This document shows positions 1 through 64,000 of a stretch of 64,000 nucleotides of DNA, piece by piece. This DNA comes from Lineus longissimus (lineage: Eukaryota > Nemertea > Pilidiophora > Heteronemertea > Lineidae), in the NCBI RefSeq assembly GCF_910592395.1, contig NC_088309.1:5396501-5460500 (forward strand), in the 5' to 3' direction. The position numbers and the translations under genes are program-made. The notes beneath the pieces are model-generated. The model was given only the letters and a program-made list of their open reading frames with translations. It did not search any database and had not been told where the DNA came from. The number at the start of each line of letters is the position of its first letter. The stretch's first letter is position 1.

Positions 1-1
1 A

Positions 2-3000
2 ACTACAATGGAGCCAACAACCACTCCTAAAGCTTCAACTACTATGGAACCAGCGACTACTGAAGAAGCTGCAATTACAACGAAGCCAACAACCACTCCT
101 AAAGCTGCAACTACAACGGAACCATTGACTACTCAAGAACCTGCAACTACAACGGAGCCAAGAACTCCTACAATGGTGCCAACAACCACTCCTAAAGCTT
201 CAACTGCTATGGAACCAGCCACTACTCAAGAAGCAGCAACTACAATTGAGCTAACAACCACTCCTAAAGCTTCAACTACTATAGAACCAGCGACTACTCA
301 AGAAGCTGTAGCTACAATGAAGCCAACAACCACTCCTAAAGCTTCAACTACTATAGAACAAGCGACTACTCAAGAAGCCGCATCTACAATGGAGCCAACA
401 ACCACTCCTGAAGCTTCAACTACTATGGAACCAGTGACTACTCAAGAAGCTGCAACTACAACGGAGCCAACAACCACTCCCAAAGCTGCAACTACAATGG
501 AGCCAGCAACTACTCCTAAAGGATCAACTGCTGTGGAACCAGCGACTACTCAAGAAGCTGCAACTACAATGGAGCCAACAACCACTCCTATAGCTTCAAC
601 TACTATGGAACCAGCGACTACTGAAGAAGCTGCAATTACAACGAAGCCAACAACCACTCCTAAAGCTGCAACTACAACGGAACCATTGACTACTCAAGAA
701 CCTGCAACTACAACGGAGCCAAGAACTACTACAATGGTGCCAACAACCACTCCTAAAGGATCAACTGCTGTGGAACCAGCGACTACTCAAGAAGCTGCAA
801 CTACAATGGAGCCAACAACCACTCCTAAAGTTTCAACTACTATGGAACCAGCGACTACTGAAGAAGCTGCAATTACAACGAAGCCAACAACCACTCCTAA
901 AGCTGCAACTACAACGGAACCATTGACTACTCAAGAACCTGCAACTACAACGGAGCCAAGAACTACTACAATGGTGCCAACAACCACTCCTAAAGCTTCA
1001 ACTGCTATGGAACCAGCCACTACTCAAGAAGCAGCAACTACAATTGAGCTAACAACCACTCCTAAAGCTTCATCCACTATGGAACCAGCGACTACTCAAG
1101 TATATGCATCTACAATGGAGCCAACAACCACTCCTGAAGCTTCAACTACTATGGAACCAGTGACTACTCAAGAAGCTGCAACTACAGTAGAGCCAACAAC
1201 CACTCCCAAAGCTGCAACTACAATGGAGCCAACAACTACTCCTAAAGGATCAACTGCTGTGGAACCAGCGACTACTCAAGAAGCTGCAACTACAATGGAG
1301 CCAACAACCACTCCTAAAGCTTCAACTACTATGGAACCAGCGACTACTGAAGAAGCTGCAATTACAGCGGAGCCAACAACCACTCCTAAAGCTTCAACTA
1401 CTATGGAACCAGTGACTACTCAAGAAGCTGCATCTACAGTGGAGCCTACAACCACCTCTAAAGCTGCATCTACAATGGAGCCAACAACCACTTCTAAAGC
1501 TTCATCTACTATGGAACCAGCGACTACTCAAGAAGCTGCATCTACAATGGAGCCAATAACCACTTCGAAAGCTTCAACTACTTTGGAACCAGCGACTACT
1601 CAAGAAGCTTTATCTTCAATGGAGCCAACAACCACTCAGAAAGCTGCGACTTCTATAGAACCAGCAACTACTCCTAAAGCATCAAGTACCATGGAGCCGA
1701 CCACTTCTCCTGTAGCTGCAACTTCTTTAGAGCAAACAACCATTCTTGAAGTTTCAAGTACTATGGAACCAGCGACTTCTATGGAAACCAGAACCACTCC
1801 TAAAGCTGCAACAACAATCGAACCATTAACTACTCCTCCAGCTGCAACTACTATCGAAACAACAACTACTTCTAAAGCTTCAACTAAAATGGAGCCGACG
1901 ACTACTATAACACCAACAACTTATCCTGAAGCTGCAAGTACGATGGAGCCAACGACCAAATCTGATCCTGGAACTTCTATGAAACCAACAACTACTTCTG
2001 AAGCTGCAACTACGATGGAATCGACATTTACTGCTGAAGTTTCAGGTACAATTATGCCAACAACTACTCCTGACGTTGCAATTACTAAGGAAGTAACAGC
2101 TACCCCTGAAGCTTCAACTACAATAGAGGATACAATCGTTCCTGAAATTGCATCTACGATGGAACCATTATCTACTCGTGAAGCTGCAACTACATTGGAA
2201 CCAAAATCTACTCCTTTAGCTTCGACTTCAGCGGAGCCAACAATTTCTTTCGAAGCATCAACTACTGTAGAACCAGCAACTACTCCTAAAGCTTCAACTA
2301 CTATGGAACCAACAACTACCCCTGAAGTTGCAACTTCTATGGAACCAACAACCATTCCGAAAGCAGTAACTACAGTGGACCCAACAACTTTTGATGATGC
2401 TACAACTACGATGGACCCAGGAACCACACTTAAAGCTGCTACTACTATGGAACCAACAACTACTCCTGAAGCTGCAACTACTTTGGAACCTTCACCTACT
2501 CCTGAAGCTGCAACTACCATGGAACCAACTATGGAACCAACTACTTTTGAAGCAGCAACTACTATGGGAGCAACAATGACTGCTGACGCTGCAACTACTG
2601 TGGAACTTACGCCTACTCCTGAAATAACAACTACTATGGGAGCAACAACGAATCCTGAAATTTTAACTACTATCCAGCCAACAACCATTCCGAAAGCAGC
2701 AACTACAGTGGAACCAACAACTTTTCCTGATGCTGCAACTACAACAGACCCAGCAACCACTGCTAAAGCTGCTACTACTATGGCACCAACAACTGCTCCT
2801 AAAGCTGCAAGTTCTATTGAACCAACGACTACCCCTGAAGTAGCAACTACTATGGAACCTACACCTACTCGTGAAGCAGCAACTACTATGGAACAATCAA
2901 CTGCTCCAACTGCTGCAATGACAAAGGAAACAACAACTAATTCTGAAGCTGAAACTACAATGGAGCCAGCAACCACTCCTAAAGCTGCAACTACTATGGA

Positions 3001-3395
3001 ACCAACGACTACTCCTGAAGCAGCAACTACTATGGAACCAACGACTACTCCTGAAGTAGCAACTACTATGGAACCTACACCTACTCCAGAAACAGCAACT
3101 ACTATGGAACCAACGACTACTCCTGAAGTAGCAACTACTATGGAACCTACACCTACTCCTGAAGCAGCAACTACTATGAAACAATCAACTGCTTTTACAG
3201 CTGCAAATACAAAGGAAACAAGAACTACTTCTGAAGCTGCAACTACAGTGGAACCAACAACCACTTATGATGCTACATCAACTGTGGAGCCTAAAACCAC
3301 TCCCGAAGCTGCAGTGTCTACTGAAGGAGAGATAGCCACAACTGAAGTACCAACCACTGCTGGCTGTCCCACCCTATATCCTCCAATAGAAAATG
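2..3395 (+). CDS. Mucin-like Thr/Pro repeat exon (5'-partial)
   Basis: The reading frame is open from base 2. It encodes about 1,130 residues of imperfect 12-residue repeats of the form [12 protein letters not shown], with variants such as [12 protein letters not shown] and TTTPKAST. The composition is Thr/Ser/Pro/Ala/Glu with almost no hydrophobic residues, as in O-glycosylated mucin domains. Larger blocks have been copied: the block with [19 protein letters not shown] and [10 protein letters not shown] occurs near 60-190, 620-750 and 855-985. Repeats become more diverged from about 1440 onward. The last residues leave the repeat ([12 protein letters not shown], with one Cys). The donor at 3395/3396 (gtgttg) is weak, but it gives phase 1, which the next exon needs, and the preceding AAT G matches the ends of the linker exons further along. 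The long - strand frames across it are shadows of this composition. Confidence 0.8.
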
Positions 3396-6300
3396 GTGTT
3401 GACCAGTGTATGTTGATAATTCTTTTTGAAAGTTGTTTGTATTCTTTCATAGGACTAACGTTTTAGACGGGTTGAAGTTGGCATTAATATTTTTCTTGTC
3501 GTCGTTCCTAATATAAGTCATAATTTTGCCAATAGATATTTTTAGCAGCCAACTTTTATATTTCATATTTAAGTTAATGTGATTAATGATTATAGTGAAC
3601 GTTAGGGATGAGTGCACCGGCGGAATCGTATCTTTGAGGTAAACTACTTCATGTATGAAATGTTGAAAATCTGGGCTAGCGCCTCCTCTACAACCTTCCA
3701 TCACCTTCATCTAATATATTTCCCTGATTCGTGTTTTCAGCTGACGACATTGGTAATACTATTATACCCGGGTTTTTAGCACCCAAAGGTCACAGAATTA
3801 CCGTACTTCACACGATCCCGGCTCCATTTGATGGCTATGTCTGCAGCTTCTCGGCCTATTTCCAAGACTCAGGTGCAGTCAAACTTCAGATTTGGAGGGA
3901 CTCGCCAGCGGATGGTCATCGAGCTTTTCAACTGATAGGTCAAAGGGAGTATGTACCCGATAGTTCGGGGCCTATTACGGTACGTTGCACTTTAGAATAG
4001 GCTATCTACCTACTCACAAGAGTGAGTTGCAGATAGTCTGTAGTTACAGATAGTCTGTACTCGAAGACAAGCATTCAAAATCACTGGTTCGAACACATCC
4101 GATAAGATGTTGCTCTTATACATTATCGAATGAATCCAATATCTAAAAAAAAAATTTCGTTCTTAGACGTGTACACCAATACGTTCAATTATTTTCTAAT
4201 ACTTTCGACTTCGCTGATGATATTGGCATTGATACATGACAGACATCTCAATATCAACGATTATTGCTTTCTAGGTTTCGTTGACGGATTGGTACAACCC
4301 ACTGAGTTTGAAAGCAGGGGACTATCTCGGATTCGCCAACTTGGATAAGAACAAAGGCAGCATTACAGCCGCAATTGGCTTTGTCGACACTCTTCAGACA
4401 ACCAACTTTGATGCTTTTCCCGAAGTAAATGATGTTTTGGAAGTGAAGAGCATACTGACGTCATACCTCTTTTCACTCTCTGCAACCCTCGCAACTCATC
4501 CGGAATTATGTAAGTTTATACGCTATGAGTCGCTGATGGTAAATCTGGCCAGTAGGCAAGGAAGAATACATTAAACTGTGCACATTAGTCGCGCAAAAAC
4601 TATAAATTTGGCTCTTTAGCTCCTGCCTGTTGTTCCTCTTTAAAAAATAAGGAACTTGATAGTCTACGAATCGAGTGAATCAACTAAGCTACAACTAGAA
4701 TACTGTTTGACTGTTTGAAATAATGAATTTGTGTTTTAACAATTTCTCACACTCTTTAACCTATTCAATGCCATGGATCAAATGAGAAATATACGAGGGT
4801 AATAAGCCTACAACAATGTATGGCATTTTGTTGTCAGTATTATCAATAGTATGACATTATCGATTCTTTAATTCTTAATATCATATGATGAACTTACACA
4901 ATTTTTAAGTTCATTGTTCATTTTATTATTTATCTTCAGGTCCAAATTATGTTGCGCCTACAAATCCACCATGTTCAGCAGGTATGTCTGTGTTAATTAC
5001 ACATGGTTTAGTCTCTCGATTAGTCTATCAACAGCACAGCCGGTTTTGATCTTAAATCACTCTTCATCGTCAGGAAATCGCAAAACAAAAAACCTGTGCA
5101 AATGGAGTTCAGACGAATATATTTTTTTCCACTCATTCCTTTCCTGACAGTGCAAGTCACTGGTTTCTATAATCTCCAGAATGAACAAAGAGGCCTAGAG
5201 TTATATCAAACACTGTTCTCATGCTACTATACCATCTCAGCAAAAACACATACGTTAATCTCTTAATCAATTTCAGAAACAACGACTCCACAAACAGCAG
5301 CTCCAGGTACTACACCGAAGTCTGCTACAACGATTCCTTCTGATGTGAGCACTGATACTCAGATAACTACTGCTGCAGGAACAACACCGAAGACAGCTAC
5401 AACGAGTACAGCGGATGTAACCTCGTTTGCAAAGACTACAACAGATCAAGGTTCTACACCAAAATCTGCTACAACGGGTCCTTCTGATGTGACCACTGAT
5501 GCTCAGACAACTGCTGCTACAGGAACAACACCAGAGCCAGCTACAACGACGCTATCGGATGTTACGACCACGGTCGCCAAGACAACAGCAGCTCCAGGTA
5601 CTACACCTAAGTCTGCTACAACGTTTCCTTCTGATGTGACCACTGATGCTCAGTCAACTACTGCTGCAGGAACAACACCGAAGACAGCTACAACGAATAC
5701 ATCGGATGTAACCTCGTTTGCAAAGACTACAACAGATCAAGGTTCTACACCAAAATCTGCTACAACGGCTTCTTCTGATGTGACCACTGATGCTCAGACA
5801 ACTGCTGCTGCAGAAACAACACCAGATCCAGCTACAACGCCGCTATCGGATGTAACAACGGTCGCCAAGACAACAGCAGCTCCAGGTACTACACCCAAGT
5901 CTGTTACAACGGCTCCATCTGATCTGACCACTGAGACAACTGCTGCTGCAGAAACAACACCAGAGTCAGCTGCAACGACGCTATCGGATGTAACAACGGT
6001 CACCAAGACAACAGGAGCTCCAGGTACTACAGCCAAGTCTGCTACAACGGCTTCTTCTGATGTGACCACTGATGCTCAGACAACTGCTGCTGCAGAAACA
6101 ACACCAGAGACAGCTACAATTACGCCATCGGATGTAACCACGGGCGCCAAGACAACAGCAGCTCCAGGTACTACAGCCAAGTCTGCTACAACGGCTCCTT
6201 CTGATCTGACCACTGAGACAACTGCTGCTGCAGAAACATCACCAGAGCCAGCTACAACGACGCTATCGGATGTAACAACGGTCGCCAAGACAACAGCAGC

Positions 6301-9300
6301 TCCAGGTACTACACCCAAGTCTGCTACAACGGCTCCATCTGATCTGACCACTGAGACAACTGCTGCTGCAGAAACAACACCAGAGTCAGCTTCAACGACG
6401 CTATCGGATGTAACAACGGTCGCCAAGACAACAGCAGCTCCAGGTACTACAGCCAAGTCTGCTACAACGGCTTCTTCTGATGTGACCACTGATACTCAGA
6501 CAACTGCTGCTGCAGAAACAACACCAGAGCAAGCTACAACGACGCTATCGGATGTAACAACGGTCGCCAAGACAACAGCAGCTCCAGGTACTACAGCCAA
6601 GTCTGCTACAACGGCTTCTTCTGATCTGACCACTGATGCTAAGACAACTGCTGCAGAAACAACACCAGAGCCAGCTACAACGACACCATCGGATGTTACC
6701 ACGGTCGCAAAGACAACAGCAGCTCCAGGTACTACACCTAAGTCTGCTACAACGGCTCCATCTGATCTGACCACTGAGACAACTGCTGCTGCAGAAACAA
6801 CACCAGAGCCAGCTACATCGACACCATCGGATGTTACCACGGTCGCAAAGACAACAGCAGCTCCAGGTACTACACCCAAATCGGCTACAATGGCTCCTTC
6901 TGATGTGACCACTGATGCTCAGACAACTGCTGCGCCAGAAACAACACCAAAGCCAGCTTCAACGACGCTATCGGATGTAACAACGGTCGCCAAGACAACA
7001 GCAGCTCCAGGTACTACAGCCAAGTCTGCTACAACGGCTTCTTCTGATGTGACCACTGATGCTCAGACAACTGCTGCTGCAGAAACAACACCAGAGCAAG
7101 CTACAACGACGCTATCGGATGTAACAACGGTCGCCAAGACAACAGCAGCTCCAGGTACTACAGCCAAGTCTGCTACAACGGCTTCTTCTGATGTGACCAC
7201 TGATGCTCAGATAACTACTGCTGCAGAAACAACACCAGAGCCAGCTACAACGACACCATCGGATGTTACCACGGTCGCAAAGACAACAGCAGCTCCAGGT
7301 ACTACACCTAAGTCTGCTACAACGGCTCCATCTGATCTGACCACTGAGACAACTGCTGCTGCAGAAACAACACTAGAGCCAGCTACATCGACACCATCGG
7401 ATGTTACCACGGTTGCAAAGACAACAGCAGCTCCAGGTACTACACCCAAATCGGCTACAATGGCTCCTTCTGATGTGACCACTGATGCTCAGACAACTGC
7501 AGCGCCAGAAACAACACCAAAGCCAGCTACAACGACGCTGGCGGATGTAACCACGGTCGCCAAGACAACAGCAGCTCCAGGTACTACACCTAAGTCTGAT
7601 ACAACGGCTCCATCTGATCTGACCACTGAGACAACTGCTGCTGCAGAAACAACACCAGAGCCAGCAACAACGACACCATCGGATGTTACCACGGTCGTAA
7701 AGACAACAGCAGCTCCAGGTACTACACCCAAATCTGCTACAACGGCTCCTTCTGATGTGGCCACTGATGCTCAGACAACTGCTGCGCCAGAAACAACACC
7801 AGAGCCAGCTACAACGACGCTATCGGATGTAACAACGGTCGCCAAGACAACAGCAGCTCCAGGTACTACACCCAAGTCTGCTACAACGGCTCCATCTGAT
7901 CTGACCACTGAGACAACTGCTGCTGCAGAAACAACACCAGAGTCAGCTGCAACGACGCTATCGGATGTAACAACGGTCACCAAGACAACAGGAGCTCCAG
8001 GTACTACAGCCAAGTCTGCTACAACGGCTTCTTCTGATGTGACCACTGATGCTCAGACAACTGCTGCTGCAGAAACAACACAAGAGACAGCTACAATCAC
8101 GCCATCGGATGTAACCACGGTCGCCAAGACAACAGCAGCTCCAGGTACTACACCTAAGTCTGATACAACGGCTCCATCTGATCTGACCACTGAGACAACT
8201 GCTGCTGCAGAAACAACACCAGAGCCAGCAACAACGACACCATCGGATGTTACCACGGTCGTAAAGACAACAGCAGCTCCAGGTACTACACCCAAATCTG
8301 CTACAACGGCTCCTTCTGATGTGGCCACTGATGCTCAGACAACTGCTGCGCCAGAAACAACACCAGAGCCAGCTACAACGACGCTATCGGATGTAACAAC
8401 GGTCGCCAAGACAACAGCAGCTCCAGGTACTACACCCAAGTCTGCTACAACGGCTCCATCTGATCTGACCACTGAGACAACTGCTGCTGCAGAAACAACA
8501 CCAGAGTCAGCTGCAACGACGCTATCGGATGTAACAACGGTCACCAAGACAACAGGAGCTCCAGGTACTACAGCCAAGTCTGCTACAACGGCTTCTTCTG
8601 ATGTGACCACTGATGCTCAGACAACTGCTGCTGCAGAAACAACACAAGAGACAGCTACAATCACGCCATCGGATGTAACCACGGTCGTCAAGACAACAGC
8701 AGCTCCAGGTACTACAGCCAAGTCTGCTACAACAGCTTCTTCTGATCTGACCACTGAGACAACTGCTGCTGCAGAAACATCACCAGAGTCAGCTGCAACG
8801 ACGCTATCGGGTGTAACAACGGTCGCCAAGACAACAGCAGCTCCAGGTACTACACCAAAGTCTGCTACAACGGCTCCATCTGATCTGACCACTGAGACAA
8901 CTGCTGCTGCAGAAACAACACAAGAGTCAGCTGCAACGACGCTATCGGATGTAACAACGGTCGCCAAGACAACAGCAGCTCCAGGTACTACACCCAAGTC
9001 TGCTACAACGGCTTCTTCTGATGTGACCACTGATGCTCAGACAACTGCTGCTGCAAAAACAACACCAGAGCAAGCTGCAACGACGCTATCGGATGTAACA
9101 ACGGTCGCCAAGACAACAGCAGCTCCAGGTACTACAGCCAAGTCTGCTACAACGGCTTCTTCTGATGTGACCACTGGTGCTCAGACAACTGCTGCTGCAG
9201 AAACAACACCAGAGCAAGCTACAACGACGCTATCGGATGTAACAACGGTCGCCAAGACAACAGCAGCTCCAGTTACTACAGCCAAGTCTGCTACAACGGC

Positions 9301-12300
9301 TTCTTCTGATCTGACCACTGATGCTCAGACAACTGCTGCAGAAACAACACCAGAGCCAGCTACAACGACACCATCGGATGTTACCACGGTCGCAAAGACA
9401 ACAGCAGCTCCAGGTACTACACCCAAATCTGCTACAACGGCTCCTTCTGGTGTGACCACTGATGCTCAGACAACTGCTGCGCCAGAAACAACACCAGAGC
9501 CAGCTACAACGACGCTGGCGGATGTAACCACGGTCGCCAAGACAACAGCAGCTCCAGGTACTACACCTAAGTCTGCTACAACGGCTTCTTCTGATCTCAC
9601 CACTGATGCTCAGACAACTGCTGCTGCAGAAAGAACACCAGAGCCAGCTTCAACTACACCATCGGATGTAACAACGGTCGCCAGGACAACAGCAGCTCCA
9701 GGTACTACACCCAAGTCTGCTACAACGGCTCCATCTGATCTGACCACTGAGACAACTGCTGCTGCAGAAACAACACCAGAGTCAGCTGCAACGACGCTAT
9801 CGGATGTAACAACGGTCGCCAAGACAACAGCAGCTCCAGGTACTACACCCAATTCTGCTACAACGGCTTCTTCTGATGTGACCACTAATGCTCAGACAAC
9901 TGCTGCTGCAAAAACAACACCAAAGCAAGCTATAACGACGCTATCGGATGTAACAACGGTCGCCAAGACAACAGCAGCTCCAGGTACTACAGCCAAGTCT
10001 GCTACAACGGCTTCTTCTGATGTGACCACTGATGCTCAGATAACTGCTGCTGCAGAAACAACACCAGAGCAAGCTACAACGACGCTATCGGATGTAACAA
10101 CGGTCGCCAAGACAACAGCAGCTCGAGGTACTACACCCAAGTCTGCTACAACGGCTTCTTCTGATCTGACCACTGATGCTCAGACAACTGCTGCAGAAAC
10201 AACACCAGAGCCAGCTACAACGACACCATCGGATGTTACCACGGTCGCAAAGACAACAGCAGCTCCAGGTACTACACCCAAATCTGCTACAACGGCTCCT
10301 TCTGATGTGACCACTGATGCTCAGACAACTGCTGCGCCAGAAACAACACCAGAGCCAGCTACAACGACGCTGGCGGATGTAACAACGGTCGCCAAGACAA
10401 CAGCAGCTCCAGGTACTACACCTAAGTCTGCTACAATGGCTTCTTCTGATCTGACCACTGATGCTGAGACAACTGCTGCTGCAGAAACAACACCAGAGCC
10501 AGCTTCAACTACACCATCGGATGTGACAACGGTCGCCAGGACAACAGCAGCTCCAGGTACTACAGCCAAGTCTGCTACAACGGCTCCATCTGATGTGACC
10601 ACTGATGCTCAGACAACTGCTGCTGCAGAAACAACACCAGAGACAGCTACAATTACGCCATCAGATGTAACAACGGTCGCCAAGACAACAGCAGCTCAGG
10701 GTAGTACACCCAATTCTGCTACGACGGCTCCTTCTGACATGACCACTGGTGTCATGACCACAGATGAGGCAGTTACAACATCGACCGTTGCAGCTGGTAC
10801 CACAACAAAGTCTGCTACAACTGTTCCATCTGATGATATAACGACTCAATCTGTTGTTAGCACTGAAGCGCTTACAACACGTGCGGCAATAACCACACCA
10901 GAGTTTGCGACAACTCCTCCGTCGGATGTGACCACGGATGCCAAGACAACAGCAGCTGCAGGTACTACACTCAAATCTGCTACACCAACGCCATTTGATG
11001 TGACCACTGATGCCCAGACAACAGTTCTTCCCCTAACTGACCCTGGAACCTTCATCCTTACATCACAACCAATCCAACAACAGGCCCGACTAATAAATTT
11101 CAAGCTCATTGCAAGGAACACCGGTCCCGTGTACCTGCAAATCTGGAGGAAGATGAACACAAGTGATGTCTCTGACGAAACATACACAGTTATTCATACC
11201 CAGCTGTACGTCCCAACTCAAACAGGACAAGAACTCGTGGTAAGAATTGTGTGGCACATTGCCCCCTCTAATATTCAGGAAAGATTCAACAAGATGAGAT
11301 TCAAAAACTGATCGATAAGAACATCTTACACGTACATTTTCCATACTCACTTAAATGAGTATAATGATGATCTTCAGCGAAAATGCGTTTGATACTTATA
11401 TTCTCACCTTTGACATTCAGACACATCATAATCATTGAATCATTCTAAATTGTCCTAATTGTGCTTCTTACTTCATACGCCCGTATATGTTATCTTCATT
11501 AGTCTAGCGAGATGGTACTCTCTGCTAATAATTACTCATTTCAGTCGAATTCTTAAATATTTATATTGTTGAGATAATTATGTATTTTACAGATCCCTAC
11601 AGCTACCGAAGTCATGCTTCAACTTGATGACTTGATTGGTTTCACCTCAACAAGTGCTGGTACTATTGCAGTGAACAGAGTTTCACCATCAGATGGTTAT
11701 AGATACGTCTATAGGCCTGACAGCACGATACCCTATGTCAGTGAAGACTACATCATGCCTCTGTTAACGGAAACGAACAGGTTTTCCTATTCTATAGAAA
11801 CAGGTTAGAAATGTTCAAAAGTGGTCCTTTTACTCCTTGATTAAAGTATCTTTTACAAAATATCCAATAATAGCTGTCTAACTTGGAGCAGCTCCGTATT
11901 AGTAAAGTACTCGAGTTAGACTTTCAACTGATTTGAGATACATGTACTTTCCAAATTTTCTTCCAGAAACTTTTGGTAATCCTCTTGTTGATGGTAAGCC
12001 CGATGACGACCACAGGTTCGTGCACATCCTGCAGGGCTACATCCCTCCCGCAGGAACAGTCAAGACGTTTAATGCCTACTTCAAAAGAACTACACCAGTT
12101 ACGATTCAGGTTTACCGACCGACTGGCACACTGAACCAATACACCGTTGTAGCAGAGGAGACCATTATACCAGAATCAACAGGCATCAGCTTGGTAAGGA
12201 AACCCAAATACTTTCGTTTAGAAGGAGTATTTCCGTGTAATTTAAGAAAATCCTTAATGTGGTCGAACTTCGGATGACAGGTTGAGATGTTGGGGTCATG

Positions 12301-15300
12301 TCGGAGTGTATGAGGTGCATAGTTTGTCATTATTGTATTGAAAAGATATTTGGCGAAAACCTTTTTGGTCAAAGAATCCACAGAGAAAGTAGAGATAGGG
12401 ACGCCAGGTAATCTTTTTTGTAAGATCTCCTGTTAATATCCCGCATTATACCTGGAATCCACTGATGAAAATAACATCTTACTTAAAGGTTCACCCAAAA
12501 ACAAAGATTGATCTTCAAGACGGTGACAGAATTGGCTTCATCACAATAGATTTCGGAACAATCGCTCACAATAATGGCGATGATGTCGTATCAGTAACTG
12601 ACCTTGGTTCTTCCGTGGCACCAGCGCCAGGCGATACCATCCTGGTAGCAGATGTCGTCAACAGGACTTTCTCCCTTTCTGTAACAGTGGCATCATTTGA
12701 CCCGGCCGAAAGCAGTAAGTTTACACCTTGGCACAGCCTGTTCATCACATTTGACAGACATTCCCACAAGCCAATTTCAAGTATCGATACTAATTGTCTT
12801 TCAATTACTTTTAAACTAGTTATCTCTTCAAACCGTGCCTAATCATTTTAGCTTGTCAGTAGTTGTGTAAGGAGCTGTCATTCTCTTGATGGCTCTTATT
12901 TGGTAACCTTTAACTTGATATACACTGCTGTATCTTTTATGTGAGTGGTTTTAAGTTGTCGAAGAAGTCATCGCCCTTTTTATTCTAGACAATTATTTCA
13001 ACAATTATTTTCAGTTTCAAACAATGGTGGCAACCTACCCATTCAAGATGGATCAGCAGGATTACCCTACAACAACACAATCTACATCATGGTGGAACAA
13101 CCACTGGCTGCAGGTCGTATGGTGTCCCTGCAAGTGTATGCCAAATCAACGTCAACGATCGAGTTTCAGATTTGGAAACTTTCTGGAGAAGTGTCGGATT
13201 ATAACAGTCAGAAATTTATACTCGAAAGTGCATTTGACTGGTTGCCTCCATCTGCGGGATATCACAGGGTAAATATAGCTTTCACATAAACTCCCAAGTT
13301 CGAATTCAGCAATATGAAATGATTTACCTGGAGTTCATCAGCTTAGTTTCTCTTTGTAAGTAAAAGACTCGAATGGCTTTCTTTTATTCAGATTGTATTC
13401 CAAGATACACTGACACTAGATGGCGGCGAATTCCTTGGGTTCATGGTCAAAGGTAGCAATGACATCGCCACCATCAACCAGGTTGGCAATGTTCTTGGTG
13501 TACTTGAACTGGGGTCCTCTTCTCTTCCTGATTTTGGAGAAACCATTACAATCTCAGAGTGGATGGAAAAAAGAGTATCACTGGCGCCTGATGTCCGTAA
13601 GTTATTCCTTATTTTTTGTTTACCAATCACAATGCAAAAGGTTTTTGGTAGGATCAAAGTTCTGCCTCACTTGCTCGATGAAACTTATTTCTGGGGGCGG
13701 ATAATCAGTCAAGCTACCCTTGGTTTTTCTCCGGAATTGTTGGGATTCGAAGGTACTGCAGATTTCATGACAAGTGATGGTGGCAGAAAATGACTACATC
13801 CTGCACCTCACGAGAGTTATATTCCGACAGTTATTGTTAAGCACAATATCATAGCAATCTAAATTTATGAATTACAGTGATAGATGGTCCTCAGCCCACT
13901 CAAACTCCAACAACTGACAATGGTGAGTGATTGCTTTCGGCATAGTATTCTTTATGACTAACTAGCTTCTCGAGAGAAAAGCTATTCACGCAACCTAATT
14001 TCCAGACCTTCTCCATCTTCGGCCCTTCCATTATTGTTACATCGTATTCTAACCATTTATTGAAAGCATAAGATGCTTTTAGTCGACGTTGCTTCATGGT
14101 TACACTAAGGGATTCACCGTTAAACAAACCTATGAGTAGTCGCAAGTTCTGTCGGCCTGATGGTAATCAAGTCATATTTTACCACGTTTACAGTTATTGG
14201 TTATCCCTCTGAAGATGGTTCCCCCGGCCCCTTTGATCCACGCACATATATTATGACATCGGAGCCAGTTCCACAACAAGCCCGACTTATGAACTTCAAG
14301 CTTTTTGCAAAGGAAAGAAGCCCAGTTTACCTACAGATCTGGAGGAAGACGAACGCAAATGATGTCTCAGATGACACTTACACAGTTGTGCACAATCAGC
14401 AGTACGTGCCAACACAATCAGACCAGGAGCTTGTGGTAAGCATTGCGATTCTCAAAAGAAAGGTGCAGTACGAAGTCAAATACATTTTAAGTTTTAAAGA
14501 TGACTTGGATTATCAATCGATCGTGCTTACAACTGTCTTTAGTGAACTTGATAGGTTTGGTTTTATCCATTTATTGATGTTCCACCTCTGCAATACCGGT
14601 AGTAACTCTGCTCTTTTTTTTCCAGATCCAACCATCTTCGGAAGTCATGCTTCAAGCAGGCGACATGATTGGGTTCACTTTAAGTGATTTCGCTGGTACT
14701 ATCGCAGTGAACCATGTCTCCCCATCTGATGGTTATCGATATGTCTATAGAGCTGACGGCAGGATTCCCTTTCCCACTTACAATTACAGCATGCCTCTGT
14801 TGACGGCAACAGACAGGTTTTCCTATTCGATTGAAACAGGTAAGAGACATTTAGATAGAGTAGTGTTGCTTCTCTTCAAGAGGCCTCCTTCATTATGGGA
14901 GGTATCATTATACTCGGAATTTGCTCGGCTCTCACTCACTCATGCAACTTGATTTTTCAATGTCAGCTATGTGCCACCACTCGACACATAGACCTCTTTT
15001 GCATCTTCCGCCTTCAATACAATTACCGGATGGCCAAAGAACTTAACAGTTTTCACTTTGTTTTATAAAGGCATGAAAGAATCACAAGTCAAAGTCGTGA
15101 TTCATTCATGTTTACTGTTGTACAGCTTGCTCATTTTGAAACTGAAGTACCACTTTTTTCGTAATGCGCTTTCAGAAACCTTCGGTAATCCTCTTGTTGA
15201 TGGTAAGCCCGATGACGACCACAGGTTCGTGCACATCCTGCAGGGCTACATCCCTCCTGCGGGAACAGTCAAGACGTTTAATGCCTACTTCAAAAGAACT

Positions 15301-18300
15301 ACAACAGTAACGATTCAGGTTTACCGACCGACTGGCACCCTGAACCAATATAGCGTTGTAGCAGAGGAGACCATCATACCAGAATCTACAGGCATAAGCT
15401 TGGTAAGCAAAACCCATCGCAATTGATGAGGTACATAATTTAACTCTATTGTATTCAGAACAAAGTCTGATAATTGTGATACAACTTAAATTCTTAAATC
15501 CAATGACGGAGAGTAATCTAACTCGATGGCCTCTTAATGATCTCCCCCATTATACCTAGGATCTACCGTTATGAATTACATCTCACGTGTCCAACCTCTT
15601 ATTTAAAAGGTATACCCAAAAACAAAGATTGAGCTTCAAGACGGCGACAGAATTGGCTTCATCACAAACGATTTCGGAACAATCGCTTACAATAATGGCG
15701 ATGATGTCGTATCCGTAACTGCCCTTGGTTCTGCCGTGGCACCAGCGCCAGGCGATACCATCCTGGTACCAGATGTCGTCAACAGGACTTTCTCCCTTTC
15801 TGTAACAGTGGAATCATTTGACCCGACCGAAAGCAGTAAGTTTACATCTTGGCACAGCCTACTCACCACATTTTACAGAAATATCCACGAGCCAATTACA
15901 AGTATCGATACTAATTGTCTTTCACTTACTTCTAAATTAGTTATCTCTTCTAACCGTACCTAATCATTTTAGCTTGTCAGTAGTTGTGTAAGGAGCTGCC
16001 ATTCACTTGATGGCAATTATTTGGTGACTTCTAACTTGATGAACACTGCTGTATCTTTCATGTGAGTGGTTTTAAGTTGACGAAGAAGTTATCGCTCTTT
16101 TTTTATTCTAGACAATTATTTCAACAATTATTTTCAGTTTCAAACAATGGTGGCAACCTACCAATTCAAGATGGATCAGCAGGATTACCCTACAACAACA
16201 CAATCTACATCATGGTGGAACAACCACTGGCTGCAGGTCGTATGGTGTCCCTGCAAGTGTATGCCAAATCAACGTCAACGATCGAGTTTCTGATTTGGAA
16301 ACTTTCTGGAGACTGGTCGGATTATAACAGTCAGAAATTTATACTCGAAAGTGTGTTTGAGTGGTCGCCTCCAAATGCGGGATATCACAGGGTAAATATA
16401 GCTTTCACATATCTCTTGCCAGTTCACATTCAACAACATAAAATTGTCACTTGGCGGTGATCAGCTATCTTGAGTCAAATAACAAAATTTGGTTTTACCC
16501 TTAGTTTCCCTATGTAAAAAAACAAGCAATATGTGAAAAGTAAAAGACTTAAGGTTTTTTAATCACTTTTCTTATTCAGATTGTATTCCAAAGCCCACTG
16601 GCGCTAGGTGGCGGCGAATTTCTTGGCTTCCTGGTCAAAGGTAGCAATGACATCGCCACCATCAACAAGGTTGGCAATGTTCTTGGTGTACTAGAACTCG
16701 GGTCCTCTTCTCTTCCTGATTTTGGAGAAACCATTACAATCTCAGAGTGGGTGGAAAAGAGAGTATCACTGGCGCCTGATGTCCGTAAGTTATTCCTTAT
16801 TTTTTGTTTACCAATCACAATGCAAAAGGTTTATTGGTAGGATCAAAGTTCTGTCTCACTATCTCGATGAGACTTATTTCTGGCGGCGGATAATCAGTCA
16901 AGCTATCCTTGGTTTTTCTCCGGAATTGTTCGGATTTGAAGCTACTGCAGATCTCATGACAAATGATGGTGGCAGAAAATGACTACATCCTGCACCTCAC
17001 GAGAGTTATATTCCAACAGTTAATGTTTAGCACAATATCATAACAATCTAAATTCATGAATTACAGTGATAGATGGTCCTCAGCCCACTCAAACTCCAAC
17101 AACTGACAATGGTGAGTGATTGCTTTCGGCATAGTATTCTTTATGACCAACTAGCTTCACGCAACCTAAGCCTCAGACCTTCACCATCTTTGGCCCTTCC
17201 ATTGTTGTTACATCGTATTCCAACCATTTATTGAAAGATACGATGCTTCTAGTCGACATTGCTTCATGGTTACACTAAGGGATTCACCGTCAAACAAACC
17301 TATGAGTAGTCGCAAGTTCTGTCGGCCTGACGGTAATCAAGTCATATTTTACCATGTTTACAGTTATTGGTTATCCCTCTGAAGATGGTTCACCCGGCCC
17401 CTTTGATCCACGCACATATATTATGACATCAGAGCCAGTCCCACAACAAGCCCGGCTTGTGAACTTCAAACTTTTTGCAAAGGAAAGAAGCCCAGTTTAC
17501 CTACAGATCTGGAGGAAGACGAACGCAAATGATGTCTCAGATGACACTTACACAGTTGTGCACAATCAGCAGTACGTGCCAACACAATCAGACCAGGAGC
17601 TTGTGGTAAGCATTGCGATTCTCAAAAGAAAGTTGCAGTATGAAGTCAAATTCCTTTCCAATTTTAAGGATGACTTGGATTATCAATCGATCGTGCTTAC
17701 AATTGTCTTTAGTGAACTCGATAAGTTTGGTTTTATCCATTTATTGATGTTCCACTTCTGCAATACCGGTAGTAACTCTTCAACATGTAGACACTAGTTG
17801 AGATGATCTTTTTTTTCCAGATCCCACCATCTTCGGAAGTCATGCTTCAAGCTGGCGACATGATTGGGTTCACTTTAAGTGATTTTGCTGGTACTATCGC
17901 AGTGAACCATGTCTCCCCATCTGATGGTTATCGATATGTCTATAGAGCTGACGGCAGGATTCCCTTTCCCACTTACAATTACAGCATGCCTCTGTTGACG
18001 GCAACAGACAGGTTTTCCTATTCGATTGAGACTGGTAAGAGACATTTAAATAGAGTAGTGTTGCTTCTCTTTAAGAGGCCTCCTTCTTTTTGAGAGGTAT
18101 CATTATACTCGGAATTTGCTCGACTCTCACTCATTCGATCATGCAACTTGATTTTTCAATGTCAGCTATCACAAGTCAAAGTCGTGATTCATTCATGTTT
18201 GCTGTTGTATAGCTTGCTTATTTTGAAATTGAAGTACCACTTTTCTACTTGTTCGCTTCCAGAAACCTTCGGTAATCCTCTTGTTGATGGTAAGCCCGAT

Positions 18301-21300
18301 GACGACCACAGGTTCGTGCACATCCTGCAAGGCTACATCCCTCCCGCAGGAACAGTCAAGACGTTTAATGCCTACTTCAAAAGAACTACAACGGTAACGA
18401 TTCAGGTTTACCGACCGACTGGCACACTGAACCAATATAACGTTGTAGCAGAGGAGGCCATCATACCAGAATCTACAGGCATCAGCTTGGTAAGCAAAAC
18501 CCATCGCAATTGATGAGGTTTATAATTTAACTCTATTGTATTCAGAAGAAAGTCTGATAATTGTGATACAACTTAAATTCTTAAATCCAACGAAAAATCT
18601 CTATGGGGACGGAGGGTAATCTATTTCGAAGGTCTCTTAATGATCTCCCCCATCATACCTATGATCTACCGTTATGAATTACATCTCACGTGTCCCCAAC
18701 CTCTTATTTAAAGATCTACCCAAAAACCAAGATTGAGATTCGAGACGGTGACAGAATTGGCTTCATCACAAAAGATTTCGGAACAATCGCTTACAATAAT
18801 GGCGATGATGTCGTATCCGTAACTGACCTTGGTTCTGCCGTGGCGCCAGCGCCAGGCGATACCATCCTGGTACCAGATGTCGTCAATAGGACTTTCTCCC
18901 TTTCTGTAACAGTGGAATCATTTAACCCGGCCGAAAGCAGTAAGTTTACATCTTGGCACAGCCTGTTCACCACATTTGACAGACATTCCCACAATTCAAT
19001 TTCAAGTATCGATACTAATTCGTATTTAAACTAGTTATCTCTTCAAACCGTGCCTAATCATTTTAGCTTGTCAGATGTAGTTGGGTAAGGAGCTGCCATT
19101 CACTTGATGGCTCTTATTTGGTAACCTTTAACTTGATATACACTGGTGTATCTTTCATGTGAGTGGTTTTAAGTTGTCGAAGAAGTTATCGCTTTTTTAT
19201 TCTAGACATCTATTTCAACAATTATTTTCAGTTTCAAACAATGGTGGCAACCTACCTATTCAAGATGGATCAGCTGGATTACCCTACAACAACACAATCT
19301 ACATCATGGTGGAACAACCACTGGCTGCAGGTCGTATGGTGTCCCTGCAAGTGTATGCCAAATCAACGTCAACCATCGAGTTTCAGATTTGGAAACTTTC
19401 TGGAGAAGTGTCGGATTATAACAGTCAGAAATTTATACTCGAAAGTGTGTTTAAGTGGTCGCCTCCATCTGCGGGATATCACAGGGTAAATATAGCTTCC
19501 ACATATCTCTTGCCAGTTCAAATTCAACTACATAAAATTGTCACTTGGCCGTGGACACCGATATTGAGTCAAATAACATAATTGGGTTTTACCCTTAGTT
19601 TCCCTTTGTAAAAAAAACGACCCATATGGCAGAAGTAAAAGACTAAAGGTTTTTTAATCACTTTTCTTATTTAGATTGTATTCCAAAGCCCACTGGCGCT
19701 AGGTGGCGGCGAATTCCTTGGCTTTATGGTCAAAGGTAGCAATGACATCGCCACCATCAACCAGGTTGGCAATGTTCTTGGTGTACTAGAACTCGGGTCC
19801 TCTTCTTTTCCTGATTTTGGAGAAAACATTACAATCTCAGAGTGGGTGGAAAAAAGAGTATCACTGGCGCCTGATGTCCGTAAGTTATTCCTTAATTTTT
19901 GTTTACCATTCACTGTGCGAAAGGTTTTTGTTAGGATCAAAGTTCTGTCTCACTTGCTCGATGAGACTTATTTTGGGCGGCAGCTACTCAGTCAAGCTAT
20001 GCTTGGTTTTTCTTCGGAACTGTTGGGATTCGAAGCTACTGCAGATCTCATGACAAATGATGGTGGCAGAAAATGACTACATCCTGCACCTCGCGAGATA
20101 TATTCCAACAGTTAGAGTTATTGTTTAGCGCAATATCATAACAATCTAAATTCATGCATTACAGTGATAGATGGTCCTCAGCCCACGCAAACTCCAACAT
20201 CTGACAATGGTGAGTGATACCTTCGGCATAGTATTCTTTATGACTATTAACTACCTTCGAGAGAGAAAAGCTATTCACGCAACCTAAGTTTCAGACCTTC
20301 TCCATCGATGGCCCTTCCATTATTGTTACATCGTATTCCAACCATTTATTGAAAGCATGAGATGCTTCTAGTCGACCATGCTTCATGGTTACACTAAGGG
20401 ATTCACCGTCAAACAAACCTACGAGTAGTCGCAAGTTCTGTCGGCCTGACGGTAATCAAGCCATATTTTACCATGTTTACAGTTATTGGTTATCCCTCTG
20501 AAGATGGTTCACCCGGCCCTTTTGATCCACGCACATATATTATGACATCAGAGCCAGTTCCACAACAAGCCCGGCTTGTGAACTTCAAACTTTTTGCAAA
20601 GGAAAGAAGCCCAGTTTACCTACAGATCTGGAGGAAGACGAACGCAAATGATGTCTCAGATGACACTTACACAGTTGTGCACAATCAGCAGTACGTGCCA
20701 ACACAATCAGACCAGGAGCTTGTGGTAAGCATTGCGATTCTCAAAAGAAAGTTGCAGTATGAAGTCAAATTCCTTTCCAATTTTAAGGATGACTTGGATT
20801 ATCAATCTATCGTGCTTACAATTGTCTTTAGTGAACTCGATAGGTTTGGTTTTATCCATTTATTGATGTTCCACTTCTGCAATACTGGTAGTAACTCTTC
20901 AAAATGTAGACACTAGTTGAGATGATCTTTTTTTTCCAGATCCCACCATCTTCGGAAGTCATGCTTCAAGCTGGCGACATGATTGGGTTCACTTTAAGTG
21001 ATTTTGCTGGTACTATCGCAGTGAACCATGTCTCCCCATCTGATGGTTATCGATATGTCTATAGAGCTGACGGCAGGATTCCCTTTCCCACTTACAATTA
21101 CAGCATGCCTCTGTTGACGGCAACAGACAGGTTTTCCTATTCGATTGAGACTGGTAAGAGACATTTAAATAGAGTAGTGTTGCTTCTCTTTAAGAGGCCT
21201 CCTTCTTTTTGAGAGGTATCATTATACTCGGAATTTGCTCGACTCACACTCACTCGATCATGAAACTTGATTTTTCAATGTCAGCTATCACAAGTCAAAG

Positions 21301-24300
21301 TCGTGATTCATTCATGTTTGCTGTTGTACAGCTTGCTTATTTTGAAATTGAAGTACCACTTTTCTACTTATTCGCTTCCAGAAACCTTCGGTAATCCTCT
21401 TGTTGATGGTAAGCCCGATGACGACCACAGGTTCGTGCACATCCTGCAGGGCTACATCCCTCCCGCAGGAACAGTAAAGACGTTTAATGCCTACTTCAAA
21501 AGAACTACAACAGTTACGATTCAGGTTTACCGACCGACTGGCACACTGAACCAATATAACGTTGTAGCAGAGGAGGCCATCATACCAGAATCTACAGGCA
21601 TCAGCTTGGTAAGCAAAACCCATCGCAATTGATGAGGTTTATAATTTAAGTCTATTGTATTCAGAAGAAAGTCTGATAATTGTGATACAACTTAAATTCT
21701 TAAATCCAACGAAAAATATCCATGGGGACGGAGGGTAATCTATTTCGAAGGTCTCTTAATGATCTCCCCCATCATACCTATGATCTACCGTTATGAATTA
21801 CATCTCACGTGTCCCCAACCTCTTATTTAAAGATCTACCCAAAAACCAAGATTGAGCTTCGAGACGGTGACAGAATTGGCTTCATCACAAAAGATTTCGG
21901 AACAATCGCTTACAATAATGGCGATGATGTCGTATCCGTAACTGACCTTGGTTCTGCCGTGGCGCCAGCGCCAGGCGATACCATCCTGGTACCAGATGTC
22001 GTCAATAGGACTTTCTCCCTTTCTGTAACAGTGGAATCATTTAACCCGGCCGAAAGCAGTAAGTTTACATCTTGGCACAGCCTGTTCACCACATTTGACA
22101 GACATTCCCACAATTCAATTTCAAGTATCGATACTAATTCGTATTTAAACTAGTTATCTCTTCAAACTGTGCCTAATCATTTTAGCTTGTCAGATGTAGT
22201 TGGGTAAGGAGCTGCCATTCACTTGATGGCTCTTATTTGGTAACCTTTAACTTGATATACACTGGTGTATCTTTCATGTGAGTGGTTTTAAGTTGTCGAA
22301 GAAGTTATCGCTTTTTTATTCTAGACATCTATTTCAACAATTATTTTCAGTTTCAAACAATGGTGGCAACCTACCTATTCAAGATGGATCAGCTGGATTA
22401 CCCTACAACAACACAATCTACATCATGGTGGAACAACCACTGGCTGCAGGTCGTATGGTGTCCCTGCAAGTGTATGCCAAATCAACGTCAACCATCGAGT
22501 TTCAGATTTGGAAACTTTCTGGAGAAGTGTCGGATTATAACAGTCAGAAATTTATACTCGAAAGTGTGTTTGAGTGGTCGCCTCCATCTGCGGGATATCA
22601 CAGGGTAAATATAGCTTTTACATATCTCTTGCCAGTTCACATTCAACAACACAAAATTGTCACTTGGCGGTGATCACCTATCTTGGGTCAAATAACAGAA
22701 TTGGGTTTTACCCTTAATAGTTTCCCTATGTAAAAAAACGAGCAATATGTGAAAAGTAAAAGACTGAAGGTTTTTTAATCACTTTTCTTATTCAGATTGT
22801 ATTCCAAAGCCCACTGGCGCTAGATGGCGGCGAATTCCTTGGCTTTATGGTCAAAGGTAGCAATCACTTTGCCACGACCAACCAGGTTGGCAATGTTCTT
22901 GGTGTACTGGAACTCGGGTCCTCTTCTCTTCCTGATTTTGGAGAAACCATTACAGTCTCAGAGTGGGTGGAAAAGAGAGTATCACTGGCACCTGACGTCC
23001 GTAAGTTATTCCTTATTTTTTGTTTACCAATCACAATGCAAAAGGTTTTTGGTAGGATCAAAGTTCTGTCTCACTTGCTCGATGAGACTTATTTTGGGCG
23101 ACAGATACTCAGTCAAGCTATCCTTGGTTTTTCTCCGGAATTGTTGGGATTCGAAGCTACTGCAGATCTCATGACAAGTGATGGTGGCAGAAAATGACTA
23201 CATCCTGCACCTCGCGAGAGTAATTGATTTTGGAGAAACCATTACAATCTCAGAGTGGGTGGAAAAGAGAGTATCACTGGCGCCTGATGTCCGTAAGTTA
23301 TTCCTTAATTTTTGTTTACCATTCACGATGTGAAAGGTATAAAACTGAAGATCTGTTGATTAGAACGAGGCAAACAAGGCAACATTAATGCACCTATAGT
23401 GTTTTTATGGGAGTGAACAATCTAACTTAAACCTGATCTAGGTTTAAAATTTGTCGATTTTCTGAATTTCAGTGATCGATGATCCTCAGCCCACGAAAGC
23501 TACTCCATCAGAAAATGGTGAGTTATTCCGTCAGGCATACTTTTGATATTACAGTTCAGCAAAATACCAGATGTCCGTCAGCGTGGTTGACTTCAGCTGT
23601 AGAGGATTCTAATATAGTGTGTTTATTGCATGTGGCAGCCTCACTAATATTCATATTTTCTGAATGTTTGGAGAAGTTAAAACGTCTGTCAGCCTGATTG
23701 TCATAGTAATATGTCATAATACCTACTTTGCAGTTATTGGTTATCCATCTGTAGACGGTTCAGCAGGCCCCTCTGATCCGCGCACATACGTCATGACGTC
23801 TGAGCCTGTCCAACAACAAGCCCGGCTTGTGAACTTCAAGTTATTCGCCAAGGACACTCGCCCAGTTTACCTACAGATCTGGAGAAAGGCGAACGCAAAT
23901 GATGCCTTTGATGGCACTTACACAGTTGTTCACGCCCAGCAGTACGTACCCGCACAGACAGGACAGGAGCTCGTGGTGAGTAGCCCCCTTTTGCTTGAAA
24001 AAATTGATTCAGAAATACAGTAATTGTTAGAAAACCATCGGATGATGCCGGGATTTTTAAAATGTTACAGAAACCGTTTAAAGTTTAATCCTACGACAAC
24101 GAATTGTTCTCAAGAAGCAAAGCATTTCCCTTACATATAATCCAAATGCACCTACAACTAAGCCTCCTCCTCCTTCAGCTGATAATCAAACATTTTAAAA
24201 CTTTTTTCCTGCAGATCCCGCCATCTTTAGAAGTCATCCTGGAGAGCGGCGACTTGATTGGGTTCACCTTAACTGGTGCTGGAACCATCGCAGTCAACCA

Positions 24301-27300
24301 TGTCTCGCCATCTGATGGCTACAGATATGTCTACAGAGCTGAAGACATGGTACCTACTGCTGGTCAGGAGTATAGCATACCCGTGTTGACGGCAACAGAC
24401 AGGTTTTCCTATTCAATAGAAACAGGTAACCTATCGCTTACTAATTTATAAGTTACAGCTACGCATCTTCTCTTTAGCTATATAGAATTCCATTAAAAAT
24501 GTGAATGTCCTTAATACATGTAGATCAGAGAGGTGACCGCTATAAGACGTATCACTGTATGTATGTACAAATAAGATTACATCATGCACTTCAGGATTAT
24601 GTTGACTCGTGAGATTTTAGTCGAAATTACAAAAAGGGGGACTAAGTTTCACGTCCTTGGTCTCATTGACCAGTGATCAGGAACAACCTTCGTTCCAACT
24701 ACATTTTTGTAATTCATCAATTCTCTCCCATTTTCAGAAAAAATCATTGACACGTCAGTCTGTGCTGCTGCTGCTAATGACACGGGTAAGTCAAGAAGCA
24801 AATAATTTAACAACAAGCATTAAGGTTACTTGGTATTGCAGTTCGTGCAGCTTCCCTTCCTACCTAAGATGGCTAGGAAACAGTAGTTTCTATGTTAATC
24901 AAAGCACAGGCAAAACGATGAGAAGGTATCGGCAAAGGGGAAATTACCCTACGACTTTTGCCTCTAAGGGTCTTTGTAGTTGTGAACTTTATCAAGCTGG
25001 GTGCTCCGCTTTGGAAACAATTTTATTTGTTACTTTTCTCCACGTTTACTTTATATCATCATTTGTTTTTCAGTTGGAATCGTTGGTAATCCTGTCGTCC
25101 CTGGAAGAACATCAGCCAAGGAATCAGTTGTCTTCATCCTGTATGGTCTTCCAATTGAAGAACCATGCGGTGTCGTCTGCTACTTTGACGTCCATTTTGC
25201 CGAAGTCGGCACGGCACATTTACAGATCTGGCGACGTGATGTCGACAACGCGGAACCTGGTGTTTACACCTTAAAGGATGAGGTCGAGTACGAGTCAAAC
25301 CGGGCCAATGTAGCTCACAGGGTAAGCATGCTGTGTTCTTTCACTGCAAAAAAATTTTTCATCGTGAACTTATTCTTTTTTGCGCAGTTTGCTGGGTGGT
25401 AGTTTAAACCACGCTTCCACCTGTGCTGTGAGCTACTGCTCATTCCCGCGGACGAGATCCTTATTAAGCGTGATCCTGGTCAGAAGGATCCAGTTTTATT
25501 TGAAACAAATACCACAATTTTTCATTTTGTATCCTATTTGTTTCTTCAGGTGTGGGTAGCAAATCGTACCGAACCGATGCGATTTTCTCAAGGCGACTAC
25601 ATCGGTATCGCCTCGGAAGGCAAGGACGTCATAGCTTATAACTTTGCCCCCAATGTCCCAGGAAGTCAAACGCTCTACAGGAAGATAGCAGATGGCGAAC
25701 ATCTCCAAATAGATTCTAACTTCGACATCAATATTCGACTCCTTGTCTACAAGTTTTCTATACAAGTCAAGTACGCCAGTCGGGTGGAGCTGTGTGAGTA
25801 GACGATCATCGACTTGAAAGATTGGGTCATGCCTGCGACGCCCATAAAAGAGTTGGGTCTTGCCAATGACGTCCACATTTACTGTCTTACTCGGCACAAA
25901 GAAATTTAGGCCTCCGTCTTGCCAATGACGTTGTTCTCTCCTGTCTTACTAGGTACAAAATCGTTGAGGAACCCACTCGCTATGCGGAAATAAAATCATT
26001 GTTAACCCGAAGTGAGCCTAGCCAAAATGAAAATTATCATCTAAATCATGATTTAGATGGTATTTAATCGCTATCACAAAATAAAACTGCAAGACACGGG
26101 TTACTCTGACCATCATGTAAGACATGTAACATCTGATTTTTTTGTTATAGTCGCTGTTACTATTGCAATTTCCTTTCATTTAGGTTATGATCAGTCAGCA
26201 ACTACCACCGCACCATCGCCTACATCTACTGCCGCACCATCACCTACATCAACTGCCGCACCCGTGGAGACAACAGCCGCTACCAATCCAGAGACCACCG
26301 CTCTGCCAACAACAACAGTCACCACACCAGCGCCGACTAAAGAAGCAACCAAAGCACCTACTACCGAAGCAGTGACAACCGCACCGGGTAAATGTCAATC
26401 CCTTATCTTTTCTTTTGAAGAACCTGCAGTCTTTGTTGATGTGTTTGTGCCTAATATCTCTCTCTTCCGACCTTGAATCCTGTGTACGTTCCTTGATATT
26501 TCCCAATAATTTCGTCTGTCATGTCACTTACATGTATCTCGTGTTGACTGGTCGTTCATGTGAATTGATGCATTGATGCATTGGAATATTTTCGGCCTTG
26601 CTTTTTAAAGCGATTCCGTGAGCTACTGTAACCAATGCCTTTTCATCTTTCCTTTTTCAGGAGCAGAAGAATTTGGTACACCACTGGACGCACCCAAGGA
26701 ACCGGGTCTGGATGGCAATAACACGTTCATCATGGATGCAAACCTGACAACTGGTTATCTGTACAAGTTCAGCGTCTTCCTCAACACAACTGATCCTGTA
26801 GTCTTCCAGATCTTCCGACCCGACCCGAATGATCCCAGTGTCCTGAATGTCGTATACGAGATTGGACCGTTCCAGGCTCCTTATGCTCCAGGCTACTTTG
26901 ATGTAAGTACGGTTCAACCGATACGTTCATGACGTTTGTGTTAACTTTGAAAAGAGCTTATAATGTAACGAAAGATGTAACTAGGAAAGTGTGTTTTTTC
27001 TGGTTTGATTGATGAATTGGTCGATGTGGTTATTTGAAATGTGTCTTCTTCAGATCTACGCCGAGTTGCCAAGCCCGTCCGCCCGAAGGCGCCGCCGATC
27101 TACAGCAGGTTTCCTTGTACTGCCGGGAGACAAGATAGGTTTCACCGTGCTCGGCCGCAATCCTATGGCATCTACGCCCGGGACGGGATCAAACGTCCTC
27201 ATTGTTCCTGCAGGCAGTGGTTCTTCCGTGAGCACGGCAGGAGTTACCCCATCGAGTGGAAGCTACGTCCTTAATGTTAAGATTAGTAAGTGTGCTTTAT

Positions 27301-30300
27301 ACTTTCCTTTGAATTTTCAGAGGCTCTCTGCTTCTGGCCCGTCTTCTTATTTTTTGTTGCCTGCTTTTTTATTTGTATATGAAACGAAAGGAATGATCCA
27401 AGAGACGCCTTGAGAATTCGATTTTGACATTAAACTTCCTCTACTCTTATCTGCCGTAGGTCGAAATGGCCATGGGGTCGATATTAGGTAACTTCAGAAG
27501 AATGCATTTTCATTTCCTCTTTTTTCCACAGGTCCAGTTCCGTTGCCAATTCCTCAAACTACTAAACAACCGGTTGTGACGACGTCAGCAGCAACCCAAC
27601 CACCCGAAGCGACAACACCATGGCCTGGACAGACCACAACAAAGCTGACAACGTCTGTGATAATACAGACTTCAGCTTCCGTGACAACCACAGAAGTACC
27701 TGTGACTACCACAGAAGTACCTGTGACTACTGACAGACCATCATCAACAACAGTGGTGACCATGCCAACAACAACTGACTGGGATGGTAAGTGATGAATT
27801 TCCCCTTGTACACACCAAGATCCGTTGGTTTGATCGCTGAAACCGCTTGAAACACGCTACCCCCACACGCCTATCAACTGTTACGCTGTGCATGAAACTT
27901 GCCGCAGTATATATTGGTGAACAAGTTACTGTCAGAAAAATATATAAAGGTTGCAGAGAACATTTTTTGGAATAACGTTAGTATTGCATCTTCTCTATTT
28001 GTAACTTGTGTTAGAACTTGAAATACCTTTGCGTACCTTTTATCATACCCTCACACAAATGATATCATTCCAGTAAAGAGAACAGAAATTCACAAACAGT
28101 CCACACAATGATTTCCTAGATGAATACGTTATTTCCTCCTTTTTCAGTCAAGAGAATAGGCAATACTGTATTTGAGGGAGGCGACGCTATCTCAGAATCA
28201 AACATGGTGCATATCTTCCGTGGTTACAGTCTGCCACCAGGCTGGGTCTTCAGGTTCGAGATGTACCTCAGTGCCACTGATCCGCTCAAGTTACAGATAT
28301 GGAGACCAAATCCAACCGAAAGCTCCGAATTCAGTCTTGTTGGCGAGATGGACTTCTTTGCCGAAGATGGTGCTGGATTGTACAGTGTAAGTATAGGACG
28401 AATGCTAGATCATCTAACAAGTATCTTTCCATTTGATACATATCCATCCACGATACCAAAACAAAATGTTCAAAGCTTGCATGTCAATAAAAACTATGGT
28501 CATTTTGATGGATCCGTCTTACTCTTTCAACAGGCATATCCAAACGAGACAGACGCAATCCAGGTGAAGAGTGGTGATAAGCTAGGCTTTGCCTTCCTCG
28601 GGAACAACCCGCTCTATGCTAGGAGGACAGGTTCTTCACTTGCTTCGGACATTGGTGTAATAGACTTGGATATAATCAGTTACCCATCCATCGGAGAGAA
28701 GACTAGCCTGACTGGTGTCTCCTTCAATGAGGAGTTCCCGCTGGCAGTGGAAATAGGTGAGCCCGTTTTCATACACCGAAGATGTTTAGATTTCTTGACA
28801 TAATGTCACAGAAAGATATCTTGCTGGTCCAAATGCATCTTCATGTAGTATTATGAGGTTCCTGGCTCACTTGTAAGATGACAAGATAAAGCCCAACTCA
28901 AAATTAGTTACCTTAGTTGAAGTTAACTTGATGAAAATCTGCATTAAGCTTATGCATGGAGAAGGTGATCAATGAGGAAAAGGAAGGGAACCTGTATGGA
29001 GAGGGAAGTTGCATCTTAAGCTATAATTTCAATAGATGATTGCTCGTTCTACTGGAATAAGTCAAGTTCCCATTTCTATTTCAGCCAAGGATTATTTACC
29101 TCCACTGACGCCAGCACCACTAACGGTGGTAACAATTGGAAACTCTATTAAGAATGGAACCCGAGGAACGGATGGGAATAGTACCTATATCCTTGATCAT
29201 GCCCTGCCCAGCGGATTTGTTTATAAGTTCAACGTCTTCCTGGAAACCACGGACCCTGTGCTCTTACAGGTGTTCAGACCACAGGGTGGCAATGAGTATA
29301 AGTTGATCAACGAAATAGAGGCAGTGGCTCTATATGGTCCTGGTGAATATAGGGTAAGTTGGAAACACATTGTACCAAGCAGATTTTTTATATCTTCTGA
29401 ACCTTTATAGCTGTTTATTTGCTTGGGGTCTAATTACAATATGTTTTCTGTTACAGATATACCCAACACCTGAAAATCCCTTTGCTGTACAGACGAATGA
29501 CAGAATAGGTTTTACCACGCTTGGCACAAATCCGATGACGTACGAGATCGTGCCTGGTACGATTGTCTACCACATGAGGCAATTCAACAGCAGGCCTCTA
29601 GTTGGAGAAACCATCTCATCCACCGGACAGGACTTCGTCTTCAAATATGCTCTTAATGCAGATATTTGTAAGTGAATACGTTTTTTGCTAGGTGTTACAT
29701 TTCAATGAAAATAATATGGCTTATTTTTATGAACTGTTGTCGATATTTCTATTGCACCACCCGAGACACCCGACAGCCTAACACCCGACTGTGAGAGTGT
29801 GCAGATTCACAACTCAAACCTGTCAGCCGTATTTGGGGAAAAAAGGCAAAGCAATGCTTTGGGTTCCTCTTTTGTATCTACCAATAAACGAATCATCTTC
29901 TTTCTTCTAGCCTCAAGCTACATTGAACCACCAATCGGGCCAATAGGACCAGCCGGACCGAATGGATCAGCCGGACCTGTCGGTGTCCAGGGAGAGCAGG
30001 GCCCGCAGGGAAGCGTCGGCGAGAGGGGTGACATTGGCCCAGATGGATCAAGGGTAAGCATCATAAGGCACATAAGTGCTATATTTGACTGGGTCAGCGC
30101 TGTTGGTTCGTTTTTCTAATGAAATGCCATTGCAGAGCTGCGCTCGTTGCTTTCATTCTTCAGGATTAGCAAGGCTGCTCCCAGATGAAATCAATTCATG
30201 ACTCCTGATGACAAACTTTCGCATCACTAGGAATTTTCCTTATAACATACTGATTATTTTCAGGGAATAACTGGCCTCCAAGGTTCTGTAGGAGACCAGG

Positions 30301-33033
30301 GTGTCAAGGGGCCGCTTGGCGCCGTCGGAATGACTGGTTCACTGGGTGGTTCTGGCCCTCAAGGTGGTGTCGGACCCGCTGGAGTGACAGGTTTGTTCGG
30401 ACCTGTTGGGCTGACTGGAGCGAACGGACCACGCGGTGTAACAGGTGCACAAGGCGTTGAAGGGTTTCTAGGTGAGTGAATTTGAATAAAAAGTTCGGAT
30501 TATCATAGTCTAGTTCTTTTCAGACAAATATTTGCTCATTTCTTTTTTCTTAAACTTCACATCAAAAGAACAAATGAGTAATACGAATTGAAGGTTGCGG
30601 GAGCACTATTTCGTGATGAGTTTGGGTTTTTCTTATCATTCACTTTGTTTATTGGCTATCTAGTCAGTTCTGCCAGTGATGATTCTTGTAAAAAAAGTGA
30701 TGATGCGGATATACTGACAACAATGCAAAATACGACCCAAAAGCATTAGTTCCTCGTCATGTTTATTTCATGGTTCATATTGCAGGGTATATTGGAATCA
30801 GTGGACCTCAAGGTGTTGCTGGGCCCGCAGGAGAAACCGGCAACCAGGGTCCTGCTGGGCCACAAGGACCGAGAGGAGTTCCAGGGGATGCAGGAATATT
30901 AGATACAAGTAAGCGCATGATCCCCTGGTTTGTAGACGTCCATTGAGTAAGAGGAAGGGAACATGTATGGAGAAGGAGGTCGTGTCCATCATCAACATAG
31001 TTCTAGGCTACTCATAGCAGTGATAGCGATCGTGCATGTATGGCTGTTATGTGTTTGCTATTACTGGTAGCCTGCCATCGTACTGTCAATGATTGGAGTG
31101 CTGTGGCCTCTTTTGCTTCAATGTATGTCAACTTAAGTTCTTCCTTTACACTTCAGTTATTGAATTCTCGTTTGGCCCTCTTTCAGCCACATCTTGCCTT
31201 GGCCGCTCTGTAAATGCATTGAATATCAAACAATATCCTCCACTTTCAGATGTCTCGTGTACTCCTGGCCGTTGTGACCACATCTGTACGGAGCTGGTTG
31301 GAGAAGTCCTGTGCTCGTGTCGTCCTGGCTCTGTCCTGCAGGCGGATGGAAAATCATGCTTAGGTAAGTTGTGATATCGTGGTATATGGTAAAAGGAACA
31401 GTTAATGGTAATAGTGCTAACGGTTTATGAATCAAATACGTTTTGCCCGATTGCATTTGCCTCACTCTTGCAAAGTTTAAGTGACTACATGTACTAGTAT
31501 AAAAGGATGATAAATTTCTCATAAGTAGTTTACCTTGTTGCTTTGTTTTAACACGCTTTTGTAATTTTTACATTTTAGATGTAAATGAGTGTCGGGCTGA
31601 TAATGGAATGTGCGAGCAGAGTTGTAGCCATGTCGCTGACCTCCCGACCTGCTCCTGTGGCGCTGGATTCAATATCTCTCTGAACGGAAAGCACTGTAAT
31701 GGTACGTAACATTTCTTTTGTAATTTAGTCAATGCAGCAAAGTCATTGCTTTTATTGAATTGTCATCTCGTTTACACTTTTCGGTTTCTCTTAGAACATG
31801 CACTGAGCAGCGTAACGAGATCTTGAAGTAAGGTGTTGAAACAGTAAAAATAAGTTGAATATCTTTGTTACATAACATTGAAAATCAATTTGCTTTGGTT
31901 CCGCTGTTTTCATGTCCCCCGACTAAAAAAGTCTTGGTTCCTCTATAGCTAAAAATAAATCTAATTGGTTAAAACGATAGGAAGTGACTATTTGGCAAGC
32001 CCGGCTTACCAAACAGCGACTTTTTCTTGTCCTGAATGGAGAGCCGAACTCATTAATATTAAAGTAAAGTCTCCAGCTCGCCAAACAGGGTAGATTTTTT
32101 ACCTGTTTGGCAAGCCCGGCTGGCCGAACAGGGTGGCTTTTTAGTGCTGTTTGGCAAGCGGCTCTCCAAACAGGACAAAAAAAGATGCCTGTTCGGAGAG
32201 CTGCTTGCCAAATAGACCCGGCCAAAACGATAATGATTTATTTGTCTTCTAGATATCAACGAGTGTTTGTACAACCCATGCCCTAACACTGATGAGGTGT
32301 GTCTCAACACCAAGGGCAGCTTCATCTGCTACAATGCCAAGGGCACGCTCACTCAAGGTGGCAGTACACAGCAGCAAACAGGTAGGCGGCAGTAAAAAAC
32401 CTTCAGCTTGATGAGAACGCTTAGGCTTGTCTGTTCCGCGTTGCCATCATATGGAAATCGGCTCAAATCGTTTTGACCACTTTGCTTGCAACTGAAACTG
32501 GCAAGAATTGCCTCTCAGACTGGTCTGGCCCGCCGAAACTCTCTTGTTGGGGGCAAGATGGAACACGCTGGAGACACGAATAGCATATAATCAACCCTTT
32601 TCGCTCGAGACACGGATAGGGTAGAATTAAACTCTTTGGGCTCAAGAAAGATATAATAAAATCAAACTTTTGGGGCTGGACATTTTTACGGGTCTCTTTT
32701 AAACCAAGATTATTTTCTTTATTCACAGATGTTGAGGCAGTTTTTGCCAACGAAAGGGTGTTCATTGCTGTGATAGCATGGCTTATCGTCCTGTCCCTTT
32801 GGTGCTTAATCATTGCCTTGTCACAAATATGTACACGCCGCACGAGAAAGGAGGCCCGCCGACGGATCGCGCAGGAGCGGATAAGACGAACGCTACAGCA
32901 GTCCTTATCCCCGCGGGCGGAGCCATCAGCGCCATCCGCTTCAAGAACTGGTCAGGACGCTGCTGCCGACTCACTGCCAGTATTCTCCGAAATTACCCTG
33001 AGATCATCATCTATACCTTCGTCTCCATTATAG
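2..33033 (+). CDS. Giant single-pass membrane mucin with tandem novel domains, collagen and EGF modules (5'-partial, about 52 exons)
   Basis: This is one gene model built by splicing. Every exon boundary listed in the sub-entries has a GT donor and an AG acceptor, and phases match throughout; the summed coding length from base 2 is 19,356 nt, divisible by three, giving about 6,451 residues to the TAG at 33031-33033. The order is mucin exon, one two-exon domain, mucin exon, seventeen more two-exon domains with Thr-rich linkers, Gly-X-Y collagen, three EGF-like modules, one hydrophobic helix and a basic tail. The inferred topology is type I: a very long O-glycosylated extracellular stalk, possibly trimerised by the collagen segment, anchored in the plasma membrane. 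The N-terminus and signal peptide lie left of the window. I do not recognise an orthologue. The main risk is that two or more adjacent genes were joined; the perfect phase agreement argues against that. Confidence 0.72.
3741..4509 (+). CDS. Novel two-exon domain, copy 1
   Basis: The exons are 3741-3979 (acceptor ttttcag, donor gtacgt) and 4275-4509 (acceptor tttctag, donor gtaagt). Phases are 1-0-1, as in every other copy. Landmarks shared with the family are IGN near the start, VKLQIWRD in the middle of the first exon, YVPDSSGP before the phase-0 intron, LKAGDYLGF early in the second exon and LFSLSATLA at the end. This is the most diverged copy, and it sits between the two mucin exons. No Pfam family is recognised; the pattern of alternating hydrophobics suggests a beta-sandwich (inference). 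Confidence 0.72.
4940..4981 (+). CDS. Short linker exon with two cysteines
   Basis: This is a 42-nt symmetric phase 1-1 exon between cttcag and gtatgt. It encodes a short Pro-rich linker ([13 protein letters not shown]) that starts with a Cys codon completed across the junction. It joins domain copy 1 to the second mucin exon in frame. The assignment rests on splice signals and phase only. Confidence 0.5.
5277..11239 (+). CDS. Giant second mucin exon, fused at its 3' end to half of domain A
   Basis: This is a 5,963-nt exon with no stop codon, from acceptor tttcag to donor gtaaga. It encodes about 1,990 residues. Nearly all are repeats of about 24 residues that alternate in two types, one containing [19 protein letters not shown] and the other [19 protein letters not shown], so the true unit is about 47 residues (141 bp). 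Thr is the dominant residue, with Ala, Pro and Ser, as expected of a densely O-glycosylated region. The region 10700-11025 is more degenerate. From about 11026 the exon runs without an intron into the first half of domain A ([16 protein letters not shown] and [10 protein letters not shown]), whose usual phase-1 intron and leading strand are missing here. The series of - strand open frames spaced 282 bp apart are shadows. Confidence 0.85.
11026..13922 (+). CDS. Domain block 0: domains A0, B0, C0 and linker
   Basis: Domain A0 is the tail of the mucin exon to 11239 plus exon 11593-11803. B0 is 11967-12193 plus 12489-12714. C0 is 13015-13268 plus 13392-13596. The linker exon is 13878-13922 (45 nt, [14 protein letters not shown]). 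Every domain starts at a phase-1 junction, is cut by a phase-0 intron after a conserved segment (ELVV in A, GISL in B, GYHR in C), and ends at a phase-1 donor. A, B and C are recognisably homologous to each other (LQIWR, IQVYRP and FQIWKL in the same position; then DLIGF, DRIGF and EFLGF). This is the founder-like block: it has the same seven-exon order as the three following blocks but has diverged more in its introns. Confidence 0.78.
14194..17111 (+). CDS. Domain block 1: domains A1, B1, C1 and linker
   Basis: Exons are A 14194-14435 and 14626-14839, B 15176-15402 and 15610-15835, C 16138-16391 and 16580-16784, and linker 17067-17111. Exon lengths are 242, 214, 227, 226, 254, 205 and 45 nt, identical in blocks 1, 2 and 3. 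Domain A begins [10 protein letters not shown] begins TFGNPLVDG, and C begins [12 protein letters not shown]. Introns are also recognisable copies of those in blocks 2 and 3, but the intron between B's exon 2 and C and the one before B carry block-specific changes. Phases are 1-0-1 for each domain and 1-1 for the linker, so adding or removing a block preserves the frame. Confidence 0.82.
17364..20209 (+). CDS. Domain block 2: domains A2, B2, C2 and linker
   Basis: Exons are A 17364-17605 and 17821-18034, B 18263-18489 and 18714-18939, C 19232-19485 and 19675-19879, and linker 20165-20209. The block is nearly identical to block 3 in exons and introns, including the intron sequence after A's first exon. 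This points to a very recent duplication or to gene conversion. Distances between block starts are 3,170 bp (block 1 to 2) and 3,119 bp (block 2 to 3). Confidence 0.82.
20483..23517 (+). CDS. Domain block 3: domains A3, B3, C3 and linker
   Basis: Exons are A 20483-20724 and 20940-21153, B 21382-21608 and 21833-22058, C 22351-22604 and 22796-23000, and linker 23473-23517. The first six exons match block 2 almost base for base. The second exon of C differs (NHFATTNQV in place of NDIATINQV), and the linker is diverged ([14 protein letters not shown]). A broken duplicate of the end of C's second exon lies in the following intron (see the separate entry), so this is the junction where the homogeneous array ends. 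Confidence 0.82.
23226..23335 (+). pseudogene. Orphan fragment of domain C second exon with its donor site
   Basis: About 75 bp repeat the last part of the C second exon, from the [12 protein letters not shown] codons through APDV, followed by the gtaagt donor and about 30 bp of intron. There is no acceptor AG with a pyrimidine tract in front, and the 5' part of the exon is missing. The intron portion (cttaatttttgtttaccatt) matches block 2 better than the adjacent block 3 copy. This suggests a crossover or conversion scar. It is unlikely to be spliced in. Confidence 0.7.
23734..24425 (+). CDS. Domain A4 (diverged last A-type copy)
   Basis: The exons are 23734-23975 and 24215-24425, with phases 1-0-1. 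It begins VIGYPSVDG and contains [28 protein letters not shown] and RFSYSIET. It resembles A0 in length (second exon 211 nt) and is clearly older than blocks 1-3. No B or C partner follows, so this end of the array is a truncated block. Confidence 0.8.
24738..24785 (+). CDS. Short linker exon
   Basis: This is a 48-nt phase 1-1 exon between ttttcag and gtaagt. It encodes [15 protein letters not shown], an Ala-rich linker with one Cys. It joins domain A4 to the next domain in frame. The evidence is splice signals and phase only. Confidence 0.5.
25074..25793 (+). CDS. Novel two-exon domain, D
   Basis: The exons are 25074-25321 and 25550-25793, phases 1-0-1. Family landmarks are [20 protein letters not shown], a closing AHR before the phase-0 intron, and [10 protein letters not shown] in the second exon. 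It differs from the others by carrying two cysteines close together ([10 protein letters not shown]), which could form a local disulfide, and it is a single-copy divergent domain. Confidence 0.72.
26184..26387 (+). CDS. Thr/Pro/Ala mucin-like linker exon
   Basis: This is a 204-nt phase 1-1 exon between a ttag acceptor and gtaaat. It encodes about 68 residues with repeated APSPTST and many TT/AT pairs, so it is a short O-glycosylation-prone spacer between domains D and E. Confidence 0.72.
26661..27285 (+). CDS. Novel two-exon domain, E, with a penta-arginine insert
   Basis: The exons are 26661-26902 and 27054-27285, phases 1-0-1. It shows [29 protein letters not shown] and YVLNVKI. The second exon contains five consecutive arginines (27084-27098, ARRRRRSTA) just before the GDKIGF strand. 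No other copy has such a basic run. It fits a proprotein-convertase recognition site (R-X-R/K-R), but cleavage is inference. Confidence 0.75.
27532..27786 (+). CDS. Thr/Val/Pro mucin-like linker exon
   Basis: This is a 255-nt phase 1-1 exon between ccacag and gtaagt. It encodes about 85 residues including a tandem TTTEVPV repeat. It is another O-glycosylation-prone spacer, between domains E and F. Confidence 0.75.
28148..28756 (+). CDS. Novel two-exon domain, F
   Basis: The exons are 28148-28386 and 28534-28756, phases 1-0-1. Landmarks are [24 protein letters not shown] at the phase-0 junction, [10 protein letters not shown] and FPLAVEI. It is similar in layout to domains E and G and diverged from A/B/C. 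Confidence 0.76.
29085..29667 (+). CDS. Novel two-exon domain, G (membrane-proximal copy)
   Basis: The exons are 29085-29353 and 29457-29667, phases 1-0-1. A short Pro-rich lead ([11 protein letters not shown]) precedes TIGNSIKNG. Further landmarks are [16 protein letters not shown] at the phase-0 junction, [10 protein letters not shown] and FVFKYAL. This is the last of the 18 copies, directly before the collagen exons. Confidence 0.76.
29911..30908 (+). CDS. Collagen triple-helix segment (three exons) with RGD
   Basis: The exons are 29911-30053, 30264-30471 and 30786-30908. They encode about 49 consecutive Gly-X-Y triplets with no interruption across both splice junctions. Proline is frequent in X/Y ([12 protein letters not shown]), as in a genuine triple helix. 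An RGD tripeptide, an integrin-recognition motif in other proteins, lies at 30024-30032 within GERGDIG. The segment probably trimerises the protein next to the membrane (inference from known transmembrane collagens). Exon lengths (143, 208 and 123 nt) are not the 54-bp units of fibrillar collagens. Confidence 0.9.
31187..32381 (+). CDS. Three EGF-like modules (third incomplete)
   Basis: The exons are 31187-31363, 31579-31701 and 32253-32381, all phase 1-1. Module 1 (SCTPGRC...CSC...SC) and module 2 (DVNEC...CSC...HC) have six cysteines each; module 2 starts with the calcium-binding DVNEC signature. Module 3 starts DINEC but shows only four cysteines before a Gln/Thr-rich stem (GGSTQQQT), so its C-terminal loop is missing. 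The first exon has a second in-frame acceptor at 31249/31250, which would shorten it to 114 nt and remove a non-EGF leader. Calcium-binding EGF modules normally stiffen extracellular stalks. Confidence 0.85.
31988..32216. repeat. Intronic foldback repeat between EGF exons 2 and 3
   Basis: The motif tttggcaagc occurs near 31991, 32105 and 32144, and in inverted orientation near 32205 (gcttgccaaa). The companion motifs ggctctcc and ggagagc, and several aaacagg/gttcgg pieces, also occur in both orientations. The result is a compact, palindromic, roughly 230-bp element inside an intron. It looks like a foldback or MITE-type insertion. Confidence 0.6.
32729..33033 (+). CDS. Last coding exon: transmembrane helix and basic cytoplasmic tail
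   Basis: Acceptor attcacag joins in phase 1 to the EGF stem. A short juxtamembrane stretch (VEAVFANER) leads into a hydrophobic helix ([21 protein letters not shown]), followed by a stop-transfer signal rich in Arg/Lys ([12 protein letters not shown]) and a tail of about 65 residues with Ser/Pro/Ala, ending at TAG 33031-33033. The positive-inside distribution gives an extracellular N-terminus. No tyrosine signalling motif or PDZ ligand is evident. Confidence 0.85.
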
Positions 33034-33213
33034 CCTCGGGCTATAGCACTTCATTTTACAAACGTGACATTGCATGATACCATAAAGGTGTCACACCGTA
33101 ACTAATGTTATGATTTTATGATAGTATTTAATTGTTTTAAACTGTTATTTCGATGTTAGGTCCATTATTTTGTTGGTGAAGACACACAACAGATGTATAT
33201 ACGTAGAATTCAA

Positions 33214-33510
33214 ATTAAAACAACAATTATTCAATGATCTGTAAAAGTACTATATTAGGCCTAATTGCTACAAAAAAATTGATTCTTAAGAATTTATCTT
33301 TATTTTTAAATTCAGGTATATGATAACGTGTGGGTATCTATGATTAGGGTGATGTCGTATGTCATTTACTGCCTTCAATTGACTAGTGACTGGTAGACTC
33401 GAATCTCAACACGTTAGTATATGTGGAGTCACTTCTTGTCATTAGAGGGTATAATTGGTATCAAATGTAATCAAAATAAGTACTTCGTAACACAATGCAT
33501 AAAAAATAAA
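33214..33510 (+). other. Candidate poly(A) signals of the giant gene
   Basis: ATTAAA occurs at 33214-33219 and AATAAA at 33505-33510, about 180 and 470 bp after the stop codon. Either could end the transcript. The sequence between the stop and these signals is AT-rich and non-repetitive, as expected for a 3' UTR. Confidence 0.45.
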
Positions 33511-34228
33511 AGTAACAAGATTGTTTTACGTCATGTACATGTATATATGTTATACTGTTCGGTCGCAGTCTTTTGCTGCACTTAATTTTTATTGGATCAA
33601 TTTTATATTTCAAATTAAATGTGTATATTTTATATCGTTTTGTTGGTTTGATTCCTTGTTGTTTGATGACCTGTGTGATCTCCTGACAGGGGCCTTAAAT
33701 TACGCATTCCGTGTTTACCGGTGTAAAAAGGAACGAATGCCCTGGTCCCTTTTTTATGTACCCCTTATAATAGATAGAATTTATAGCGTTATGATAAGAT
33801 ACTGCGGTAAATATCGGCACGTAGAAATGCGAGCAACACTTTACAAATGAAACAAACACTGCAAGTGTTTTGGTGCAAATACAAAAAATGGCGGAGTATA
33901 TATCAAAATATCTGTCAGTACTTAAATTCAGTGGGACATGTCCTCCCGTTACACCGGGTCCAGCAACGGGCGATGGCGTTCTTTGATTGTTCGCGTGGAC
34001 TCCTTTAAAGTTTTACATAAAAGACGCCGACATTGTCCTAGCATCATGCAGGGTACGTCCGTTTTGGTCGCGTTTTCAGAAAGTCCCTCATCAAAGTCTA
34101 TTCAAGCGACCGATCAGCAGCTTTCATTCGTGTCAAGATGACACATCTGCACCTTCCCCTGAAAACTCAAATGATAATTCGCATGCTGTGGTTTTTGTAT
34201 TTTGGTGTCTCCTCCAGTACTGCAGATG
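33511..34228. other. Intergenic sequence, nothing recognised
   Basis: Only short open frames are present. They have no splice context and resemble no known protein. No structured repeat was seen. Confidence 0.5.
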
Positions 34229-34356
34229 ACAATGGGTGATATGAATAAACACTAGCAAATGCGTTTATCTAAATCTCCATGTACATTTACACTAGGCCTT
34301 TCTCTACAAAACCGGAGTAAAAGCATTTGCTAGTCTTTATTCATATCACCCATTGT
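34229..34356. mobile_element. 128-bp MITE, copy 1
   Basis: The element has near-perfect terminal inverted repeats of about 35 bp beginning acaatgggtgatatgaataaa, and no coding capacity. A second copy of the same length lies at 49518-49645 with only a handful of differences, so the ends are defined by comparing the copies. Each terminal repeat contains AATAAA reading inward. On the - strand this places a poly(A) hexamer at 34336-34341, downstream of HSP70. Target-site duplications are not clear. Confidence 0.85.
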
Positions 34357-35180
34357 CACAAACTCGAAATTGATTCATCTAACTAAAGGCGTCGCAGAAG
34401 AGATGAGGATGCTTTGGATTTTTAAATGATTGAATAAACGCAAGATGTACCATTTATACAGCTATTATTCAGTAAAGCTACATGTAGCAAACACACAATA
34501 CAATCAATAATTCTCAAATGTCGCAGCGCACAAGAGCTAGAAGATAAATTATAAACGATATAAAGTCAGTTTTTACTCAATCAATGTCGAATACATTGTT
34601 ACATGATTTCATGATCAAATCAATGAACAGTTACCCTGGAACATTCAGACACAATAGAACATCCCTATAGATAAGACTAATTTGAATATTGGTTAGGATA
34701 CATTTATCATATGCCATGCCAGTGGAACCTCTCTATTGAGGACATCCTTGGGACTAACAATGCTGTCATTCCTGGGAAAGCGTCCTGATTACAGAGGTCA
34801 GCCCATATAGATATTATCCATTTGGGATCAAAATCGGTGAATCAGTAGAACGGGTGTCTTGCTTACAAAGGTGGCTGCTGAGGGGTTCCACTGAACATGC
34901 ATTTGTACAGGCCTCAGTACAGACGGCCTTCTTTTGATTTGTTCAATACCTGACATGAAAAGCGCGAAAAAATTTTTTGCCTAGACAAGTCATGATATCG
35001 GCAGGAGATATAAATTTATAAGTATGTATAAGGACACAGTCGTCGTGGTTGTGCTGGTTGTGACAGCTATGACAACGACCAACAACATTGTACATGTATA
35101 ACATCTAAATGTCATTTGTTTTAAATTACAAACAGAAGGGATTAGCCCTGTTGGGCTGTGGGAAACAAAGCATTTCACCT
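34357..35180. other. 3' flank of HSP70
   Basis: There is no gene in this stretch. It lies downstream of the - strand HSP70 stop and probably contains its 3' UTR. I see no canonical AATAAA on the - strand before the MITE. Confidence 0.4.
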
Positions 35181-37085
35181 TTAATCCACCTCTTCGACAG
35201 TTGGTCCTCCTCCGTTGGTCTGGCTTGGCTCTGGTTGCTCCTGAGTACCACCATCTGCACCGTGGAGCTTGGCCATGATGGGACCACATACTTCCTGCAT
35301 AGCCTTCATCTGGTCATCACACTCCTCCTTCTCAGCCACACCATTGATCTCCAACCAACTCGCGACGTCATTACACTTTCTGTTGACTGTTTCCTTGTCG
35401 TCTGCTGTGAGTTTCCCGCTGCTGTCCTCTGCGACTGCACTCTTGTACTGGTACGCTAGCGATTCGAGGTTGTTCCTGGCCATCACCCTGTCTCGCTGTT
35501 TGTTGTCTTCCTCGCGGTATTTGTCGGCGTCTGCTACCATTCTATCAATATCCGCCTTTGACAGTCTGCTCTTGTCGTTTGTAATGGTCACCTTGTTGCT
35601 CTTGCCGGAGCCGGAGTCTTTCGCCGACACGTTGAGGATTCCGTTCGCATCGATATCGAATGAGACTTCGATTTGTGGGATGCCACGAGGCGCTGGCGGT
35701 ATCCCGATTAATTGAAACTGCCCCAGCAGGTTGTTGTCTTTCGTCATGGTTCTTTCCCCCTCAAAGACCTGGATCATGACGGAATGCTGGTTGTCTGAAT
35801 ACGTCGTGAACGTCTTGCTGGCCGTGTAGGGAATCTTTTGGTTGCGCTCCACGAGTTTTGTCATCACTCCACCGGCTGTCTCGATACCAAGCGACAGTGG
35901 TGCGACGTCGACAAGGAGGACATCTTTGATGGCCTCATCCTTGTTCCCGGTCAAGATGGCCGCCTGGACCGCGGCTCCGTATGCGACAGCTTCATCCGGG
36001 TTGATGGACTGATTCAGCTCTTTCCCACCCATATAGTCCTGGAGCAGCTTCTGGATTTTCGGGATACGTGTTGAACCTCCGACAAGGACGATTGCGTCTA
36101 TTTTACCCTTGTCCATTTTGGCATCTCTGAGTGCCTTCTCCACCGGTTCAAGAGTACTACGGAACAGATCAAGACAAAGGTCCTCAAATCTTGCTCGAGT
36201 TATTTTCGTGTAGAAGTCGACACCTTCGCAGAGCGAGTCAATCTCAATGGTGGCCTCAGCGGAGCTGCTAAGTGAGCGTTTGGCGCGCTCACAGGCTGTG
36301 CGCAGACGACGCAGTGCACGCGGGTTGCTGGAAATATCCTTTTTGTGTTTTCGTTGGAAATCCTTCACGAAATAATCAACCATTCTATTATCGAAGTCCT
36401 CACCTCCAAGATGAGTGTCTCCGGCTGTGGACCTCACCTCAAACAGCGACCCCTCATCCACAGTCAAGATGGAAACATCAAAAGTTCCGCCTCCCAAATC
36501 AAAGAGCAGGATGTTCTTCTCACCTTTCAGGTTTTGGTGTAATCCATACGCAAGGGCGGCCGCAGTCGGTTCATTGATAACCCTCAAAACGTTCAGTCCA
36601 GCGATAACCCCTGCATCCTTTGTGGATAGTCTCTGCGAGTCGTTGAAATAGGCCGGGACAGTGATGACAGCGTCTGAGACCTTTTGTCCCAAATACGCCT
36701 CTGCCGTCTCCTTCATTTTCGACAGCACCATAGAGCTAATCTCCGCGGCCGCAAATGTCTTAAGCTCGCCTTTATATTCAACTTGTATTTTCGGTTTGTC
36801 AGAATCATTGACAACCTCAAAGGGCCAATGCAGCATGTCGCCCTGAACCGTTTCATCTGTGAATTTCCTCCCGATCAACCTCTTGGCATCAAACACCGTA
36901 TTCCTCGGGTTCATGGCCACTTGGTTTTTCGCAGCGTCGCCAATGAGTCTCTCGATGTCAGTGAACGCAACATAACTGGGGGTGGTCCTGTTACCTTGGT
37001 CATTGGCAATAATCTCCACCTTTCCGTACTGGAAGACAGCAACACATGAATATGTTGTGCCTAAATCAATCCCAATGGCTGTCAT
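35181..37085 (-). CDS. HSP70: Cytosolic heat shock protein 70 (intronless)
   Basis: This is a single uninterrupted 634-residue frame. It is an ATP-dependent chaperone that binds exposed hydrophobic segments of client proteins in cytosol and nucleus. All three HSP70 signatures are present: IDLGTTYS at residues 6-13, [13 protein letters not shown] near 200, and [13 protein letters not shown] near 335. The substrate-binding domain follows (about 390-505), then the helical lid and the C-terminal EEVD, which docks TPR co-chaperones such as HOP and CHIP and marks the cytosolic class. The length is slightly below the usual 640-650, with a short Gly/Pro/Gln linker and no GGMP repeats. QRLSTKDAG replaces the common QRQATKDAG. 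The absence of introns is typical of stress-inducible members. The start is the only upstream-consistent Met, immediately before the signature 1 strand. No perfect heat shock element was seen within 400 bp upstream. Confidence 0.97.
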
Positions 37086-37361
37086 TTTCGTTTTGTCGCA
37101 GAAGTTGTACAGAGTTTATCCGGAAACGAAAGTGTTCACTTGAGAAAGCGAAAATGTTCGTTGCAAGGCACAGTCAAGAGTTTCTTATTCAGATAAAACT
37201 TTGAAAAGATAAACTTCTTCCTCCTTGTATAAGAAATGAACGTTAAATTACAATTCCAGGCAAATGCGAACTTAGCAAAGTCTTTTCCTTTCGTTCGTTG
37301 ATATTTCGCTAGTCTGCTTGTTGTCCAGGCTTGCAAATGCTGGCGCGAAAAATCGATGTGG

Positions 37362-37369
37362 CTTTTATG
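37362..37369 (-). promoter_or_regulatory. TATA-like box upstream of HSP70
   Basis: The - strand reads CATAAAAG about 280 bp before the HSP70 start codon, compatible with a 5' UTR of about 250 nt. It is a weak call: it rests on the motif alone, and I found no well-formed heat shock element beside it. Confidence 0.25.
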
Positions 37370-37665
37370 CTCATGAAACGCAAGTAGGTTTTTCCGGCAT
37401 GTTTTCAAGCAGACGATATCTCATGCACTAAAATAGATTACCAGGATTTTCAGAATAGTTAAATGTTCTATGTGTACAACACCAACATATCAGACCAGTA
37501 CAGGTGTTACGACTGCCGTTCCATTTCCAGTCAGCCGACTTTCAGTACAATCTCCGTTTTTAGGGAGATGACCTAAAAGATGAATACCGGGTATTCCATC
37601 AATCAATTATGTTCTGGATTATTCGATAGCTTTAACACAGTGACAGTCTATTCGGCGAGTGTATC

Positions 37666-37832
37666 AGAGCCCGAGCAATATCAACATATTCGGAGATTAT
37701 ATCCTAGACTTCTGGTTGTGACGTTGTCCTCAAAAAGTCACATGGTATGTGTGCATCACAGCCCGAGTAATATTAATATCAGAGATCATATTCTAAATTT
37801 CTGGTTGTGACTTTGTCCTCATAAAAGACACA
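37666..37832. repeat. Diverged tandem duplication of about 92 bp
   Basis: Two copies share the landmarks agcccgag, the aat/atat stretch, ttctggttgtgac and ttgtcctca. They differ at many positions. The duplication lies upstream of HSP70. Confidence 0.65.
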
Positions 37833-37858
37833 GAGACGCAACAACCAGATAATGTGCA

Positions 37859-37876
37859 TGTGTGTGTGTGTGTGTG
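37859..37876. repeat. TG dinucleotide microsatellite
   Basis: A pure (TG)n run is followed by a G-rich stretch. Confidence 0.9.
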
Positions 37877-37966
37877 GCGGGGTGGGGGAGGGGGCTGCTT
37901 CACCGTGACACTCTGTGGGTGGTAGATGAGCGATTGCACTGGCTGTTGCACTGCTCCTCCTCCCTC

Positions 37967-38590
37967 ACGATGTCGGTGAGTCTTTCCCTAGAGACTGTGA
38001 CAACGCATCCTAAGCCCCAGGGCCTTTCACTCCGGTACTCAGCTCTGTGTGTCCTTTACGATGTCGGTGAGTCTTTCCCCAGAGACTGTGGCAACGCATC
38101 CTGAGCCCCAGCTCTTTCACTCGGTACTCACCTCTGTGTGTCCTTTACGATGTCGGTGAGTCTTTCCCCAGAGACTGTTGCAACGCATCCTGAGCCCCAG
38201 CCCTTTCACTCGGTACTCACCCCTGTGTGTCCTTTACGATGTCGGTGAGTCTTTCCCCAGAGACTGTGGCAACGCATCCTGAGCCCCAGCTCTTTCACTC
38301 GGTACTCACCTCTGTGTGTCCTTTACGATGTCGGTGAGTCTTTCCCCAGAGACTGTTGCAACGCATCCTGAGCCCCAGCCCTTTCACTCGGTACTCACCC
38401 CTGTGTGTCCTTTACGATGTCGGTGAGTCTTTCCCCAGAGACTGTGGCAACGCATCCTGAGCCCCAGCCCTTTCACTCGGTACTCACCTCTGTGTGTCCT
38501 TTACGATGTCGGTGAGTCTTTTTCCCAGAGACTGTTGCAACGCATCTGAGCCTCAGCCCTTTCACTCGGTACTCACCTCTGTGTGTGGAG
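37967..38590. repeat. 89-bp minisatellite, seven copies with dimeric order
   Basis: The anchor acgatgtcggtgagtcttt recurs at about 37967, 38058, 38147, 38236, 38325, 38414 and 38503. Adjacent copies alternate between gtggcaacg with agctctttc and gttgcaacg with agccctttc, giving a higher-order unit of 178 bp. The first and last copies are the most diverged. Confidence 0.9.
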
Positions 38591-38639
38591 AAGTTGGAGA
38601 GCATGCCACTGACCCTGGTATGCGAGGATAACCAGACTA

Positions 38640-39930
38640 TAGGGAAATGGCTTTTTTACCATGTTTAAAATAAATACAAGCTGGGACAGTGTCACAACAA
38701 GACCAAAAGGCGCAACCTAGCTGGCTTCTTGACGATGCGACTGCCTCGCCTTTCAGTGATAAAAGACCCATATTTGTTTCTCATGGGCCATAGAACATAG
38801 ATTTTTCGTGCAGATATTACATTAATTGCACGACAATGCCGCAGGAGAATGGTGATCAAGTTGTTGGGACAGTAGTTATAACAACTAAAAAGTAGTCTGC
38901 GGAATGATGATGATGTGTGTGTGCATCACCAGTAGAACGCATACAGTGAGACGGTCACAACCAGACCGAATCGCGGACTGCCTGCTTCATCGTGTAAAAC
39001 GGTGAGCTAGTCACAACCAAACACGGCCAGAGACTGTCACCCCCAAACCAAAGCGGGGACTGGCCGTTTCAAGGTCTAACATGGTGAGACTGTCTCATCA
39101 CACACAGTACGGGACAACACATACTGACCAAAGGGGGAGCAGTGTCAATGCTTTGACCGTCTTAATGACACCAAAGCGGACACGAAGGGAAAGATGAGAG
39201 AGCCATAACCAAACCGAATCGGCCCTGGCTGTTTCATTGAGTAGACTACACGATGAGAACAGTCACAAGAAGAGGAGACGAGCGATGCGTGCACCATGGG
39301 AAAGACATTGAGGTGCCCTTTTATAAGACCATATTCTGGGACACTGTTTGTATGGCCCTAAAATAATACCACCGCACTCTAATGGAAGACACGTCACGTC
39401 CTTTGTTGTGGCTATAATTCCGCCTCCGCAGAAGACGACGAAAATGACATCTTGGGAAGACACTGACATCTGCTGCGGCGAGTTCTGCCTCTGTCCACTG
39501 AAAGCATGCCCTCTTGAGAAGACAGTGACACAACCAGACCAAATCGGCCCTTGCAGCTCATCAGTGTTACCAACATGGTGAGAGAGATGAAACAGACTGA
39601 ATCGGACATCCCAGCTCAACTGTTTTGCAGACACGGTAGGAGAGATGAGGCAATCACAGACCAATTCAGGGTTGGCTGCGCCGGTGGCGACTGTTCCAGG
39701 CTGAAGACAAGGACTGGGGGTCTGTGTAGCGAGTCAACATGGCTCACTCTACAGAATTTGGGCGATTTTTACTGTCAGACGGAAGTGGGCAACCAGGAGG
39801 AACCTCTGCTGTTGAAAAGAGTGGCCCTCACACTCGATTACACCAGTGCCAAGAATATAAACCAGGCTGGCACAACCTGTCGGTGCTGTCACAACCACCA
39901 ACAACCAGCATGGCATAGTGACCAACACAA
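38640..39930. repeat. Degenerate satellite, block 1
   Basis: The phrases gacagtcacaaccagaccga, aatcgg, ctggc, and gtgagagagatga recur irregularly every 60-90 bp with heavy divergence. The same phrases fill 57230-58860. Short frames in this block are products of the repeat and are not genes. Confidence 0.6.
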
Positions 39931-39951
39931 GGCTCGAGTATAAAATATATC

Positions 39952-39957
39952 TTTATT
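39952..39957 (-). terminator. Poly(A) signal of GOLGA3
   Basis: The - strand reads AATAAA in an AU-rich context about 2 kb after the GOLGA3 stop and exactly where the degenerate satellite begins. This fits the end of a transcribed unit. Confidence 0.45.
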
Positions 39958-41932
39958 TATAATGGCCTCATCATACACTTTGTATCTTGATGTAGAAACT
40001 CACATTCCATACTTTTAACATACACTTAGGGATGACCATACTGGGTTTACAAGGACATCATCACACCTCTTAACAGGTTTTAAAAGGGAAATCACACAAG
40101 AAATTGCCGCCTTCAGAAATTCACTGAATCTTCATTCCATCTAAAATTCATATTCACATTCCGACTAAAGGTCGATCAGAGTATTATATTGTACCTTTGA
40201 GTTCTTCTATCACGCTTGATACAAAAATGATGATGCTAGGAATTTCTGATGGCTGAAACTTCACAATGTTCCACAAGAACTCCCCTTTAAAAAAATCTTC
40301 TTGATAGTTACATGTAAAAGGACTGCTAACTTCAAATGTTCTCCACCTTCCAGGTTGGATCAACATGCATGTGTGGGTTTCTGAAATGATTAAATTTGCT
40401 AACATGTACACATTATTTGCGGTTTCTGCATTTCTGCAGAAAGGTGTTGATCAGGCACTGTCCATGAAGTCCTTTTGACTTCAAACCATGACTGGAAAGG
40501 AAGCTTTTTGAAATTCAACTCGGGTAAATGTCAAGACAATTTAATACAATGATGAGCGCACAAGACAGTGGAATGTTGAAGAAGTTCTGAAGAATACCGT
40601 TGCACACCAGATTTTGATACTGTCTAAGTATAAATGCACAGTCCCTCAAACTGCAGATACCCCCTCTCTCTGATTTCTGACACCACACGCGCACCAGGTA
40701 ACAGTCCGAGAGAATACTTTTTCGGAGGTTTCAAAGAACATCACCCATTATATATTCTTCAATTGTTATGATGCACAAATCCCTATATAAATATAATACT
40801 ACATGCAATAATATTGACTTATTAACAAGGTTATACAGTGCAAATAAATAAAGCATCATGGTTATCAACATTATTTGGTTATAGCGAGATTTACAATGAA
40901 ACCAGACCATTTGGATAGAAATGTTAAATCACAGCAAGTAATAGCTGGTGTGACAGTATTAGGAGGAACCTACACCAAGTCTTCCAACAAACAATGGCTT
41001 ACTAAAAGATATTGTTGGAGGTCCTAACTTAGCCAGATTGAGAGAGCCCTACTCCAGACAACACTCAGATTTATTACGCACCTTTTAAGGGATCACCGAA
41101 GCCAAATTCTTGAAATAGGCACATGATTTATTACCCTCCCCTGGACACAAAACTGCTACATTGTAATTACCATACCAAACCAGCATTGCAGTCAAGAGGT
41201 TTCACAGCACTTCAAGTTCAAACAAGCTATTAAAACAATAAAAACGACCAATTTTCATCAATGCAAACCTTTTGGCAGTCGAAAATACACTTAATTTTAG
41301 CACATGGATGGCAGACCAACTTTTAACGAAGATGACCACCAAGCCTTCACCAAAAGGAGCCGAGTCATACTGATACAAACCAGGAAACGACAGCTATGCG
41401 AAAACATGAGGCCAATCTCTTCACTAAACTGCAATTTAATTGTGAGAGAATTCTATCCTGATCCAGCCTGGATGTTAATAGTTTGGCGAAAACTTTTCAG
41501 ACACATCAAAGTGTTTTTATATCACTAAACCACCTTTGGCAATTGTGAGGTCAACACCAGCCCTTCTAACACATACAATAGTAAAGAAATTTGCTATCAT
41601 TTTATAGCAATACAAAGAAAACTTGTCAAAGCGCTTTGTGATCTTTATATCACCACATATCTACATATCTACAAGTAGGCAGCTGTATTGTGATGCAAGG
41701 TATTGGCACATCGTGATCAAACTTCAATAACTTATCACAATTTTTCATTTTATGATGCCTTTTCAAGGATGCAACAACGAAATTACACAGAGATTGCTAA
41801 CTTATGATATCATGCCAAACGTCTTGTTTTTATGACCTCTCCTTACATAATTTCCCACAACATTCGTGACAAATTCATCAAGATTAAAAACTGATGTTTC
41901 TCATTTTTTTGAACAATGGCTATCCATCTTAA
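39958..41932 (-). other. GOLGA3: Probable GOLGA3 3' UTR
   Basis: These are non-repetitive, AT-rich bases between the GOLGA3 stop codon and the AATAAA near 39952. No convincing coding frame is present on either strand. The assignment as UTR is inference from position and composition. Confidence 0.45.
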
Positions 41933-44880
41933 CTACACATCTATTGTCCTGTTTTGTCGTTGCTTTGATTTACTCCTCATGTCATTTGCGACGAGTTTCT
42001 GGATTTCTTGTTCAGCTCTCTGACTACTGGCCTGAAGTTCATCAGAACTTGCCTCTCCATTGTGACTCTTGCACAAGTTCTTCAAGTCCGCCACGTGACT
42101 TTCAACTTGTCTGTGGTGAATAAAAGAAACAGCATGTAAGCCTTTAACAAATATATACCACAGCACTTCTATTGCCCTCTTTTTGAGTCTAGTACCTGCT
42201 ATGTTTTACACTTTTTTACGAGTATCATTATCCTAGTATTCACACAATCCTTCTTGGTGCTCAACAGTAGAAAAAAGTTCAAAGAGAACAAAGCAGTTCC
42301 CTGGATAAGTGAACCAAACACCTAAGGTACATGTATAACAAATTTTCGACCCCTCTGGTACATTTCTATTTACATCAAATTGTGATAAGCCAGGTTAGAA
42401 AAGGAGGGACGTCACAGAAAGTAGTTCAAGTTATTAGACACTGCAAACCCTACAGAGAAAACAAGACCAAATTTATATATCACATGTTACTTTGTGCTAT
42501 GTAGCAGAGCATGTTTTACAAACCAATCACCCATTCCAATTTTGACCTGAGAATGCCACCTCAATTAGTTTTGATTATGAGCTGATGTTAGTGTTAATTG
42601 TAAACAAGAAAGCTGACAGCTTACCTCCATGACTGGGTTGAGTTAAACACAGCCATTGTATGGTCATCAATCTGCTTCTGGAGGTTGGTCATCTCTGATC
42701 GCAGAGACCCAAGACAGGTCTCAAGGGCAGCAAGAGGTCTGAAAAGATACTTACAACTGAAGATTTCTACTTGAACTCACAGAAATGTGGTAGATAGTAT
42801 TGTCCAATCATACACAGAGCAACAGTCCACAGATATGCTTTGGTATTATTCACCACAAATACTCTTGGTCCATCAGCACCATCCAAGTGGTTTTGGTTAG
42901 ACAACCACAACTGGCAATGACTCTACTCTTATACAGCATTTAGCTTGGCCTAGTAACAATTTCTACTCTGAAATGCACCAAGCTGCCAAACCATGTCGGA
43001 CACTTACTTGCTGTTATAACTTGGCAGTGAGTTATCCTGTAGTATTTTCTCTACGATGGACAAAGCTGACGTATATGAGAAGTCCTCCTCGTTGGCTTGG
43101 CATGACTCATCCTTCCCTGGCGTGAGGCCACCATCTTCTTTACCCTTCTTACCCTGGAATAAAACATGAGGTATATAAGACATGCAGTTGTCACTGCTAT
43201 ATTGCAAGGCCAAGTGCTTTCCCTCATCAAGGGACGAAAGTGGTTATCGCTAAATGTACACAGTACATACCTTAAGACTAGCTTTGACAGCTCCTCTCAG
43301 CTCAGACAACTTGGCTTGATACGTGAACTTCTCCTTCCTGGTCTGACTCAGCTCTGCTCTCAGTTTATCCACCTCTTCCTTGTTATTTTGCAGTGCTTTC
43401 CTCACATTGTCCACCTCAAGCTGTTGCCTCTCCTCGGCCAGGCTGAGCTGCTCGCGGAGACCTTTCACCTCTTGGTCCTTCTGTTCTATTTGCCAATGTA
43501 GTGTCTGAAATATAATGACAATATTTCAAGAAAAAAGCTCAAACTCTGATCTGGTTATTATTCTTCCTGAAGTCTGAAACCCTGGGGGAGACCAGTTACA
43601 TTTCAGAATAACAGGACCGGAATCTAAACCTATTCTTCATTAAACAATCTATGGATTGCTAGTTCACAGCAGGAATTGACTTAAAATTGCAGTAACAAAA
43701 TCAGTGCACCGACTCTTAAGAATCAAGAGAAATAAAGAAATCTTCCTTGAAGGTTGCTCATGGAGTAACCTCTACTTACCCGAATAGTCTCATCAATGAC
43801 TGGTCCTTTCTCAGTGTTCTGAGACAGCTGTCTCTGCAGACTCTCCACCTCCAATTGACAGATCCTGTACTCTGTTCTCAAAGTGTCCAACTCAGCTTTA
43901 TACTTCATCTCCCCTGACTGACCACTGTCGATATTCTTTTTCAGATTCTCGTAGTCGGATTTGGAAAGTTCGATTTCCTTCTTGAGCTGTTCGTAGTCTA
44001 GTTTCAAGGCTTCGTTTTGGTTCCGAAGTTTGCTGTACTTGAGCTTTTCACTTGCAGCCTGACAAATACAACGATCAAACTTACAGGAAATCATATTCAA
44101 AGAAATTGAGATGATCTGAGGTGTACTTCATCACTTGCCCAGACTGGTGGCAAGTAGGGAACCAAATCCTAGATCACATACATGTACTGCAGAACAGAAG
44201 ACTGGCCTCCTACCATATTGTAAAGTTCTCAACAAATCGCAACAGCTTAGAATTTAACATACCTGCAACTTAAAATCCTTTACATTTCCCTTCTCCTTGT
44301 CAACGTTTCCCTCAAGTTCAAGCATCCTAGCTTCCTTCATCTCAGCAAGCCTAGCCACCTCCTCTAGCTCTCTCTGGGTCCTGGCCGACACCTCCACAAT
44401 GGATGACTCCTTCTCAGCCAAGGCACCCTCAAGCTCACTCGTGTGCCGTTTGAGGGCTGCATGGCTCTGGAGCACACCTAGAAAACAGGAGTGAGAATTT
44501 AGACCCAGGCAGTGTCGACTGGATTCTGGTCACCATACTGACAACACAGATCAATTTCTAAAGTACAAAATTAACAGAAACTGTAAACTGTAAACTCTTT
44601 GATCCTTCACCATCTACAGATCAATATTTAAAGAAGAGGTTGACTCACCAGCCAGTCTCCCTTTCTCTCTCTCCAAGTCAAGAGCCAGCTGCCTATTCTC
44701 CTCCTGTGCCTCTTGTTGCTGGAGGAAGAGCTCCTCAGCCTGCTGCAGCTGCTGCTCTAGCTGGGTGATCCTCTCACGGTGCAGTCTCACCTCCTCCCGA
44801 CTTGACTCTCGGGCGTTATCCAGTTCAGCCTCAAGTGCGGCTTTCTTCTGCTGTTGGAGGTCTACCTTTTCCAGAAGAGA
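41933..44880 (-). CDS. GOLGA3: GOLGA3 C-terminal exons (seven)
   Basis: Exons 44649-44880, 44263-44477, 43780-44058, 43271-43504, 43008-43153, 42625-42738 and 41933-42110 encode the distal coiled coil and tail, residues about 1,260-1,724. The exon with LQSHAALKRHTSELEGALAE and the one with KEKFTYQAKLSEL align well with the vertebrate protein. The 43008-43153 exon (GKKGKEDGGLTPGKDE) is a charged spacer before the conserved LETCLGSLRSEMTNLQKQI segment. The last exon ends in a Gln/Arg/Lys-rich tail. Confidence 0.88.
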
Positions 44881-47800
44881 CTGAAATTCAACAGGAAATG
44901 ATTTGTCAATGGCATTTAGGACAGTTACTCACACTGGTAGAAGATTTCAAGTTTATCTTGCCTTGGTGCTAGTCCAAAGGTTACACCAGTGTGTTTACTT
45001 GTACATGTATGTATGGCCTTGATGATCCAGACAAAGTTATCAGCCTACTTTTGTAGTCAACTACGACTACCCAGTCAAACCCAGAGCAAGGGGAACGAAC
45101 CCACAAACCTTTACACAGGAATGGTATAGGAAACCAGTTTTCCACTGAGCAACTAAATACATCAAATTTAAAGTAGGAACGACACCAACACCTCTTCTTT
45201 CAAAATATCGAGGAAAGGGACACTTACCTGTACTTGGTCTCTGAGATGTTCCTCCTCTTTACTGGCCAGCTCTCCTTCAGCAATCTTACGATTCAGCTCC
45301 ACCATCTCAGTCTCAGCCTTCTGTTGCGCCATGACTGACTCTTCTAACTTCACCAGCAAGGCCGCAACATCATCGCCATGAACCTGTTCATTCTCAGTAA
45401 ATAGATTCTGCGCCTTGTCGACCTCCAGTGTCAGTCTCTGCACCTCTTGTTGATATCGCATGATCTCACCATAAGCTTTGGTCTGCAACTCAGTGGCATA
45501 AGATTTCAAGGTCTCATTCTCCTGGCTAACAGCTGCATGTTTCTCTTGGTCTGCTAAAAGACTCTCGATCCTGCTCTCCAAAATTGCTTTCTCCTCCAAA
45601 GCTTTATTCAAGTGGCCTCCCAGCTCTGTTGACTGTTCCTCAGCTTTCGTCAACTCAGTCTCAACAAGGGATTTCTCCTGGGAAAGACTCTGTAATGATT
45701 CGTTCAGAGTCTGCAGCTCACGTTTCAAAGATTCCGTCTCCGTTTCTAACCTCTGTTTCTCCTCCTGAAGTTCATTCACCATAACAAACCGATCCGATAT
45801 TGAGCTGTTAAACTCATCGAACGATTTTTGTTGAAGCTTCAAATCCTCCCTGGTTTGATCCAACTCCGACGTGAGATTACCCTTCTCCTTTTCTACCTTC
45901 TCCAACTGAAGAGCCTTCTTATTCATCTCCTGCTTCATGTCACGAAATGTCGACTCAACCCGTCCCATGTCTTGTCGCAACATGGACAAGGCCTCATCGA
46001 TAGAACGCTTCTCTTCATTAGCAGCAGACAGTGCCACCTCTAAAGCAGCTTTCTGGTCTTTCAAGGTCAAAATCTCTTGATCCTTGTCGGAAAACGTACT
46101 CTTGAACTCCCTCAACCTGGATTCTGCTTCAACAAATTTAATTTCTAAAGTCTCATAATCTTTTTGACCCTGTGCAATCATCTCTTGTGAAAGCGTTAGC
46201 TTCTTCAACATCTCTGTATGCTCTTGCTCCAGCAAACCAACCTGTGACTCCTTCTGTTCCAACTCATGTCTTGTCTTCAGCAACTCCTGCTCGAGGTCGC
46301 CTGTCGTGGACACCAAATGAGCAAGTTTGTACTTCTCCTCTTCTACCCTCTGTATCCTTTGCTGCAGTGTCTCCTCCACATCTCGTTCCTGGTTCTCCAT
46401 CTGATGCATCGTCGCCTCACGTTCTAACATATCAGCCTGGATCCTCTCCAAGTTATCAAACAGCAACTCTTTCTCCTGTAAGGCCTTCTGCTGGGTCTCA
46501 GACAGCTGTAACTTAACCTGACTCCCTTCAGACTTCAGTCTCTCAATCTGGTTTGCCTGCTCCATGATGCTCAATTGGTTCTTGGAGAGCTCTTTCTGTA
46601 GCTGCGCCCGAGCCTCCTGGGCTGCCTTCAGCTGCTGCTGGTACCAATCCTTGGTTTTGGTCAAGGCACCAATCTCGTTTTGTATTGACCGAATCTCATT
46701 CTCACTCTGTCGCTTCTCTTGCCGCACACTTTGCAAGTCCTGGTTGATATCGAGAATCTTGGTTTTTAATTCCTGAATTACTGTCTCACGCATCTGAATC
46801 TCACCGCGCAACTCGACAATCTTCTCCTGCAGTTTGTCATTTGCCGATTTTGACAAATCCAGATCGGCCGAAAGTGTCTGATTTTCAGTGTTTTTCTCAT
46901 CTAATGACTTCTTGATTTGTGAGATGTTATGTTCAAGCTCATCACGTCTCTGTTTCAGAGTTCTGATATCACCGAGGAGGATGTCTCTATCTTTGAAGGC
47001 ACCTGAACTCCCAGTCAACTGGTTTTTAAGCTGTGATTTTAAGGCACCAAGCTGAGCCTGCAGCTCTGCACGCTCACGCACCGCCGATGAAGCCTCCAAC
47101 TTCAACATTTCAATCTGTCCTTCAAGATGAGCCTTCTCACGTAACACTCTATCCAACTCGCCATTCCTTTCCTTCGCAGGCTTTCGATTCAAAAATCCAC
47201 CACTCACGTTAAATAAGCCAAGACCATAGCTGCGTTCCTGACCAAAACGGTTCATGTCCGCACCACCTGGAGCCCGCTTTCCTGGTGTTGTAGCAGGCGT
47301 AGAGGTACTCACTGGGATTGGTTGCACATCTGGCTCATTCCGATCGACAACGTCACTCCTTTCCATCTGCTGGATATCAATGCCAGAATCCTTCCCCTGA
47401 ATCTCGGCCATAACCTTTTGCTGCAAATCAGTCCCAGAATCCTTCCCCCGCACCTCTGCTATAACTTTCAAAGCTTCGTCTAAAGGATAGTCATTCGGAT
47501 TGACAATAGGTTGAAATCCTGGGTCCTTTACTGGCGGTGTGTGGCCAGTGCTGTGTTCCCTCTTCCCACCTAACCCAACCTCAACAGTCTTAAATGCTCT
47601 TGGCATTCGGTCCCCAGCACCCTGTGTACCGATTGCACCCGCGTCCTGGTCCCCTAATGCCCCATGCGAAACAAATGCACTTCTCTCAACCGCAGGCTGA
47701 TTATTCAAGGCAGTATCACCACCACCATCATTCCCACTAGATCTATCTTCAGAGTTTGTTTTAACAGGAGTCTTCCGACTAGATTTAGGGGACAAAGTCT

Positions 47801-50800
47801 GAGATGAGTCAGTAAAACTCGAATTCTCTCGAACAGGCACTCTATCCATATCATCTCCTTTCTTCTCAGCCTTCTTTTCCCTTTTAGCCTTAGCCTTACT
47901 GTTTGCACGGGCTTTTGCTTTCAATTTTGCTTTAATATCGGCCGTAGGTTCCCGATAGACCTTCCCATCTCCTTTAGTGTTGGTAATCATCATTTCGGCA
48001 GCTGGGATGCGGATAAGTCCACTACTGTTGGAGTCTGTGTCGTTTATGGACCCTTCGTCAAGATCACCATTTGTTGCACCAAATTCACTGGATGCTGAAG
48101 CTGTTGGGGAAATAACCTCCATCCCAGCCTGAAACAGTGGAAAGAATGTATGAGCTATGAATCTGAAAGTATTTTCTATCGATGCTCACCTCCCCAATTC
48201 ACCACATGGCAGAGAGAGAGACATGAAGATATTTACAATACTAAAATGGAAAGAAACTGACATACAATGGCACAAATGTATCCATTAAGATTAAGTAAGA
48301 ATTGAACCGCACGTTGTGCTGCCTTATATTTTGAATTTAAAGATGAATAATCAATGCCACAAATGAAACCACAAATCACAAGTGTGGAGCAGGAATCTTG
48401 ATTTCAGAACAGTCAGTCCGATGAAAATGTGATCTACCTGAGACGCAGTATCTCCATCTGCACCATCACTGGTGTTGAGCTGCAACTGGGCTTGTGTTAG
48501 GGCTATGATTCTGGCAATCTCATCAGCCGATGCCGGCGCCAAGCTCGTATTGCCTGAAAAAAAGATTGCACAAAGATTTATGCCAAAGGAAAACAATGTA
48601 GAGTGGGTCAGACGAGGTCAGCAACGCATTTAAGTATTCCTCTATATATAGAAATCTCAAGTGCCTTTAACCCGATGTTTATTTACATGTACATGTAGTA
48701 TCTGGACAATGTCGGTCTTAAAGGCCTGTATTTCTGATCTACTAACCTATGACAGACTTCTGTAACGCTAAAGCTTCCGTAGTGGACGAGAATGCTGTGA
48801 AGGAATCTTGGTTATCCGGGTCACCCCCACCTTCGCTAGGAAGATCCATCTCAGCAGACATCTGTAGTTTGGCCTGAAAAATGCTTCACATTGAGTCCAG
48901 TGGAAATGGGGAAGTCCCCAAAATATTTAGGCTTTAGAAAAACATCAATATATCTTTGGCACAATGACAAGCTTCCAGTTGGAATATGGAAATCAGCAGT
49001 ACATGACCCCTCGGGTTACTACAGTATAACCCACTCATATTTTCTAAACATGTTTTGTCAATTGATTATTCAGGTTTGATGAAGACCAGTCCTTCTGTCC
49101 GAAAATACAATGCTCTCTCTTATAAAAGACAGTTAATTTGGTGATAGCCCAAGGCTGTTTTACATGCAAATGTTATGGTTCTATACAAGCTTTATGAGGA
49201 GAGGGGAATTGAACAGACCGATGCAAGAGAATAGCCAGGATAATGCATAACATTTAGCAAATAGCAGCCTACATAGCCAAGTACAGCCAACTGAGACAAG
49301 TCTTTTTAACTTTCAATTTTACCACACAACTTCACAATGGAGTATTCAACACATCACTCAAAAACAACTCAACATTGGCACAGAGTCAACCAAACATGCA
49401 GTGTTGGCATAAACATTTTTTTGTAGTTGTGCATCAATTAACCACCTGTATACTACCCAAACATACACAAGCAACTGTTGATGCTAATAAATGCTGTTGC
49501 AACTGTACGGTACTCAAACAATGGGTGATATGAATAAAGACAAGCAAATGCTTTTATCTAAATCTCCATGTACATTTACACTAGGCCTTCCTGTACAAAA
49601 CCAGAGTAAAAGCAGTTGCTAGTCTTTATTCATATCACCCATTGTGATAATTGATAGGAAAGCCATAAAGAGTATCTATGTTATTGTCATCATGACTTGA
49701 GTACAGGACCTAAAGACACTTCTCATGATTTCTCTACAAATTACAGTCCCTTGTTAGAAAGTTTTCCAGCCAATATTGTTTGCTACTCTTTACATGTCTT
49801 TGGAGCAGCGCCACCTTTCCATCCCAAAGCACCCATGCACCTGAACAAAGCAAATCCATACCAGTTTAGCTCACATTGCGCAAATCACTTTTTTCAATCC
49901 TTTCGATTCTGTGAGATAAGTACCTGAGGAATGAGTATTGGTATTTGAGTACATGACCTGAAAAGTCTTTCTTTAATCGAGAATACATTGTCACAGCCAA
50001 CCATAGATAAGGACACGGCGGAACAGGACATATACACAAAACACTGCACCATTAACTTGATCATAAAACAGACAAATTTCAGACAAATTTTGCAATAAAA
50101 TACCCAAAACCTTTATGCAACATATCACCAAACAATATCAGCTCTACCACTATCCAGTACTGAAGTTTCAAATGCAATTGATGCCTTAAAACTGTTTTGA
50201 AATTTTAATGATGACAAAGTTAACAGTGTCAAATTGGAATGGACTGGTCTATGTTCAACATCCAGCCAGACCAGGTCTTGTAGGAAAAAGCAGAATAAAG
50301 CAACTATGACACACAAACATTTGAAGGAAATGTTCAAGTATGACTTAAGCAAATTCTTACAAAATTTTGGGAAGTTTAGATTCTCATTTCGATTTTGACA
50401 ATCATTTTGAAAAGTGACAGATTGCATGACCACTGTTATTTTACTTTCTCTCTACAATTCTGTCATAACACTTTTCGTTCCAGAGTGATCAACTTTGTGG
50501 AATAGTACCCACTCACCAAATCCAGGATTTGGAAGCTCCACAAAAACCAACTCAACTGTTAACCTTTTTTCAAATCCTTGATGACGATGAGAATCTAAAT
50601 GACTAAGAAATGCAGCCTAATGTACAGAGAAAACAACAGCTAAGGAATTCTTACGGTGAACTAGAACCAAGTATACCTCACTAATGAGCCGGCCCTGCAA
50701 AGATGGCACAAATTAAAAGGGGAGGAGCTACTAAAAGATATCTGTGGGAGGCTATGCTCTAAACATATTTACATCTTAGCCATTAACCCACAACCAATAG

Positions 50801-52457
50801 TGGCCCATCACCAAAGAAAGCATTTTCCTAATGTTGAGTTCTATTCTATTTGACAGCAAATTTTGAACATTTAACTAAATTTCTAAACCATTTTCTTGGC
50901 TTTGGTAAAATTTTGGAATGAAAAGGGCCTTTCTGTTTTTGAACTTAGTGAACACAAAGGAATTTTGTGATTTTACTAGCTGTAGATATACAAACACATC
51001 ATGCAAACAATCAATCTGTGAGTGAAACCCACCTGGCAAGAATATCAACTCTTCGCTGCACAATTCAGCTGCAGTGCATGCAAAAGTGAACTACAAGGAA
51101 GCTTGTTGATGGATGAAAACCCATCTAGATTAGCCAGCCAGATAATTTCTGGTGGCATCAAATACTTACCAATATCTGATTGACCGTGGGCAGGTCCAGT
51201 GGCTGATACCCTGAGCAGTGGACTTTCGCAGATCTGTATTTCCTGCGCGGTTTTGGATCGAGTGCTAGAAGACCAGCAATAGCCGAGTCGGATTCAGTAA
51301 GTTCTTCTGATGAAGGTTCTGCAGGTGAATCGCTTATTTCTACAGCTTCTTGCACTGCAGGAACTGGAAAGTCTTTGGTTGGAGTGCTCCTGAGAAAATC
51401 TGAAGAATAGAGTTTAAAAAGTATGGTGAGGGCTGATTGTCCGAGTGACCATCAATATGACTTTTGTTATTACGCTTACTTTAGGACAGTTGGTGGAATA
51501 ACAAAAGTATGCACAAAGGGAGAAGTGCAGGACTGTGCAATCTGTGGAACTGATCATATTTCTGAGAAATATTGAAGAACATTTCTACAATTTCAGACAC
51601 AATTTGAGCAATGTAACAAATGTAGAACTTAATCAAAAAGTTGAACGGAATAGTGATCCCTATTTATTAAAATTTTAGCCACCACTGATCCTAAATGCTG
51701 CACTTACCTAAATGCTTTTGAGCAAAAGGACTGGTTACTATGCCGCTAACAGGTGAATGCACAATTGGATCATCAAAGTGAAGCTGGTAGTCTATCGGTA
51801 TAATGCCTGCTTCCTCAGGGTCGAATCTACCAGATGTTGAGCGATTGTCACCTCCAAGGAATGATTCTTCCCTCAGAGTACTTTCTGCTGCTGGCAGTCT
51901 GGAACGTTTGACTGGAGTCTTTTTGATTTTAGGACTAGTGAAATCTGAAAAATAGTAAAGGCAGTGAAGTAAGCATCAGGGCAGGCTGACCTTGTTTGGT
52001 GGCTGTAACGCAACCCTGGCTATTAAAAAGTGAATGTTGGTCTAAAAAATGCTTTTATCTTTATTTTAAGTGAATTTTGTGACCACAGAAAAGTATGACC
52101 ATGCGATAAGGACGTCTAGGTTGGCATAATTTTATCAGGTGGGGCTGTCGAGTCCCGACAATAAGACTAAGTCTTGAGTACTTTCATCAATTTGGTTCGT
52201 CATCACAAGCTGAAGACGACATCAACGAATGATGACATGAACCAGATATTCTATTGACACCTGGCTGAACATGCTCGACCCCACGACTTACTTTCAGTTA
52301 TGAATGAAGTAGACGGTGATGAAGGTTCTGGCTTTTGTTTCTCACCGAATTCGGAGTCGAAGCACACAACGTTACTGAAAGAGTCTAACTCCTGATTAGG
52401 AGACAGGTCCCTCTCGTCAAAAGTGACCTGTTCCAAAGTCAGATTATAAGGCTCCAT
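41933..52457 (-). CDS. GOLGA3: Golgin subfamily A member 3 (golgin-160)
   Basis: There are 13 coding exons: 52292-52457, 51708-51944, 51170-51399, 48747-48873, 48438-48553, 45228-48128, 44649-44880, 44263-44477, 43780-44058, 43271-43504, 43008-43153, 42625-42738 and 41933-42110. Phases agree and the sum is 5,175 nt (1,724 residues plus stop). Golgin-160 is a peripheral Golgi coiled-coil tether. Recognition rests on segments I know from vertebrate GOLGA3: a REKAHLEGQ-type start of the coiled coil, KDWYQQQLKAAQEARAQL, an LEREATMHQ segment, KEKFTYQAKLSELR, and a C-terminal PLAALETCLGSL. Residues 1 to about 610 are low-complexity and Ser-rich with a Lys/Ala-rich patch (KAKLKAKARANSKAKAK); about 610-1,620 is coiled coil. 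It is longer than the roughly 1,500-residue human protein, mainly in the head. The start Met follows an in-frame upstream stop. Confidence 0.9.
45228..48128 (-). CDS. GOLGA3: GOLGA3 main coiled-coil exon
   Basis: This is a 2,901-nt phase 0-0 exon encoding residues about 293-1,259. The first third is Ser/Lys/Asp-rich head, including two near-repeats containing VMAEIQGKDSG and VIAEVRGKDSG. The rest is heptad-rich coiled coil of Glu, Leu, Lys and Gln, with no large break. Vertebrate GOLGA3 splits this region over many exons, so intron loss or ancestral absence is likely. The first internal Met (48122) lies two codons inside the exon and is probably not the start, because upstream exons splice in frame. 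Confidence 0.9.
48438..52457 (-). CDS. GOLGA3: GOLGA3 N-terminal exons (five)
   Basis: Exons 52292-52457, 51708-51944, 51170-51399, 48747-48873 and 48438-48553 encode residues 1 to about 292. Content includes MEPYNLTLEQVTFDERDLS, a basic patch SPKIKKTPVKRSRLP (possible nuclear-localisation-like sequence; golgin-160 head fragments are known to reach the nucleus in mammals), two acidic Ser-rich stretches, and ADEIARIIALTQAQLQL. These exons are assigned by splice signals and phase plus the golgin context. Their sequence is poorly conserved, so some exon choices could differ between isoforms. Confidence 0.7.
48874..51169 (-). other. Large GOLGA3 intron
   Basis: This is an intron of about 2.3 kb with no coding exon that I can support. 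It contains the second MITE copy; the rest is AT-rich unique-looking sequence. Confidence 0.6.
49518..49645. mobile_element. 128-bp MITE, copy 2
   Basis: This copy has the same length and terminal inverted repeats as the element at 34229-34356, and is inserted in a GOLGA3 intron. Differences are few point changes (for example aaagacaagc against aaacactagc near the left end). The close similarity implies recent mobilisation by an unseen transposase. Confidence 0.85.
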
Positions 52458-52479
52458 CAGGCCTCATTGTAGGCCCCAT
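52444..52479 (-). promoter_or_regulatory. Short upstream ORF overlapping the GOLGA3 start
   Basis: An ATG at 52477-52479 opens an 11-codon frame (MGPTMRPDGAL) that ends at 52444, passing over the GOLGA3 ATG at 52455-52457 in a different frame. If this 5' UTR exon (to 52511) is used, ribosomes must leak past it or reinitiate. It is a possible translational brake. Confidence 0.5.
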
Positions 52480-53159
52480 CTCTCTGACACCGAGTATACA
52501 GTTGTATCAACCTGAAACAAAAGAAAATAAATTCTAAAATCTGTAATGATATTGATAATCACGGGAGTACACAGGATTTCATTTCAGTAGAACTTTACTT
52601 TAGTTTTAGTTAAATTCAGTCGAGTCTAGACTAAAATCCATCGTCGGAGAACAGGCCAATCCCAGCTTCTTCCCCTACGGTAACCTTATCGGTATCCTTT
52701 GTTGACCTCGACTGACACGCCCTTGAAGACTCGAAATTGACAAAAACAAGTGTCAATATAAACGGGACTCAACCAATCGACATACATACATAACATTACA
52801 TTACATATAGGCCTACAACAAGCTTACAAGGTGTCATGTTCGCAACTGCAACTGTAACTGATGAAATGCCAATCCAAAGATTACTAGGCTAGGCACTACA
52901 TGTTCTGTAGGATTGTGCACATTGTAGTGTATAGGCTATGTACATTTATGCACAGGGCGGTCTGCAAGGCAAAACAAAAATATTTTTACATCAAAATTAA
53001 ACCCAAATCAATGACGTTCGGATACATATAGACTATGAACAACTGACAGTAATAACATGTATAATCCATGTCCATCACCCAAATATAGAAAAAACGGATA
53101 CTTTTGGAGGAAAATGCGAATTTTAATCAATATTTTCACCAACCCGGTATGTTGACAGT

Positions 53160-53187
53160 GCTTGCTACGTCATCAGTTCTCGCGAGA
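53160..53187. promoter_or_regulatory. Bidirectional promoter core with TCTCGCGAGA
   Basis: The palindrome TCTCGCGAGA lies at 53178-53187, and a CRE-like TACGTCA at 53166-53172. In vertebrates this palindrome is a core promoter element bound by BANP and found at CpG-rich, often divergent, promoters. Here it is 18 bp before the + strand CUB gene ATG and about 670 bp from the GOLGA3 5' UTR exon on the - strand. Confidence 0.6.
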
Positions 53188-53205
53188 AGGCGAGAATAAA
53201 AAGCA

Positions 53206-56200
53206 ATGGCGCTGAATACGAAACACGAATTTTTATGCCACTTACAATCTAACTACATCCAAGAAAAGATTTCGGCATTGATGGTGTTATTATGGAACAT
53301 ATTCATCCCAAGTCTCTGTCTAGCCCATCAGGTTACAATGGTAATCTAAAACTACCAGATCATTTCACTTTTTGAACAAAAAGCCTGAGCTCTACAACAT
53401 ATGATAACACTACATACATGACATACTACTAGACCCTACATGTATGATGTACATGATGATTGATACATTCTGTGATTTTTCTTCCACAGGAATTCGAGGT
53501 TATAGTGGCTAGCGCTAATGAAGTAAGGGCGCTTAATTAAAATTTCTCTTCAACAGTTAATCGCATTTAGTAGGCCTCCCTGCGCGTGTCGTTAGCAGGA
53601 GACACCAACAGCTTCAAGACTCTTCAATGCATTGCCAAGAAGGGCGAATGAATTTTGTCACTTGTTACCATCCTGACGATGCTGTGCTACATGCTGGCAA
53701 TGTGGGACTCACTCGGTCTCAAATGTGGCCAAATTATGAGTTCTGACGTTCAACCTTCAGCCTATCGCAGGGTCCCTGCCTTGCCCTTGGCCAATATGTT
53801 TTATAAACTAACGCGTGGATGATTCCCTTGGCAGGCTAAGCTTAGTTGTAATAACAAGTTTTTATTGATTCCAGTATGAAGATACAGCGGCCCAAATGTC
53901 AGACCGAGGTTGTTACATACTCTTGAACAATACCAGAGGTAACATAACCGTCCCACAACCTTTGCTCAAGAATGGAAACTTTATCCAGTGCGAATGGGAC
54001 ATCAGCCCAGGCGGACCGCTTCATATCAAAATTCATTTCCTCCACCTCGACCTTCCAAAAAGACTTGAAAACAATCAATGTTTTGGCACGTTCTTGGAAT
54101 ATGGAATATTTGACTATTTTGGCAGGAGGCTAGTCATAGGCGAGGAGTGTGGAAAACTCGTCCCAAAGGACTATATTGCTGATCAAAACCGAGTTTGGCT
54201 GAAATACTACTCCATTCCAACAAATGGTGGCGGCACATTACCTTTCCTGGTTAGCTATGAAGCATTGGAAAATAGTAAGAAATCCGTTGAAAACATTTCC
54301 ATATTTCATTATTTGACTTCAAGTGCAAGTGCCTGCCTGTGTTTTGTGTTTGATTTGTCGAAATACAATACAATGGTTCTTATCTTGAGACAGGATGTTT
54401 TAAAAAGCCAGGTAAAACCTTTTACCTTTGGCCAACAAACTTCAAAAAGATAATAGTTGCCGAATTATGGCAGACTTATTGAAACAATGGATGTTATTAT
54501 TGGGGAACTTGATAATGATTATTGCTATGTATATTGCCCACTTCTATTTTCAGGTCACATACGTAATACTACCATAGTAATTTCATCAATTTTATCTATG
54601 ATGGTGATTGGAGTAGTTGGATGCTATATCTGTTATTGGTAGGTTATTCTATAAATGACTATTGACAGCCATACGGTTGACTTCTCTCTCATCCTCAACA
54701 CCTGAAGTTACCTAATTTCTGCAGATCCATGGACAACATCTTTGATTGTATTACTCTGAATCAGAATGTCTAGTGCTATAATTTTTTTGTTTTATTCAGT
54801 ATTCCTGATAAAATTTATGTTCCATGGCTCTTAGACTCGAAGGCTTTAAAAAACAAAACAAATGAGAATCCTCTCCTAACATTTTCAATCTTTTACATAA
54901 TGAAGTTCACCTTACAAATGAGCAAGACTGACTGCTCGCCTCGCATTTCATTACACCAATTAATTTTTCATTTTCAGCCAAAGAAAAAAGAGGAAAGATC
55001 CCTACTACAACAAAAGGCGCCAGCAAAAGAGGTTGCAGAAGATAAAGATACGATCTGGTTTGGTAAGAACTCCTTTAGACTGGAAGAGGGTTGCCTTCAA
55101 GCTGAATGAAAATGAACAGGTAAGTTCTCCAGACAGCTAGTTCCATGAGAAGCTGTCTCTTGTCGATGAGCTCCAGACCTGTGTGCTATACTAGCTATAA
55201 AGGCAACATAACTAAAACTAAATCTGTCTTTAGTACTGCTATAGCTATGGGTATTACCATGAATTGATAAAGATCAAGATAGAATATGGAAGCAGTATTT
55301 CTGCACCTTACCTTTTAGAGCTGGGTACCAAATTGAGAATAGGGGTCTTTTAATAATGTGTACCCTTTGTTTTCCAGGTGACTGTGAAGCAGTGTGACTC
55401 CTTAGGGGGCTCTTGTTCAACATCTACTACCATCACATCAGTTGCAACTTCCCTCAAGTTCTCGTCTGACGAGCCAGAGAATGGACTAAGCATCAGAGGT
55501 TTTTCTGTCTGTGAAGATCCAACCAAGTATGAAGACATTTCTGGTAAGAAATGTTCGTAGTGTTGTTATTGAAGACTTTATACCAGCCAGCTGTAAAGGA
55601 GGTTAAGTGTTTGTTGTAGAGACTAAAAAGACTCTTGGGCATTTCTGCCAGTAAGGTATTACAGTCCCAGCAATATTTTTACAACTTAAAAGAGTGATTG
55701 AACTTGCTCTGCTGGTCTTTTTCAGATTATGTTGGTCAGGAAAATCCTCCAAATGATGGGAAGCAAAATCCCGCGTGTGAACCTACGTACCTAAGTCTTC
55801 ACTTGGAGAAGAGTTGTAATGGTCATCTGCCATCTGCATCCAGACCTATCACAGTGAGCCAGCTGGAGACAGTAGAACCAAACTATCTATCATTCAAGAC
55901 ATTTCCCTTGTCTGCTTCACAAATGACCTCCAGGGACTCAATTCCACTGGAAACCTCAAAGTCTGGAGATCCTGGATTGGCTAATAACAATATGAGTTGC
56001 ACATGTAGTCTGAAATCAGCTCAAGTCGATCACAGTCCGTTCTTGTTATCGGGTAGTCTTGATTTCCAGCCGGTCAACCCTCTGTTCCATAGCACCCCAG
56101 ATTTAGAACTCACTTGTGCCAAACCCAACATGAATATTCCAGTAATCCGTATCAATAATGAGTTGGTGTCTTCGTTTTTCATGGCTCAGGTTCGGAACAG

Positions 56201-56552
56201 AAAACAGTCGTGCTCTGCTCCAGATTTAAGCCTGAAGTCACAACGTGAAAGTCCAGGACAAATGTCTGGCTGGGCAACACCACACCCCAGTCACCAAATG
56301 GGAGATGCGCATTATTCAGACCCAGCTGTAACAGATTCAAGCAAAACGTCTCAGCAGCAGAGGTCCATCGCCAGACCAAGACCAACTATTTCTCCCATTA
56401 CGGGTGTCAGTCCAGGACAGATACACAAGGGCTTTTTCACACCTAATTCAGAGGACTTGAAATCACAGTCAAATGACACACCCAGCCCAGTTTATTCTTG
56501 TTTGTTTGAGCATAAAAATAATGCGAAATCCAAAGGTTCCGATAGCTGCTAA
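53206..56552 (+). CDS. CUB-domain single-pass receptor-like protein
   Basis: Exons are 53206-53331, 53490-53522, 53875-54274, 54554-54638, 54978-55119, 55378-55543 and 55726-56552. Phases agree and the sum is 1,779 nt (592 residues plus stop). A hydrophobic segment (ALMVLLWNIFIPSLCLA) near residues 25-41 is a likely signal peptide. Residues about 66-180 form one CUB domain with the four expected cysteines (RGCYILL, IQCEWDI, NQCFGTF, EECGKLV) and the GNIT, PGGPLHI and SYEA landmarks; N-glycosylation sequons are present. A helix (TTIVISSILSMMVIGVVG) near 193-214 is followed by a strongly basic stop-transfer (CQRKKRKD). The tail of about 375 residues is Ser/Pro-rich with tyrosine motifs at Y313 (KYEDI), Y319 (DYVGQ), Y339 and Y371 (EPTYLSL, EPNYLSF). 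The donor of exon 1 (gttaca) is weak. Orthology is not recognised. Confidence 0.78.
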
Positions 56553-56912
56553 TGAATTGGTTGTTCAGCTTTTTGTGGCAAAATATAGTCTTATCGTCTA
56601 AAAGATTCATCATCATGTGATTCAGTGTGAATGTCAAGGGCACCACCCCTTAGTCTGAACATTAAGATTGACATTCAGATACGGTGGTTGGATGTTCCTT
56701 AGTCCCTAATGTCATGTACATGTTCTTTAGTTTGCGTAATGCTATAATTATCAGTATGTTCTTGTAAATGGACAAGATATGTCAGTCTGGTACATTATTC
56801 ATTATACATTACAGTATACATTTTTCACATTTACACTTTTTGTATTCATATATTTTTGATACCACCATTAATTTTGATCATGTTGATTTTGATTTGATCA
56901 TTTTCCTTTTGG

Positions 56913-56918
56913 ATTAAA
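56913..56918 (+). terminator. Candidate poly(A) signal of the CUB gene
   Basis: ATTAAA lies 360 bp after the stop codon in a T-rich region. No closer AATAAA is seen. Confidence 0.35.
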
Positions 56919-57038
56919 GAGGGTAATGAATTTTGAAATATTTCGTTTTAGATCTTTATTCAGTTTGGTGTGGACAGACTGTGATTCTGCAGACTGTATG
57001 TCTTTCTTCAAAAATGGTCCAAATATGCCAATAGTGCC

Positions 57039-57090
57039 GTGCATCAGTTCTTACTCTCTTCCTGGCAAAGAGAGTTAAGGACTGATGCAC
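57039..57090. repeat. Short hairpin
   Basis: Arms 57039-57060 (gtgcatcagttcttactc...) and 57067-57090 are reverse complements apart from one mismatch and one bulge, separated by the 6-nt loop cctggc. Weaker pairing extends outward for another 15-20 nt. It could be a palindromic insertion; a microRNA precursor is less likely because the loop is so short. Confidence 0.6.
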
Positions 57091-57229
57091 AACACCAATA
57101 TGTGGGCATGGTTCCGAATTGAAGTCACACAGATTTTCTCGTCTCTGTCCCCGACATGATTGTGTAGTCAAGTACGATGCAGACGGATTTTGCATTGTGT
57201 GCAAGATGAATAGGTTGTGATATTATGCA

Positions 57230-58860
57230 TGGAATGCCTTTGTTCCAAATTTGCCCCGATGAGACAATCCCAGCGAAACCGAATGGGACCTTACAGCCCT
57301 ACCTTTTCGCCAAAAACAGAGGGATCACAACCAGACTTAATTCGGGCTGGCGCCTCATCACCGTCTTGCCAAGATGGTGACAGAAGAGACAGTCACAAAC
57401 ACATCGAATCGCATGCAGTTCCGGCGTCTTGCAAATGAGGCAGTGACAACTCGTCCCAATTGACCTGGCCACCCCACCGTTTTCCGAAAATATAAGAGGT
57501 TAGTCTGCCACAACCAGACCGAATCCGACTTGGAAGGCCCACTGTCTCGCAAACACTGTGAGAGAGATGACACGGTTACAATCTAACAGAATCGGGACTG
57601 GCAGCTCAGCTCCACTATGCTGCGACTAAATACGCTAAGAGAGAGACAGGCACAGCCCGACCGAATTATAAAATCCGGCCCAGCTTCGCCATTGTCTTGC
57701 TTTACAGGGTGAGGGAGCAAAGGACAGTCACAACCGAACTGAATCGGCCCTGGCAGCTCCACTGTGTTCCCAACGTGCTAAGAGAGACGAGACCGAATCC
57801 GACCTCGACTCCCCAGTGTCTTGGCAAAATGGTGCGAGAGATAGGAGAGTCACAACCAAACCTAGACTGGCTGCTCCACTGCATTGAGAGCGGGAAGAGA
57901 CAGTAACAGACAGACCGAATCGGCCCTGGCAGTTTCGCTGTTTTGCCAAACCTGTGAAGAAGATGAGACAGTCACAACCAGTTCAAATTTGACCTGAGCA
58001 TGGCTACACCACCGTGCCATACATAAATGTGACCAGGGAGATGAGACCGCCACAATCAGACAAAATCTAACCTGTCTGCCTCACGGTGAGATATAAAACA
58101 GTTACAACGAGCCAGATCGAATCGGACCTGGCTTTCCCACCATTTTGCGAAGACGTTGAAAGCGATGAAACAATCACAACCAAGCCGTGTCGGGACCGGT
58201 TTCCACATCGACCTGCCGACATGGTGAAAGAGATTAGATTGTCACAACCATACCGAATAAAACATGACTGCCCCACCATATCCATTTTGTTAGCACGGTA
58301 GGCATTATGAGAAAGTCAGAACTAAACCGAATTTGTCCATGGTGTCCCACTATTTTGCCGAGTCTGTGAGATGAGACATCTGCAACCAGAGTCACAACCA
58401 GACCTGGTGGAGCTCCAGCGTGGAGATGGTCACAACTAGACTCTATCAGGTATGGCTGCCTCACTGTTACACGGTGAGATCGAGAGATGGGACGGCCACA
58501 ATTAGACCGAATCAAACAGGGTAGTCCCACTGTCTGGCCAACATGCATCCTGAGATTCAAGTTTTTGATAATCCTACCTCCCATACAAATATCGGGAGGC
58601 GGAGTATATTGAAAACCACTGGTGCCAGGATGGTCAACATGGGGAAGCGAGACAGGGCAGGAACAACCTTACCGAATCAGGACAGGCTCGGCTGTCCCAC
58701 TGCACTATGTTGTTACACGCTCGGCAGAGTGATGGAGAGGCAGACAACCCGACCGAATGCGACCTGGCTTCCCCACTGTCTTGCCAACACGGTGATCGAG
58801 AGAGATATATAGGACAGTCACAACCTGACCGAATCTTGCCAACCGCGTAGCAGGGACAAC
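57230..58860. repeat. Degenerate satellite, block 2
   Basis: These are irregular copies of the phrases gacagtcacaaccagaccga, atcggacctggc, cccactgt, tttgcc, and gtgagagagatgaga, with a loose spacing of 60-90 bp. It is the same family as 38640-39930. Short frames on both strands here are artefacts. Confidence 0.65.
58591..58633 (+). repeat. Dispersed repeat fragment, copy 1
   Basis: The stretch gaggcggagtatattgaa followed by ccactggtgccaggatg recurs, with few changes, at 61284-61327. Confidence 0.6.
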
Positions 58861-58954
58861 TACCCTATAGTGCTGCCATCTGCATCCTGTTCATCCACTG
58901 GACTATACAGAGTGGGGCCTCCTGGTACAGTGCTTATGTGTGTGTCTTTTTCAC

Positions 58955-59026
58955 CATCCTGAGGAAACCAGGAGTTTGTGTGCAGGGCCGGAGAAGCGAA
59001 CATTAGCCCCCGATTTCCTCAGGATG
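58955..59026. repeat. Small inverted-repeat element, copy 1
   Basis: Perfect 13-bp ends (catcctgaggaaa and its complement) flank a centre with gcgaacattagccccc. A related element with diverged ends and the same centre (gcgaatattaacccc) is at 63111-63167. Confidence 0.6.
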
Positions 59027-59159
59027 TTTTTTTTTACTAGATGTGGCCTTAACAGGGATAATTTTTGTATTCAAATCTATCTCCTGGTACAGGGCTACCG
59101 ACTGTCATAAAAACGGAAAAAGTTCTGGAATACTTGGGATAACTGCACATAATGTTATA

Positions 59160-60203
59160 AGAAAAATGAAATGGCCAGGGCCATTGTGCTCACCTCATGT
59201 GGAGGAAAGATGGATAAAGAGCATGGTATTGTGTCATGTAGTGTTAGGTTTGATGTAGGTCCAAGCAATTACAATTTCCCCAAAATGGCCAATTTACAGT
59301 ACATTCGACCTCTGTGACCTTGAAAAGTAGGTCAAATCAAAGAAGACCCGGGTGACACATTGAATGGTTGTTAGAATTAGATGTACCTATGATATAAAAT
59401 TGGTGCCAATCGGGCAAGTCATTACTAGGAATAATGGCATTTTGATGAATTTAGGATTTGGCCCCCTCCCTGGAGGCCAAACGGCAAATCAGATCGCACC
59501 AAACTTCGGTACCTGAGATCACCTGACCAAGGGGTACATGTGTACTTAATTTGTGATCAATAGTCATTGCAGTTAAGAAACGTGCAATAGTTACGGCGTG
59601 ACGGCGAATTTACGTCATTTGACCTCTGTGACCTTGACAAGAAGGTCAAATTGAAAACCTGTGTGACATATACTGTATGGTGGTTAGATGTACCCATGAT
59701 ATCAAATTGGTGGCAATCGGGCAAGAAGTTAAGGAATAATCACATTTTTAAGGTTTTTGGATTTTGCCCCCTGGTGGTCAAGTGGTGAATCATATTGGAC
59801 CAAACTTTGGTCCCTGAGATCACCTGACTAAGGGGTAAATGTGTACCAAATTTGGTATCAATAGTCATTGCAGTTTAGAAACGTGCCATCGTTACATCCT
59901 AACGGCCAATTTACACCATTTGACCTCTGTGACCTTGAAAAGGAGGTCAAATCAAAAACCCGGAGGATATATGATGCACCTTTGCTAGAAGTACCCACCA
60001 TATTTTTTTCAAAATTTCCCGACTACTATTAAGGAAATTTTGCACATTTTCACTTTTAACGTTTGGCCCCCTGGTGGCCAAACCATGAAACGAATCGGAC
60101 CGAAACTTGGTCTCCAAGGTGTCATTACATAAGGGTACATGTGTACCAAGTTTCAACTCAATAGCTCTAACAGTTACGAAACGTGCCCTGCTAACGGACG
60201 ACG

Positions 60204-60241
<38 letters not shown>

Positions 60242-60293
60242 ACGACGGACGCCACGGTATGGGATAAGCTCACCTCTGCTAAGAGGTGAGCTA
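59160..60293. mobile_element. Non-coding repetitive element with triplicated 305-bp core
   Basis: The phrase tttgacctctgtgaccttga recurs near 59307, 59618 and 59918. The phrase containing aaggggtacatgtgtac recurs near 59522, 59823 and 60125. The core is therefore a 305-bp unit present about three times. The right end has a GAC microsatellite, then ggtatgggataagctcacct and a palindrome with 10-bp arms around gcta at 60269-60292. The left edge is uncertain. I recall similar GAC-plus-gctcacct ends in bivalve genomes (memory, not a search). No open frame is present. Confidence 0.6.
60194..60252. repeat. GAC trinucleotide microsatellite
   Basis: A near-pure (GAC)n run with interspersed GGAC units forms part of the mobile element's right end. 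It creates the poly-Arg frames seen on both strands, which are not genes. Confidence 0.9.
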
Positions 60294-61283
60294 ATGAACT
60301 CGTGCCTGAACTGTAGACTGCCTTTTTAATTCATATTGTATTAATAAAGTTTTCCCATCAAAATGCAATGACAAACTATGGACATGTTTAAACACGTGGA
60401 CAAACTGAAATTCCCTGTTGTCACCTAATTAGTTCTTGGATAATGAACCCATTGCATTACAAAAATATGAATTGATATCAATAATAACATAGAATGTGCT
60501 ATCAAGGATTAGATATACTTGCATTAAATTTGTGACGTCCGAGACATGCCTGGCTTATCTCTTTTTGCCAACAATAGTAAATCTCTAAGACTTTCAGTGA
60601 CAAGGCCTACACCAAGCTGTAAATTGTGCTTTGAGTCATGGGTGGATTTATTCGGTGCATTTGCATAACAAAACCGGCTTGACTCCATAGAAACTAGTAA
60701 ACGGAAGTACTAGGCCTGACAGATCGCAATGGCGGACTTCGATTCAGTAGCACGGGAGATATACAAATATAAAAAGTGAATGAAAAAGATACAGATATCT
60801 CTTTAAAAGTTGTCCAGTTTCCCCGCTTCTTTGCCTTTTCTCCAGGCTTTGATTCGTAAAAAAGGATCGTGCTCTTTGGGCGGACACGTCAGCCGAAAAA
60901 GACCGTTATAAACCCAAATTACAGGTAAGCTGTTCCGTTTTGATGGATTATTGCTAGGTCTATGTACATGTACATGTATTTCCTAGGCCTATTTGCTGGC
61001 CAGAGAAAAGGTATGTAGAATGGTTTTACAAATGCAAAGCCTTCAAATTGTCATGAGAATGTATAGAGGTTCGAGGTCAACTGTTCCAAAAAGAAATAAC
61101 CTTGACTTCTCAATTATGCTGATAAAAAGCGCTATTTCAGCGTTTCTAGAACTCTCTATTGCAGTATCAGGCGCGTATCAATGGGTTTGATGTGCGCAGG
61201 GTAGTTGCGTTTGGATATCCAACGCATCTTAACTACCAGGGTTTGCATCTTAATCAAGATATGCCCCGCGGTTACATCTAAAC

Positions 61284-61327
61284 TATCGAGAGGCGGAGTA
61301 TATTGAAGACAGCTGGTACCAGGATGC
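61284..61327 (+). repeat. Dispersed repeat fragment, copy 2
   Basis: This is the partner of 58591-58633; it shares aggcggagtatattgaa and ggtaccaggatg with few differences. Confidence 0.6.
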
Positions 61328-62036
61328 CCACCACTTGGCACATTCATGATTCGCCACTGGGCACATTCGTGATTCTCTTGAGCTAAATGCAACCGGTCAA
61401 AAGTACAGCATCAGTCTTAAAATATGTTACTTTTGACATGTACTGTGATCTGTATCTGATTGGTTTGCCAGGTCGAACACATGTAAATGTGAATAAATAT
61501 TATTAGATTTCTCGAGACAAACATGCGGAGACAAACTCAAAATGTGGACCTGTCAATAGTAGTCTATCACAGTTATTCTAGTTGCGATAGTTATTCACAC
61601 TTTAACCACCTTAGTTGCAGTTTTCCACACAATGTTACCCCCTTGATACTATTCGCCTATGTAATTATGCTTTTTCCCCGCGCAATTCGGTATAATTATG
61701 ATACAATCAAGCTGATGGGAATATTGAGTGAAATTTATAGTCCGAGTCCAAAATTACTGGAATAATTAGTAAGGACCACTTCGTGCCTGGTATTGCATGA
61801 TAAGAGATTGTGGCTTCCACTTTCAATTGGAGCGAAAGGAAAAGACACTAAAGAACGTCCGAAGGGGCTCGGACTCGGCGTATCTCCTATTCTCAGGCAA
61901 TCATTCACAGCAAGATGCGCACACTCTCACGAGGTAGGATCAATAGATGGAATAATAAAAGAGAATGAATGATTGAATATGATTTATAATGTTGACGATC
62001 GATTGTCTCCAAACGTTCATCTTGGTCTTGGAGCAG

Positions 62037-62120
62037 AATAAACAAAACAGAGGTGAGGGAAGTCAAACGGAGGCCAAAAATGGAGATATTTCACTATTGT
62101 TAGATAAGGTGAAAACCGAG
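62037..62120 (+). CDS. Possible internal exon of an unidentified gene
   Basis: An 84-nt stretch between a gagcag acceptor and a gtgaga donor is open in phase 0 and encodes a hydrophilic peptide (GSQTEAKNGDISLLLDKVKT). Composition looks protein-like, but there is no partner exon I can defend, so this may be chance. Confidence 0.2.
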
Positions 62121-63110
62121 GTGAGAAAATTTCCTTCTTTTTCATATAGTGTTCTTCGCGCTGTGACACTGGGCACGATGAAATTGGGGTGATTTGAGGC
62201 ATATATATCTCAATATATTCTGACCGATCACAGATACTGCTTCAAGCCTGGAACATTTATCCATCTCCATCTTCGATAGCGATAGTTGTTTCAAGTCAGT
62301 TGAACGGTAAACCTGTAATCCTTTTTGAGCCTCGACCTAAATCCATTTAAAGCTGTCAGGCCTGTTGTTGCTCGATGAAAGGGAACGTGCCATATATCAA
62401 ATTGTGCAGTATTTGAAGGGTTACGTGTTTGTCCCCTTGTCGTGGGTTATATATTTGGCATATGATTTAATGTGGCCCTTATACTTTGAGACGGTTTATT
62501 AGTATTACTAGAAAGTAAGCCTGAGAATGGTTTTGCAAAGTTTTTGGCTATGATGCCCCGTAAATCATATTAAGTTATATATGGTTCTATCCCGAGTCAC
62601 GTCCAGAACATTGTTACAAAGCAAGCCTCGTTCCACCAAATGCCACTTGCTGATAGAATTCACCATTTGAATCATCGGGTAAAACACAGGCTTTCCACTG
62701 CCCGATGACACCATCCTGAACTTAAGGCTAACACTCGGCACTAACGAGCGCGCCTTTGTGCACGAGGGGAGGAGCATGCGACAGGGATGAATGGCACGAA
62801 CGTGTTCAGACAAAAAAACCGGCTGACCTTATATTGAAAAAATGAGGCCAATGATGTATGTGGGTGATATATAGGCCTTGGGCAAATAAATGCTTTTGTA
62901 ACTATTTCGAAAAGTATCGATCCGATCAGAGCGACGATCGAGTAATCGGAATAACTTTCGTTTTCACAGTCTTTTTCTTGTGTTTTCGGTGCCGCTTAGG
63001 CCTACCTAAATTTCACGCACGCGGACACATCAGTCTCAGACCGATGCGAAACTACCAGAAAAGGTACTGTATACCCATAGATGATTCATATCTAATGCCC
63101 CGCCTAGTCC

Positions 63111-63167
63111 ATCCTAACAAAATCAGGGTTTTTCAGCGAATATTAACCCCTGATTTCATTAGATGGT
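63111..63167. repeat. Small inverted-repeat element, copy 2
   Basis: Ends catcctaac/ttagatgg with inner arms aatcagggt/acccctgatt surround gcgaatatta. It is homologous to 58955-59026. Confidence 0.5.
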
Positions 63168-64000
63168 TCCTTGAGGAGCGTATTTGGACATTTGAAGGAA
63201 GACAACCCGGGAAGATGACCAGTCAGGTGGTTGAATGACAGTTTAATACCATCCCAACATCCGTTCAATTGAAATGAAAATAGGCATACATTTGTGAAAG
63301 GCAAGACATAATTAAGGAGGAGACGTCCTACTTTGCTTCAGTTGATTTCAAGTAGGCCCCTAATTTGCGACCATGCAATTTTATAGTGCAGTGCTTGCTC
63401 TGGGTCACCTGAGTAAACCAATGGTGTGCCAATGAAGTATGAGATGAAAGATGAATTTGTCCACATTTTGTGCACACCATGCTCTGATTCATCAAGTCAG
63501 CTAGGCAAATTACTATCAGACTTGGGCAACGTTGCTGTTGACCATAACGACGAAAGTGCGATGTTATGTGTGAATAATTTTGATAGAATTCTTCAGCTGA
63601 TGTGTTCAGCCTTGGGCACAAAGCATCACGGCATGTTATGATATATGTTGGTGGTTATTTTATCAAACTATGGAATTGTTATATGGATGTATGAACAGAT
63701 CAGCCAGTGGCTCAGTGGTTTTGCCACCCATTGTTCGAATGGTAAGTTCGGCTTCATTTCTCATTATTTCTCTTTACTGATGACTAACTGTGGTATGAGG
63801 TGACAATAATTTTCGACGGAAATCGCATCATGGATGTTGCCGCGATGTCCTTGGGTCACCCAGCCGCAAATGCTCTTAGCACTGGTAAAACTCCGTCCCT
63901 GTGTAACGATCAAATGCCGAATGGTTCCATTAGGAGTCGGACATTTTCCCGCTGTGGTCGCCCCGGCGGCAAAAAATCGCTTAGTTACAGCCGGAGTTCA

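Follow-up and report, generated by a model that had tools for sequence, protein, structure and literature searches.

Gene structure at the locus

We analyzed a 64-kb stretch of the Lineus longissimus genome (hereafter, the window; C2:5396501-5460500, where C2 is contig NC_088309.1). Stop-to-stop frames combined with the choice of splice sites gave one reading on the + strand, which runs from base 2 to a stop codon ending at 33033, is open at its 5′ end, and comprises 52 exons and 6,434 codons (Table 1). The exons follow the order mucin1, domain D1, a linker, mucin2, domains D2-D18 (interrupted by short linkers and by two of Thr/Pro type), three collagen exons, three EGF exons, and a last exon carrying the transmembrane helix and tail. 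The initial annotation had described a phase-consistent reading with mucin repeats, 18 copies of one domain, an unbroken Gly-X-Y helix, EGF modules, and a single transmembrane helix. Within 2-33033 we recovered all of these, the unbroken Gly-X-Y run being 49 triplets long, the EGF modules numbering three, and the hydrophobic segments one; AG and GT flanked all internal boundaries, and only the phase combinations 1-0, 0-1, and 1-1 occurred. Each domain copy is encoded by two exons, A (1-0) and B (0-1), with the exception of D2. In the C-terminal part, Pfam matched Collagen (E = 1e-20), cEGF, FXa_inhibition, and EGF_CA.

Table 1. Features of the giant gene in the window (positions counted from the first base of the window).
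Feature	Position	Strand	Remarks
mucin1 exon, 3′ part	2..3407	+	1,135 of 4,071 aa; 40% Thr+Ser and 13% Pro in window part; full exon starts C2:5387695
Domain D1	3741..4509	+	exons 3741-3979, 4275-4509
Linker exon	4940..4981	+	14 protein letters
mucin2 exon with D2 A half fused	5277..11239	+	144/282-bp repeats, ~1,900 aa; D2 A half ~11024-11239
Domain D2, B half	11593..11803	+	
Domains D3 and D4	11967..13596	+	D3 11967-12193, 12489-12714; D4 13015-13268, 13392-13596
Linker exon	13878..13922	+	sister copies 17067-17111, 20165-20209, 23473-23517
Domains D5-D13	14194..23000	+	nine domains as three ~3.1-kb triplet repeats
Domain D14	23734..24425	+	
Linker exon	24738..24785	+	
Domain D15	25074..25793	+	
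Thr/Pro-rich linker exon	26184..26387	+	
Domain D16	26661..27285	+	exons 26661-26902, 27054-27285
Polybasic RRRRR, furin-like site	27084..27098	+	near start of D16 B half; matching place in alpha and gamma
Thr/Pro-rich linker exon	27532..27786	+	
Domain D17	28148..28756	+	exons 28148-28386, 28534-28756
Domain D18	29085..29667	+	exons 29085-29353, 29457-29667
Collagen exons	29911..30908	+	29911-30053, 30264-30471, 30786-30908; 49 GXY triplets
Three EGF exons	31250..32381	+	31250-31363, 31579-31701, 32253-32381
Last exon	32729..33033	+	transmembrane helix (~32758-32820), Arg-rich tail, stop

By inspection, D2 seemingly lacks the first ~12 domain residues, and its A half lies in frame within the 5,963-bp mucin2 exon. 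The fusion looks as if the repeat array had expanded into a domain copy.

The window begins within a mucin exon and covers only the 3′ half of the gene, whose start lies 32.4 kb upstream. The full gene model, here called beta, extends from an ATG at C2:5364101 to a stop at 5429533, with 99 exons, a 36,513-nt CDS, no internal stops, and AG/GT throughout; it predicts a type I membrane glycoprotein of 12,170 aa (1,274 kDa, i.e., 1.27 MDa) encoded by one metazoan gene. Upstream of the window, we found 15 further domain copies with both halves detected by HMM and a divergent first copy, U0, whose A half scored just 15.5 bits and whose B half we located by eye rather than with the HMM. This brings the domain copies to 34, compared with 18 visible in the window, although repeat copy number may depend on the assembly. 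From its N terminus, beta has a signal peptide and 16 domains, the last of which is interspersed, together with one more domain, among three Thr-rich mucin stretches (one short, two giant). There follow 17 further domains, the collagen segment of 49 triplets, three EGF modules, a single transmembrane helix, and a basic tail. As linker we accepted, in each gap between domains, the phase 1-1 exon with the highest score.

By inspection, the product of the first exon, MEKNYLAIGLLLLAGFTRNCHAITCQ, is a typical signal peptide; the signal peptide so called (MEKNYLAIGLLLLAGFTRNCHA) was the sole candidate of its kind in 5358600-5364700. Hydropathy over the whole beta protein exceeded 1.8 (19-residue window) in one stretch only, aa 12073-12106, which is followed by the Arg-rich tail. 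The protein therefore appears to be of type I, with the signal peptide and transmembrane calls based on hydropathy and inspection. The mucin1 exon encodes 4,071 aa with 41% Thr+Ser, and mucin2 has 42%. An internal donor in mucin1 (exon 5387695-5388189) had a higher splice score than the full 12,213-bp exon (16.5 vs 13.9), but we retained the full exon because its frame is open along its whole length; a transcript form without most of mucin1 is possible. The claim of a single giant type I membrane protein is well supported by sequence; the protein, which has a signal peptide and relatives with the same plan (see below), is larger than had been proposed.

Controls on the coding reading

The original exon picks had required the phases, so we repeated the choice of splice sites with textbook consensus scores, free of phase, over the HMM hits in 5276501-5460500. 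In this control, which is only partly independent because it favors sites close to the ends of HMMs that were themselves trained on our exon picks in the window, phase 1 was chosen for 44 of 46 A acceptors (phase 0 for 2) and phase 0 for 46 of 46 A donors, whereas B acceptors fell in phase 0 in 41 of 46 cases (phase 1 in 2, phase 2 in 2, none in 1) and B donors in phase 1 in 36 of 46 (phase 0 in 9, phase 2 in 1). Upstream copies were included in these counts though absent from HMM training.

The mucin1 frame contained no stops in 12,211 bp; the remaining five frames had 84-662, and 200 shuffled sequences averaged 173.6 and never fell below 137. The mucin2 frame was likewise free of stops (other frames, 30-149; shuffles, mean 78.1, minimum 56). 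For 20 domain pairs (40 half-pairs), dN/dS was computable in 28 half-pairs and below 0.5 in 24 of these; the four higher values were D3B/D6B (0.91), D4A/D7A (1.31), D7A/D10A (0.67), and U4A/U7A (0.65). Nine of the non-computable half-pairs were saturated at silent sites, and three had no silent change, two of these with one replacement difference.

The repeated domain

The repeated domain, of ~150 aa, had been called unrecognised, and our searches agree. Pfam gave only chance-level matches for the 14 of 34 copies searched, including D16-D18 (best E = 0.025, in one copy); NCBIfam gave no convincing match for ten of 34 copies (best 0.26), and neither did profile comparison with PDB sequences (best 0.71, 0.97, and none). 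Among 5.8 billion predicted proteins, three queries retrieved 3, 6, and 8 relatives, 16 of them distinct and 14 from JGI contigs; one such public-contig relative, P0014, shared 71% identity with D17B. The ones we inspected resemble half-domains read out of unspliced exons and presumably come from related animals.

AlphaFold models of the in-frame unspliced D17, built from alignments with half-domain rows (A5 and A7, in which some half rows were partly misplaced), were poor (mean pLDDT 49.0 and 50.5); alignments A2 and A3 (half rows misplaced) and A4 (B half only) were dropped. Strands were modeled with moderate confidence in the A half only, suggesting, at that level of confidence, that this half contains beta strands. 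A Foldseek search of PDB with the second, poor D17 model returned 239 hits at E ≤ 10 and none at E ≤ 0.001. The best match to the D17 model, an Hsp70 substrate-binding domain (E = 0.53), was set aside.

Related genes on the same chromosome

At least three relatives of beta lie on the same chromosome (C2): alpha in tandem with it, and gamma and delta 1 Mb distant. Beta is the only complete model, those of alpha, gamma, and delta being partial. Alpha, which ends ~5.5 kb upstream of the beta ATG, has a signal-peptide exon (MGNIYLSAIFLLFAGFIRHSHGQSCQ) that resembles that of beta and was the best among four candidates scanned, followed by 12 domain A halves (the first with a weak B half), a 49-triplet collagen segment, and three EGFs. 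Gamma (C2:4348269-4369570, - strand) contains a signal-peptide candidate (MAAAYLMTCLLLVGLFAYSQG), 9 domain copies (one of them joined by position to the polybasic B exon), a Thr-rich frame of 388 codons, 49 collagen triplets, and three EGFs together with a transmembrane frame. Delta (C2:4373127-4391066, + strand) has 7 domains and a transmembrane frame, besides two EGFs and a Thr-rich frame of 1,107 codons.

Two side observations concern these genes. Alpha has two candidate last exons (C2:5357247-5357491 and 5358358-5358596; L011), each with a transmembrane helix, its own tail, and a stop; these are candidates for alternative membrane anchors, or one of them for a relic. In delta, the collagen segment is broken (C2:4389810-4390004; L042-L043), while its domains, two EGFs, and transmembrane frame look open, and delta may be a pseudogene.

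Genome searches gave at least 25 matches for a D5-type query and at least 38 for a U14-type query, all listed ones being on C2. We built a tree of 60 domain copies, leaving out alpha1 and the D16-type copy of gamma. Across genes, D16 paired with alpha10 (100/100), D17 with alpha11 and gamma7 (100/99), D18 with alpha12 and gamma8 (99/90), D15 with alpha8 and gamma4-6 (98/99), and U0 with gamma1 (100/100). Given this cross-gene pairing, the copy at the N terminus and those next to the membrane look old. In the D and U arrays, by contrast, the triplets grouped by array, which points to a later expansion; alpha6 joined the U copies (98/86), as did alpha4 and alpha5 less firmly. These groupings should be read with the long branches of alpha9, gamma1, and alpha2 in mind, and 18 of the 55 inner branches were open.

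The putative collagen stalk and the polybasic site

The initial annotation had suggested that the collagen segment would trimerise the chains into a brush, which we likewise regard as something the segment may do. This idea is strengthened by the count of 49 triplets common to alpha, beta, and gamma and by the Gly positions, which are identical between alpha and beta in 49 of 49 triplets (X, 18/49; Y, 20/49). It loses some weight because Pro occupies Y in only 1 of the 49 beta triplets (it occupies X in 16) and because gamma has one Gly-to-Ser change, at triplet 28.

A search of beta for R-X-[KR]-R identified only one extracellular site, the RRRRR near the start of D16B, which the initial annotation had not mentioned; a second R-X-[KR]-R lies in the tail. 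In the corresponding exon, alpha carries RRRRR and gamma RRRRRR, with diverged flanks; the gamma copy was assigned to D16 from its position and sequence rather than from the tree. Aligned with the other copies, D16 shows additional residues where RRRRR lies, as expected for an exposed loop, which this place may well form.

Proposed mechanism and alternatives

We consider the best explanation, with a probability of roughly two in three, to be a gene for a giant type I mucin that would act through arms, a stalk, and cleavage, this most likely mechanism being inferred throughout. The mucin stretches, predicted from their composition to be O-glycosylated, would form stiff arms, possibly of micrometer length: at 0.25 nm per residue, the length per residue of mucins, ~6,000 mucin residues would extend ~1.5 micrometers. 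The folded domain arrays would space the arms and may bind ligands. Just outside the membrane, the 49-triplet segment would form a triple helix bundling three chains into a stalk of ~42 nm (147 residues; collagen rises 0.286 nm per residue). A furin-type protease would cut RRRRR within D16, between the halves, after which the split domain would hold the ectodomain through non-covalent contacts, or the ectodomain would come free; the chains would form a surface coat on an epithelium. A more specific form, which we regard as less likely than not, is that D16 serves as a furin-primed split-domain coupling in a previously undescribed animal membrane mucin family defined by a new domain: the cut megadalton arm would be held by the domain halves on the trimeric 49-triplet stalk and be releasable by force or proteolysis.

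The cleavage could have a different outcome, in which cutting at D16 sheds the ectodomain, so that the mucin-domain arm would become a soluble component of a gel and a short D17-D18-collagen-EGF stub would stay in the membrane. Shedding is in line with the shared position of the polybasic site in beta, alpha, and gamma, and furin-dependent release has been described for the membrane collagens XIII, XXIII, and XXV and for C. elegans COL-99 (PMC4678570). However, RRRRR lies inside a predicted domain near the A/B junction, not in a linker, and retention of both halves fits the site equally well; we regard shedding as possible, but short of probable.

The giant type I gene itself can be questioned in two ways. 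What we read as one gene in 2-33033 may be at least two separate genes or transcripts, such as one for the mucin and one for the domains with collagen, that are connected only by our choice of exons. Relatives do occur in tandem, the second candidate last exon of alpha ending ~5.5 kb before the beta ATG, and the introns contain 32 polyadenylation motifs (AATAAA/ATTAAA). Scanning 97 of the 98 introns, we also detected 2 signal-peptide-like exons reading from introns into coding exons. One of the latter lies in the interval 11-29 kb, at 15073, where an in-frame ATG and a hydrophobic stretch lead from the intron into D6A; ahead of D9 and D12, the equivalent frame lacks a Met at this place. On the other hand, the one hydrophobic segment above the cut-off stands at the very end of the model, domains alternate with mucin stretches, and D2A is fused in frame with the mucin2 exon, which makes separate genes improbable. 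Nor does it seem at all probable to us that the repeats are decaying or mis-assembled and do not form a working gene, even though the near-identical triplets (D8-D10 vs D11-D13) leave room for an incorrect copy number, delta has a degenerate appearance, and four dN/dS values lie at 0.65-1.31: 36.5 kb of coding sequence contains no stop, dN/dS is below 0.5 in the large majority of computable half-pairs (24/28), the C-terminal order matches in three genes, and half-domains are conserved in other public contigs.

Comparison with known proteins

Transmembrane mucins of the MUC1, MUC4, and MUC16 type have a signal peptide, arms of Thr/Ser/Pro repeats, very long exons, EGF modules in some, and one transmembrane helix. 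Beta resembles them in its large Thr/Ser/Pro repeats, its signal peptide, its one C-terminal transmembrane helix, and a possible cleavage into two subunits, but differs in its collagen segment and in the 34 copies of an undescribed domain. SEA-domain mucins retain their subunits after cleavage, and retention at D16 would resemble this. Pfam matched no SEA, NIDO, AMOP, or VWD domain in the collagen-to-tail part, in 14 of the 34 domain copies, or in the two mucin stretches of the window; the window mucin stretches gave one sub-threshold match, to MgtE_N (0.0038).

The membrane collagens XIII, XXIII, and XXV (MACITs) are described as having a membrane anchor, a Gly-X-Y ectodomain, and a furin-type site (PMC4678570). 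Beta shares a membrane anchor, Gly-X-Y repeats (49 triplets with the Pfam Collagen match at 1e-20), and a furin-type motif as a putative site. However, MACITs are type II proteins with a largely collagenous, interrupted ectodomain, whereas beta is of type I, and its 49 triplets, a small part of the protein, lie N-terminal to the transmembrane helix. A review of the echinoderm extracellular matrix (PMC10381214) describes dystroglycan as having a mucin-like stretch between globular domains and being cut into two subunits that remain together. Beta is similar in its mucin stretch amid domains and in the proposed retained cleavage, a likeness of described layout. We know of no collagen or EGF modules in dystroglycan.

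In the literature, judged by titles and the starts of abstracts, we found no fitting architecture; animal proteomes were outside this comparison, and animal databases probably hold uncharacterised predictions of such proteins. If the proposed reading is correct, the cell-surface repertoire of animals would gain both a domain family and an architecture in which a collagen stalk carries a type I membrane mucin. The stalk measures 49 triplets in three diverged paralogues, and the arms range from short Thr/Pro linkers in alpha to the 4,071-aa mucin in beta. It would become testable how repeat expansion tunes coat thickness and whether split-domain cleavage can substitute for a SEA domain.

Neighboring features

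The intron separating the halves of domain U14 contains what we take, by eye, to be a Tc1/mariner-like element (~6020-7700 of L013). On small contigs of the assembly, Rfam gave no match in six stretches drawn from C21 (1-20000), C22 (complete), and the initial 10 kb of C28, C29, and C30, and ARAGORN with its bacterial setting detected no tRNA in C21 or C22. Downstream of the giant gene, the window holds an HSP70 gene in one open frame (35181-37115, - strand; Pfam E = 2.9e-246) and, beyond its start, an 89-bp tandem array (37967-38586). Farther on are a 1,005-codon frame (45168-48185, - strand), coiled-coil-rich by eye and with no Pfam match at E ≤ 0.001, and a CUB domain (53869-54453, + strand; Pfam 2e-06).
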